Source of the DNA: Euphorbia lathyris
Taxonomy: Eukaryota > Streptophyta > Magnoliopsida > Malpighiales > Euphorbiaceae
Direction of reading: 5' to 3'
Length of the DNA: 64,000 bases
Assembly (NCBI RefSeq): GCF_963576675.1
Contig: NC_088911.1
Location: 83,481,256 to 83,545,255, forward strand
A program made the translations under genes and the position numbers. Within the stretch, counting starts at the first letter, position 1. Every line of letters starts with the position of its first letter. Below are positions 1-64,000 of the stretch, one piece after another. The notes below the pieces were generated by a model. That model was not told where the DNA came from. It saw nothing but the letters and a program-made list of their open reading frames with translations, and did not search any database.

Positions 1-126
1 GGTTTTAGATGAAAAAGGGTTGACTTTGACTTTCTAACGAGTGATTTTTCCGTGATCCATTTCTGATCATATTTCCAATCATCTTTAAAAGGTTTTCATC
101 ACAGGGCTACGACTCCAGTGTCTACA
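1..126 (-). repeat. Terminal 126 bp of an Ogre/Tat-like LTR (3' LTR, cut by window edge)
   Basis: This stretch matches 14674-14799 with two visible differences, and both copies end in GTGTCTACA. They are therefore the two LTRs of one element read on the minus strand, where the LTR begins TGTAGACACTGG. The rest of this LTR lies left of the window. The start TGTAGACAC is typical of Tat/Ogre-type Ty3/gypsy LTRs; the lineage call is inference from this start, the PBS and the gag fragment. Confidence 0.85.
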
Positions 127-140
127 GTTGCCCCTACTTT
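127..140 (-). other. Polypurine tract of the Ogre/Tat-like element
   Basis: On the minus strand this reads AAAGTAGGGGCAAC and abuts the LTR start TGTAGACAC. Position and composition fit the plus-strand primer for reverse transcription. Confidence 0.65.
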
Positions 141-354
141 ATCATGCGTTGTGAGTTGTGTGCATTTTTAGAAAACTGAATTCAAAGTAGATGTTTTGAA
201 AAAAAACGGTTTTTGCCCCTACTTTGAAGATGTAGAAAGAAAATGTGTGTAATGGAACAAAGTATGATAAAGTAAATACTCATCTTGAGTTGGAGGATGT
301 TGTGATTGATTCATCGATCCAGTCTCTTAAACGACTGGGAGCAAATGGACATCT

Positions 355-1081
355 GATTATTGATCTCTTCAGCGATCTCAGATTGTAGGTCTCTTCAACG
401 ACTTGTAGTTGTTGATCTCTTCGGCGATCTCAGATTGTAGGTCTCTTTAACGGCCTGTGGTTGTGGATCTCTTCAACAATCCTGGATTGTTAGTCTCTTC
501 AATGACATGTGGTTGTGGATCTCTTCAATGATCCTGGATTGTTGGTCTCTTCAACGACCTGTTGTGGTTGTGGATCTCTTCAACGATCCTGGATTATTGG
601 TCTCTTCAACGACCGACTGTGGTTGATCACTTCAGCGATCTTAGATTGTAGGTGTCTTCAACGACCTGTGTTTATGGATGTCTTCAATGATCCTAGGTTG
701 TAGGTCTCTTCAACAACCTGTAGTGGTGGATGTCTTCAACGATCCTGGGTTGTAGGTGTCTTCAACGACCTGTAGTTGCGGATGTCTTCAACGATCCTGG
801 GTTGTAGGTGTCTTCAACGACCTATAGTTGCGGATGTCTTCAACGATCCTAGGTTGTAGGTGTCTTTAACGACATGTAGTTGCGGATGTCTTCAACGATC
901 CTGGGTTGTAGGTGTCTTCAACGACCTGTAGTTGTGGATGTCTTCGACGATCCTGGGTTGTAGGTGTCTTCAACGACCTGTAGTTGCAGATGTCTTCGAC
1001 GATCCTGGGTTGTAGGTGTCTTCAACGACCTGTAGTTGCAAATGTCTTCAACGATCCTAGGTTATAGGTGTCTTCAACGAC
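355..1081. repeat. 52-bp minisatellite made of two alternating 26-bp half-units
   Basis: The 52-bp unit has two related halves, both containing GTCTTCAACGA and one continuing CCTG, the other TCCTG. Copies in the right part (e.g. 748 and 800) are almost identical; the left part (355-700) is degenerate. The array is interrupted at 1081 by the Athila-like element; after the target duplication its last bases resume at 7287-7294. It lies between gag and 3' LTR of the Ogre/Tat-like element and has no coding potential beyond accidental ORFs. Confidence 0.9.
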
Positions 1082-1505
1082 TGATAGGGGTCAAAAACCC
1101 CTATCTTTGGGTACGGTTTTAGGACGGGTTTTAGCGTTATTTTGTTAATAAGCGAGCAATTCTCGCATTTAAATGCTTTTGTGTGAGTTAGTTAGAAATT
1201 GGAAACGTTTTATTTACTTTTCGTTGTTTAGGCTCGTTTTATGATCAATTTAGGCAAATACGGCCAAAATGGCATGCATATTATAATTCCGTTATCTTTT
1301 GAAGCTAATTGATCCGTCAAAAGTCACACCAAACGAAGCGTTTGCTCAAATAAGCGATTGGCGGGTCAATTTAGCCCTTGGACTAATGTTGTTTGGAGTT
1401 TATGTGCGTGTGCAGGTTAAAACATGATCAATTTCAGGCAAAAATCGTGTCTCGGGGACCCCCGGCAGTCGCTCGGTGAATTGAGCATCGGCGCGCAGCC
1501 CGGGC

Positions 1506-1683
1506 GCTGCTCGACGAGCAGCCCAGGCACTGCCCAGGCACCGCCCAGGCACTGTGCCTGCTCGCCGAGCAGGCCACCAGAGGCCTGCTCGGCGAGCAGG
1601 AGCGTGCTCGCCGAGCAGGCCGCCAGGCGCCTGCTCGGCGAGCAGGGGGCTGCTCGTCGCGAGTAGCCCTGCTCGACGAGCAG
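1506..1683. repeat. Cluster of CTGCTCGNCGAGCAG palindromes in U3
   Basis: About seven copies of a 15-17-bp palindrome with core TGCTCGNCGAGCA lie together, mixed with GCCCAGGCA direct repeats, in otherwise AT-rich LTR. The 3' LTR copy (6069-6202) has fewer units, so the array changes by unit loss or gain. It ends about 120 bp before the TATA box, where U3 enhancer elements are expected. Confidence 0.85.
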
Positions 1684-1800
1684 ACCTGCGGGAATTGGTC
1701 AAAAAGACCAATTTCGCCCCCATGATGCCACGATGGACCCCACGACTTCCTACATCAATAAGGACACAAATTAGGTCAAGAAAAGGGCCCGAGCCGCGTC

Positions 1801-1809
1801 TATAAATAG
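1801..1809 (+). promoter_or_regulatory. TATA box of the Athila-like 5' LTR
   Basis: TATAAATAG lies downstream of the GC-rich palindrome cluster and is followed by an AT/CT-rich leader. In the 3' LTR the same place (6320) reads TATAATAG, one A shorter. Confidence 0.7.
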
Positions 1810-2774
1810 AGTTTTTCCAATGTAAATTAGAGATCTTTTTCCTTTGTAATTTTCTTAGCTTTTCACTTTGAGAAATCCTCTCCACCTCCTCCATATCCTT
1901 CAAACCTCCATTGAAGACACCTCCGAAGCTCCATTCACCGAGGATTGCTCAAGCTTCATCCTTAAATCCTAGAAAGACGCCTGCATTGGTAGACAGGTTC
2001 CCTGAAGGGGATTTTTCTTCTTTTACATTCTGTCTAGCCTCTGATACATGCTATGAATTCTAGGTTTATTGTAACTTCGTGACAATGTTTCCATCTTTGA
2101 TATATATTATAGTTCTTGTTTATTCAATTGTTTTGATGTTTTAATCTTTGTCTTACGCTTTGTCTGATTGGTTTAACTCATTCGATAATCCCAAAATTAG
2201 GTTGGCACATATTGTGAGCTGAATCTGACCTAGTCAGTGCCTATAGGATTGACGACCCTATAGAAGATTAAGCCCAAATTACTGAGCCTTAGAGCTAGTT
2301 TCGGCCTCACAAGGGAATCACGAACTAGGGACTTTAGGAGGATAGGTCGGGTTAATCGCTTTGGACACAAGTGACTTAGGTTTCAATTCAATTGTTTAAA
2401 CATTCTATTTTCATTATCATCGTATCCCTTCATGTTCCTTCGGTTAATTGCATTGGTAAAAGATCACTTAGGAGTAGTTTAACTTAATTAGGGGTAGAGT
2501 AACTCAATTAGGAGTAGAATAACTTAGTTAGAATCGGATAACTTAGCTAGGAATAGCGTAATTCAACCTAGGAGTAGATTAATTTAAACAAACCAACTCA
2601 AAACCCCCTAAGCCTAGATAACATCCGAGATCGAGTAGCTCGGTACTTGCAGAAATAAATCCTGTGGACGATAACCTGGACTTAAACCAGAAATTTATTA
2701 CTTGATAACGACGGGGTACACTTATCCCTTAGTGAGTCCTCATCTCTAACGTAGGTGAGGGCGCATCAAGTTTT

Positions 2775-2859
2775 TGGCGCCGTTGCTGGGGATATTAGAT
2801 TAATTCTATAAATACCCGACAACCGCCAATAATCAAGTTTTTGGCGCCGTTGCCGGGGA
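2775..2859 (+). other. Duplicated primer-binding site (tRNA-Asp type)
   Basis: TGGCGCCGTTGCTGGGGA (2775-2792) begins six bases after the 5' LTR. A second copy, TGGCGCCGTTGCCGGGGA (2842-2859), follows 67 bp later, preceded by the same TCAAGTTTT context. The second copy matches the tRNA-Asp-complementary site known for Athila elements; the first has one T for C. A short tandem duplication of the LTR/PBS junction is the simplest explanation. Confidence 0.8.
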
Positions 2860-3038
2860 TTTATTTCTTCTGCAATATCGAACCAAAGGTCGATTTGTTA
2901 GTTTAGGCATTCATTGTGAATATCCTTTGTTTATAATCGTTTATACTTGTTTATATATAATCTTTTATACTTTTCTTTTTGTGAATATTTGTTTCTAATT
3001 TTTATTGTTATTTCTAATGATTCTTCTTTTTTGGGAAA

Positions 3039-3554
3039 ATGGCTAGAAACAATGGAAATAAGGAGTCTATTACGCATTTGCTTAATTTTCTATCTACTCA
3101 CAAAGATCAAACTGACGATTTGTATGCCTCAATTAAAAATTTATGCATACAAAAAGGGATCCTAGTTGATTCAACCGCGGAAGAATCAATTAAAGAACCC
3201 AATTTGGTAGGTCAGGTTGATAAGGTAATATCTTTTCCCATTAATAATGAAGAACTGATCCCTAATTATGAGAAACCGAAAGTTTCAATATTAATTGAGG
3301 AATCAGTTGAAATTGAGCCTCTAGAGAAGAATCCAAAAATAGAAGAGTTCAGTTTTGCTCCAAGTCCAGAAATTTCCATTCTCTTTGATTTACCAAGAGA
3401 ATCAAAAAGGGAGCAAACTAAATTTTTTCATAACTTATTTAAATTTTATCCGTTGTTTTTATTAAAATTCTTTGAAACTGATAATCCGTTTTGCAGGTAC
3501 GGATTATTTATTCAGGAATTTGAATTCCTAACGCGAGTAGAAGCATACACCTAG
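3039..3554 (+). CDS. Unrecognised 171-aa ORF of the Athila-like element
   Basis: ATG at 3039 opens 171 codons ending TAG, 180 bp after the second PBS, where gag would start. The N-terminal third has helix-like composition (near MARNNGNKESITHLLNFL), the middle is acidic and rich in E, P and I, and the C-terminal part has FFHNLFKFYPLFLLKFF, aromatic and hydrophobic. No retrotransposon gag domain, zinc knuckle or protease motif is visible. It may be a gag vestige kept for packaging or a captured sequence; I cannot assign a function. An upstream overlapping frame from 2947 lacks support. Confidence 0.4.
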   Translation: MARNNGNKESITHLLNFLSTHKDQTDDLYASIKNLCIQKGILVDSTAEESIKEPNLVGQVDKVISFPINNEELIPNYEKPKVSILIEESVEIEPLEKNPKIEEFSFAPSPEISILFDLPRESKREQTKFFHNLFKFYPLFLLKFFETDNPFCRYGLFIQEFEFLTRVEAYT

Positions 3555-5644
3555 GCGGGAATTCTATGTCGAGCTCACCGACTATAACGTAGCGCTTCTT
3601 GGGAGGCAACCCAAGTTTTAATAAAACTTTTCAGGTTTGTTTTATTTAGATTATACATTGATCTTTTAGTTTAGTCTTTTTAGTTTTCTTTTACGTTTTT
3701 TTTAAAGTGTTCGTTTAAAAAAATATATATAATAAATAAATAAATAAATAAATATTTTTTTTATTTGTTTAGTTTTCTTTTCTTTTATTTTTATTTTTTT
3801 ATTTTAAAGTTTTCAGGTTTAAAATAAAATTTTAAAAAAAAAGAAAAAAAAAAAAAAAATTTTGGCCCTAGGAGGCCCAGCCTGCCGCTGGGCACTGGCG
3901 CCCAGCACGCCGCTGGGCACTGCGCCCAGCCCGCTGCTCGACCGAGATAAGCAGCGGTTCGGGATTTTTTTCCCGAACGAAGCTGAAATAAATAAATAAA
4001 TAATAATAATAATAATAAAAATTGCCACCGCAAATCGTCAAGCTTTTGGCGATTGCGCTAAAATCAGTAATTTGTCTTCTCCACCCTAACTTTTTGCACT
4101 TGTACTCTATGGTTTGTGATGCAATGTTGGAACTTATTGCATATTTTTAGTGTGAGGAGGAGGGGTAGACAAACTTACAAAAATTGTATAATTTTTAAAT
4201 TTTTGTTGCGTCTTGTCTAGTTTAGTTTTGCGTTTTCCGGGTTTTATTTAGGTTTTGCATGTTTAGGACCTAAAACCGTGAACCTCCTTCGAATCTAAAC
4301 TTCGTTATTTGTCCTTGAGGGCTGAGAACCGAATCTAAGATTGCATGACAACTAGTTTAGGTGTAGGACACAATCCTTGTATCTATAAAAGCATGAGCTA
4401 AAATTTGCATTTAGACCCTACTTTTGAAGAAATGCTAAAATCATTACTTAGGTAGATAACTTAAGAATTGAAGGCATGTGATGTTGAACTTGAGTTTGGG
4501 GAAAACTAGTAAACACAAAATTAAAACCCAAAGAATTGTGAGTTGAATTTGAGCCCAAGAGCGAACATCAAAAAGCTCTTTTTCTTGACATTTTTGTGTG
4601 AATGCTTTGACTTGTGGAAAGATTACAGATTTTGCACTTAATACTGTGTTGAACCTACATGCAATGATTTGAGATGATAAACGATGAATCAACCTCATTA
4701 GAATTAACCCTTTTCTTTACCTTATTTTTTTTTTCTTTTTCATCCACTCTAGGAACCCCTTTGAGCCTACATTTTTGTAGTTTATAGATTTTTCTTTCGT
4801 TCTAACCTGTTTTTGCAAACCACAACTTGGTTTGCTATTTAAGCCAATTTATTTTGCAAAGCTCAATTAGAGCCTTTGTTTTCTAGCGCTTTATCTTTGT
4901 GATAAAGCTTATGGCATTACAGTAGCAAGCCAAAAGGCTAAGAAGTGAGTGAGCATCACTATCCAAAAAAAAAAGAAAAAAAGAGAAAAACAGAAAAAGA
5001 AAAAAAAAAGAAAAGAAAAGAGACGAGCAAAAGGGAAGAACTCCATTCCCCAGTTCTTAGAAAAATCAAAAAACGTCTCGAAGAAAACATTCCAAAAAGA
5101 AAATAATAAGGGATGAATAAAAAGCTCAGTCACTTTATATTTGCTAAAGCCATTTAAACTTTGTTTTTTGTAGCGCTAGAACTAATAACCCGTGTTGTAC
5201 CTTTAACCCTCTAACCACATTACAACCCCGATTAGAGGCTGTTTTGATATCATCGGAATCATATAGCATAGTAGAGGAACGCGGATGAACGTGCAAAATC
5301 AACGTAATCCTAAGCAAGAACATAAGCCGAGAGTAAACACTTTAGCCACCAAAATTGTGTGAAATGAGTGAACTACCTATGGTGAGGTGTTTTACTTAGC
5401 GATCCCCTTAAACTCGTTTAATTGAACATGTGTCCATTTGCTTAAAACTATGACCCATGATAATTGAAATGCGGCTTTTGGATATCGTGTCTCTACTTTG
5501 TATTTCCGAATGCATGTAATTACAGATGCTCGAAATTGTGTCAAGCACCTAGTCAAACCGGGAGGTTTTCTAGCTTGCTTGTGATTGCGGGTTTAGTTTT
5601 TAGTTTACTTGGGGACAAGTAAAGTTTTAAGTGCGAGGAGGTTT
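3555..5644 (+). other. Internal non-coding region of the Athila-like element, with GGGAGGCAACCC hairpin
   Basis: Right after the ORF, TTGGGAGGCAACCCAAG (about 3599-3615) forms a short stem-loop; I recall this motif as common in the post-coding region of Athila-like plant elements. Then come A/T homopolymers, a GC-rich patch with CCGCTGGGCACTG repeats (3875-3945), and an A/G-rich patch near 4970-5040. The region ends with a purine-rich tract, AAGTGCGAGGAGGTTT, adjoining the 3' LTR. No other ORF deserves a gene call. Confidence 0.7.
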
Positions 5645-7286
5645 TGATAGGGGTCAAAAACCCCTATATTTGGGTACGGTTTTAGGACGGGTTTTAGCGT
5701 TATTTTGTTAATAAGCGAGCAATTCTCGCATTTAAATGCTTTTGTGTGAGTTAGTTAGAAATTGGAAACGTTTTATTTACTTTTCATTGTTTAGGCTCGT
5801 TTTATGATCAATTTAGGCAAATACAGCCAAAATGGCATGCATATTATAATTCCGTTATCTTTTGAAGCTAATTGATCCATCAAAAGTCGCACCAAACGAA
5901 GCGTTTGCTCAAATAAGCGATTGGCGGGTCAATTTAGCCCTTGGACTAATGTTGTTTGGAGTTTATGTGCGTGTGCAGGTTAAAACATGATCAATTTCAG
6001 GCAAAAATCGTGTCTCGGGGACCCCCGGCAGTCGCTCGGCGAATTGAGCATCGGCGCGCAGCCCGGGCGCTGCTCGGCGAGCAGCATAGGCACCGCCCAG
6101 GCACTGCCCAGGCACTGTGCCTGCTCGCCGAGCAGGCCGCCAGGCGCCTGCTCGTCGCGAGTAGCCCTGCTCGCCGAGCAGCTCGCCCTGCTCGACGAGC
6201 AGACCTGCGGGAATTGGTCAAAAAGACCAATTTCGTCCCCACGATGCCACGATGGACCCCACGACTTCCTACATCAATAAGGACACGAATTAGGTCAAGA
6301 AAAGGGCCCGAGCCGCGTCTATAATAGAGTTTTTCCAATGTAAATTAGAGATCTTTTTCCTTTGTAATTTTCTTAGCTTTTCACTTTGAGAAATCCTCTC
6401 CACCTCCTCCATATCCTTCAAACCTCCATTGAAGACACCTCCGAAGCTCCATTCACCGAGGATTGCTCAAGCTTCATCCTTAAATCCTAGAAAGACGCAT
6501 GCATTGGTAGACAGGTTCCCTGAAAGGGATTTTTCTTCTTTTACATTTTGTCTAGCCTCTGATACATGCTATGAATTCTAGGTTTATTGTAACTTCGTGA
6601 CAATGTTTCCATCTTTGATATATATTATAGTTCTTGTTTATTCAATTGTTTTGATGTTTTAATCTTTGTCTTACGCTTTGTCTGATTGGTTTAACTCATT
6701 CGATAATCCCAAAATTAGGTTGGCACATATTGCGAGCTGAATCTGACCTAGTCAGTGCCTATAGGATTGACGACCCTATAGAAGATTAAGCCCAAATTAC
6801 TGAGTCTTAGAGCTAGTTTCGGCCTTACAAGGGAATCACGAACTAGGGACTTTAGGAGGATAGGTCGGGTTAATCGCCCTGGACACAAGTGACTTAGGTT
6901 TCAATTCAATTGTTTAAACATTCTATTTTCATTATCATCGTATCCCTTCATCTTCCTTCGGTTAATTGCATTGGTAAAAGATCACTTAGGAGTAGTTTAA
7001 CTTAATTAGGGGTAGAGTAACTCAATTAGGAGTAGAATAACTTAGTTAGAATCGGATAACTTAGCTAGGAATATCGTAATTCAACCTAGGAGTAGATTAA
7101 TTTAAACAAAACAACTCAAAACCCCCTAAGCCTAGATAACATCCGAGATCGAGTAGTTTGGTACTTGCAGAAATAAATCTTGTGGACGATAACCTGGACT
7201 TAAACCAGAAATTTATTACTTGATAACGACGGGGTACACTTATCCCTTAGTGAGTCCTCATCTCTAACGTAGGTGAGGGCGCATCA
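5645..7286 (+). repeat. 3' LTR of the Athila-like element
   Basis: Copy of 1082-2768 with scattered substitutions, a shorter palindrome cluster (6069-6202) and a one-base-shorter TATA motif. It is followed directly by the ACGAC duplication. Confidence 0.92.
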
Positions 7287-7339
7287 ACGACCTGTCCCAA
7301 AAGTTGATTATTCTTGTCAAATAATCCACTTGTGAGCTA

Positions 7340-7690
7340 CAAAACCCCACTCTCCCTTCAGGAGCCATCTGGCCTTGTTGAATTTATGATAACTTTTTTC
7401 TGTGACCCAACTCTTCCTTCGGAAGCCATCGGATCTGCAGAGGACAAAAGCCCACTCTCCCTTCAGGAGCCATCTGGCCTTGTTGAATTTATGATAACTT
7501 TTTTCTGTGACCCAACTCTTCCTTCGGAAGCGATCTGATCTACAGAGGACAAAACCCCACTCTCCCTTCAGGAGCCATCTGGCCTTGTTTAATTGATGAT
7601 AATCTTTTTTGTGACCCAACTCTTCCTTCGGAAGCCATCTGATCTGCAGAAGACAAAACCACACTCTCCCTTCAGGAGCCATCTGGCTTT
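7340..7690 (-). repeat. 105-bp tandem repeat that stays open as 35-aa units on the minus strand
   Basis: CCACTCTCCCTTCAGGAGCC recurs at about 7347, 7452, 7557 and 7660, a period of 105 bp. Because 105 is a multiple of three, the minus strand reads as repeated 35-residue units containing KARWLLKGEWGF (7317-7682). Each unit also contains a half-similar segment (CTTCCTTCGGAAGCC). I see no known domain. It lies in the 3' part of the Ogre/Tat-like interior. Confidence 0.8.
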
Positions 7691-8189
7691 GTTGAATTGA
7701 TTGGAATTCTTCTCGTGGACTGACTCTTTCTTCAAGCTGCTGTTGAGAAGAAATTTCTGTCTGTTGACAATTCTGTTGTTTTGCTTTGGACTAAATTTTC
7801 TCATTCAATTCCCCTGGATTCTCTTGCTTCAGAAGATGTTGTTTTGGTGACGATCCCTAGAGTTTCAGGTATTCCCTGCAATAAAGCAAGATGCCTATTT
7901 TCTCGTAGAGTTGACATCAAATCAAATGATGAATGTGTAGTGATGCGTATGTAGCCTAATGTATGCATGTATGAATGTAAGCATGTTTGTGTGAATGAAT
8001 GTGTATGGTAGACGTGCATTTTACTCTGTGTTGATACATTGGTACATGTGTGAAGATTATGCATGAATGGATGAAATGATTTCATAGATTCTCTTTTCCA
8101 GACTCAAGAGATGGGGCATTTTTAGGATCAATGAATGATGTTTTGACGATATGCCCCATTTTGCGAGAGCTTATACTGTCTGCAAATGT

Positions 8190-8302
8190 TAATGATAGAT
8201 AAGTCTGACATGAGAAGTTCTGGGGGCAAGATTTTAGCTTGATGAGGATAGATAAGTCTGACATGAGAAGCTCCGAGGGTGAGGTTTCAGCTTGATGAGG
8301 CT
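8190..8302. repeat. Short tandem duplication (about 53-bp unit)
   Basis: GATAAGTCTGACATGAGAAG occurs twice, followed in each case by a similar stretch ending AGCTTGATGAGG. It is part of the non-coding interior of the Ogre/Tat-like element. Confidence 0.75.
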
Positions 8303-8339
8303 CATATCTTTTTTTTCAAGAAGTGTTTATATGTTCATT

Positions 8340-9360
8340 TTTTTCCTAATTTTTGCCTGAGCCGCCCTTTTCGGGTTTTCAATTCAGCAGAATCTCTCTG
8401 TTGTTCTCTATCTCTCCTTTTTCCTGAACTGCCCATATGGGTTTTCAATTAAGCTTTTTAACATCTCACAGTTTTTTCTCTATATCTCCTTTTGCCTGGA
8501 CTGCCTCTTTTGAGGTTTTCAATCCAACATTTTTTTTCTTTATTTTCATGGATGCAAGAGAAATTGGTATTTTGAAGTGCATGGACCAAAGAGTCATTTT
8601 TTGTTGGTTTCCATACTTAGCATCAAATGTGAGCTGGTGCTCAGTCTTTTAACCAGTGGAAAAGCCTTTTGAACTGGCTGACAGGTGATCAGATCATATG
8701 GATGTACCCCTTGATGGAGATATCTTGGGTTGTAAATAGAGTTTGGGTGGATGCCCGTGAAAAACTTGAGGCAAGGCCTCATTTGCGTTTATATTATGCA
8801 ACACCACCGTTGGGAGTGAACCATTGTCACTCACTATGCTGATTGGTCTGTGTATACAGATGAGGAGTGAAGAACTCGATATATTCCTCAGTTTGGACCG
8901 GAGTTCGCTACTCTGGATGATTATAAACGCAAGATGCTTCTGCCATAGTCGGCTCTTGAAAGGACAACAAAGGAGCAAAGAGACCAAGCTTCAGGGAGCA
9001 TAGAGATGGAGAATTAGTCTTTTTTACTCAAATCTTATTTGATTTTTTTTTTTGAGAATTCTATTGAAGTGAGATATCTATTGATTCAAACATTTCATCG
9101 TATATACAACTTCTAACTGTTCAACTCAAACAGAACACTTGGCAAATATACATTGAATTGTTTATTGCTCAGATTCCTAACCACTATCACTGAAGTGCGC
9201 CTTTACAGGTTTTCACGTTTCAGCTATTTTATTTACTCACTTTTGTTCCCGGAATTTTCAAATGAATGCCTTTTACGGGTTTTCACTCATTGGGGAAGTC
9301 CCTTATTGTTGAATAGGTCGTCCTTTGCGGATTTTCCACCTATCGAGATTTTTTTTTTTC
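8340..9360 (+). pseudogene. Degenerate region with GGGTTTTCAA repeats and a possible antisense-ORF relic
   Basis: Two clusters (8355-8525 and 9195-9340) repeat a CTGCC...GGGTTTTCA motif at roughly 60-75 bp spacing. Between them, plus-strand frames around 8660-8950 show coding-like pieces (WLTGDQIIWMYPLMEI and GPEFATLDDYKRKML) interrupted by stops. The first piece is weakly reminiscent of the plant mobile domain seen in antisense ORFs of Tat elements, and the position (downstream of gag, opposite strand) would fit. This is a suggestion only. Confidence 0.25.
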
Positions 9361-10472
9361 ATTTTTTCATTTTTTTGTATTATTTCTTTATGAGAAGGAT
9401 TTCTTAGCTTCACTGAGGGTAATCATCCTCCTGAACTTGTGGTCGTTCTTCTCTTCACTTAACTACACTCTTGATCTTGGCTTGGAATTCCCATGTTGGA
9501 TATGAACTTCTGAGAGCATGATTGATAGACTCCATAATTTCTTCCTTGACTAAAGTGAGCTTTTCTTGAAGGCTTGATTAGCCATTTGTGTAGCACTATT
9601 GATTGTTTTGTCACCTTGAAGCCACTTAGTGGAGTGTGTTGGCTTTTAATCTCATTCGAATTCTACGGAATCTTTTTCCAAGATGGCTTTGGATGGCTTC
9701 ATCTTCATTTCTTATTGTTAGAGTTTGCCCCTAAACTTTTCTGGTAACTTTTCTAGTCTTGGATTATCACATCATGGATTTGGACCTTGTTGTTGCTCAT
9801 GGAATATAGGTCAATTTGTCATCTATGGGTCGGTTGACTCTTTATGCTTCAATCTGAATGGTGTATCCAGGTAATTATGTCTTTTTTTTTGGAATTAGAG
9901 ATGACCTTTCTCAGTGAAACCTTGGTGCTTGGGAACGGTATGATTTTGGCTTGCTATCCTCTTCTTCATTGAGCTCTGTCAATTGTTGCTCGACCTTCTT
10001 TGTGTGAAAGTAGGTTAGAACTCTTTGCTTGATGAATTTTGGTCTGGCTTATCACTGCAAGGCCAAGGAAACCCTTCTCATGATTTATTTTATTTATTCA
10101 CTCCATTAATTTTCTCTCTTCAGTGGTTAAGTTCTGAGCAATAAGTATATGTTTAGGACTTTCATCCGTGATAGAAGTGTTTCAAATGAGCGAATGTCAA
10201 ATGCTGATATGTGGTGTGGATGAGAATGTACAAAATTATCAATATCGCAAAAAAATGTAATTTTATTGAAATCAAAAGGTTAATTCACGATGTCTTATTG
10301 AACAAAAACAAAGATAAAAGATAAAGACTAAAAATGCAATCCTCCATTCTCATGTTGCTTCAAGGAGCTTTAGGTGCCTCTGCTTCATTAGTGTCCTCAA
10401 TCTCGAGGACTTCTTCTTTAACTCCCTTTGATTCATTCTGGAGTTCCTCTGTTCAAGGCATTGTTGAAGGAT

Positions 10473-11213
10473 TCACTTGTGGGATGAATTTGGATCACTT
10501 AACTTTCCTGCATCAATAAGATCTTGAATCTCATGCTTCAACCTAGTACAATAATTTGTCTCATGACTATGCTTTTGGTGGAAATTGCAGTACCCATTAC
10601 ATTCAGCTCGAACAGAGGCTAAAGCATCACTAGCTGGCAATGGATGGAGCAAATTAAGCCTTTGTAGCCTCTCGAGCACTTCAGACAATGGTTGAGTAAA
10701 AGTGGAGAATTTCCTTTTCACTTTAACAGACTGAGGGTGTGATGAAGGGTGAACAACTCTGTTAAACTTACTGCCCCAATTGGGTGGAACTTGTTGTTGT
10801 TGAGGAGTAGGTAAATGCACGACAAGTCTTCGTGGAGTGGATGTTGGCGGAGCAAACTGTGGTATGAACTGGAAAATAGGCTCCACACTAGCAACTTTAG
10901 GGGTCTCAACAATCAACGACTCATTCAGGGTCTCTCGGATCAACTTTTTTAGCTCAGTCTTGAATTCAATGGAAGCAAGAATATCAGGGAGGACTTGCTT
11001 AATTGCTTCTCGGAGGTTAGGATCTCTAACCATCCCCTTGGAGTTTTGAATTTCCTTCTTTACTTCTCTAACTCGGCCAACTGCTTCATCACATCATTCT
11101 CAAAAGCCTCTTTGATGTTAAGAGCATGCTTGATCTCATCAGACAGGAGGCACTCCACTAAGCTCTTTTGCACTTTGCTCTCAAGATTATGGTCTAAATC
11201 ACTAGATTGTGCC
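10473..11213 (-). pseudogene. Tat/Ogre-type gag remnant (frameshifted)
   Basis: The minus-strand ORF 10473-11033 encodes 186 residues. Its C-terminal part has FSTFTQPLSEVLERL, then a Cys/His segment with spaced C, H, H and C residues, then HEIQDLIDAGKL. This order (PLSE..L motif, C-H zinc-finger-like segment, IQDLID.G.L) is characteristic of Tat/Ogre gag C-termini. Upstream, an ATG at 11213 opens a reading frame (MAQSSDLDHNLE...) that ends at a stop near 11060. A shift of frame there would join it to the second part, so the gene is broken by at least one frameshift. Gag would form the particle that packages the element RNA. No pol follows on this strand. Confidence 0.7.
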
Positions 11214-11229
11214 ATGACTGTGATCTAAA

Positions 11230-12761
11230 CACGAAAAAGGAAAAGATGCATGAGTGAGACATTCTAGACATTGTGAATTTGGATGATTTTAATGCATGTA
11301 CAAGCTGAATGTCGGAGCTACCTATTTGTGCGTTCTACAAATGGATGTATGATTTATGCATGATTTGTGGTGTGTGCTTTTTTTTACAGAAAGCAAGAAA
11401 AAGAAAACAAAACCAACAAACAGTTAGTCATAGCACACATAACACATATCACAACATTATTCCTTCCGACCTTATTCCTCCCATACACGTATTGGTTCAG
11501 GTCCCTTCCTAGGATTTTTGGTTTTGGTTCATTTTGCATCAACGAGGGATGCACGAAACCGACGACATGCATAACTCTCAAAGCGATGTAAATCAATCAT
11601 CATATAAGGTTAGCCTTTAGTTCGCCTTTAGGATAGACCGTATCAAATTTTTTAGGTCATGTGAGACCATGGGATACGACGTAGCCTATCTTAACGGTTA
11701 GGGTCTTGTTTAGGACAAACTTATACCAATCTAGTCTGTAGAATCCGCCCATTTCAACATTTGGAGTTTTAAGCCTCCTCAGGGTGATTTCCCAAACTTG
11801 GATGTAGCAAAGGTTGTCCTAGACAAGTCGATGTCCTTTAAAAATAGGTTATGTCAGTTTTATTTCGAAAGTACCCTCTGGATAGAGTTGAAATCTCTAC
11901 TGGGGTTTTCTCTCATTTCAAGTATGACACGCACTACCTTTAAATGACATGTTCGTTTCGTTTACTATAGGTTGTACCAACCTTGATCTCCATTACTATT
12001 TTGATTTGAAAGAGGTGAAAAGCTCTTTTGAGTAAATGGAGACTTTGGGTGTAGTACACACTATACTAAAAGACTCGAAACCCTATTCTTTTGACATAGA
12101 TCATAGCAAACTAAAATTTCAATTCTAATATGACATGACTTAGACAAAAGATGCCAAAGTGGTCTCTTTGAATCATGGTTTGTACCGACCTTAGATTTCA
12201 TTTTTCCTTATTGATGAAAGAGGTAAAATCTCTTTTTGGGAAACATGAAATTTTGGGTCTAGTATAATTCATGGTTAAAGAGACTAATTAGTTCTCTTTC
12301 AGAATAGGTCATGCTAGATTAGAATTTTGCTCCTTCTTTCGGGTTTGAACAAAGAGGTAAAATCTCTATGAAAGAGGTATGAAACTTTAGGTATGTCATA
12401 GGCTATAACAAAAGACAAACAAAAGGCCAAAATACAATGGAAAATCAAAATCATTATTAGGGTCATGCTTTATCCTAAGGAAAGTAACTAAAGCCATTAC
12501 ATGAGGTTTGGTTGAGACATAGGGACCATTGCAAAAAGATCAAACTATTCCTTTCGAATGGAGTTAGAATAGTCCAAAACTTTTTACAAGGGGGCATTGA
12601 CACTAGGTAGGCCCCAAGTATCGAATGGATTCTTGGAGAACTTTCGTGAGAATTGCCCAAAAGGTTTTCTTTTGTATGCAAATGTTATGCGAACTTAAAA
12701 GAGAGTAAGAATAGTTCAAAAAGTACAGAAGAAATTGCTTTTCGGAATCAACTTCTCTTTA
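11230..12761. other. Leader region between PBS and gag of the Ogre/Tat-like element
   Basis: On the minus strand this is the 1.5 kb between the primer-binding site and gag. It contains diverged repeats of an AAAGAGGTAAAATCTC-type motif (about 12005-12390) and no supportable ORF. Confidence 0.5.
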
Positions 12762-12779
12762 TCCCCAGCAAAGTCGCCA
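12762..12779 (-). other. Primer-binding site of the Ogre/Tat-like element
   Basis: On the minus strand this reads TGGCGACTTTGCTGGGGA, one base away from the LTR end (12781). It resembles the tRNA-Arg-complementary site described for Ogre-type elements. Confidence 0.7.
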
Positions 12780-14152
12780 CTGTGGACGAAGCCTACCTCG
12801 ACAGGCTTTCACCCACGGGAGGTCTGTCATGACTACTATGGTGCTGTTTGGACTCGAGGTCCACTAGAGAAAACGACTAGCTCGGTAGGGCCGGTGTCGG
12901 AGAAAGAGTCGCCACCCGGATTTTAGGTCCGAGAATGTTACTGAGATTCCTTGCGGGAAGCAAGTGGGTTCGGGAAGTTAATTACGCTTGGGGAAGGTTA
13001 ATATCTCCTCGAAAGGAAATATTAAGCACCCCCAAAATCGCCCGGTGAACCCACCGGCCTCCTACTTAGCATTTCTAAATACAATCAGGCTACTAATAAC
13101 TCTTTTAAGCTTTTTAAATTCGTTTTGAATGTGATTTGTTTGGAAAAAATCATTTTTGTTTCATGTCATATTGCACAATTGTATACAAAAGAAAATAAAC
13201 AAAATATTACAACCCTAAAAGCAATGAAATATGTACAAAATTAAATACAATTATATCCGGGCATTCCCGAGTCTTCAATCCGCTCCAAAACAATATCCTC
13301 ACATACTCATATCCACCAAAATAAATGGTTAGAAAGAAATAACATAACTATATAATTAATTATGGTGTAAAAATGGATAAAGGACTAAATTGAATAAACT
13401 TAAGAAGTTTATTTAGGGACCTAATTGAAAAAAAGAGGAAAACTTGAAATTAAGGACAAAAATGAATGAAATATAAAGTTTCAAAATAGGGATTAGAATG
13501 AATAAAATATAAAGTTTCAAAATAGGGACTAGAATGAACCAAATAAAAGGTTATCAGGTTAGGAATCGAATTGAATAAAAATAAAGTTATTGGATTATGA
13601 ATTAAAAATAAATAGAAAATAAAGTTTTATTATAACTATTGGTACCTAAACGATCGTGAGATGAAATTTATCTCGAGTTGATTCGTTTATCCCAAATCAT
13701 TGTTATGAACGAAAAGAACCAATTAGATCAACAATATTAACTTGTAATATTATTAATGTCAAAAAAATAAAAGTATAAAAAGAGTAGGTTGATTGAAATG
13801 AATAAAAAGGCTCAAAACAAATGATTTAACTGGTAAATCACTGTTTTAAGGATAAATCAAATCAATTTAGGGATCAAATATATTTGATAGCATATTGACA
13901 ATAGAAATCAACAATGAAAAATAAAATCAGAAAGGGGAAGAACAATCTATATTTCAGAGTACCAAATATTAAATAATAGACATGATTTGTCCCTTAGAAA
14001 CTTTTACCTAGGTTGTGAGATGATTGGAAAGATCACAAATATGGAACACGGATGATGAACGCAAAAAAACTAGAATTTATTCAGAGTGATTCGGTAGAAT
14101 TTCGGCTATTTTCTGTCTAATTTTTGTCCTCCCTAAAGTTGTGTAAAGGCTG

Positions 14153-14162
14153 CTATTTATAG
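14153..14162 (-). promoter_or_regulatory. TATA box of the Ogre/Tat-like LTR
   Basis: CTATAAATAG on the minus strand, 126 bp downstream of the CACGTG cluster in transcription direction. Confidence 0.65.
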
Positions 14163-14287
14163 ATGAATATTAGGGTTCAGGGTTAATGTTGGAATTAACT
14201 AAATGAGGCAGGGGCAAAAAGGCATTTATCCAACCTTTTCTAAGTTGGCGGAAAGAAGGAACAAAAAGAGGAGGGTAGGGCTGACGT

Positions 14288-14366
14288 TTGTCAGTCCTGA
14301 CGCGTGTCTGCCACGTGTCAGCACGTGGCTGGCACGACCAATCACGCGCCGACACGTGGCGCCCTC
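14288..14366. repeat. GC-rich cluster of CACGTG (G-box) palindromes in U3
   Basis: Within about 80 bp there are ACGCGTGT, CCACGTGTCAGCACGTGG and CACGCGCCGACACGTGGCG, including three CACGTG cores. CACGTG is the G-box bound by plant bZIP and bHLH factors. Surrounding LTR is AT-rich. Confidence 0.8.
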
Positions 14367-14799
14367 CGCCTTTTGTTTCTTATTTACGTTTCAGTCCTAA
14401 AAATGCTCTTAACGACCTCTGATTTTGACAATTCTTGTTCCGTTGGACTCGTTTTGACGAGACTGACATTTTTGTGTCTAATGGGCTAAGGCTAAAAATG
14501 ACCCAAACCAAGGTTATTGTCCATTTTACCCCGATTTTCACTTAAAAACTTCAACTAGTCACAGATTCTTCGTTAGACCTCCGAATTGATCCTGGAAATA
14601 TGCATTATGACACTCTCGGGGGACATGACTCACTAAGATATCCTAAAATTCAATTTGGTTCTCTGAAAACTTTGGTTTTAGATGAGAAAGGGTTGACTTT
14701 GACTTTCTAACGAGTGATTTTTCCGTGATCCATTTCTGATCATATTTCCAATCATCTTTAAAAGGTTTTCATCATAGGGCTACGACTCCAGTGTCTACA

Positions 14800-16436
14800 A
14801 CGCCATGATCCACTCACCATAATAGTAAGCTCGTTCCCCTGCCAGGATCTCCGTGTCCAGTAAGGCAGCCTTATGCTCTTTAGCATCCGCATCTATCTTC
14901 TCCTTCAATTTAAGGATCTCAGCATCCTTACTCTCATTAAGCGCAACGGCGGAAGCAGCGTTCGTGTTGGAAACAACGACCTCTTTCTCTAACCTCTCTA
15001 TGGTTGCCTTGTCCGCCGCTCCTTGAAGGAGATCCGCTTCCATAGCACGCATGCGAGTGTATACCTATCAAGGGAAAAGCCAATTCAAATAAAAGAATAA
15101 AAACGACAAACTCTCCCTAAAGGAGATCACTCTTTCATCCAAAAATGAAAAAAAGGGGATAGAAGAAACTTACTGTGAGAAGCTCTGTTTTTCCCATCTG
15201 GACATGGGCCGATCCCGAGATCTTATTTTGGCTCTCCCATACCTCGCCTAGTTGACCAGAGCTTCATCTAGATTATTGATGACAGATTCATTCCTTAAAG
15301 ATCCTTTGTCACCATATTTGGCGAGCAGTAACCTCCCAAGTCCGGCTTCACCACCTATGCGAGGATTATGAAGCAGAGAATAAAATCCCAGTAAGAGAAA
15401 AGAAAATGATAAGATAAACGCACCTCTTCAAGCCTCGCCATTGGTTTCTCGGCTCTCATGGCATCCGCCAGTAGCTTCCCTCCACTGGTAGACATAGATT
15501 TCTTCTTCTTTGGGAGAGGAGGATCAACCATATCACCGGCAGGACGCTTCTCAGAACTCTTACGGGGATCCGCTAACTGCCCATTCTTTCGAGCCTCTTC
15601 CTCCTTCTGTTTCTTGCGTATCTCTACAAGGGTGCGACTGGCCTCAGACAAACCCCTGATAAGGGAACAATAAAATAATCAAAGTTCAAGGAAGAAACAA
15701 GGTTACCTCCATCTAGTTGTGTAAACTTCGCGTAAGTGATCTTGTCCCCTTCCCGACGGATCAAGGGAATGACATTCATCATGAATTCCAAGGCGTCAGC
15801 GTATGTCCAGGCATCCGCCTTGATACTTTTCATGAGATCCGCCACTTTCTCATCATTGTTCGTCAATATACGCAAGTCTCCAGCCATATGCAAAGGTTTG
15901 GCATTCCAAACTGACAGAAATCCTAGAGATTCTCCCTCTCTTATCTTTACAAAGAAAAATCTTTCGTCCCAAAGATGGACATTTGACATCTTACCGCAAA
16001 AAGGCGAATAAGTCTTGAATTTAGTGAAAGTGAAAAAAGACTCGGCCTTTCGCTTCGTTGGTTTATGAAGAGACCGAAAGACACGAGGGTTACATACTAC
16101 CCCTAAGTTCGAAGCTAAATAACAATCCAGAGCCAGATCTAACCAGCCATTTGGATGCAGCTGGCAGACATTGATTCCAAAGTATGCCAGGATATCCGCC
16201 ATCATCTTAGGAAGAGGAAGCCAGAACCCTCTTTCTACATGACAACTGTACACATACAGATATCCCCTTGGTGGACAGGCATGTCGCTGATGAGCAGCCG
16301 CCAATTCAGTCTCATAATTCTTAATCCATGGATAGCGATCCGCCAGATTCGCTAGATCCGCGGCGCTCATACGAGACGGATTGGACTCCTCACGTGGCGC
16401 CTTTTTCCTAAACGGGGATGAAGAAGAAGCCTCCAT
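14800..16436 (-). pseudogene. Antisense ORF of a Tat-type element ('putative gypsy type transposon' domain), split by insertion
   Basis: The ORF 15624-16436 (minus) encodes 270 residues. After a charged N-terminus it has GYLYVYSCHVERGFWLPLP, then INVCQLHPNGWLDL and later WDERFFFVKI. This succession matches my memory of the plant 'putative gypsy type transposon' family (Pfam PF04195). A GT donor near 15706 suggests an intron; the next coding pieces are 15355-15651 (Lys/Glu-rich, PLPKKKKS) and 14800-15052, a coiled-coil-like segment with repeated E, K and A. The reading runs into the Ogre/Tat-like LTR at 14799, so the C-terminus lies left of the window. Being antisense to the 3' LTR at 16984 fits the antisense ORFs reported for Tat elements. 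Its function is not established. Confidence 0.65.
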
Positions 16437-16969
16437 CCTAGAAAACTACCTAGAATCTATCGCCGGAGCAATGCGAGTCACGGCGACGGGAAGGTTCTGA
16501 GTCCTAACTAAACAAGTTCGATAGCTACTACACACTGAGTTACACAACTCGGTTAGGTCGCAACTGGCAGTACCTTCGGAAGAATCAGAATTTTCCGAAG
16601 AGGTAGTCCAGCTAATTATGGTTTCAGAGGTAGTGGTCAAATTAAAGAGTTCGAAGGTAGACTCAGAAGAAGAACTCCTAAACATTCAGAAAACAGAGCG
16701 AAAAGATTCACTTACATGAGAGTTAAAGGTTTTAAGGATTCTGAACTCCGGAAAAAGCTCTGAAAAAACTCGAAGAAAGACGAAAGAGGAAGACGCTAAT
16801 GAAGTGGAAAGAGAAAAGGGAGATGGAAGAAGGTGTTTTCCCTTTCCTTGAGCAGCGCGCCTATGACACATATCACCCAACGAATGGTATTGAACAGAGT
16901 GACCATCAATGCGAGTCATCATGACGGCGCGCAAAGAAGCTCAAAAGCCTTAAAGGACTTTAAAGGAAC
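16437..16969 (-). other. Region upstream of the Tat antisense ORF
   Basis: Two further open stretches (16446-16685, Ser/Thr/Glu-rich, and 16686-16934) lie upstream on the same strand. A stop codon directly before the Met at 16436 separates them, so they are probably leader or promoter sequence rather than coding. No domain is seen. Confidence 0.35.
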
Positions 16970-16983
16970 TTTAAGGGGGCTTC
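16970..16983 (+). other. Polypurine tract of the Tat-type element
   Basis: TTTAAGGGGGCTTC directly precedes the LTR start TGATAACAAC and gives the plus-strand orientation. Confidence 0.6.
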
Positions 16984-17497
16984 TGATAACAACACCATAT
17001 TTTCCTGAGGACCAAATGAGATATTTACTGAAACGACTACGTATGGGAGCGGCTTGAAAATGAGGATGGCGTATCACGCACATCATCTGAAGGCGGATCA
17101 CCTAGACTCCGCCACATGAGATCCATAGTCGAACCTACGAGAGATCCTTCGTCACCCTACAATCCGCCAGGTAAACAGCTGAGCCGACTCTTCAATAAAG
17201 ATAATGAATGAGCCATTAATGAGCTAACGGACATACTTAAAGGAAACTTGTAACCGCCATTAATGAGGCATTAATGGAGACTTTCTAGTTACCGAGGGTT
17301 ACAACTACATGACTATATATAGCTTGCATCTCAAGCTATCAAGGTACACATTCACACAATCCTAGAAACTCTACTTTGTCAATTCAGTTTATTCCTTCGT
17401 TCATTATACTGACTTTGGCATCGGAGCTTCCCCCCGTCGAACCCAACGATGCCCCCACAGGGACAGAAGCTAATCGGAAATTCTCCACTAGTCATCA
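16984..17497 (+). repeat. 3' LTR of the Tat-type element (514 bp)
   Basis: It starts TGATAACAAC and ends CTAGTCATCA. A TATA stretch (ACTATATATAG, about 17311) is followed by a leader and ACTTTGGCATCGGAGC, a phrase I associate with U5 ends of plant Tat-type LTRs. Immediately beyond 17497 the sequence becomes the Athila-type LTR, which in the other copy is continuous across this point (25129). That proves insertion here. The partner LTR is outside the window. Confidence 0.8.
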
Positions 17498-19127
17498 GAC
17501 CGGGTATCGAATCCACGGGATTTATAACTACATGAAATGACTCGGTTTTATACGTTATCTAAGCGGTGAATACTTTGAGTTGATTCGGGGAACAACTACA
17601 AACTAATCCTAACTACGGGTGAGACAAATTTATATAACAAAAACTCTACGAAATAATATGGATGGCGATAAGTTATAAATATGATAAATAATGACTCCCG
17701 ATATATATACGGTTAATGTTTTACCCTTGCAATGACGACTACGTGTAGTGTGACCGACCCGTGAAGTACTTAGACTACGTGGTTCCTAGTCAAAGCGTGT
17801 CTAATGCTCGGGATCAGAAATTAGGGTCCGCAAGTTCTGTGGCTTGTCAATTCCTACGGTTTCCGGAGCGTCACTTCCGGTAAGGCAACACCTTATGAAT
17901 CCCTAAAGATAGCCCGAATGGCGTCGGAAATTGCGTTCTCCTACACAATAATCAATTACGAGTATCAAAACAAGCAACAAACATCAACACATATATAGAA
18001 AAAGAGATTATGAATCATAAATTATAAATATGGAGAATGTAAATATGAAATACAACCAAGCCTAGTACATAGGAAGAGTACAAGCTAATTAGCAAGTGAA
18101 AAGGGAAGAATCCACCCTCGGAACTAACTAACCGGACTCAAGGCCGTCTCTTAGGACTTGGAGGTGGAGCTTTCGAGCTTGGTGAACGGAGATGGAACGG
18201 AACTTTGACAGAATGCCGGAATCAACGAACAAGCTCTCAAGGTGATAGAGATTTGCTATGTAAATAAAATCTAAAACTATATAACAAGAGTTTTGTATAT
18301 CTCCAGCTTCCTAAATGAGTGCTAGTCACTCCTATTTATACACATCAGGCTAAGGGTAAAGTTGTAATTTCATAAGATACAAGCATGGAGGAACATGATT
18401 TTCTGCAGATTTCCCATGACACGCCTCGCGTATGGTGGGGGACGCCCCATGTATTTGCCCATTCCGTCAGAAATCTCCTGTATGTGGACCAAATCCAGAT
18501 CTTGTTGTCTCAACCACGCCCCGCGTAGACTGGGGTGCGCCTCGCGTGGTTGAGTTTTTGAGATTTTATTGCTTGAATTGGGTCTTTTACGCCACGCGTA
18601 GCTGAAGCACGCCTCGCGTAAATAAGTCTCTGGCTTTTTAGACTGAAGAACTTCCGATACACGCCCCGCGTGTCTGGTTGTACGCCCCACGTATTGTCAG
18701 TTGAATTAGAAGATCTTGTAGTCTGACATTCATGATTGAGACATTATTGCTTATCATTGCTCATACGCCCCGCGTGGAAGGTAGGACGCCCCGCGTGGCA
18801 GTGGGTAAGTTCCACGTGGTGCCTGCGGATTGAGCAATTATTTCTGACAATGTGTTACACGCCCCGCGTGGAGGGTGATACGCCCCGCGTATGTCGGAGG
18901 ATTTTTACTCCTTGCTCGTACCTGAAATACAATTCTCGAGAGCCGAGTTAGCTTGACGTTTTATTTTCTAATTTAATAAAAAATAAGGAAAATTAACCGA
19001 AAGTACGGAATTTATTTTTATTTCGTTATTTCATTAAAACATTCTATTTTTTCAATTAAACTTATTTATTTCATCTAAAATTAAACCGTAAATCACGCTA
19101 AAAGATAGGGACGAAACGCCCCTATCA
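17498..19127 (-). repeat. 3' LTR of the Athila-type element (left part displaced)
   Basis: Matches 25129-26762 with few differences. The visible edge at 17498 is the Tat insertion site, not an LTR end; the true end at 19127 reads CCTATCA (TGATAGGGGCG on the minus strand). It includes a TATA box (18331-18341) and the GC-rich motif cluster at 18419-18892. Confidence 0.9.
18419..18892. repeat. Array of about 12 ACGCCCCGCGT motifs in U3
   Basis: Variants of ACGCCCCGCGT (for example ACGCCTCGCGT and ACGCCACGCGT) recur at irregular spacing, often in pairs 15-25 bp apart, in otherwise unremarkable sequence. The same array is present in the other LTR (26054-26530). The arms ACGC and GCGT are self-complementary around a CCC core. 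In transcription order the array lies directly upstream of the TATA box. Confidence 0.85.
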
Positions 19128-20989
19128 AACCTCCTCGGCCTTTAAAGTTTTACTTGTCCTCAAGTAAAAGAAATCGAAAGACAAGGGATTGAGATTATTA
19201 AGAAACAAACCGTCGGTTGGTTTAACCAAGTGCGTGATCCCAAAGCTAAAGTTTTACGCAAAGCTTTCGGCAAGTACCTACGCAAACAAATGAGTGACCA
19301 AAACTTGTTTGAAACCTCCATGATCAAATCTAATAGGCAATATTAACGGGGGTCGATTATCTTTTGAGAACCGAAAAGTACCTCACCAAGGGATTTCACT
19401 CTTACGCTCAAATTTTGGTGGGTCGGTGTTTTTGCACTCTCCTTTGCACTTACTCGAAGTCACTTTGAGTTTGCATTTTCATCCGGGTTTTTCCTCCTAT
19501 GTTATGGTCTAGGCAATATTAAAAATGAACCCGGAGGGGGGTTGTAATGTGGGTGGCTTTTTAGTGGTTAATTTTTGGAAACTCACTTTGATGATCGCAC
19601 CGTGCTTTTATTTTGGCCTTAGTAAGTTCATAAAGTATAACTCGAAATTGCTCGGGTGGAGCTTGAGAATGCCTTTTGCTCTTTATTGTGTTTTTCTTTT
19701 TCTTTTTGTTTTGAGAGCAGCACAAAAACGATTTCGAAAGCTTATGGTGCTTACTTATCAAGGCCTTGGCTTGTTTCGAGTAATTCATGTGCGATTTGAT
19801 TTTGTTGGTATTTAAACAAGAGGAAAAAGGGTTAATTGTTAAAAGGGTATTAACAACAAAAAGTCGGTTAATAGGCTCGAGGGGGTTTCCTAGGGGTTAA
19901 TGAAAAAGAGAAAAATAAGTTAAGAAAAGAATTAGCCTAAGTGGGTTCGTTTTATCATCTATTGCCGTTTATACCAAAATAAGTGTACTTAACCCGGTAT
20001 TAGGTGCAAACTCTATGAATTGAGTGAAGTCAAAGCTCTCGAAAAATTGTGAAAGAAATAGAGTTCTCGTATGAACTCTTTTAGGCTCAAAAATACCTCA
20101 CAAAAATTCCGGGTTAAATTGTGTACGTTCAAGTTCTCGTTAAATTTTCAACTATCCCGTTTTTATTGCCTTTTTAAATTTCATTATAGAGATAACCTTT
20201 GGGTTAGGACTCAATGCTTTTGTTTAGTACGAACCTAGGCTTTGCATAAATTCTATAACTTTAGAATTAAGACTAAAATTTCTTACTTAAACCGATCCTT
20301 TGTGTTAACGTCTTTTTATTTAAGAACAAATAACGGAACTTTTAATTAATTTCCGAGGGGGGTATTGTGTCGGAAAAAATTTAAGAATCAATAAATTAGT
20401 TTAATTATTTTGTTGTTTATTTGATTTTTATTTTTGTTTTTGTTAGTGCAAAACAAACGGTAAGTGCAGGGTTGCACGACCCTCCGCGTTATTAAAATGA
20501 CATCTATTCCAAGGACGTCGCAAATGAAAAGAAAAACAAAAACAAAAATAAAGATGGGGGTTAAAAAGGAGCCTTGAAGGTCAGGTCCTACGCGTGGCGT
20601 GCCTAGGGGGGCGCCCCGCGTAGGGGATGCGTTGTGAGGTTATTTTGGCTAGAGACTCAGATACGCGGGGCGCACTAAAAGGGGCATCCCGCGTGTTCCG
20701 AGCTCTGGGCCAGTTATACGGGTAAAACGGTGGGCACGCGGGGCGTAAAATGGGGTACGCCCTGCGTGAAGATTATTAATTGGTGCATAATTAGAGAAAA
20801 ATGAACACGAAAAGAGGAAATAAACGAAACACAAGGGAAAATTATAAGAGAGACATAAATATATTAAAATAAAAAGAAAGTACAATCAAAACAACAAAAG
20901 AAACATGCAAACAAAACGAACTAAAAACATAAAACATGAAAGGGAAAAACATAAAACAAATAAGAAAACATAAAACAAACGAAGGTAAA
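19128..20989 (-). other. 3' untranslated region and polypurine tract of the Athila-type element
   Basis: On the minus strand this is the 1.9 kb between the env-like ORF and the 3' LTR. It ends with GGCCGAGGAGGTT next to the LTR, like the tract of the Athila-like element at 1082-7286. Six more ACGCCCCGCGT-type motifs occur at 20588-20770. An open stretch at 19525-19815 (plus) has no support as a gene. Confidence 0.6.
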
Positions 20990-22252
20990 CTAGGGTGGAG
21001 GTGGAGGAGGATTGTCGTGGATGTTGAAGTAGGAGGAGAAGGTGTTGGTGAGGGCGTCGAAGCGAGCATCAAGATGGGCCCGATCCTCACGCCTTTGGGC
21101 CTCAATGGAGTTGAAGCGGGTGATGTAGGTGGAGTGGTCCATGAGGCGATTAGCCTCAAGGGTGTCAAAACGGGTGTTGAGGGTGGCGAATTGGGAGTCG
21201 AAGTGGGCGCGATCGGCACGTTGGTGGCCCTCCAAGCCATCCAACCGAGCATATATGGAGTTGAAGTCATGGTTGGGCGGTGGGCTAAAGTTTAGGCCCA
21301 TGTCCGAGTCCGATCCCTCGTCCTAGTCTTCTTAGGGTTGGGCTGCCCCCGAACTCTCACCCGGGCCGGAGGTAGGGCGCTTGAGTGATTTGAAGGCATT
21401 TTTGTCCAAGGGCCGTGGCTCCAAGCTAGGAAGGCGGTCAAGGGCAGCTTCGCCAAGAGCGGAGGTGGCGAAGATGGTGATGAGATGGCCCAACCTAATT
21501 TTACCATGTTTTCGGGTGGGCATGTGGTGGAGTTGGATGGCCACGAGGTAGGAAAGGTCGTAGGTGAGGCCGTTGGCACAACAGTAGAGGGCCAAAAGCT
21601 CATGCTTATTGACCTTGGTGGACTCGGACTTCCCCGAGAAGTAGAAGGAGATGAAGCGGTGGAGAAGTTGGAGGATTGGATCGCGGATGCAGGTCGGGCA
21701 GAGGTTGGAGACATCATAATCGTCGGACCCCGTGATGGAGGTCCAAAAATCACGAGGGGAGACACCCTCGGGCCAATGTGCTATGCCCTCCTCCGCTTGA
21801 TGTGTGAAATGGTTGCGGAGCCATTGTGTGTCAATGGAGAAAGGGTGGTTGTGAAGGCGGAAGTTGAAGAGGGCGGCTCCGGGAACCCCGTTGGACTCGA
21901 GGGTGGTGTAGAACTCCACGACCAATGAAGAATAAACATGGTGGCGTGCCCGATAGTGATCGAGCCACTTTAGAGCGCGGAGGCGGTCCTCGAAAGCACC
22001 TCCAAGGCTGTAGCAGTCGAGAGTGCTACGGTTGATATACGGGAGTTCCATTATATGGGCAGCGGAGAGTGTTTGGTAGGATTGGGCTTCTTCTTCGGTG
22101 AGAAGATGGAAAGGAGCCCGGTATTGGCGGGTTAGTAGTGGTGTTTCTTCTCGTTCGGGGGGTGGTGGTGATTGGCGTGGTTGGGAACGAGAAGTACGGG
22201 CCCGAGGGGACCGCGGGGGGCGCATGTCGACAACATGCTTGCGTCTTGCCAT
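20990..22252 (-). pseudogene. Athila ORF-1/env-like protein with two in-frame stops
   Basis: ATG at 22252 opens 306 codons; a TAA (21332) and, two codons later, a TAG interrupt the frame, which then stays open to 20990, giving about 420 residues in all. The N-terminus is Arg/Pro-rich. The middle has VVEFYTTLE, FRLHNHPFSIDTQWLRNHF, DFWTSITG, CIRDPILQLLHRFISFYFSG and VNKHELLALYCCANG, in the order of the Arabidopsis Athila ORF-1 family (PF03078). The C-terminal part after the stops is coiled-coil-like (LDGLEGHQRADRAHFDSQFA and similar heptad-like repeats) and ends in a proline run. In Athila elements this ORF lies after pol and is called env-like; a true envelope role is unproven. No signal peptide or clear membrane segment is visible. 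Confidence 0.65.
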
Positions 22253-23446
22253 GGTGTTAGTGAGGGATTGAGAGAGAGTGTAGGAAGAGTGTGGGGAGTA
22301 AGGGTGAGTTGTGGGGGAGAAGAAGGAAAAAGGGAGGGGTATATATAGGGGAGGAGTGGGGAATCCAAGTAAAACTCGGATTCCCAGAGGGGTATGTGAG
22401 GCGTGAAGAGGCCACGCCGCGCGTATCCCACCTCCTGCTCATTATTTGACACAAAAACGGCACGGCACGCGGGGCGTGCGGGAAAGCACACTTCGCGTAT
22501 CGCACCTCCTGGCCATAAATTGGTGGGAGAAAGGCGAGGATGCGGAGCGTAAATGAGGGTACGCCCCGCGTGGAGGACGGAAGTGGAAGCATTATTTTTC
22601 GGTTTTAAGGGAGTTTTTAAATTTTTATGAATTTTAATTGGTGGATTTTGAATATTTAATTATTTTATGATTTTTAAAGTGTAATTAAGATGGTGGTTAA
22701 AGGGAAATTAATGTGGAGGGAAGTTTAAGAAGTTTGGATTTGAAAAGGTGAAGGGGGATTGGAGGGAAGAGGAGGTGGAGTGGAGAAGTGGGAAAGATTT
22801 TTGGGGAAGAGGAGAGAGTGGAAGAGGGAAAGGCTGCCATGGGGAGTTGCAATTCGCAACTCCCCTAGGATACGCGGGGCGTGCCCTATGGGGCGCCCCG
22901 CATGTCCGCACACGTGGCTTTTATTCAACGGAAGTCCCAGCGGTTGAAGGTACGCGGGGCGTGGTAGGATAGACGCCCCGCGTAGTATGTCTTTAATTAC
23001 GAAAATAGGGACGGACACGCAGGTACGTGGGGCGTACTGGTGTGTACGCTCCGCGTGGCTTATTTTTTTTGGATTAAACATGGGATTTGTTTTTTTTATG
23101 AGACAGGAAAAAAATAAAAATAACTAAAAATACAAATAAAAATAAAAATAACATAAAAGAGAGAAAAATACAAATAAATAAAAATAAATAAAAATTATGA
23201 TACATATAAACAAGGGGTTTGAGAAATTCAAACCGATGCTACGTTTAGAGTCGAAGTAGCTCGACTTTCTCACGCGGCGGCTTATTGCAGGCTGTCCGAG
23301 TTGGAACTCGACGGGTCCGAACTTCTACTATTCAGGAGAGTTTTTGCCTGTCCGGACTCTCTATTTTTGCCCCACGGGTTTTGCTCGGTGTTTGCCGGGA
23401 GGGTTCCTAATGGCCTCTCCTGTTGCTGACGATTCAGGTGAGCTAC
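22253..23446 (-). other. Spacer where pol would be expected, with ACGCGGGGCGT motifs
   Basis: Between gag and the env-like ORF there is no trace of protease, RT or integrase. Eleven or so ACGCGGGGCGT-type motifs occur, grouped at 22413-22575 and 22868-23060. Purine-rich (22690-22850) and A-rich (23100-23200) patches fill the rest. The several minus-strand ORFs are low-complexity Pro/Ser readings. Confidence 0.6.
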
Positions 23447-24718
23447 CTAGCGGCTAAGGTCCCTGCAAAACAGCTCACTATCGGCAAGACGGGTTAAGAT
23501 ATCCTTTAACAAGGACGTTACTGACTGGCCATGCACATTATCGGGAGGTGGAGTGTTCCGATTACCGGGCATGGTTTGTGATTGCCCTAGCCCATTTTTC
23601 CGATATTCTTGATCAAAGTCGGATGGGGGCCTCAATACATTATTATTATTGTCATACGACAAGTTAGGGTGTTGGTACCGAGGCCTCCATACGCTATTAT
23701 TATTATTGTGGTGGTGTGAGTAGGAGTTCGGGTTAGGATTGTACCTTTGATTGCCTCCTATGTAACTTACATTTTCGGTATCTCCGGCGAAAGGGCTACC
23801 GGCTTGGCAATTAAGTCCGTCATGATCTCCACCACAATGATTGCACATCAGGACCTGTGCAACTTTGTTAAGGCTCAACTGGGCTATCAAAGCGTCAAGT
23901 TTTTTATTCATTTCCGCCATGGAACTTTTCGGAGCCTCTTTCTCCACGGCGAACATTTGATGTCGCGAAGGTCCAGCAAGCCGATCTTCTTGCCACTGTA
24001 CGCTTTTCCTTGCGAGCTCGTGGATGAGCTCATATGCTTCACTGGCTGACTTCCTAAATAGGTCCCCACCTGCTGCGGAATCCACGGTGACACGATTAGT
24101 AGGTGTTAATCCGTGATAAAAAGTGCTTACCAAATCGTGCTTGGGGATATCATGGTGCGGGCAGCTTCGAAGCAACTTTCGGAATCTTGCCCAAGCCGCA
24201 TGAAGGGCTTCGTGTTCGAGCTGCCGAAAGGTAGTGATGTCGTTCCCTAACTTAACCGTTTTGGAAGGCGGGAAGTAGTAAGAAAGGAACTCCTTCTCAA
24301 GTTCCACCCATGATGTAATCGAACCCGCCTCCAACGAGTGCAACCACTCCAACGCTTGTCCTGTCAAAGAGAAAGGAAACAACTTTAGTCGGACGGCCTC
24401 AACCGGAACACCGTTTTGCCGAGAAGTTTCGATACACATAAGAAATTTATCGAGGTGTTCGTTAGGGTTTTCATGGGGTTCCCCTCCGAATTGACCAAGT
24501 TGTTGGATGAGTTGGATCATGCTAGTCTTGATTTCATATGTGTTGGCCGGGATGGTGGGGGCAACGATTCCGTTGCGGTTTTGAGGATGGTGCGGAGCAA
24601 GAATCTCCATCATCGAGCGCATGTCATTGCCTCCACCATTGCGGTTGTTGTTCACGGGTTGCACCGGGGGCCTTTAATTGACCTCGGGTTGGTTAACTTC
24701 ATTATTGAGGTTTGCCAT
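23447..24718 (-). pseudogene. Athila-type gag, nearly intact (premature stop at codon 15)
   Basis: The likely start is ATG at 24718 (MANLNNEVNQ...); codon 15 is TAA, after which the frame stays open for more than 400 codons to 23447. The central part has LRSCPHHDIPKHDLVSTFYH and, before it, EWLHSLEAGSITSWVELEKE and ATWARFRKLL-like residues (here HAAWARFRKLL). This is the retrotransposon gag domain (PF03732) of Athila type. A zinc knuckle follows, C-X2-C-X3-H-X4-C in CNHCGGDHDGLNC. The C-terminal region is Asn/Pro-rich. Gag would coat the RNA in the cytoplasm; this copy needs readthrough of the early stop or initiation downstream. Confidence 0.85.
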
Positions 24719-24949
24719 TTTCTCTCTCCGAATCCTACAAAGAGTACGTTCAATTTCAAGATCAATAGGAACGGGAGTATCACTCCGAGATCGGGTGTGC
24801 ATAAAATAAATGAATGAAATAAATTATAAACAAGATAAAATGTTGTTAGTAAAAAGTATATATAAAAAGTATATATAAACAATTTATAACAAAATAATGC
24901 CTACACTAACAATAAAACGTTTTTGTCTAATATTGCAAGAAATTATAAA

Positions 24950-24967
24950 TCCCCGGCAACGGCGCCA
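24950..24967 (-). other. Primer-binding site of the Athila-type element
   Basis: On the minus strand this reads TGGCGCCGTTGCCGGGGA, six bases inside the 5' LTR, complementary to the 3' end of tRNA-Asp as in Athila elements. Confidence 0.85.
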
Positions 24968-24973
24968 AAAACT

Positions 24974-26762
24974 TGATAGTGTAGGAGGCTAGGTAGAGCT
25001 TCTAAAAATATATATTATGATGAGTACGTTATGACTATGGATGTGATCTTCCTAAATGCTCTATATCTACTATACGCTACTACTTAGGGGCAAGTGTACC
25101 CTGTCGTATCAAGTAATAATCCGGTTAAGACCGGGTATCGAATCCATGGGATTTATAACTACAAGTATTAAACGACTCAGTTTTATACGTTATCTAAGCG
25201 GTGAATACTTTGAGTTGATTCAGGGAACAACTACAAACTACTCCTAACTACGAGTGAGACAAATTTATATAACAAAAACTCTACGAAATGATATGGATGG
25301 CGATAAGTTATAAATATGATAAATAATGACTCCCGATATATACACGGTTAATGCTTTACTCTTGCAATGACGACTACGTGTAGTGTGACCGAACCGTGAA
25401 GTACTTAGACTACGTGGTTCCTAGTCAAGGCGTGTCTAATGCTCGGGATCAGAAATTAGGGCTCGTAAGTTCCGTGGCTTGTCAATTCCTACGGTTTCTG
25501 GAGCGTCACTTCCGGTAAGGCAACACCTATATGAATCCCTAAAGATAGCCCGAATGGCGTTGGAAATTGCATTCTCCTACACAATAATCAATTACGAGTA
25601 TCAAAACAAGCAACAAACATCAACACATATATAGAAAAAGAGATTATGAATCATAAATAATAAATATGGAGAATGTAAATATGAAATACAACCAAGCCTA
25701 GTACATAGGAAGAGTACAAGCTAATTAGCAAGTGAAAAGGGAAGAATCCACCCTCGGAACTAGCTAACCGGACTCAAGGCCGTCTCTTAGGACTTGGAGG
25801 TGGAGCTTTCGAGCTTGGTGAACAGAGATGGAATGGAACTTTGACGGAATGCCGGAATCAACGAACAAGCTCTCAATGTGATAGAGATTTGCTATGTAAA
25901 TAAAATCTAAAACTATATAACAAGAGTTTTGTATATCTCCAGCTTCCTAAATGAGTGCTAGTCACTCCTATTTATACACATCAAGCTAGGGGTAAAGTTG
26001 TAATTTCATAAGATAAAGCATGTAGGAACATGATTTTCTGCAGATTTCCCATGACACGCCTCGCGTATGGTGGGGGACGCCCCGTGTATTTGCCCATTCC
26101 GTCAGAAATCTCCTGCATGTGGACCAAATCCAGATCTTGTTGTCTCAACCACGCCCCGCGTAGACTGGGGTGCGCCTCATGTGGTTGAGTTTCTGAGATT
26201 TTATTGCTTGAATTGGGTCTTTTACGCCACGCGTAGCTGAAGCACTCCTCGCGTAAATAAGTCTCTGGCTTTTTGGACTGAAGAACTTCCCATACACGCC
26301 CCGCGTGTCTGGTTGTACGCCCCGCGTATTGTCAGTTGACTTAGAAGATCTTGCAATCTGACATTCATGATTGAGACATTATTGCTTATCATTGCTCATA
26401 CGCCCCGCGTAGAAGGTAGGACGCCCCGCGTGGCAGTGGGTAAGCTCCACGTGGTGCCTGCGGATTGAGCAATTATTTTTGACAATGTGTTCCACGCCCC
26501 GCATGGAGGGTGATACGCCCCGCGTATGTCGGAGGATTTTTGCTCCTTGCTTGTACCTGAAATACAATTCTCGAGAGCCGAGTTAGCTTGACGTTTTATT
26601 TTCTAATTTAATCAAAAATAAGGAAAATTAACCGAAAGTACGGAATTTATTTTTATTTCGTTATTTCATTAAAACATTCTATTTTTGCAATTAAACTTAT
26701 TTATTTCATCTAAAATTAAACCGTAAATCACGCTAAAAGATAGGGACGAAACGCCCATATCA
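24974..26762 (-). repeat. 5' LTR of the Athila-type element (1.79 kb)
   Basis: Complete LTR with termini TGATAGTG and ATATCA (plus-strand view). It has the ACGCCCCGCGT array (26054-26530) and a TATA box, GTATAAATAGG on the minus strand (25967-25977). The U5 end (about 25085-25140) shares TTATTACTTGATA and GGGTACACTT with the Athila-like element at 1082-7286. The flank 26763-26767 (CTGTC) is one side of its target duplication. Confidence 0.9.
25967..25977 (-). promoter_or_regulatory. TATA box of the Athila-type 5' LTR
   Basis: GTATAAATAGG on the minus strand, about 80 bp downstream of the ACGCCCCGCGT array in transcription direction; the same motif is at 18331-18341 in the 3' LTR. Confidence 0.65.
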
Positions 26763-29700
26763 CTGTCACAATACACTGTAGCCTGATCATGATGTAGACC
26801 AAGATCACTAACCAGTCCTTTAAGCCAAATCCCCTCCTTAGCAGCTTCAGTCAGTGCCATATACTATGCTTCTGTAGTAGACAAAGTCACTGTAGGCTGC
26901 AAAGTAGCTTTCCAACTGACAACTGAACCGCCAAGAGTGAAAACATAACCAGTCATAGATCTTCTACTGTCAACATCTCCAGCATAATTAGAGTCTGAAA
27001 AACCTATCACCAAACACTCTGTATCACCTCCATAAATGAGACCAACGTCAGATGTACCTCTTAGGTACCGAAAAATCCTCTTCACAGCTTGCCAATGCTC
27101 CTTGCCAGGTTCACCCATAAACCTGCTAACAACACTAACGGACTGTGCAAGATCAGGTCTAATGCAGACCATTGCATACATCAAGCTTCCTACTGCACTA
27201 GCATAGGGAACTCGAGACATGTACTCCTTCTCTTCAGCAGACTTAGGTGCAAAAGCAATAGACAGATGTGTACTTGCAGCACTAGGAGTATCTATGGGCT
27301 TTGCGGTAGACATGCCATATCTTGACAAGATCTTCTGAATATAGCCCTTCTATGATAGAAAAAGTTTCCTTTTACTTCTGTCCCTGTAAATCTCTATTCC
27401 TAGAATTTTCCGAGCTGCACCCAAATCCTTCATCTCGAATTCTGCGCTGAGAAGACCCTTCAACTTCTGAATGTCGTGCTTCTTCCTTGCAGCTATCAAC
27501 ATGTCATCTACATACAACACCAGATAGATAAAAGACTCATCTTCTAGTTTATTGTAATAGACACAACAATCATATGGGCTCCTGGTGTAGCCCAGCTGCA
27601 TCATGTAGCTGTCAACCCTCTTGTACCACTGCCTGGGAGACTGCTTAAGTCCATACAAGGACTTCTTCAACTTGCAAACATAATTCTCCTTTCCAGGAAT
27701 CTGGAAACCATCTGGTTGGGTCATGTAGATCTCTTCCTCCAAATCTCCATGCAAAAAGGTTGTCTTTACATCAAGTTGCTCAAGCTCCAAATCCTGATAT
27801 GTAACTATAGCTAGCAACACTCTAATAGAGGTGTGTCTGACTACTGGTGAGAATATCTCATTATAATCCACTCCCTCTCTTTTATTGAAACCTCTAGCAA
27901 CAACTCTAGCCTTATACTTGACTCCCTCTACAGGTGATATCCCTTCCTTCATCTTGAGAACCCACTTGCAAGTAATAATCTTTATCCCTGGAGGTGGTAT
28001 GACTAAATCCCATGTTTGATTCTTATGAAGGGATTCCATCTCATCTCCCATAGCAGCAAGCCATTTCTCAGAATCGGTGCCTGAAACAGCTTCTTGGTAA
28101 GTTGATGGTTCACGAGTGTCCACCTCTTCAGCAACCTGTAGTGCATAGCCCACCATGTCCTCATACCTCTTAGGTGGCCTAACTCTAACCCTCCTTGGTC
28201 GATCTTGAGCTAAGCTACAATGTGTAGCTTCAGATGGTTGAGAAACTGATGGTGTAGACTCTGGTAGCTCTATTTCTGCTTCTAACTCTTGTTCCTTCAA
28301 GCCACTCTCACTCTGTATGACCTGAAACTCCACCTGTTTATCAATGCTATCAGTTTCTGTTGCAGTTGTAGGATTCACAATGGGTCTAAGCACAGATTTT
28401 TCATCAAAGACTACATTTCTGCTCAAAATGACCATTTTCTCTGATGGAGACCAGATCCTGAAGCCTTTAACTCCATCTCCATAGCCTACGAACACTCATT
28501 TCTTGGCTCTTGGCTCTAGTTTACCCTTATTAACATGATAGTAAACTGTGCACCCAAAAGCTTTCAAATTTGAGTAATCAGCAACCTTTCCTGACCACAT
28601 TTCTGTAGGTGTCTTGAGTTGTATGCCGGTGTGTGGTCTGCGGTTAATCAGATAACATGATGTGTTCACCGCTTCAGCCCATAATCTTCTTTCTAACCCA
28701 GCGTTAAAGAGCATGCACCTCACTCTCTCCAGTAATATCTGGTTCATTCGTTCAGCTACACCATTCTGTTGCGGTGTATTCCTGACTGTGTGATGTCGAG
28801 CAATCCCTTCATCCTTACAGAAATGATCAAACTCAGACTAACAAAATTTCAGACCATTATCAGTTCGCAGCCTCTTTATCTTCTTTCCTGTTTGGTTTTC
28901 CACCAATGCTTTCCACTGCTTGAAATTCTTGAAAGCTTCACTTTTATGCTTCATCATGATGACCCAAGTCATCCTTGAATAATCATCAATCAGAGACATA
29001 AAATATCTGTGACCTCCCAAAGACTCAAATCGAGATGGACCCCAACAATCAGAGTGGATGTAATCAAGTGTGTCTTTTGTTATGTGAATAGCTTTGGGAA
29101 CTTGTTGCGATGTAGTTTCCCAAAGACACAGTGTTCACAAAGCTCCAGACTTTTGACCTTATGACCATCAAGAAGATCATCCTTTGATAGAATCTGCATC
29201 CCTCTTTCCCCCATATGACCAAGTCTCATATGCCATATCTTTGTCATATCCTCATGGGCAATCTCTGACGATGCAGCATTAGCTGAACCTGTAACAGTGG
29301 AACCTTGCAGGAAATACAAAGTACCATGCTTCACACCTTTTAGAATCACATTAGAACCTTTACAGACATGTAGAACTCCATCTTTTCCCGACCAGCTGAG
29401 ACCCCTGCTGTCTAACAGACCCAGAGATATCAGATTCTTCGTCATCAATGGAACATGCCTGACTTCGTTCAACGTGCAGAACTTACCATCATGTGTCCTC
29501 AACTTGATCGAGCCTATTCCAACTGCTTTGCAGACATGACTATTAGCCATTGAAATGCTACCTCCATCTACCTGCTTGTAAGTTGAAAACCACTCTCTCC
29601 TTGGAAAAATATGATAAGATGCTCCTGAATCAAGAACCCACACATCAGAGTGATGAGTGTGTCCATCAGCAACTAGAGCAATATCGTTTTCAGAGCTGCT

Positions 29701-30477
29701 GTCGCCATCTGCTACAGCAGCAGAACCTGGTTGATTTTCTGATTTCTTCTTCTTCTTTGGACAATCAGTTTTCCAATGTCCTTTCTCTTTACAGTAATTA
29801 CAGGTGTCGTCTGGCTTGGGACCCTTTGAGAACGGCTTCTTAGACTTATTCTTTCCACCGTTTCCCTTTCCCTTACTGCCGCTGGCAAACAGTCCAGAGG
29901 CCTGATTATCTGCACCTGTATTGCTCGCCTTATGGCGTAACTCCCTGCTATGAAGAGATGACCTAACTTCTTCCAGAGTCACAGAATCTTTACCAACAAT
30001 AAATGATTGAACAAAATTCTCATATGAAAGCGGTAAAGACACAAACAGAATCAAAGCAGCATCTTCATCTTCAATTTTCACATCAATATTACGTAATTCT
30101 AGTAATAATGTGTTCAATTGATCTAAATGATCCATGAGTTGCGTACCTTCCTGCATTCGCAGGCCAAACAAACGTTGTTTCAGAAGAAGTTTGTTCGTTA
30201 GAGATTTCGTCATGTATAAGCTCTCTAACTTCATCCATAGACTGGCAGCAGTCTCTTCGTCTGAGACCTCGGTGATGACGTCATCTACGAGGCACAACAT
30301 AATTGTTGAATGTGCATTTTCTTCCAAAATCGTCATCTCAGCAGTGACTTCTCCCGTTGCCTTCTTCAACGGCGTCCACAGACCTTGTTGTTTTAACAAA
30401 GCCCGCATCTTGATCTCCCATAGACTGAAACTATTTCTCCCAGTAAACTTTTCGATTTTCACGTTCATCGCAGACAT
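26763..30477 (-). pseudogene. Copia gag-pol polyprotein (one frameshift, four stops, cut by insertion)
   Basis: The preferred start is ATG at 30477 (MSAMNVKIEKFTGRNSFSLW), where similarity to Tnt1/Tork gag begins; an upstream in-frame start at 30570 lies in the PBS/LTR region. Domains in order: gag; zinc knuckle CNYCKEKGHWKTDC (about residues 226-239); aspartic protease DSGAS (about 283-287); integrase zinc-binding H/H/C/C (IWHMRLGH ... CEHCVFGK); integrase core; RT with YLVLYVDDMLIAA (in 27350-28495); RNase H beginning LSTTEA. Breaks: a frameshift near 29090, stops at 28838, 28496, 27350 and 26864, and truncation at 26763 within RNase H. It is inactive. Confidence 0.9.
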
Positions 30478-30532
30478 CTTTCTCTCCAGAAAACAAAACC
30501 CCGATCGGAAACCGAAAGCTCTGATACCAGTT

Positions 30533-30765
30533 TGTTGTGCGGAATTAATGAAAGATAAATAAACAAGCAATCGAAAAACACAGATTTACGTGGTTTACCA
30601 ACGTTGTGTTGGCTAGTCCACGGGCAGAAGGAGAATAGTATTATTAGGAGGAGAAAATCAGATTACAATGATTAGGTTACATAATGGGGTATTTATAATA
30701 CCCAAATCTAACATAATCCCACTAGGAACTCATGATCCTAATCCCACTAGGAACCCATGATCCCA
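30533..30765 (-). repeat. 5' LTR of the copia element (233 bp)
   Basis: Begins TGGGATCATGGG and ends CCGCACAACA on the minus strand. It contains a TATA-like TATTATAAATA (about 30690-30700) and a 24-27-bp tandem duplication with ATCCCACTAGGAAC at its start. No partner LTR is in the window, so the limits rest on TG...CA ends and PBS distance. Confidence 0.7.
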
Positions 30766-31258
30766 ATATATATATATATATATATATATTAGATATAAAA
30801 AATATATAAAAAATTGCTAAAACACAAAACAAATCGAAGAAGGAAGAGAAAGAAGCTCTAAGCGTTTATAATCGCGATACACATATGAGAATTAGATGTA
30901 TTTTAGGTTTTTTTTTTGTCAAATTTTGTAATTGAACCATAGGTTTTAAAAGATTTAAAAAAAAAAAACCTAAACTTTTACATATTTTCACCATTAGCCG
31001 AGTTCCCGCCGTGTCCCCCCGTGTCACTGCCGAGTCTCATCCGTGTCCCTGCAAAGTCCCATCCGTGTCCCATGTCTCCACCGTGTCACCGCCGAGTCCC
31101 ACCGTGTCCCGTCGTGTCCCCGAGTCCGGCGAGTCCGACACAGCCACGGCGACCACGGGGAAGAGTCCGTGCTTCATAGCTCCATGGAATACGCTAGAAG
31201 TTCGCATGATAGGAAATACAAAAGGCTACAAACTGATCTTTTAAGCATAAAGAAGATT

Positions 31259-31295
<37 letters not shown>

Positions 31296-31350
31296 CAGTC
31301 TAGCTACTAATTATAGATATAATATACAATAAAATTAGAACCTCTCATTT
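30766..31350. repeat. AT microsatellites and a CCGTGTCCC-rich patch
   Basis: TA repeats lie at 30768-30789 and 31262-31292 (another at 31560-31576). At 31003-31160 a patch repeats CCGTGTCCC / CCGAGTCCC with irregular spacing. Two overlapping plus-strand ORFs here are low-complexity readings. Confidence 0.7.
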
Positions 31351-31352
31351 AG

Positions 31353-31850
31353 AGGAGTGAGATTCCAGAATATCTACTTTTCCCTTGCTTAAATTGATTT
31401 CCCTTTCATCAGAAAGAGTAACCTGTTGTTTTTGAAGCATGGATTTGGGTTCCAGGTAATTGATCTGTGGAGGCTTTCCTTTACTTGTCTTTGGTCTCTC
31501 CGGTCTTGCATATCTTCTTCTGCTACAAAAAACAAAATCTTAACTATTTTAATATCATTAATATATATATATATATAAAAAGAGTAACGGAGAAAAAGAA
31601 GAAAAGTATATTTAATTTAACCTACACGATCATGGTTTTACGTTGATAGCAGCCAAGCCTGAAGAAGGTGGTCAAGGAGAGTTGCAACATCTTATTAGAC
31701 ATTACACCCATATCTATGCAATTAAATTATAACTTAATATTTTTTGATGGACCTCTATGTGACTTGACACTGGCCAATCCGGGACCATACTTCTGGGGAT
31801 GCTCAACCATATCAAAATACACCCGCCAATAAAAATCATTTTTAAATACC
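31353..31850 (-). other. Exon-like pieces of unknown origin
   Basis: On the minus strand, 31353-31523 follows a good AG acceptor (TTTTTTGTAG) and reads RRRYARPERPKTSKGKPPQ and onward for about 58 codons to a stop. Further upstream, 31750-31845 contains a coding-like phrase WRVYFDMVEHPQKYGPG. The 31625-31720 stretch ends at a plausible GT donor. I do not recognise the protein, and the pieces could be remnants of one host gene or a captured fragment. Confidence 0.25.
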
Positions 31851-32159
31851 ATTAAATGAGTATTATTGATGAAAAATATATATATACAGGTATCACGAAT
31901 TGATTAATTAAAAGTATTATTTCGGGAGTACTTCTTAAATTTTTCTAATAATAATTACACTCATCAAACCATTGATAGAAGATTAGACTATATGCGCAAC
32001 CTGGCCTGCCCGAGTGTATCGTATAGTACAATTTCTCAATGAAGTTAAAGGAAACTTCAGTTACTATGGGAGCTTCTCCCAACTCGAGCTAATAGTTTTT
32101 GTTATAACCGTGTAATCAATTTATTTAACTAATTATATTTGATTTGTCACATGACTTTT
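31851..32159. other. AT-rich sequence, nothing recognised
   Basis: No ORF, repeat or motif that I can support, apart from the target duplication ATTTGTCACATGACTTTT of the adjoining LINE at 32142-32159. Confidence 0.5.
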
Positions 32160-35100
32160 TTTTTAACCCAAAATAATGCATTTCATAGATGAATGAGATT
32201 TACATCCTCAAAAATAGCGTTAGATAGCTAATTCGGCACAACAGAAGATAAAAAAAATCGTTAGCATTAGAATAGGCATGCCTAGCTATCAAGTGAGCAG
32301 CTCTATTCGCTAACCGACTAACAAACGATACTGAGAAAGAAAGATTAGACTCAAGGATAACTCGATAGTCATGAATGAGCGTTTCAAATTCTGAGATATC
32401 CTTTTTGTTGGAAAGAATTGCATCAATAACAAGCTTGGCATCTGATTCAAATTCAACATGTGTATAACGTATAGAAGCAAGCCAGATCATACTCGTGCGT
32501 AAAGCTAATGCCTCGACTACCTTAGGTTCTCTAAGACTAGCAATGCAGCTGCTGCTGCAGAACAGAAAGGTACTTGTTTCATCTCTGATCACTGCTCCCA
32601 TCCCGCAGCTACCAGCTTCCTTAAAAATAACACCGTCGACATTACACTTTAGTGACCCCCTTTCCGGCGGCTTCCATTTTATCATTTCCCGAGCCTGGAT
32701 AAGACCATAGTTTTCTCGGCTTTGCACGGGACCAGGCGGCCTTATGTCAAGATGCACGGTTGCCTCTCTTTGGCAGTTTTGCTGGTTCTGGATGATGTCG
32801 ATAGCCTGTGCGACAGGCACCGCGGGTTGCGATGTCATAGCTTCTATCGTAGGTGACGACGCTGCTACATCTAGTGGCTCATGTGATGCGGTTGCAGCAG
32901 ACGGGACAGATGGTATACTGTTTCCCTGGTGTCGCTGATGTCTGCTACCCGATAGAGTTCCAGAATTCACCATTGGCTTATTCTTTGAGTTCTGCTGGTA
33001 AGCCCTCCAATCCCGCAGTTCATCGATACAGTGTCGCCAGCTAATATCCACCGGCCACCGTGTCATTTTCCAGAGGACTCTATTTCGGTGATCCCAAATG
33101 GTCTTTAAAGCACAACAGAGTCTGTCAATGGACTCCAAATTCGGACCGCAAATTGCATGCATTAACCAATCTACAAAATTCATCCCGTTAGTTTGTGGGA
33201 TTGGAAGACCAGCTCGCCAAAGTTCACCTTCAGAACAACAATCAGCAAATAAATGGTTATCCATTTCATCATGCTCCACGCACACAGGGCATTCAATTGT
33301 GATTGGCACGCGACGTTGGGCTAGTCTAGCCTGAGTGGGTAGGCTGCCCGAGCAAATTCGCCATATAAATAGCTTCAGTTTAGGGGGCATATTCAGGCTC
33401 CAAATCCTCATCTAACCCTCATTCACTAACCTCTCCTCCTCCACCTCCACCCCAGCAATATAACCTGAATACACATTGTAAAAACCGTTGTTTGACCAGT
33501 TCCAAACTCTTCTATCCTCACGGATAGTGAAGGGTAAGATAATGTCACAATAGCATTCACTTCAGCTTCACTAAAGCACCCCTTCAGTTTATCCACATCC
33601 CATCCCCTACCATTTTCAAGTAACAAATCAGCAACTTTTAAATCTTGCATCCCAGGGACCATAAAAGAATTTATGCAAAAATCGTTCAGTTTTGGTACCC
33701 ATGCATCCTTCCAAACTCTAATTGAACTACCATCTTCCACCTTCCACATCACCCCTTTTCTAAGTATTACAAGGCCACTCCAAATACTTCTCCAAACCAT
33801 ACTAGGATTATTGCCTAATTCAGAGAAAAGCAAGTCTTCCCGCGGAAAATATTTCGCTTTGAACATTTTACTCACTAAAGTATTTGGATCATTTATCAAT
33901 TTCCAACCCTGCTTACCTAAAAGGGCCAAATTAAACAAATGCAAATCTTTAAATCCCATAACCCCTAAGTCTTTAGGGTGGCATAGCCTGGCCTAATCAA
34001 ACCAATGGATGCTTTTTTTCCCCATCAGGTTTCATACCCCACCAAAAGGAGTTCATCATTTTTTGCAGTTCATCACAAATAGATAAAGGTAAGAGGAACG
34101 TACTCATACAGAAGGTAGGTAGAGCCTGGGCCACTAACTTTAACAACACCTCCTTGCCTGCCTGGGATAAGAATCTGAAACTCCAAACTCCAAATTTTTT
34201 CCTTAACCTATCCACCAGAAAGCTAAAAATCCTCTTCTTGGATCGCCCAATTAGCGAACGCAAACCCAAATAACGACCCGTATCCATAGGTGTGTTAACC
34301 TTCAATATTCCTTTGAGCTCGTTCTGCAAAGTAGTTGTGACATTCACACTAAAGAAAATACCCGACTTGCTCAAATTCACAGCCTGTCCAGAAGCCGCCT
34401 TGTATTCAGTCAATATACTCATTACCTTTCTGGCTTCATTTATTGTGACTCCAAAGAACAAAAAGTTGTCATCAACGAAGAATAAGTGTGTAACCGAAGG
34501 TGCCCTTTTGTAAATTTTGCACCCTGAAATTAATCCCTCGCTTTCAGCCTTCGTTATCAATTTAGAAAGAACTGTGGCACACAGTATAAACAAATAGAGA
34601 GAAAGGGGATCGCCCTGTCTGAGTCCCCTGCCAGGGACAATTTGTTTAGAACATTCTCCATTCACTGCCACCTTATACCTAACCGTTGTTATACAAAGCA
34701 TCATCCATCTAATCCATGTATCATGAAATCCCATACGGATCATCACTAATTTCAAGAAATTTCAGTCCACCCTATCATAGGCTTTGCTAATATCAATTTT
34801 CAGGGCCGCCTGCCCAGAGGTCCCCCTATTCTGCCTTTTCATAAAATGAATACTTTCAAAGGCCATCTGCACATTATCAATTATTGACGTTCCAGGGACA
34901 AAAGCAGATTGAGTTTCCCTAATTACTTGTGGCAGAACACCTTTTAACCGGTTAGCCAAGGCCTTTGCAACGATTTTGTAGAGCACATTACAAAGAGAGA
35001 TCGGCCGAAAATCCTTTAGCATTCTAGGATTCTCAATTTTAGGAATAAGCACAATTGTAGTGTCATTTAGATCTGGTGGGAACTCCCCATCACTAAGCCA

Positions 35101-35700
35101 TTTCACACATGCCGTTCCCAATTCCCTTCCCATAGTATTCCAAAAAGATTGGAAAAAAACCTGGATTTAGCCCATCAGGGCCAGGGGATTGTTTGGGCTC
35201 ATAGAATACAGGGCATTTTTGAACTCCTCTAACTCAAAAGGAGCCGTAAGCATTTCTTTTGTCGATGTGTCAATCACTGCTTCAATAACATTCACTGCTT
35301 CCGACTCGGCCGTCCAAGCTCCCGTGAATACAGACTGAAAATACTGTTGTGCATAGCTTAGCATATCATTCTGATTATCGACAATTACACCCACTTCATC
35401 ACAAAGGGATGCAATACGATTCTGTTGTCTCCTTGCTTTCACACTGGCATGAAAAAATTGAGTATTTTTGTCTCCCTTGGTCAGCCAAAAGATCTTAGCC
35501 CTTTGTTTCCAGAACATCTCCTCTGCTTCCAACACTTCATTTAGTTTTCTTTTAGCAAGGAAAAATTGGGCAATTGAAGCCCCGTCCCTTTTGCCATCCA
35601 GTGATTCCATTTGCCGCCTCCATTTCCTGATCTGGCTCTGAAAATGCACATTGAAATTTTTTCCCCAGTCTGCCATCTTTCGCACACACTCCAACTTCAA
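32160..35700 (-). mobile_element. 5'-truncated L1-type LINE with 18-bp target duplication
   Basis: ATTTGTCACATGACTTTT flanks the element at 32142-32159 and 35701-35718, a perfect match. A T run at the left is the poly(A) tail on the minus strand. The element begins inside ORF2, downstream of the endonuclease domain, as expected for 5' truncation during target-primed reverse transcription. Confidence 0.93.
32200..35700 (-). pseudogene. LINE ORF2 pseudogene: RT, zinc-binding RT-associated domain, RNase H-like
   Basis: In order: the linker before RT with IFWLTKGDKNTQFFHASVKA (35167-35700); RT with [20 protein letters not shown] (34762-35133) and GLRQGDPLS plus the active-site motif FFVDD (33997-34755), where FADD is usual; a thumb/connection region (33426-33959); a zinc-binding segment with C-X2-C and H/C (FIWRICSG ... 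CPVCVEHDEMDNHLFADCC); and a C-terminal RNase H-like domain (LKCNVDGVIFK ... HVEFESDAKLVIDAI). Frameshifts near 35165, 34020 (an A run) and 33500, and stops such as TGA for Trp at 34759 and TAG near 33985, make it inactive. Confidence 0.9.
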
Positions 35701-35775
35701 ATTTGTCACATGACTTTTAAAAAAATAAAAGTATTTTCTAATCCATTATATAATGATTAATTGCTAATCATTAAT

Positions 35776-36298
35776 GGGTAAATCACAAATACTATATGGT
35801 TTGTCCGATTTACATATCGGTATCAGTGGTTTTTTTTTTTGCAAACACAACTCTATGGTTTGCAAAATTTTGCAAATACAATTTCGTGGTTTGCAAAAAA
35901 ATTGCATTTGAGTTCACTTTGTCAGAATTTGGTCGTTAACGACCTCGAAATGATAATTTTCAAGAGTTAAATGATATTTTAAGAAACTTTAATTCTTCTA
36001 TTTTTTAGGTTTGAGGTCATTAGTGTTGTTTTTTATGAGATAGAAAAGATAATGTTTAAAGAGAGAAAACTCCAAAAATGATGATTTTGAAAAATTAAAA
36101 ACATGGTTCCATAGTATATGATACTAAACAATTTTAATTCTTGAAAGTTTTCATTTTGAGGTTGTTATTGGTCAAATTTAGCAAAGTAAAAAAACATGTA
36201 AATTTTTGCAACCACAAGATTGTGTTTTAAAAAAAAAATACCACAGGTTCCAATCTGCAAATCGATCAAACCACGAGGTAGTTATTTGTAATTAACCC
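35776..36298. mobile_element. MITE-like element (523 bp) with GGGTAAATCACAAATA termini
   Basis: The left end GGGTAAATCACAAATA is the inverted counterpart of the right end TATTTGTAATTAACCC. Flanks ATCATTAAT and TTGATTAAT match at seven of nine positions. Further inside, ATGGTTTG and AACCACGAGG continue the inverted similarity. MULE-type is my guess from the 9-bp spacing. No coding. Confidence 0.6.
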
Positions 36299-36508
36299 TT
36301 GATTAATCAATAATTTCAACTTTCAAAATTTGAACATATGATTGGTTTCAAAAAAATTGAACATATGATACAAAAATTTGATAAAAAAAACATATGATAT
36401 AAAAATTAATTGTTTATCTATAGTAAATATTAATTGGATGTTAAATTTTTATAAGAAAAAAAAGTAAAAAATTAGACATTAGAAACAATATGATTTGTAA
36501 TTGTATAA

Positions 36509-37380
36509 GGGCATGTTTGGTTCAGTTGTTAGCTAATAGTTGTTGCAGTTGTTGTTAGCTGTTTGTTATTAGCTGTTTAATTACTAGTGTTTGGTAAAAT
36601 TATATTGAACTGTTGTTGTTCGGATTTAAAATGTCTAAAATGGACATGTTTTAAATTAATTAACGATGAAATTATAAAAGGAAAAATGTGAAAAAATGCA
36701 CATAACGTTTATAACTAGAAATAATTTTACTCGTAATGTCTAAAATGGTGCAATTTTACCCATAACGCTGGCAGTTAAGAGCAATTTTACCTCTAACATT
36801 GGCAAATTGGGTCGATTTCAGATATTATTAGAAAACATAGATATTTTATTTCTTATTATACACCAATTACACATACCAGTAGTTCTAAAAAAGATATTTC
36901 ATATTTTTTTTGTGATTTAATAATAAAATTAAAAATTAATATTTATAAATTCGATGAAATATCAGAATTTTTTTGTCCAACTTGTACAAAAGACAATATT
37001 GGGGTATTTTTGCACCTTATCCTATTATAAAATAAAAAATGTGTTACACAAATTAATAAAAATAATCTATATAAAAAATTTATTGAACGCAATAAAATCT
37101 TGTTTTCCGGTAATTATGTTGTAGAAATATAAATAATGTTAAAGAATAAACATATTTTGTGGAAATAAGAAGGATAATTCTGTCCATAACAACTAACTGC
37201 AAACAACTGTTTATGAAAAACTCCAAATAGGAGCTTTTCATGAAACGCTCAAAAACGCTGCAGTTTCGAGAGAAAATGCTAAACGATGCGGTTATATAAA
37301 CCTAACCAAATGCTATATTTCCTGCGGTTTGGAGTGAAACAATAAACGCTCCTCCGAAAAGATAAAACAAACACCCTCTA
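36509..37380. mobile_element. Possible MITE with GGGCATGTTTGG end
   Basis: The left end GGGCATGTTTGGTT and the right end AAACAAACACCCTC are roughly inverted, in the style of common plant MITEs. A TAA flank is possible on both sides but short. The interior is AT-rich and non-coding. Confidence 0.3.
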
Positions 37381-37614
37381 AGTTCTTCTTTTCCAAATTA
37401 GTTAGGTGTCATGTTCTTTACATTTTGAAATACGGTTTTTTATAGGGACAATTACTAAACTAGCCCATTTTAGGGGGTTAGTTTACATTTCTAGCTCCTT
37501 TCAAAAAAAATTCTAAAACTAACATATGTCAACAAATTCTTCCAACTTTGCCCTCGTCATTAATAATGAACTTCATCTCTGAAAGACCCCGCTCTCTCTA
37601 ACCTAACACCTCTC

Positions 37615-37649
<35 letters not shown>

Positions 37650-37718
37650 AACTTACCGATGTTTCATTATGCGAATCCGACGATTTCCTCCGGTGAATCT
37701 CTCTAACTTCGACTGGAC

Positions 37719-38592
37719 ATGGCGAGAACGTGAAGCATAGAGAACGAATCAGATTCAGAAGGAAGGACGAAAAAGAGGGCAAATAACTTGATTTTACTTA
37801 TGGGTTCTTTTATTGTATGTACATTTGCTGGGTTTAAGAAGGAACCTTTCGTTTTGCTTACTTCTTCTGGTTTTAGGGTTCATTTGGGTTTGCAGTTGCC
37901 GATATCAACGTGATATCAACAAACCCTCCATTCCTTGTTTGTTTATTTTCTATTTTCGTGCATATATTTGTCGATATCAATCGATATCCTATTTGCAATT
38001 GATAAGTGTTTGGTCGATATGTGTCGATATCACATAGATATCGACAACCTAATTGTCGATATCTATGTGATACCGACAACCTAATTGTCGATATCACATA
38101 GATATCGACAACCTAATTGTCGATATCTCTCTTATTTTAGCCTATGTAGCCCATTTTAGCTTAACTTCTTTATTAGCTTACTTGTATGTTAGCTTATGAT
38201 ATATCTACAATAAAGTTCAGCATGATCATGGACAAAAGAGGAAGAGAGATGAGCATGTTTCTTTTTCCAAGAAAGCCATGGAGGGTTTAGAATATAAGTA
38301 TGAAAAAGCATTTGGAACGGAAAGCGTCATCACAGTTAGGTGTAACGGAGATTCAGCAAAAAATATAATGAACAATTTAACACCAAATCAAAGAAAGCTA
38401 CTTAAGCAAAGTTGCTTCGGGCAATATTGTGAGATGGAACTTACACAATTTGCAGGAGTCATCTGCCATACCCTTTTAACAAGAGAGATCAAATATAAAG
38501 ACCTAAAACCCATGGAGTTTTGCTTCAAAGTTAGAGGTGTTGAGTTGAGATGTGGAGATTGGGAGTTTGGACTCCTAAGTGGGTTGGATTGA
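37719..38592 (+). pseudogene. DUF1985-domain gene, truncated copy
   Basis: Exon 1 (37719-37778) matches exon 1 of the copy at 61745-61804 but has TGA at codon 5, and its donor reads GC instead of GT. Exon 2 starts after TTCAG at 38221 and stays open to TGA at 38592. It contains SCFGQYCEMELTQFAGVICH, LLTREI, then FCFKVRGVELRCGDWEFGLL, the order of the DUF1985 family (PF09331) found in MULE-borne plant genes, often with Ulp1-like proteases. It stops directly after the 'EFGLLSGL' motif, where the relative continues for some 180 residues. No protease domain is present. Confidence 0.7.
38022..38128. repeat. 32-bp repeats with GATATCGAC palindromes inside the MULE intron
   Basis: About 3.3 copies of a unit starting GTCGATATCACATAGATATC and ending CGACAACCTAATT. 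Each unit is itself nearly palindromic, so the array can fold into hairpins. It lies between exons 1 and 2. Confidence 0.85.
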
Positions 38593-38799
38593 TTGTTGTA
38601 GTATTCTTAGTCGTTCTGTAGATTGTTTTGTTCTTTAGAGAGAGAGAGCGCGCGAGAGAGAGAGAGAGGGGGAAAGATACAAAGTTATGTTATGGAAGAA
38701 GACAATGGCAAAGTTGGAAGTTGTCTGTTAAAATATGTTAATCTAGAAATGTAAACTAACTCCTAAAAAGGGCTAGTTTAGTAATTGTCCCTTTTTATA

Positions 38800-39176
38800 A
38801 TCACATTACATATATTAAAAATGGTTTTCAAACGGTAGAAAATACAAGTTGAAATGAATAACAATTTATTAACCGAATTTTATACAAAGTTGATTTTTTT
38901 ATTAAAGATTTAAATACGATAGAAAAAATAAAAGATGAAAATTTTAATATATTGAAATAAAATTCAAAAGTTTAATAAACTTAAAAATGAAAGGTAAAAG
39001 ATCTAACCTGCTTTTTGCTAATTATTTTCTGATTAGATTTTAATTTCGAGTAACTCTAGCTATGGATATGGATATGTACTGTTTAGAATGGCAATAACTA
39101 TTAATTATAACCTGTGGGCCTTATTATGCCTGCCTGATTGAATGCTAGCTAGTGGAATTGCTTTTTTCTTTTCTTA
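38800..39176. other. AT-rich sequence, nothing recognised
   Basis: No ORF, structure or similarity to other parts of the window noticed. Confidence 0.5.
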
Positions 39177-39822
39177 ATGGGTTAATACACATATTTGCCC
39201 TTGTATTTATCTGTTTTAGCACATTTGCCCTTATATCAAATAAACTAATAAATATATCCTTAAACTTTTCAAATTACAACAAAAATGCCCTAATCTAACA
39301 GACTAATGATATGTCACTAACAGTGTAACACGTCAGCCTCCACATCACTTGCCACTTCAACCAGCTACACGACGAAATTTTTCCCGACGAAATTTCGCGA
39401 CAAACATTACACGACGAAAAATTCCACATCAATCACTCTAAATCTGTCGCCAAATGGGACCATACCTATAGATTAGCGATGAAATTCGTCCCCACACCTA
39501 CAGATTAGCGACGAAATTCGTCCTCTATACAGTAATTCTAAATTTGCAACTTTAGCTGTAGGGACGATTTTTAAGTGCCCCTATTAGTAATTTATTTATT
39601 TTTATATTATACTTATAAATAAATTTTATACCTAATAATAATAATTAACCAATTACTTAAATTTAAATCAACAAAACATTCAAATCATTTGAAAAAGAGC
39701 ATATAATATCAAAATTTCATAAATTTCATAAATAGATCTAAAATGATATATTACAAGTGTTATTTCTAAAATTACATAAGTCATAAAATTGATTCCTAAG
39801 TACACAATTGATCTGCAAACTT

Positions 39823-39950
39823 CTATTTAAACTCATCCAAATCGTTGTCAAGCTTGCTTAACCTCTCTTTGGATGCTTTATCAGTGTCATTTTTTAGAGA
39901 GAACTTCTCCATTTTAAGCTTTGTCGCTGCTTCATCAACAATATCTATGG
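39823..39950 (-). pseudogene. Captured ClpB-type chaperone exon fragment
   Basis: After an AG acceptor (TTTCCAG, 39951-39957 on the minus strand) the frame reads AIDIVDEAATKLKMEKFSLK and then NDTDKASKERLSKLD to a stop. This is the start of the ClpB/Hsp100 middle (coiled-coil) region, normally DKAIDLVDEAA followed by two similar KLKME/KLEME stretches. Here the segment between the two stretches is missing, consistent with deletion between short repeats. I see no other ClpB sequence nearby, so this is a fragment, not a gene. Confidence 0.75.
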
Positions 39951-40880
39951 CTGGAAATCACAGGTAGGGGTATTAGTAACTTGAAACTTACTTGAATAAA
40001 GCACATTGCAATCTAAACAAATAGCAAAAGTTCTTTTTCTTTTGTGAAGTTATTATTATGTTTGAAGGATCTAGTCTAATTCTCACCTATACATGCAAAA
40101 GTACACAAACTAATATACATATAGAAAAGTGCTTTAGTAAGCCAAATTGCCTACTGCAAGACAAGTGGTATAATATTAAATTTCCTACTTCCTAATCATG
40201 CACATCACACAAAATCAGGATGAAATGAATAGGAGCAAAGAAAAAAAATGAAGAAATGTAGCTTAGTTAGAAGATATCCCATATCATGATCCTCAATGAT
40301 ATTAGATACACTATTAATGGACACTATAAAATGTAGCTTGGTTAGAAGATATCCCATATCACAAATGTATCCATTGAAACAACTGCATCATTTATAAAGT
40401 CCAGCACCTGCGAAAATGTATGAGGTCTTAACTCATCATAATGGACACTATTAACCAGGGTATATCATGCAAATATATTTTGCAAGAGAAATCAATTTTT
40501 GCCAGTTTATTTCAGCCAATTATGTAACTTCATTCGACATATGGAAGCAACTTATTTCAGAGTAATGTTCCTGATGAAATTGAGAAAACGGAGGTGCCAC
40601 TAGTAGAAAATAATACCTGTTATACAATAACATGGAAATTTACAAGGGTGAACAAGAAAGATTCAACCCAAGAAACCATACAATCATAGACACAATTAGT
40701 AATTTTGAACTCCTTGACTAGAGCTACTTAATTTTGGAAGATGTGAATTTAATGCTCTCTCTCTCTCCCTTTCTCTCCTTAACGTGGTTGTTTTACGAGG
40801 CTTTTGTCAATTTAGATCATGAAGGCACTATTGCTGAAACAGAGTAACAATTGTTATCTTTTCTTATATATATATTTCAG

Positions 40881-41117
40881 GGACTGCTCCCCTAACAGCT
40901 GTGCAACTGCTTTGGGTGAACATGATAATGGACACTCTTAGGGCCTTGGCACTAGCTACAGAACCTCCTGTTGAGAAATATATTTGGTCAGAGTGTTTAT
41001 CAACTGGCTGTCCTTGGAGTTCTCAATTTCGACGGGAAACATTTGTTGGAACTCAGTGGTTCAGATGCTACAGATATTCTCAATACTTTGATATTCAACT
41101 CATTTGTGTTTTGCCAG
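40881..41117 (+). pseudogene. Captured P2B-type Ca2+-ATPase exon fragment
   Basis: The exon is bounded by an AG acceptor (ATATTTCAG) and a GT donor (CCAG|GTCTGA). It reads PLTAVQLLWVNMIMDTL then RALALATEPP; in plant autoinhibited Ca2+-ATPases this M5-M6 region is VNLIMDTLGALALATEPP, so a Gly is replaced by Arg. After that the frame loses similarity, but another frame reads QLAVLGVLNFDG and SDATDILNT, the expected M7-M8 region. A deletion plus frameshift lies between. It is a transcribed-gene fragment without a functional reading frame. Confidence 0.8.
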
Positions 41118-44100
41118 GTCTGATACTTCCTTGACTCTACATTGCTCTTCTGTACCTACATTTGTAATTAAGCATAGTGTTTTGTTGTTTTGGTTGGCAG
41201 GTTTTGGTTGGCAGCCTTAATTTCCTAATACTAGCACATTGACTAGAGCTACTTAAACTAAATGAGAACACAACGAGATACGATAGATTAGCCAGAAGCT
41301 ACCTTAAAAATAAATATTCATCAGTTTGAATAAAGTAAGAGCATAGAGGTACCAGTTATCACACTTAAAACGTGGGAGGAGTGTGCATAATGGGCTTCTC
41401 TCGATTATCAAGAATTAAGAACAAATATAACTTGGTATTAGAACAAATATACCAGTTATCACACTTATAACATGCATTTTGTTTGCTAAATTAAATGAAA
41501 AATACAGTTTGTAATTAAAGAAATGTTACATCACATATAAATGGAAACAGAATTCGGAAAACACAAAGGTATACCTCCCAACAAAATGAAACCCAGACTC
41601 TCTCATTCCAACTCACCACATCTGTGTCAGACATTTCATCGAACACTTATATGGCATACTGAAAATAACTGCACTTTGCATACAATCCAAAAAGGGAGCC
41701 CCTCACAAAAATATCAAACAAAATACCAGATTTCAACAAGCGTGAATGTAGCAATTTTACTTGTTTACTAGATCATTTACTAATATTCACTTATAGGAAC
41801 TCCTCACACGGCAGCTCAAGGGTCCAAGTCAGCTTAGCAAACAAAATTAAACAGACCCAAGCCTTTCCATGGATTTGTTCCCTTTTAGAGTTTTCTTCTT
41901 TGTTCTCAAACAAAGCAAATCCATAAAAAAAACCATGAGAAAGATCGAGAAATAGAAAGAGTGACTTACTGAAACGGTTTGAACCGAAGAAAAATCCGTC
42001 GTTCTATGTCGTTCTCAGAGAAGAAATCACCGTTGCTTTTTGTTGTTTCCCACTCTCACTCAATCGTTCCCGTAGTAGATCGTCGCTCAAACAGAGCTCA
42101 AGGTGGCTCAAAGGTGCATTGGATTTCAACGAGATAAAGGGAAGAGTCTGCTGGATGAGTTTTAGGGTTTTTTCATTTTTTATAATTATGTGCCATGTAT
42201 TATAATTTTTATTAGGGTTTAAAATTAGTTTTAATGATGTGTAATATGTTAATTGGTATTATAGGATTACTAGACTAACGGTGTTATGCCACATAAGCCT
42301 ACTGTTTAGATTAGGGCATTCCAGAATCAATATGGAAGGACCTCTCCATGGGCTTTGTGTTGGGGATACAAAGAATGCAACGAGGTATGGATTCCATCTT
42401 TATATTTGTTGACCGGTGTTAGACGAGGTGCCGCGGCCTAATCTCTCGGGCGGACCGGGGGGTGGATAACCTCATGGCGACGTAAGCGGTGATTGGCGCC
42501 GAAAGCAACCAATCGTGGAATCAAGCTGCTCGGCAGGACCGGAGCTCGGAGATATGGAAGAGTCGCCACCCACGAATGGGAAAATGAACACTGATCCCTT
42601 GCGGGAGACCGGTGTGGGTTCGGGAAACTTAGGTACGAGCCGAGAAGGCTAGCTCCTTTTCGGAGAAAGGCTACTAGGCACCCCGACATCGCCCGGTTAT
42701 GAACCACCGGCCTCCTACTCAGCATGTTAGGCGATAACGGATTAATCGTATACTTCTTTAAGTTTAAAATTCATTTGAAACCCTTTTCTTTCTCTTTTTT
42801 TGAAACCGTTTTGAGCATATATTATTGAAAAGCCATATTAGTAAAGAATCACTCATTTATGTTATACATACACAGAGAGGGGGGAGAAAGAAGTGATTTA
42901 TTTACAACCGTATTTAAAAGTCATATCGTGTGTTTATTCTACACTAACTTATTCCCCCAAAACGAGTTTATTTACATGGTTCACACCTTAATCACCGTTG
43001 GAACGATTTAGGTGCGTTTTAAAACCCCGTTTGATGAAGTTTACCCGAATCGCCGTTGGAACGACTCGAGTGTTTGAAAACATTGAGATAAAAAAACCTT
43101 TGATAAGAAAACGTGGTTAAACATACAAGCCAATTTTATTTTGTACAAATCATTTAAGAAAACGATTCAAAACTCTATTATTTACAATGAAAACGATTTT
43201 AATTACAAGGCTCGCTTAATCCGTCGTTTGGAACGGACTAAGGTTTTAAAGCGTGATGTTTTAAGAAACGATTTGAAATGTCAAGAAAACACTATTTATT
43301 TACATTAAGAATCTCTAAAAAACCTTTAGTTTAAATAATTAAATTGAAAACTCTTTTTATGATTTATTTTCCCCCTTTTTCCTTAATGGATTCTCTACTT
43401 ATTATAATTACAATAATAAACATATTTGAACCAAAATTCACTCCCAAATAAAGCCCATTTGACACATGGACCCCTAAATGGCCCAAAGAATAAAGAAAAT
43501 AATATAGGCATATATATATACATTCATTTAAAAATGATGATATACATATAACTTTAGAAAACCAAATAAAGGATGCTACTCAATAGCTAAATATATAAAT
43601 AATAATGAAAATGAAAGATACTAAATATATTTTTACCTTATTAAAAAAACATGTAAAATAATAAACGAAATTCATTGTTAATAAGAAAATAAACTCTATA
43701 TCCCCAAAATGACTATTGTAATATATAGAAAATGACTTTCCCAAATATACATTAAACATTAAAATGACTCCTAATTATCCTCTAAACGTCTACTAATTAA
43801 TTACCTCAAAAACCCAAATAAATAATATTTTAAAATAAGACCCAATATAACTTAAATGAAATGAGAAGAAAAATCTATATATATATGTATATACTTTATT
43901 AAGTCTAATTAATTGAAAATAATATATAGACACATTAAATAAATATATGTACAAAGTATTTAAAAATAACTTAAAAGTATATATTACATAACTATACATA
44001 TATATATAAAGGACCAAAAGCTTAAAAGTTAAGAAACAGGGACCAAAACAGCATTTTTTACATTTCAGCAGATTTACCGACGGAAAATCCGTCGGTAAAT

Positions 44101-44778
44101 AGCATTTAGTGAGAGAAAGGGGAAATTACAGCAGCACTCCAATATTTTCCAGATTTATTCAAAAGCTTTAAATCAAATCTGATTCAATCGTTTTGGATTT
44201 CCGAACTACCAAAAATGGATCATAGTCGAAAACGGAAATTCCTAAAACGATGTTTTTATTTTAAAACATTATTTGAAAATTTCTTTTTAAATTAAAAACT
44301 TATAATTACAACGTTTTTGATACCCGAACTACCTTTTTATCGGATCACGGTTCGTATTGTGATATCAAAACGAGGTTTTTTATTTTAACACAAAACCGAA
44401 TTTTATTCAACACGAAACGAAAATTAAATAAATACGCTAATTAAATAAAACGTGACAAAATAAATGAATAACTAAATAAATAAAAACTATAACATAAAAA
44501 TAAATAGAAGAAGAAGATAAATAAAATAAAATAAAGAGAGTCTAGTCCTCGGATAATACCTTAAATTCGGTATCTGACAGTCGAAGCCGATTGATTCCAC
44601 GAACCACGATCTTCCGTTTTTTTATATTTTTTTTAGTAAAAATTGAACTTTAGGAAATTTGGAATTTTTGAGAAAAAAAAATATTTTTCTCAAAAAAATT
44701 CATTCTCTCTCTCTAAAAATGTTTAGAGTGAGAAAGCTCTCTCCAAAAATCCCCCCTCCTTTTGCATGGGGATCCGTG

Positions 44779-44789
44779 CCTTTTATAGG
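44779..44789 (-). promoter_or_regulatory. TATA box of the Ogre-like solo LTR
   Basis: On the minus strand CCTATAAAAGG lies 20 bp downstream of the palindrome cluster. Spacing and motif suit a U3 promoter. Confidence 0.65.
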
Positions 44790-44808
44790 CAAACGGGTCC
44801 CCGGACCA

Positions 44809-45019
44809 ATGGGCGACGCCCAAAGGAAATTGGGCGTCGCCCATTGGGGTTGGGCGGCCGCCCAACCTTGTGTTGGGCTACCGCCCAACAAGAGTTGGGC
44901 GGCCGCCCAACAATGTTGGGCGGCCGCCCAACATTTGTTGGGCGATCGCCCAACCTTCGTCGGGCGTTCGCCCAACGGTCGTTGGGCGTTCGCCCGACGT
45001 GGTTGGGCGCCCGCCCGAC
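44809..45019. repeat. Array of ten GGGCGNNCGCCC palindromes
   Basis: Ten units, most reading TTGGGCGNNCGCCCAA, recur every 20-25 bp. The central two bases vary (GG/CC, AT, TT, AC) while the arms are kept, a pattern in which pairing of arms rather than exact sequence is conserved. Confidence 0.9.
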
Positions 45020-46229
45020 GACCCTCGGGGCGTGCCTCGCGCCGTCGGGCGTGCGCACCCCGCGGCCACCGAGCGCGCGTTCCGTGCCGTCGGACGCTCA
45101 CACGTCGCGGCCGCCGAACGCGCGCTTCGCGCTACCGGGCGCTTGCGCTCAGCGGCCCACGAGAGCGCGCACCGTGCCACCGGACCCGGGCATTGATCGG
45201 ACGTCGAGAGCGTGCCACTCGCGGTGCGTCCGACGGACGCCGAGCGCACGTCCCGTGCCGCCGATTTTCCTTCGCTTATTATTCTTTATATATTTTTTCA
45301 AAACTTCCGGAATCAATCGCTTCAACCGTCTTGTTTTCAGGTTTTCGTCACAGGTCCTCCGACTCGGTGTCTACAACCAGTTTTCTAAAATGGCACATTT
45401 CATCCCATCTCGTAGACCAATGATGCCACGACAATTGCAAAGTTGTTCTTCCAGGAGGTAGTGAGGTTGCATGGAGTTCCAAAAAGCATAGTGTCGGATA
45501 GGGACACCAAGTTCGTTAGTCACTTTTGGCGTACCCTATGGGTTATTCTCGGGTCCACTTTGAAGTATGGCACTACCGTGCATCCTCAAACGGATGGGCA
45601 AACGGAAGAAGCCAATTGAACCTTAGGTAATCTGTTGAGTTATAAATGTGGGGACAAGCCAAATAAGTGGTACTATTTGTTAGCACAAGCTGAGTTTGCA
45701 TACAATGCTGCCGTAAGTTCCACTATTGGTTGAACCATCCGCTTGATCTTGGCGACACCCCGAAGGGACAAAAAAAAAGAGCATAACAGCCCAACACTTA
45801 GCCAATGACTATCATCAAATGCACTAAGAGGTGAAGCAAAGCATTGAAGAACGGAATAGCAAAGTAAAGCCTATGGTGGATGAACATCGGAGAGATCTTC
45901 AATTTAAAGCTTGGGACGAGGTGATGCTATATTTAAGCAAGTAGAGACTTGCTAGTGCTCCAAGTAGTAAGCTCAAACCGGGGAGGTATGGCCCTTATAA
46001 GGTGACCAAGAAAGTAAATGCTAATACATACCACATAGCCCTTCCCAATTGGCTCGAGAAAACGTCAACCTCTTTTAATGTGCAAGATTTAAGCCCATGG
46101 AAACCGGATGCGTCTCTTAAAACTACAAGGAACAATTTAGGGCCTAACCCCTTTGAAGAAGAGGTGAATGATGTGGACATATCCTACACAGGCCCGAAGG
46201 AAGGAGCCAAATTTCCAAAGGTAGCAAAA

Positions 46230-46465
46230 CTGCCTCACACACCGTGTGCATCAGGCCACAGGCCGTGTGAGGCCAAGCCAAATTGACTCCAAGTTCAGAC
46301 ATGTAGTAACACGGCGAGTGACATCCCACTTAGTGTGTCACTCGATGTGTCACCATCCACTCAGCACGTGAAGCTCGTGTGAGGATAGGACGAAAAAGCC
46401 ACGAATAAGCAACAAGGCACCCACACACCGTGAGGAAATGTGACTCGGTGTGTGGGTTGTCTTCT
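46230..46465. repeat. CACACCGTGTG-type motif cluster in the gypsy 3' region
   Basis: CACACACCGTGTG, AGGCCGTGTGAGG, GTGTGTCACTCGATGTGTC and CACACACCGTGAGG occur within 240 bp. Several are imperfect palindromes of ACAC/GTGT. The cluster precedes the LTR TATA motif by about 200-430 bp. Confidence 0.6.
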
Positions 46466-46495
46466 TCACCAAGCTGAAATAGAGGGGACAAGGGT

Positions 46496-46843
46496 TGTCA
46501 TCTCCTGAATTATTGTTTTACCACTATCCTATTTACTGTTTTTCCATTAGGCTTGTTTTCCTTATTACCATTTGTACTATTTATCCCCATCCTACCCTTA
46601 CTTTTTTTTATTCACTTGTAACCCTATTGGGGGTAATTTAGTATCTTTACCTATCTTAAGGGGAGGTATATAAGCCTCTTTGTTTGTAATGAATCACAAA
46701 TTTTATCATATTAATCAATTTTAGCCTCAATTGGAGCTCTACCTTTTATTCATTTGGGATTCACTCCTTCAAGCATGGACTTGAGAAGAATATCTTTGTA
46801 GGTTTATGATCAAAACCTTTACATCCGATTTCGATTTGTATCA
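46496..46843 (+). repeat. 3' LTR of the gypsy remnant (348 bp)
   Basis: Begins TGTCATCTCC right after the purine tract and ends TTTGTATCA. It contains a TATA motif (GTATATAAG, 46666-46674). The limits rest on TG...CA ends and the adjoining tract, since no second LTR is present. Confidence 0.65.
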
Positions 46844-47277
46844 GTGTGGCTGTGGTCTAAGAAACTCTAGAACTATATCGACAATCGTGCGGTGGATCTA
46901 GAAAGTTTATTTGAGAGTTATGAGACCGTGGAAGAAGAAGAAGAAGAAGAAGAAGAAGAAGAAGAAGATGGAGGACGAGGAGGATAAGGAGAAGGATGTG
47001 GGGGAGAGTAGGAAGAAGAATGAGAAGAGGAAGAAGGAGAAGATGATGATGTTTATATAAAATAGGTTTATATAAAGATTTCGCAGCCTCTCATATTGCG
47101 AAGCCAACTTATTATATATACTATAATTGATTTTGACTAGCAAGTTAATTGATAACTAAACTTCAAATATACAATTAAGCACAATAACGATTGAAGCATT
47201 GTGTAATATATGAGTTCAAACAAGAAAAGGAAAGGACAATAGCGGTGAAAGTTAACACATTATGAAAGAGTACATCT
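46844..47277. repeat. Unassigned sequence with a GAA microsatellite
   Basis: A (GAA)n tract at 46932-46970 is followed by purine-rich sequence to about 47050. Otherwise nothing is recognised; a short TTCGCAGCC / GCGAAGCC inverted pair lies at 47080-47105. Confidence 0.6.
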
Positions 47278-47466
47278 TCATGTCCTAAAGCTTATAGAAC
47301 TTGCTACTATACTCAGAGGTCGTGTTGTATCCAGTAATGGGCAATGAAAATTTAACCTAGTATGCCCAGTATTCCCGCACCTGCTACATGTTTTGGGGAA
47401 ATTCAACCTACTCGGAGGTCGTGTTGTATTCGATAGCAGACGATGAATAATAGTCAAGAGCCTCAA
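47278..47466 (-). pseudogene. Fragment of a MULE transposase C-terminus
   Basis: The minus-strand reading contains CSRCGNTGHTRLN and ends SIVASSISFRT, closely like the C-terminus of the MULE pseudogene at 49576 (CSRCGNTSHTRLNC ... SIAASSLSSRT). The final Cys of the zinc knuckle is replaced by Phe. It is a partial duplicate of that gene, about 2.3 kb away. Confidence 0.65.
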
Positions 47467-48060
47467 TAAGAAAATGATGTTGAAATTGAGGGAGAAGCTG
47501 AGCCTAGAAGGAGTTAGAGAGCTAGGGTAGAAAAATCATTTGGCCTAGATATTTTAACCTATATGGTAGAGGCAGAGCCTGAAACCAACAAGTCAGTTGT
47601 AAGCTCGACAGAAAGTCATTTATGGAAAGATGCTAAACGAGTGAAATTGACTCCATCTTGCAAAAGCATACGTAGGAACCAGTGGACCTCCTTCGGGAAC
47701 TAAACCACTAGGCTCTAAATGGATTTTCAAATGAAAAATGAAAGCAGATGGAACAATTGATAAGTATAAGGTCAGGTTGGTTATAAAGGGTTATAGACAA
47801 AAGGAGGCCTTGACTACTTTGATATGTACTCTCTCGTGTCTAGGATAACGTCTACTAGGATGATACTTTTAATCGTCGCTTTGTAAAATCTAGAAGTACA
47901 TCAGATGAATGTTAAGATAGCTTTCTTGAATGGAGATCTGGATTAAGAGATATACATGGAACAACCTGGAGGTTATGTAGCTCCAGGTCGGGAAAGAGAA
48001 GTCTGTAAATTGGTGAAGCCTTTATATGGATTAAAGCAAGCATCAAAACATCTGCGAACT
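47467..48060 (+). pseudogene. Ty1/copia reverse transcriptase fragment
   Basis: Across several frames the plus strand reads KWIFKMKMKADGTIDKYKVR, then IKGYRQKEGLDYF-like residues, then NVKIAFLNGDLD, EIYMEQPGGYV and LVKPLYGLKQASK. These are successive copia RT motifs up to just before the YVDD region. Stops and frameshifts abound, and no LTR is attached. It lies between two MULE fragments. Confidence 0.8.
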
Positions 48061-48104
48061 CGCATTTCATGAAACCGCGAAGTATTATTTCCATCTACAA
48101 AACA

Positions 48105-48198
48105 TCATTTCAAAAGTTCAAAATTCTTATACTAAGTACAAAATTATTACAATAAGTTCAATATTCTTACAAAATTATTACGATAGGTATAAAATTAT
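48105..48198. repeat. 31-bp tandem repeat, left part
   Basis: Degenerate units containing ACAAAATTATTACAATAAGT. The array continues at 49469-49575 beyond the Pack-MULE inserted into it. Confidence 0.8.
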
Positions 48199-49459
48199 GG
48201 GTAAATTCCAAAAAAAAACCATGTGGTTTGGCCGATTTCCAAATAAACCCCTGTGGTTTGTTTTTACCAAAAAAAAGGAGCGTGGTTACGCCATTACCCG
48301 AAAAACGGAAAATGGCTTAACACTGTTAATTTGATGACGTGGCAGAAGGGTAAAATTGGAAAATCGATTTTTTTATTTTTTTTATTTTTTTTCCCCTCTC
48401 TCCTCCTTCCTTCTTCCTTCTTCTCCTCCTTCTTCTTCATCTTCAACCCTTAATCGATTCAATTTCAAACCAGAAGTTCTTCATCTTCAACCCTTAATCG
48501 ATTCAATTTCAAACCAGAAGAAGAAAGAAGCACAACGATTTGATCTTTATTCAGATCAGTAGTTCATAATCATGGTCTCTGATTCGATTTTGAACTCAAC
48601 CAAACCCACCCAGCTCCCGACTCAAGAAGAAGAAGAAACAACCATTCAATCCGCTGCTCTTCTCTCTTTCAATACTGATTCCGATTCTTCAAATCCTACT
48701 CAGAAACCTACCACCACAATCGTCTTCATCTCTCTCCTTTTACTCACTTGCATTGCTCACACCGCCGCCTCCGCTTTCGCTTTCCTCTTCTTTTCAACTA
48801 CTCCGATTCAGCAATCATCTTCCCTGGAAACGACGTCGCGCCCGTTGACCAAGCTCACCCGTCCTGTCGTGATTTTAGTTTCTTCCGATGGGTTTCGATT
48901 CGGGTACCAATTTAAAACTCTGACGCCGAATATTCACCGTCTGATCAACAACGGGACTGAAGCAGAAACAGGTTTAATTCCGGTGTTTCCTACTCTTACT
49001 TTCCCTAATAATTACTCAATTTTCACTGGGCTTCAAAATTTCCAGATTCTGAAAATTTTTCCAGAATTTCAAAGATGAAGAATTTCCAAGAAGAAGAGGA
49101 TCGAAGAAGAAGGAGGCGAAGAAGAAGGAGGAGGCGAACGCCGATGAGGATTGCGACGGAGACGGAGACATGAGAGAAGAAGAAGAAGGAGGAGGCGAAG
49201 AAGGAGAATCCCAGAAGCTAAGATTTGGGTATTTTTTTATGATTTTAATTTTCTTTTTTCTTTTTTGTTATTTTTATTTTTTTATTTTGATTTGGACAAT
49301 TTTGCCCCTTGCCACGTCATCAGATTTAACGGTGTTAAGCCATTTTCCGTTTTTCGGGTAACGGCGTAACCACGCTCCTTTTTTTTGGTAAAAACAAACC
49401 ACAGGGGTTTATTTGGAAATCGGCCAAACCACATGGGTTTTTTTTTGGAATTTACCCTA
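48199..49459 (+). mobile_element. Pack-MULE carrying an NPP gene fragment
   Basis: Terminal inverted repeats of about 160 bp (48199-48360 and 49297-49459) start GGGTAAATTCC and are highly similar. A perfect 9-bp target duplication TAAAATTAT lies at 48190-48198 and 49460-49468, the size typical of Mutator-like elements. No transposase is encoded; the interior holds part of a cellular gene. A 43-bp tandem duplication (TTCTTCATCTTCAACCC...) sits at 48434-48520 in what would be the gene's leader. Confidence 0.92.
48572..49078 (+). pseudogene. Captured N-terminal exon of a nucleotide pyrophosphatase/phosphodiesterase
   Basis: ATG at 48572 opens 168 codons. Residues about 50-75 are a hydrophobic segment (TIVFISLLLLTCIAH...), a signal anchor. 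Then RPVVILVSSDGFRFGYQF and ETGLIPVFPTLTFPNNYSI match plant NPP enzymes; the metal-binding Asp of DGFR and the nucleophile Thr of FPT.TFPN are present, while the usual His after FPN is Asn. Similarity ends after FTGL, where the enzyme would continue with YP.HHGI, so only the first part of the catalytic domain was captured. The enzymes hydrolyse nucleotide pyrophosphates; this fragment cannot. Confidence 0.85.
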
Positions 49460-49468
49460 AAATTATTA

Positions 49469-49575
49469 TAATAAGTTTAATACTCTTACAAAATTATTAC
49501 AATAAGCTCAAAATTCTTACAAAATTATTACAATAAGTTAAAGATTATTATAATGAGTTCTAAATTCTTACAAAA
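49469..49575. repeat. 31-bp tandem repeat, right part
   Basis: Continuation of the array interrupted at 48199; units with AAAATTATTACAATAAG and variants. Confidence 0.75.
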
Positions 49576-50326
49576 TCATGTTCTAGAACTTAGAGAACTT
49601 GCAGCTATACTTGAAGGATGACTTGTATTTGGTAGCAGTTGATGACAATTCAACCTAGTGTGGCTAGTATTCCCGCATCGGCTACATATTCTTGGAACTG
49701 GATCTTCACCTTGTGACGGTCTTCTGTTTTGACTTCCTGGTCGACCGACATGTGTAGAGCCTTTTACAATAGGGAGAACTTTCATTGGAGGATCACAATT
49801 TTCCATTCCAATTGGGTATATGGACTATGATAATTTAACTGCATTATTGGTGTAGTAACTATCCACTAATTGGTATGCATTACTTATTCGGTGCTCATAG
49901 GCAACTTTGCATACATATTTACAAAGAAACTGAGAAAGTTGTCATTTCCTACACATTCAAGTTCTTGCATTTAAGACAACAACTCCCCCTTTTATTCTAT
50001 CTCCGATCTGATATGTGTGTGCGTTTATTCTAGAAAACGTACAAGTGATAGCTCTTTCAACATGACTCATCATCCTATTTTCAACCCACTGCGAATAACA
50101 TTCTCTGTCTTTATAGCTCGTGCTAGTTGTGCATCTATTTTTTGTGATTCAAAATTAACATGTGGTGGGATAACATCGCTTGGATTCATCCGGTAATTCT
50201 CTATGAAGCACCCAACATCACTTGAATCAACAATTGGAACTACTATCCCAAGAACTTTGTTTCGATCGAACATAGTTTGCATAGTCATACATACGTCAAA
50301 TGATGTTGAATCAACACGTGCAGAAG
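49576..50326 (-). pseudogene. MULE transposase C-terminal pseudogene, split by a hAT element
   Basis: On the minus strand 49576-49806 encodes a C-terminus with a zinc knuckle C-X2-C-X4-H-X4-C (CSRCGNTSHTRLNC). Upstream, 49807-50000 reads VVVLNART-stop-MCRK-stop-QLSQFLCK, recognisable as the SWIM zinc finger of Mutator-like transposases, with Cys and Trp codons turned to TGA. The open stretch 50070-50326 continues N-terminally (FDRNKVLGIVVPIVDSSDVG). A hAT insertion at 50327 separates it from 58738, where the same frame continues for some 30 codons (EMLQERVYTSARVDS across the junction). The gene is dead. Confidence 0.65.
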
Positions 50327-50390
50327 TATGGATGCAAATGGGGCAGAGATTCCTCGTCCACATCGGTGACCCGCCCCGACGGGGATGGGG

Positions 50391-52701
50391 TGTCACACAT
50401 GACCCTAAACGGCATCGGATATGACAGTGAGACATAATAATGAACGCCTATGGTTTAGAAGTACATTTCTCATTTCTAAGAAAATGGCCCTTAACTTATT
50501 AGGTAAGCATTTATATATTTATCACCATTAATTTAACAAAATTACCTCATAACTCAATATTGTAAAACCTACACTTAGGCATTACAATCAATAACAAATT
50601 TTTATTTCCAATGATCTATAGTCTCCAAACTGTTCTAAAAAAACAAATTCACTCAGCAGTAATATCAATTCTATATTTCTGTCACTTAATTCCTACACTA
50701 CACGAATAAATGCTTTTGAATTTTCTATATTAGCTAATCCAATAGTCCAATAAACTCCGGACAAATATTTATCTAACCTACTTAATTAGCTTGGACTTGA
50801 TAATAATCATTATCAAGCTTCCTACGTATCCCGATAATTTAAGCTGGGAATCAAAGCCATGTAGTTCTGCCCATTATCGAAAGAAAAATATCTGATATTA
50901 TCTTCATCATTATTTTGAGTATTTTTACAACAAGTAAGGATTTGATACAAATGTTTTGAACTGTCACAAAATTGCTTGTGTAGTAAATTAATATGCAAGA
51001 ACTTCATTAAATTATAAACAAGGTATAGATTCTATGCTTATGGGAACCTTGAAATGCATCACTTGAACTTGTTTAAGAATCAACAGATACGCACAAGAAA
51101 GTAACAACGAACAAATTCAAATTAACTTCTACAGTAAAGCCTATATATAGGAATACTCTATATAGGAATAACCTCTATTTTGTTATAAAAAAACTCGGTC
51201 CCAACTTAGCAATAACCTCTATGACCAAACTCTATTTAGTAATAACCTCCCAATTGTTATACAAATAGCCCGGTCCCAAGTGTATTCCTATATAGAGGTT
51301 TTACTGTAAATGACTCTTTTTACCATACGAACTCAACTCAAATTCCTAAATTGTCTCTTTTTACTTAACAAATTCAACTTCAAAGTCTAAACGACTCGAT
51401 TTATCATACGAGTTCAACTCAAGTCCAAAATGTCTAATTACCAAACCCACTTAAATGTCTAAGTCTAAAACAACTCTTTTACTCAAGATCCAATTTAACA
51501 TCTAACACGACTGTTTTTATTAAACAAGCCATTTTTACTAAACGAATTAATCTCAAACGTCCAACACGGCTATTTTACCCGGATGAGAAATCTTTACCAA
51601 ACGAGTTATTTTTATCAAATCGATCCAACCCAAGGTCCTAAAATGACTTTTTACAAGAAAAATCAAGCAGCAAACAAAAACCACTCTAATCTAATCTATA
51701 ATAAAACCCTAGAAAATCTGTCCCCAGAATTCATCTTCCTCCTTCTTCCTATTTCAATCTGGACCCCAACGAACAACCACAGACATGTGTTCTCAGTTAA
51801 AAATTTCAGAGAAAAACAACACCACACGCAACTATAAGCAAAAATTCATAAAAGGGGAAATCGTGTATAGAAAGGTACCGACAATGACGATTTACTGTAA
51901 AAGATAGAATATCTTCCCTCTTTAACTACATGTTAAGATCCAACCAACGAGAGACTGAATCCGTGAAAAAAAAACTACGAGGAACCATTCGAACTAACTG
52001 AACTAAAGGAGACCGCCACAGACTGGAACCGAATCCTTCTAAAACGGAATAATCAGACTCATTTCAACCGGCAGTCATGGCCGACGGAAGAGAATGGGAG
52101 CCGAGCTCCTGGATTCCTTGCCATATTCGACAAAGAGAGAGCAAGAGAGCAGGGAAAAAAGAAGGAGATTTGTAGATAGATTAAGTCTTCTAATTAAATG
52201 ACAGCTCACATGACAATTAAAGTGATAAGTTCATAATTAAATGACACATGCACTTCTTCTTTTCTTTTTTTTTTCTTTTTTTGTATTTTATTGTATTGAT
52301 AATTGGTAGTATTTAACAATTTGACACATAAACCATATGTAGTTGTAAATTAATTCTTTCAAAATGAGTATGAAAAACCCAACTATTCACTGGCATAATT
52401 AGACACCTAACTTAGGTTTTTTTTCTAAATAATCTAATCAAAACTTCATAATAGTAATGTTAGGATTAAATTGCTTAACCACCTAGTAATAATTCCAGGC
52501 TTCTTAAAAAAAACTGTTGCGCGTTAGTCTGGGGGACCAAACCCTTATTGATAAATCGAGGATTAATCGAAAGATGTTATTTTCGATCTAATATAATTAA
52601 ATGATGATTTTGAAATGTTATTCCAAATAAAAATTAATTCAATTTGATATAAAAATTTCCCTTGATGTTAATAATTAATATTTTTAGGCACGGACGTGAC
52701 A
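50391..52701 (-). repeat. 3' LTR (plus-strand left) of the non-autonomous LTR element
   Basis: Plus-strand termini TGTCACAC and ACGTGACA. Contains a 175-bp MITE (51132-51306) absent from the other LTR. ORFs on the plus strand near 51583 are mirrored at 55531 only because the LTRs are repeats. Confidence 0.9.
51132..51306. mobile_element. 175-bp MITE with TA target duplication, present in one LTR only
   Basis: The ends CAGTAAAGCCTATATATAGG and (reversed) CAGTAAAACCTCTATATAGG are inverted repeats. Flanking dinucleotides are TA on both sides (51130-51131, 51307-51308). The other LTR has the uninterrupted site CTTCTAAATGAC at 55247-55258. TA duplication suggests a Tc1/mariner-type MITE. Confidence 0.92.
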
Positions 52702-54495
52702 ATTCTCCCCTCCTTAAAGAATTTTGCCCTCAAAATTCCTAAATTCTCATACTCCAACTTATCTATTTCAAATCTTAAACAGAAAAATTTCATGTTCTTT
52801 CAAATCTCTACAATATGAATGGTCCGCCTTCCTCGATATCTTTCAAAATATTATTTCAACCAAAGCATTTCTTTAAAAACATAATATTTTAGCTTAACGT
52901 ATGTATGCATCAGAAAGTACATCCCCTTTATCATATTTCCAATCATATCCATATTCGAGATGTCTCTTTAACCTTGCCTAATCCCGTATTGGTCTTACCC
53001 AACACTTCACTGCCAATACCCGATTAGGTCTTTCAAATGTGTACAAAGGCCATGTCCCTCACTGAACATGGTCTTCAAATATCAAAGCCACCCGTCCGAA
53101 CTACTCCCGATGGATACTAAACATTTTTCTATTAAAATACCAACTAGATCAAAATTCACCAAATTTCCAACCAAACTTCGATTTTATAAAAACTTTTCCA
53201 CCAAAATAGCAATTTAATCAAAATTCCATAAAAACCATCAAAATCAAAGCTATTCAAAACATAATGATCATTATATAAACACCTTATTAAAACCAAAGTT
53301 CAAATCAATTTTCAATATTGTATCCATCGCCGAGTATCCTCCCATATATCGGTTCATACACATAAACATATTCAAGACATCTCTTTAACATTGTCTAATC
53401 CCGTATTGGTCTTACCCCACACTTCGCTGCCAATACCCGATTAGGTCTTTAGACTGTGTACACATGCCATATTTCTCACTAAATATGGTCTTTAAATAAC
53501 AAACTCACCTATCTGGACTACTTCTGATGGATACCAAAAATATTTCCTTTCCAAAATATTCATTTAAAGTATGAGTATATATATACATAATTACCTTTCT
53601 TATCAACTAATCTCATAAAATTTCCAAACATCAATTTTGTTGTTTTCTCTCGTCAAAATACCAAAGAATTGAACATAAGCTCATCAAAACCATCAATTTC
53701 CATTAAAAACCATAATACTCATAAATATACTTATTTTCTCTAATTTAATCTTAAACTCGCGAATAAAAGTCAGTTTATGCAAATTTGAATTTAACTAAGT
53801 TGAAAAGAATTAAAGTTGTTCAAAATATTATACCGATAACATTTAAAACAATTTTAAATCCAAATATCCTTAACAGACTATTTTTATTTTTATTACCCGA
53901 ATACAAACTGTTAACCAGAATAATCAAGTCGAACCGAAGATCCTATTGAATTCGGAACACTGAAATTCTATCAAACCCTCAAACCCTGTACAGATTCTTT
54001 CATTTTCTTTCACTCTTAATTACCATATTTTTTTTTTCTAAATTGAATTTTATAGAAAATCTCACAAACCACTTTTACAAAACAATTAAATTAACCCCAA
54101 TAATCCATTTATGCCATTATAAATGTAAACTAACAAAATATCAGTTTAGATCCTTTAAATCTTAGCTTCATATTTTTTTTCCAAAACTTAAAATTTATAT
54201 TTTAAAAGCATAAAATTAACCCATAAACTTTTATTAATACCCAAATAATTTATTACATCTCTAAAACTCTTAAATGCCAAATTCTAGAAAACTTTTGGTC
54301 ATATACTTTCACTCAAAGATTCACATAATTATTTACATTAAATTTAAACTTAACCTCTATTATAATCTCTATTTTATGACTGAATGCCTAATATAATCTT
54401 CGAAAATTCCCCCCAAATTATTTGTGAACCATCATCAATTATTCATATTCCTCAACCACTATATATCTTAAGTTAGGTCCGAAGAATTTAACCTA
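52702..54495. other. Non-coding interior of the non-autonomous LTR element
   Basis: AT-rich, without ORFs. It contains two copies, about 410 bp apart (around 52960-53110 and 53370-53520), of a 150-bp segment including CTAATCCCGTATTGGTCTTA and AATACCCGATTAGGTCTTT. Confidence 0.75.
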
Positions 54496-54508
54496 GGCTC
54501 TGATACCA
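54496..54508 (-). other. Primer-binding site (initiator tRNA-Met type)
   Basis: TGGTATCAGAGCC on the minus strand, three bases from the LTR end. Confidence 0.85.
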
Positions 54509-54511
54509 TAT

Positions 54512-56652
54512 TGCCACACCAGACCCTAAAGGGCATCGGATATGACAGTGAGACATAATAATGAACGCCTATGGTTTAGAAGTACATTTCTCATTTCAAA
54601 GAAAATGGCCCCTAACTTATTAGGTAAGCATTTATAACTTTATCACCATTAATTTAACAAAATTACCTCATAACTCAATACTGTAAAACCTACACTTAGG
54701 CATTACAATCCATAACAAATTTTTATTTCCAATGATCTATAGTCTCCAAACTGTTCTAAAAAAAACAAATTCACTCAGCAGTAATATCAATTCTATATTT
54801 CTGTCACTTAATTCCTACACTACACGAATAAATGCTTTTGAATTTTCTATATTAGCTAATCCAATAATCCAATAAACTCCTGACAAATATTTATCTAACC
54901 TACTTAATTGGCTTGGACTTGATAATAATCATTATCAAGCTTCCTACGTATCCCGATAATTTAAGCTGGGAATCAAAGCCACGTAGTTCTTCCCATTATC
55001 GAAAGAAAAATATCTGATATTATCTTCATCATTATTTTGAGTATTTTACAACAAGTAAGGATTTGATACAAATGTTTTGAAATGTCACAAAATTGCTTGT
55101 GTAGTAAATTAATATGCAAGAACTTCATTTATTTATAAACAAGGTATAGATTCTATGTTTATGGGAACCTTGAAATGCATCACTTGAACTTGTTTAAGAA
55201 TCAACAGATACGCACAAGAAAGTAACAACGAACAAATTCAAATTAACTTCTAAATGACTCTTTTTACCATACGAACTCAACTCAAATTCCTAAATTGTCT
55301 CTTTTTACTTAACAAATTCAACTTCAAAGTCTAAACGACTCGATTTATCATACGAGTTCAACTCAAGTCCAAAATGTCTAATTACCAAACGAATCCACTT
55401 AAATGTCTAAGTCTAAAACGACTCTTTTACTCAAGATCCAATGTAACATCTAACACGACTGTTTTTATTAAACAAGCCATTTTTACTAAACGAATTAATC
55501 TCAAACGTACAACACGGCTATTTTACCCGGATGAGAAATCTTTACCAAATGAGTTATTTTTATCAAATCGATCCAACCCAAGGTCCTAAAATGACTTTTT
55601 ACAAGAAAAATCAAGCAGTAAACAAAAACCACTCTAATCTAATCTGCAATAAAACCCTAGAAAATCCGTCCCTAGAATTCATCTTCCTCATTCTTCCTAT
55701 TTCAATCTGGACCCCAACGAACAACCACATACCTGTGTTCTCAGTTAAAAATTTCAGAGAAAAACAACACCACACGCAATTATAAGCAAAAATTCATAAA
55801 AGGGGAAACCGTGCATAGAAAGGTACCGAAAATGACGATTTACTGTAAAAGATATAATATCTTCCCTCTTTAACTGCATGTTAAGATCCAACCAAGGAGA
55901 GACTGAATCCGTGAAAAAAAAAACTAGGAGGAACCATTCGAACTAACTGAACTAAAGGAGACCGCCACAGACTAGAACCGAATCCTTCTAAAATGGAATA
56001 ATCAGACTCATTTCAACCGACAGTCATGGCCGATGGAAGAGAATGGGAGCCGAGCTCCTGGATTCCTTGCCATATTCGACAAAGAGAGAGCAAGAGAGCA
56101 GGGAAGAAAGAAGGAGATTTGTAGATAGATTAAGTCTTCTAATTAAATGACAGCTCACATGACAATTAAAGTGATAAGTTCATAATTAAATGACACATGC
56201 ACTTCTTCTTTTCTTTTCTTTTCTTTTTTTTTTGTTTTTTATTGTATTGATAATTGGTAGTATTTAACAATTTGACACATAAATCATATGTAGTTGTAAA
56301 TTAATTCTTTCAAAATGAGTATGAAAAACCCAACTATTCACTGGCATAATTAGACACCTAACTTAGGTTTTTTTTCTAAATAATCCAATCAAAACTTCAT
56401 AATAATAATGTTAGGATTAAATTGCTTAACCACCTAGTAATAATTCCAGGCTTCTTAAAAAAACCCGTTGCGCGTTAGTCTTGCGGACCGAACCCTTATT
56501 GATAAATCGAGGATTAATCGAAAGATGTTATTTTCGATCTAATAGAATTAAATGATGATTTTGAAATGTTATTCCAAATAAAAATTAATTCAATTTGATA
56601 TGCAAATTTCCCTTGATGTTAATAATTAATATTTTTAGGCACTGACGTGACA
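54512..56652 (-). repeat. 5' LTR (plus-strand right) of the non-autonomous LTR element
   Basis: Plus-strand termini TGCCACAC and ACGTGACA. Apart from the MITE in the other copy, lengths differ by only a few bases (2141 versus about 2134). Confidence 0.9.
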
Positions 56653-56852
56653 CGGGGAATCCCCGATAATGATCCCTATAGGACGGGGATAGGGATACTT
56701 TTATCCTCCGTGACGAGGCAGGGATAGGGAAAGGTATCCCCATCCCACGGGGATCCCCATCCCGTCCCGTTAATCCCCGATCGGAATTCTCGATTATTCC
56801 TCGTGATAATTGATTTTTTTATGATTTAAGTACATTTTAATTAGGTGGTTGG

Positions 56853-58392
56853 TGATAGGGGTCAAAAACCCCTATCTTTTAGTACGGTTTTAGAGACTAT
56901 TTTGTATCTTTTATTTTCTTTTTATTTACTTTAATAGGAATTTATTATTGTTTTGTCAATTTTAGGTTTTTAAATTACTTTTTAGCTTTTTATTAAATAT
57001 TCCTAACTTTTGTCAAGTATTTTGTCACTTTTAATAAATTAATTTCTATATGTTAGTTTGAGCTTTATCTGTACCCAAAATTAAGAAATTAACCTACAAA
57101 AAATAAATCAAATTTGACTTGGGAATTAAAAAGAATTTTTGGTAGGATAATTAATTAATTTTAGGTGAATTATCTAAATAATATTTTATGAGATTATGTG
57201 CAGATTTTTAGAGATAAAGGTGGAGATTTTTAAGGATCAAAATCAAGACTCACTCGGTACATCAAATTCAACTAAAAATCATGCAGAATATTTTGGCAGA
57301 TTTTAGGGATTATCTTTGGCCTTTTTGTATTTAAATAATTAGATTTTTTTTCCCCAAAAATAAATTAGTTTTTATTAGATAATAATTGGAGAGTTATTTT
57401 TCCATTAGAATAGCTCTTTATTAATTAGTCTTTCGTTAGGAAAGCTTTTTATTAATTGGTCTTTTATTAGGAATAGGTTTTAGTTTTTCATTATAAATAG
57501 TTCCATTTGTTAGGAATTATTTTATCTTTTAACTTTGTAAAAACCCTAGCTTTCACCTTGAGAAATCCTTTCCACCTCCTCCATTTCCTTCAACCTCCAT
57601 TGAAGACACCTCCGAAGCTCCGTTCACCGATGATTGCTCAAGTTCCATCCTTAAGTCCTAGGAAGACGCCTGCATTGGTAGACAGGTTCCCTGAAAGGGA
57701 TTTTTCTTCTCTTTTTATATTCTGTCTAGCCTCTGATCCATGCTATGAATCCTAGGCTCATTCTATCTTCGTGACAATACTCTTCATCTTTAATATATAT
57801 TATTGTTTTGTTTTGTTCAATTGTTTTATTGCTTAAATCTTTGTCTTACGCTTTGTCTGATTGGTTTGACTCATTCGATAATCCAAATATTAAGTTGGCA
57901 CATATTGCGAGCTGAATCTGACCTAGTGCCTATAGGATTGACGACCCTATAGATGATTAAGCCTAAATTACTGAGCCTTAGAGCTAGTTTCGGTCTTACA
58001 AGGGAATCACGAACTAGGTACCTCAGAAGGATAGGTAGGGTTAATCGCCTCGGACACAAGTGACTTAGATTAGGTTTTAAATCCGTTGTCTAAATAATCT
58101 ATTTTCATTATTATCGTATCACCTCATGTCCCTTCGTGCAATTACATTGGTAAAAGATCACCTAGGAGTAGAATAATTTAGATAAGAGTAGAAGTAACTT
58201 AACTAGGAGTAGTTTAATTTAATCAAACCAAACTCAAACCCCCAAAGCCTAGATAACACCTGAGACCCAGTAGTTCGGTACTTGCAGGAATAAATCCTGT
58301 GGATTCGATACCTGAACTTGTCCAGATTTTATTACTTGATAACGACGGGGTACACTTATCCCTTAGTGAGCCTTCTGCACGAAGGCGCATCA
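56853..58392 (+). repeat. Athila-like solo LTR (1.54 kb) with GTTGG duplication
   Basis: Perfect 5-bp duplication GTTGG at 56848-56852 and 58393-58397. It starts TGATAGGGGTCAAAAACCCC and ends AAGGCGCATCA, like the LTRs at 1082 and 5645, and shares their sequence from about 57540 (leader and U5). The U3 between is different and lacks the CTGCTCG palindromes. A TATA box (ATTATAAATAG) lies near 57490. Confidence 0.9.
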
Positions 58393-58737
58393 GTTGGTTG
58401 TTTTCAATTTTTTGTTTTTTTATTTGAAAATTTTAAGAATGGTTGTTAATACTTGGTATTATTAGCCAATGTTTCTTAAATGTTTTTGTCTTTACTGATT
58501 TTTTAAACATAAACAGTGATTCCCCGCGGTGAATGGGGAATGTAGATAACGTTTTTGGAACATCTGTAAATGGGGAATCCCGTGGGGACGGGGATTCCCC
58601 ACGGGATGGGGATGGGGATAAGTTTGTCCCCATTTAGCTTACGGAGATGGGGATGGTGAATCCCCAACTAGTCAGGGACGGGGATGGGAAATGCATTCCC
58701 CGCCCTGGCCCGCTCCATTTACATCCCTATGCAGAAG

Positions 58738-59348
58738 TGTATACTCTCTCTTGAAGCATTTCGAAGTTGATTCTTATTGAAAGTCGAAGCAATTTCGATT
58801 CACTCCCCCCTGTATGTCATGACTTTTTGCATGGTTTCCCATTGGTCGTTCCATATGATCACACACAAGAAATTGTCGGTTGACATACTACTACTTTTAA
58901 AAAAACAAGGAAAACAAAGATAGTGTCAAACAATGTACTAAGGAAAAAAAAGAAAATATGCTTCACGGTTAATTGAATCGTGAAACAAAGTACTTAACTA
59001 TGAACTTGAGTTCTTCACGGTTTAGTGGGACTGCGAAGTATATGTATGTTTTGGCTTCGCGGTTTTAGTTGATTCGCGAAGCCTTTAAGCTTCGCAGTTT
59101 GCGATTATGCGAAGCAAACTCGCAAACCGCGAAGATATCGGTTAAAATTAAAATTTCAAATATAGGTCCAAACTAACTTTAAATACACAAAACTAACCGG
59201 TCCAAAGGGATTTATATATGTAAAATGAGCATAATACTTATATTAAGAGCTTAGATTTTGGATTGATATATGAAATGAAGGATTGCTGATGAATAGAATA
59301 AAAAAAGCAAGGAAGAGAGAAAGAAAAAAGAGGAAGAAGATGCTAAAT

Positions 59349-59381
<33 letters not shown>

Positions 59382-59490
59382 CGGTATTATAGATAATTCT
59401 TAAATGATGTCCATGTAAATAGGCATCTAAATTGAACTAGTTTTGTAATTTATCCTTCTTTTATATCCTTAATTAAGTTGATTAAATTTA
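58738..59490. other. Flank of the MULE pseudogene, with GCGAAG-rich patch and TA microsatellite
   Basis: 58738-58900 continues the MULE pseudogene (minus strand). 58985-59145 has many GCGAAG / CTTCGC repeats, including TTCGCGAAGCC and AAACCGCGAAG, able to pair with each other. Similar words occur at 47080-47105 and 48045-48080. A (TA)n tract spans 59354-59391. Confidence 0.55.
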
Positions 59491-59984
59491 GGGACAATTA
59501 CAAAACTAGCACCTTTTAAGGGGCTAGTTTTCTTTTCTAACTCATTTTGAGAAACTCACCAAAACTAACACATTTCATTAACAAAATTCCAACCTTGCCC
59601 ACCTCTCTATCCTTTTATAACGTTGTCTTTCCCCCCATTTTCCTCTTTTTTCTCGCGCCCTCGCTCTCGCTCTCACTCTCTCTCTCTCTAAAGAACAAAT
59701 CAATTTACAGACAACGAACAACAATCAATCCAACCCACAGTTTGTGCTTCAAGATTTTATACACAATCATGTAAGTTTTTCATTTATTTACAATATTTAA
59801 AGCTTCATCGTATTCATGGTTAAGATGTAGCATTTTGTTTCTCTAAAACCCAATGTATATTGTTGCTGCTGCATTTTCATGTTTTTCCTGTTCGTGCGAA
59901 TCCCTAAAAACAATGACATTGTTGTAGGAAGATGCATTTCGTTTGGAACTTCACTCAGCAATTTTTTACCGAAAAGGCCGATAA

Positions 59985-60060
59985 CCGTCGATATCTTATT
60001 AATATCGACAGACATATCGGCGTCGATAGATGAAGAATATCGACGTATATCGACCTCGGT
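59985..60060. repeat. TCGATAT/ATATCGAC-rich patch
   Basis: Several inverted words (GTCGATATC, AATATCGAC, GTATATCGACC) lie together near the left TIR, on the 3' side of the DUF1985 gene. Confidence 0.65.
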
Positions 60061-60381
60061 TAAATGAGATTTTCCATTCTAAATCATAATATTCAAACAC
60101 AAAACACATAAAACATAGATGAGAACAATATTTTTATATTAAAATAAAGAAAAAAAATACACAAAACGGAAAAAAAAAAACACAATAAAACATAATAGAC
60201 AAACACAAAACACATAAAGAAAAGAGAAACAAACATAAAACAACAAAAGTACATAAACATTAAAGACAAAAAATACATAAACTAAACATTCAGGTACTCA
60301 GGACCCAAAAGGGCGTCAGCGTAGTCCATCTTGGACTTCTCCAACAGCCTTTTGAGGCGCCTAATTGTCCTCCTAAGCTGC

Positions 60382-61804
60382 CTATTTTTTTTCCATATCT
60401 GACTCCAGATGGTCAGCCATGGCCTCAGCAGCGAAAGACATGGTGTGCGCCATGCCCCTCATGAATCGGACTATTTCGTCCGTGTCACCTTCACGGAAGG
60501 GTTCGCCGAATGTGGCTATTAATGCTTCGAACTCAGGTAGAGGAGGTGGTGGTGGTGGAATCCTATTAACAAGAGACCTGTAGGTCACATCCCAGGCACA
60601 AACACCCCACGGGAACTCGTTAAACAATCTTGGAAATTCAGCAAGTTCCAACACCCAAGGAAGAGCTTTTTTCGCGGCAGTGTTATCCAACACACAGCCA
60701 ATGGCAAAATACAACATGGCAAATGAAACTGCATTTTGATCAGATTCATCATTCCAAACAGTTTGCAGCATAATTGTTTCCACGTCTTTAAAGGTTGGTG
60801 TAGGGATGCCTGGAAAAAACTTATTCCTAAATCTATATGGCTTATTTATCGAACTAAACCTTTCGGTAAATGCTTCCATGTCTCCAAACCGTAACCCACT
60901 TAGGAGTCCAAACTCCCAATCCCCAAATCTTAACTCAACACCTCTAACTTTGAAGCAAAGCTCCCTGGGTTTGAGGTCTTCACGTATGATCTCCCTTGTT
61001 AAAAGGGTGTGACAGAGGACTCCTGCAAATATTGTATTGGTCATATCCAAATACCGCCCGAAGCAACTCTTCCTAAATAGATTTACTTGGTTTGGTGTTA
61101 AACAATCCTTTATATGTTTTCCTGCTTCTAGGTTACACTTAACTGTGATGACGCTTTCCGTTCCAAATGCTTTTTTGTATTTATATTCAGATTTCTTCTT
61201 GGCTTTCTTCTTCGAAGGAGAGCCATGCTCATCTCTCTTCCTCTTGTCTACACGATCATGCTGAAAAATGTTGTAGACATATCATCAGGGAACATACAAT
61301 TAAGCTAATTATAACATTGAGCTAGAATGAGCTAGCGTATGCTAAAATAAGAGAGTTATCGACAATTAGCTCGACGATATGAATGTTCTATCGGTAATAG
61401 ATCGTCGATATGAATGTTCTATCGGTAATAGATCGTCGATATGAATGTTCTATCGGCAATTAGCTCGACGATTTGAATGTTCTATCGGCAATATATCGTC
61501 GATATGGAAGTTCTATCGGCCATTAGTCTGTCTATATCTATGTATTATCTACAATTAGGTTGCCGATGAACATACACATCGACGAATTTCAACCAAACCG
61601 AATGATTTCCTAACACCAGACGAACCCAGATAAACCCTAACACCAGAAGAAGTAAACGAAACGAAACGAAATATTCCTTCTCAAACACAACAAATGTACA
61701 TACAATACAAGAGAGAAACGCAAATGTAAAGTCAAGTTATTTACCCTCTTTTTCGTCATTCTTTCTGAATTCGATTCGTTGTCTGAGCTTTGTGTTCTCG
61801 CCAT
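60382..61804 (-). CDS. DUF1985-domain protein of a MULE, two exons
   Basis: Exon 1 (61804-61745, MARTQSSDNESNSERM then TKKR) joins exon 2 (61260-60382) through an intron with GT donor (GTAAATAAC) and TTTTTCAG acceptor; phase is kept, giving about 312 residues. The N-terminus is Lys/Arg-rich (DKRKRDEHGSPSKKKAKKK), suggesting nuclear targeting. Then come CFGRYLDMTNTIFAGVLCH, LLTREI and ELCFKVRGVELRFGDWEFGL, the DUF1985 pattern (PF09331), and NEFPWGVCAWDVTYRSLV towards the C-terminus. The frame ends in an A8 run; one base fewer would extend it by about 36 basic, coiled-coil-like residues to DYADALLGPEYLNV. No Ulp1-type protease is present. The biochemical function of DUF1985 is unknown. Confidence 0.75.
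61374..61530. repeat. 31-bp repeats (ATCGTCGATATGAATGTTCT) in the MULE intron
   Basis: About five units of a 31-32-bp repeat, each with CTATCGG and CGATAT words. It lies in the intron, in the same place as the GATATCGAC repeats of the relative at 38022-38128, though the units differ. Confidence 0.85.
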
Positions 61805-62097
61805 GTCCACTCGAAGTAACAGAGATTCGCTGGATGAAATGTACAGAATAGGGCAATGAATCGCCGGAAAGTTAGAGAGATGAATAGCGGGGTGTTAGGT
61901 TAGAGAGATGGAAGTTCGAATGTTAAAGAGCGGAAGCGGAGTGTTAGAGAGGAGGGCAAGGTTGGAATTTTGTTAATGAAATGTGTTAGTTTTGGTGAGT
62001 TTCTCAAAATGAGTTAGAAAAGAAAACTAGCCCCTTAAAAGGTACTAGTTTTGTAATTGTCCCTTAAATTTAAATACAATCAAAACTTTATAGTTTA

Positions 62098-62478
62098 ACG
62101 GGGGCGAAGGAAACGGACAACCCTAGTCTGAGTGAAGCTAACCGGGGCGAATTCCGCTTCACATCCTGCAAAGGGAAATGGAACCGTGTGTCAGTGAGTA
62201 ATCCGAAGCAAGTCTTGAAGGATATATCAAACCAGAACCGCTTTTCTAGCCTGAGCGTCGATCATATCCTAGAAGAAAACACTCATCCAAACACAGGAAG
62301 GCATAGTAACAGCATGATCACCAGTGTTGGGAATACCAGTAATAGAAGCAAGAGAAGCAGGGCAAGTGAAGGACCACATATCCTCAATCAGCCATTCCTA
62401 GAATATTCACTAGGAAGCCATGTGTTTGTTCAGAGTCCACCATCTCCAGGCAATACTGAAGGTGAGGGGCGGTGCTAA
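62098..62478 (+). CDS. LINE ORF1, C-terminal part
   Basis: An open frame without Met at its visible start covers about 126 codons to TAA at 62478. It is hydrophilic and rich in Ser, Asn and Pro (PFLEYSLGSHVFVQSPPSPG near the end), as expected for the tail of plant L1 ORF1 proteins after the gag-like and zinc-knuckle region, which is missing here. The 48-bp gap to ORF2 and the shared strand support the assignment; sequence similarity alone would not. Confidence 0.55.
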   Translation, partial: TGAKETDNPSLSEANRGEFRFTSCKGKWNRVSVSNPKQVLKDISNQNRFSSLSVDHILEENTHPNTGRHSNSMITSVGNTSNRSKRSRASEGPHILNQPFLEYSLGSHVFVQSPPSPGNTEGEGRC

Positions 62479-62526
62479 GTTGCGTGTCTTTTGGAGAGTT
62501 CCCTGCTACTTTCTTCATCCCACTTT

Positions 62527-64000
62527 ATGAAGATTGTATCCTGGAATTGTTTTGGTGCCGGTGGTGCCAAATTTCAACGAGCTTTACGTCATTTGGTCAA
62601 GACTTATAAACCTACAATCTTAGTCCTTCTGGAGACCAGAATCCAGGGTTCTAGAGCTAGTGCTATTGGGAGAATGCTCTCATTACCTAATGTGGAAATT
62701 GTTGAGACCGAGGGCTTCAGTGGAGGTATATGGCTCTTTTGGGATGCTGCGATGGTATCAATTGACATCTTGGGGAGGAACAAACAATTCATCCACAGTA
62801 GAATAACGATGAAAGGGGGTCCTTCACACGGTTCTTCTTGGATTTTCACCTCTGTGTATGTCAGACCACAAATGTGTAATAAGAGGTTATTTTTTGAAGA
62901 CTTGAGTATGTTAAGCCAGTCGGTTATTGGACCGTGGCTGATCGCAGGCGACTTCAACTGCATCAAAAGAGTTGACGAAAAAAAGGGTGGGTCAGCAAGA
63001 GTCCTTGATCGCTGTGCACCTTTTGCTAACTGGATAAATACTCTCAACCTTGTCGACCTAGGCTATGTCGGACCGGCTTTCACGTGGTACAGGGGAAATT
63101 CTCCACGGACTAGAGTGCCGTGCAGGCTCGATCGGGGTCTTTGTAATTTAGATTGGAGACATGCTTTCCCTGAAGCTGTGGTGCGACATCTTCCGAGAAA
63201 CCAATCAGACCATGTTCCTATTATGATTGACCTTAAGGGTGGTGCGGCGGCTAACCCTCAGGCCCCGTTCCGCTTCCTGGCGGCATGGATGCAATGTCCT
63301 GATTTCAAAGATCTGATTGAGAAGGGGTGGATTGGGAATGGAGATCTCAGAGGAAATTTGAAGAATCTGACTGCAGTCTTGACAGAATGGAATAAAAATG
63401 AGTTTGGAAGCATATTTTTGCGGAAAAAGCGGATTCAGGCCCGAATCGCGGGTGTGCAACTGAGACTAGCAAGGGAGTGTAACAGGGGTCTTCTGAAGCT
63501 TGAGGAAAAACTTCTAAGTGAACTAAATGATATACTGCTACAGGAAGAAATGTTATGGCACCAGAAATCAAGAGTTCAATGGCTTACGTATGGAGACAGG
63601 AACACATCCTTCTTCCACACCTCTATAATTATTCGTCGTCGGAGAAACAAAATTGAGGGATTGCAAGACGAAAATGGCTGTTGGGTCTGGGATGCGGAGG
63701 CACTGAAAGCTATGGCGGTAACCTTCTTCCAGGACCTGTTCTCTAAGGAGAATCCGAATAGGCCGAGGTTAAATGCGAGGACCTCTTTCCCGGAAATATC
63801 AAATGATGATTTGATTGAGTTGCATAGGCCTTTCACGAATGAGGATGTGAAGAAAGCTGTTTTTTCCATATCGCCCCTTAAGGCACCGGGACCTGATGGC
63901 TTCCAAGCCATTTTCTACCAACGGTATTGGCATATCGTGGGGGGATCCGTTTCTGAAAGTGCTTTAAGGGCTCTGAATGAAGGAGCACTGGAGGAGCATG
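62527..64000 (+). CDS. LINE ORF2: AP-type endonuclease and start of reverse transcriptase (open to window end)
   Basis: ATG at 62527 opens 491 codons without a stop to the window end. The first 230 residues are the endonuclease/exonuclease/phosphatase domain: MKIVSWNCFGAGG (Asn), ILVLLETRIQG (catalytic Glu), WLIAGDFNCI (Asp and Asn), VGPAFTWYRG and NQSDHVPI (Ser-Asp-His). Then the linker with RVQWLTYGDRNTSFFHTS and the pre-RT segment SPLKAPGPDGFQAIFYQRYW. It nicks target DNA and would prime reverse transcription in the nucleus. All catalytic positions that I can see are intact, unlike the LINE at 32160. Minus-strand ORFs within this span are shadows. Confidence 0.93.
   Translation, partial: MKIVSWNCFGAGGAKFQRALRHLVKTYKPTILVLLETRIQGSRASAIGRMLSLPNVEIVETEGFSGGIWLFWDAAMVSIDILGRNKQFIHSRITMKGGPSHGSSWIFTSVYVRPQMCNKRLFFEDLSMLSQSVIGPWLIAGDFNCIKRVDEKKGGSARVLDRCAPFANWINTLNLVDLGYVGPAFTWYRGNSPRTRVPCRLDRGLCNLDWRHAFPEAVVRHLPRNQSDHVPIMIDLKGGAAANPQAPFRFLAAWMQCPDFKDLIEKGWIGNGDLRGNLKNLTAVLTEWNKNEFGSIFLRKKRIQARIAGVQLRLARECNRGLLKLEEKLLSELNDILLQEEMLWHQKSRVQWLTYGDRNTSFFHTSIIIRRRRNKIEGLQDENGCWVWDAEALKAMAVTFFQDLFSKENPNRPRLNARTSFPEISNDDLIELHRPFTNEDVKKAVFSISPLKAPGPDGFQAIFYQRYWHIVGGSVSESALRALNEGALEEH

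Follow-up and report, generated by a model that had tools for sequence, protein, structure and literature searches.

Dyad-symmetric motif arrays upstream of the TATA box in Ty3/gypsy-type LTRs of Euphorbia lathyris: candidate enhancers in a probably exchangeable U3

Do the LTRs of several retrotransposon families, lying within a single 64,000-nucleotide stretch of the Euphorbia lathyris genome (the window, throughout), each carry a private cluster of GC-rich palindromes immediately upstream of the TATA box and, if so, what might such clusters be? A preliminary description proposed that four separate families, labelled here F1 to F4, possess clusters of this kind within 20–130 bp of the TATA box, that a gypsy remnant carries a looser one, and that the clusters are independently evolved enhancer or insulator arrays of the U3, perhaps recognised by family-specific host factors, or else hairpin- or CpG-rich stretches with an effect on silencing.

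Motif arrays in the window

The F1 element has a 5′ LTR at 1082..2768 (+), bounded by TGATAGGGG...GCGCATCA, and a 3′ LTR at 5645..7286 (+). Both were delimited from the LTR pair and its ends, the former also from the target duplication (ACGAC, 5 bp), and pairwise comparison in the window gives 94.9% identity between them. The array of the 5′ LTR (1506..1683, +) consists of five exact copies of CTGCTCGNCGAGCAG plus variants; that of the 3′ LTR (6069..6202, +) contains four exact copies. The motif, CTGCTCG-N-CGAGCAG, forms a true palindrome array, and for neither LTR was the palindrome count matched by any of 500 dinucleotide shuffles. The TATA box (1801..1808, +) lies 118 bp past the last palindrome; here the preliminary description was correct. 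The motif is abundant: across the genome it has 13,400 sites, whereas its reversed control has 5. One F1 ORF was tested and gave no Pfam match; the LTR start, the polypurine tract and a match to the LTR end of F3 suggest that the element is Athila-like.

F4 is represented by an LTR of about 2.97 kb on the reverse strand (42411..45376, −), the 3′ end of which was set by alignment to other copies; a second F4 LTR copy was not found within the window. Its array (44810..45016, −) comprises near-palindromes 20.5–23 bp apart: seven exact copies of GGGCGNNCGCCC at 44852–45016 and two versions with a 1-nt spacer at 44810–44843. This too is a true palindrome array (TTGGGCG-NN-CGCCCAA), its count was matched by none of 500 dinucleotide shuffles, and it stands as originally claimed, before a TATA box (TATAAAAG, 44780..44787, −).

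The F3 arrays differ in kind. The two LTRs (5′, 25128..26762, −, being the part common to the 3′ LTR; 3′, 17497..19127, −, with its U5 end apparently cut short) form a 96.5% pair, and both carry an array of ACGCCCCGCGT (26055..26526, −, and 18420..18891, −); the TATA box of the 5′ LTR is at about 25976. The motif is an imperfect dyad, ACGCG-N-GGCGT, in an organised array of 11–12 sites per LTR (12 in the 3′ LTR). What stood of the original claim is the recurrence of the motif in both LTRs: within 490 bp, 11 sites were found at up to 3 mismatches, whereas 200 mononucleotide shuffles averaged 0.055, the motif having been derived from the very array tested. As palindromes the arrays are marginal, with the counts at arms of at least 5 reached by 40 and 52 of 500 shuffles in the two LTRs. 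Further sites lie inside the element: a cluster at 20589..20768 has sites on both strands (gaps of 21, 52, 73 and 21 bp), and those at 22413..23057 (gaps of 21, 52 and 53 bp, with one of 59 bp that departs from the F3 grid) lie nearly all upstream of an ORF (21332–22438, −) matching ATHILA ORF-1. That match (PF03078, E 5.7e-6, 25.8 bits, cut-off 20.2), together with a retrotransposon gag (PF03732, E 7.6e-23), assigns F3, on its predicted products, to the Athila group of Ty3/gypsy elements. In 274,728 fetched bases (L005 on) no locus held two or more F3-like sites at up to two mismatches.

Two of the proposed clusters did not hold up. The F2 group (14310..14358, −) amounts to three G-boxes (CACGTG at 14312, 14322 and 14353, 10 and 31 bp apart). 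Its palindrome count, reached by 62 of 500 shuffles, is marginal and does not support a palindrome array, and its TATA box, at about 14161, is at least 151 bp away and so outside the proposed range. The looser CACACCGTGTG cluster of the gypsy remnant is at chance level, with one exact site and a palindrome count reached by 229 of 500 shuffles. Elsewhere, ten 8-kb stretches (80 kb) yielded two arm-family arrays, both F4-type; a CACGT-rich tandem repeat in one stretch (L060) was inspected and judged to be something else.

Nor are the families as independent as the count of four suggests. The LTRs of F1 and F3 both begin with TGATA, their polypurine tracts are similar, and a stretch close to the end of the LTR matches at 71% (the F3 slice compared started 18 nt inside its LTR), and the first 38 nt of the F2 and F4 LTRs match at 82%; these shared parts therefore indicate two lineages. 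The start common to F2 and F4 is one we take to be of Tat/Ogre type, and on it rests their designation as Tat/Ogre-like.

Within the Athila-like lineage the window contains a sister solo LTR of F1 (56853..58392, +; target duplication GTTGG) with the ends and R-U5 of F1. Its U3 is AT-rich and unrelated to that of F1, its TATA box is near 57493, and a scan for the arm families detected no array between 56853 and 58392. Since this LTR was inserted without an array, arrays are dispensable. Other LTR copies are also mosaic: the outer end and R-U5 are kept and the U3 differs. Because the sister U3 is unrelated and arrayless and further copies are mosaic, the best reading is that the array is carried within an exchangeable U3 block and would travel with it. 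The independent evolution originally proposed is supported only in part: the U3 regions of F1, F3 and the sister LTR differ, but some of the LTR scaffold is common to all three.

Position, spacing and copy number

In relatives of F1 and F4 the arrays keep their position. Of 19 F1 LTRs, 12 have the array 118 bp from the TATA box and three more have it at 139 bp (20 loci were fetched; L017 and L020, having no R-query match, were excluded from this and the later F1 counts), and one F1 LTR (window 6320, TATAATAG) gave no TATA match. For F4, taken as the 30 best matches including the window copy (L025), the distance is 65 bp in 23 of 29 LTRs, locus L052 having no TATA match. The constancy is partly inheritance, given that the copies are related and that F4 was sampled by best match.

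Spacing is specific to each family. Across the 30 F4 LTRs, with 9–11 near-palindromes each, 259 of 268 neighbouring gaps measure 20.5–24 bp, and the period that fits best is 11.0 bp rather than 10.5. F3 sites follow a 21/52/73-bp grid: phase coherence in the 3′ LTR is 0.958 at 10.4 bp, equalled by none of 2,000 random placements, and 0.951 with one site per pair, equalled by 9 of 5,000, all from one element (two LTRs and the internal clusters). An old tandem duplication of 73 bp may account for part of the grid; two pairs of spacers from different places give z of 4.5 and 3.1, and the median over all pairs is 0.95. F1 arrays, with 3–7 palindromes per LTR, have irregular gaps and no helical phasing (n*R^2 of 0.79–0.87 at 10.4–10.6 bp, where 1 is expected at random). 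A phase of 10.5 bp is not shared by every family: it was rejected for F1 and is only approximate in F4. The F4 spacing, the 10.4-bp phase of the F3 grid and the unphased state of F1 are new; the preliminary description had noted neither the regular spacing nor the arrayless sister LTR nor the internal F3 clusters.

Could the grid and base composition point to a chromatin element, in which GC- and CpG-rich sites with AT-rich spacers position a nucleosome or maintain an open or methylated state in the TATA region? The 73-bp recurrence of F3 pairs is close to half the length of a nucleosome core, and CpG observed/expected is higher in F1 arrays (mean 1.15) than in R-U5 (0.78). The contrast is, however, reversed in F4 (1.15 against 1.69) and F1 has no such period; we regard this explanation as very unlikely. 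The window arrays themselves, all short, have a GC content of 0.74–0.75 and CpG observed/expected of 0.82–0.90 in F1, and 0.68 and 1.08 in F4.

Copy number changes rapidly. Array length is unequal in six of seven putative F1 LTR pairs, with 22–92 aligned gap bases inside the array (44 in the window pair) and 98.4–100% identity outside it among the pairs compared. Pairs were set by strand and distance, with target duplications checked for the window pair only, and two of the seven both use L010, since L009, L010 and L011 are consecutive. Such turnover, like the irregular F1 gaps, is what might be seen if the arrays were a mutational by-product, growing and homogenising without function as palindromes drive slippage and template switching. 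That account does not explain why the TATA distance is fixed, why F3 and F4 are regularly spaced, why linkers differ when the cores they join are near-identical, or why the sister LTR has no array, and it seems to us distinctly unlikely.

DNA-level sites and RNA hairpins

Alternatively, the palindromes may be kept as RNA: read-through transcripts of the array could form duplexes that feed small RNAs in silencing, or could have a role in packaging or reverse transcription. Folding is indeed better than in shuffles on both strands of F1 (z about −5 to −11) and F4 (about −19 to −20); the same holds for the F2 stretch (−5.4 in sense, −2.9 in antisense orientation) and for the stretch inside F3 (−7 to −9), and passages of PMC5311732 and PMC10760457 report Sirevirus palindromes as small-RNA hotspots. 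The F3 LTR arrays, however, fold weakly (z about −1.2 in the 5′ LTR, −2.5 to −3.3 in the 3′ LTR). Compensatory arm changes are not in excess in F1 (5 double changes against 4.7 expected); in F4 double changes are (44 against 32.9), but only 13 of the 44 are complementary. There is no excess of G·U over A·C (16 to 22 in F1, 50 to 69 in F4), and the bases beside the 1–2 nt centre, which a loop would free, are conserved at 1.5–2.0 bits. Despite the F1 and F4 folds, the hairpin as a conserved feature is without clear support from arm covariation and the G·U tests, and we judge it unlikely.

Among sites picked by motif match, the arms hold 1.1–2.0 bits in F1 (flanks 0.03–0.81) and 0.96–1.97 bits in F4 (flanks 0.07–1.17). 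Protein binding at the DNA level is favoured over RNA hairpins because the TATA distance is fixed, the arms are conserved round a free centre, spacing is regular in F3 and F4, and neither G·U excess nor F1 compensation is seen.

With slightly better than even confidence, we read the clusters as promoter-proximal U3 enhancer arrays of repeated dyad DNA-binding sites, set in an exchangeable U3. Each site would be an inverted pair of 5–8 bp half-sites round a free 1–2 bp centre, an arrangement that would suit a host DNA-binding protein acting as a dimer. Repetition of such sites at a constant distance from the TATA box, about two turns apart in F3 and F4, could recruit that protein cooperatively. 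Related LTRs would retain the outer end and R-U5 and swap the U3 block, probably via template switching during reverse transcription; if the U3 is exchangeable in this way, a lineage could change its motif by recombination. The original notion of enhancer arrays bound by host factors thus keeps its family-private motifs and fixed place before the TATA box, and loses F2, where the cluster is weak, and the gypsy remnant. More tentative, and on present evidence rather doubtful, is the idea that unrelated Ty3/gypsy lineages repeatedly reach one promoter plan: rows of dyads with a free 1–2 bp centre, at whole-turn spacing close before the TATA box and in a swappable U3 block, so that a lineage could switch its host factor and retain the geometry.

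Comparison with known systems

The closest counterparts are the repeated-motif (RM) boxes of Sireviruses (Ty1/copia), described in the relevant sections of PMC2829016 as palindromic, element-specific and clustered in the LTR upstream of the TATA box, GC- and CpG-rich, with a CGG-CCG core, at least eight copies per element and a CpG island; ENV-bearing Sireviruses have extra RM boxes inside the element, upstream of ENV, and the motif is there termed specific to Sireviruses and missing from the classic elements compared. As far as those sections go, F1 and F4 resemble RM boxes in their palindromes upstream of the TATA box, F3 does so as an imperfect dyad and F2 does not, while the internal F3 clusters, lying upstream of an extra ORF, recall the ENV-bearing Sireviruses. 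Unlike Sireviruses, F3 is Ty3/gypsy by its gag and ATHILA ORF-1 matches; the lineage of F1 and F4 is read from LTR features rather than coding domains, F4 being an LTR only. The arms (CTGCTCG, TTGGGCG, ACGCG/GGCGT) also lack the CGG-CCG core given for RM boxes in the same sections.

Maize Sirevirus LTRs, according to parts of PMC5311732 and PMC10760457, have a hypervariable, palindrome-rich regulatory region with small-RNA hotspots; the present arrays are likewise palindrome-rich and variable, but the F1 arms are without hairpin covariation. Del (Ty3/gypsy) LTRs contain plastic CpG islands that, like our arrays, are GC-rich, length-variable and situated in the 5′ portion of the LTR; unlike our arrays, they are presented in the main text of PMC4029996 without any mention of 'palindrom'. 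Other published LTRs, in the portions consulted, have a conserved half that starts near the TATA box and differing sequence before it, as do F1 and its sister LTR, and no palindrome array is described there.

Five motif strings were not found in the literature searched, nor did a search for palindromes or CpG islands in Ogre/Tat elements, in which whole-word matching could hardly catch the stem 'palindrom', return any. In SV40 the 21-bp repeats place GC-rich sites roughly two turns of the helix from one another, just before the TATA region, much as in F4; SV40 is an unrelated animal virus and the likeness is an analogy only. To our knowledge Sp1, the protein that binds those repeats, is not known from plants.

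The sister LTR with its different U3 provides a natural control inside the window. With this control and three unrelated motifs, one can test which of geometry, sequence and RNA folding is the feature that is kept. Clustered palindromes upstream of the TATA box being known from Sireviruses, their occurrence in Ty3/gypsy elements is best read as a variant, one that extends such clusters to abundant Ty3/gypsy-type LTRs.

Palindrome arrays and their surroundings

The preliminary description placed a cluster of GC-rich palindromes just upstream of the TATA box in each of four LTR families, at 1506-1683 (F1, CTGCTCG-N-CGAGCAG), 14288-14366 (F2, the G-box CACGTG), 26054-26530 (F3) and 44809-45019 (F4, TTGGGCG-NN-CGCCCAA). 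F1 and F4 are borne out: for each of the two F1 arrays and for the F4 array, 0 of 500 dinucleotide shuffles reached the observed number of palindromes, whether arms of five or of six bases were required. For F3 it is the recurring motif that stands (11 sites, where mononucleotide shuffles give 0.055 on average, the motif being derived from the same array), whereas palindromicity is marginal; the site, ACGCG-N-GGCGT, is a dyad with mismatched innermost bases flanking the centre. F2 amounts to three G-boxes whose palindromy does not exceed chance (62 of 500 shuffles reach the count), and a fifth, looser cluster assigned to a gypsy remnant is at chance level (229 of 500).

The whole window was also scanned, with no motif preset, for GC-rich 7-mers present at least three times together with their own reverse complement; this returned the two F1 LTRs, F4 and one weak place at 61201-61700. 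Here TCGACGA occurs three times with its reverse complement inside 400 bp, adjoining an ORF with a DUF1985 match. Scanning the window revealed no array in the solo LTR at 56853-58392 (the sister LTR of F1), and no palindrome array in a pair of direct repeats (50391-52701 and 54512-56652, about 97%) starting TGTCACAC and TGCCACAC. Inside the F1 element, GC-rich sequence at 3870-3960 holds GCCCAGC/GCTGGGC and a broken CTGCTCG motif; palindromes with arms of at least five bases were sought there and none was found, and the RNA fold is modest (z about -3).

Off-diagonal self-comparison matches define a diverged tandem repeat of roughly 50-bp units (348-1081) that abuts the F1 insertion; a second, of about 105 bp and 90% between copies, lies just past F1 (7339-7733). 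Copia-type frames at 26762-30585 (27350-28495 carries RVT_2; another frame occupies 26864-27349) directly abut the F3 LTR, so that, judging from this one flank, a copia element appears to have been the insertion site of F3. The best of 7 matches to the F3 gag comes from Euphorbia lathyris, a protein that is 60% identical over 99%.

Abundance, position and turnover

The genome (1.02 Gb, 33 contigs) contains 13,400 exact F1 sites, forward and reverse counts being identical sites; the reversed motif has 5. For F4, 40 of 5,663 first-look candidates were scored and the 30 best fetched as loci, one being the window's own copy; each of these 30 has at least four exact palindromes. Ten 8-kb stretches at round coordinates (80 kb) held two arrays, both F4-type, in LTRs with 79-83% identity to the window F4 LTR over the longest stretch. 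Elsewhere, a tandem repeat in an unrelated genome stretch (L060:6100-6600) packs ten CACGTG into about 365 bp. In a fetched F1 locus (L024:3501-4000) the 7-mer ACCGAAC recurs three times along with its reverse complement; this arm-family signal resembles neither F1 nor F4.

Position relative to the TATA box was scored in 20 F1 LTRs (18 fetched and two in the window), 19 of which have a TATA match. The box lies 118 bp downstream of the end of the last exact palindrome in 12 of the 19 and 139 bp downstream, 21 bp further, in 3; the remaining four have distances of 100, 120, 131 and 151 bp. Array span in the same set, by contrast, ranges from 15 to 205 bp. Among the F4 loci 29 of 30 have a match, at 65 bp in 23 and otherwise at 58, 86 (three), 109 and 110 bp. 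This constancy is partly due to shared descent.

An element's two LTRs should be identical when it inserts. Of 7 putative F1 pairs, two of which have one LTR in common, 6 show 22-92 aligned gap bases between their arrays, against 98.4-100% identity in the remainder of the alignment. F1 arrays thus rearrange faster than their surroundings; in three pairs gap bases also occur beyond the array (19, 130 and 253), maybe partly cutting differences.

The sister LTR, with target duplication GTTGG, has its first 65 bases in common with F1 (84%) and matches it again from about 30 bp past the TATA box onward (82% over 921 columns); between these segments blastn found nothing alignable. Two fetched loci (L015, L016) match the window F1 LTR at 95-100% per 60-nt bin over positions 1-480 and at 56-78% over 721-1140, whereas three others (L012, L018, L024) show 66-96% in the first six bins and 83-98% over 721-1140. 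These opposite identity patterns indicate that U3 and R-U5 differ in history. A comparable arrangement of the LTR has been reported for RLG_Cereba and RLG_Quinta of einkorn; PMC5668417 deals with recombination among members of a family during bursts.

Site spacing and the DNA or RNA reading

Gaps between F4 near-palindromes fall within 20.5-24 bp in 259 of 268 cases across 30 LTRs, the best single period being 11.0 bp. In both F3 LTR arrays sites are paired at 20-21 bp, with the next site 52, 73-74 or 83 bp away, and internal F3 clusters repeat gaps of 21, 52-53 and 73. At 10.3-10.7 bp the two F3 LTRs reach phase coherences of 0.958 and 0.960 (0 of 2000 random placements each); as parts of one element they are non-independent. 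Taking one site per pair leaves 0.951 in the 3′ LTR (9 of 5000). A five-site internal cluster gives 0.992 at the same period (0 of 2000), but the larger internal region, its grid interrupted by a gap of 59 bp, gives just 0.582 (216 of 2000). F3 spacers are mostly dissimilar (median z 0.95), although z values of 4.5 and 3.1 for two pairs from different places show some likeness; the grid may therefore derive in part from an old tandem duplication of 73 bp. In F1 the gaps vary irregularly from 19 to 128 bp, with 21 bp frequent (13 of 77); helical phase was looked for in them and none was found.

Predicted RNA folding exceeds that of shuffles strongly in F1 (z about -5 to -11) and F4 (about -19 to -20), and moderately in F2 (-5.4 for the sense strand, -2.9 for the antisense). 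In F3 it is weak for the LTR arrays (-1.2 to -3.3) but strong for the internal stretch (-7 to -9), and the same comparison gave no folding for the sister LTR U3. Selection for a hairpin was assessed from arm changes over 107 F1 and 272 F4 sites. F1 has 5 double changes where 4.7 are expected; F4 has 44 where 32.9 are expected, 13 of the 44 being complementary; G.U pairs show no excess over A.C mismatches (16 to 22 in F1, 50 to 69 in F4). The test lends no clear support to hairpin selection and is weak, because most changes probably arose in dead copies. The site centre is free (in F1, G 45, C 40, A 10, T 2), with conserved arms on either side, the arm values being inflated by picking sites for motif similarity.

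Comparison with known systems

The simplest account is an enhancer array of putative dyad binding sites within an exchangeable U3: the dyads would bind protein, and the array would serve as enhancer in a U3 that can be swapped. By analogy, the arrays resemble the 21-bp repeats of SV40.

That regulatory regions of transposable elements are often arrays of repeats, sometimes palindromic, is already published (PMC10760457, in the portion available). In the literature searched we found no earlier description of Ty3/gypsy cases, regular spacing or U3 exchange of palindrome arrays. The closest described system, on the available text of PMC2829016, is the Sirevirus RM boxes, element-specific palindromes clustered upstream of the TATA box, of which some elements carry extra internal copies. 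The window arrays differ from these, as described in that text, in lacking the CGG-CCG core and in that the element carrying F3 belongs to Ty3/gypsy; for these reasons they are not members of the RM-box group.
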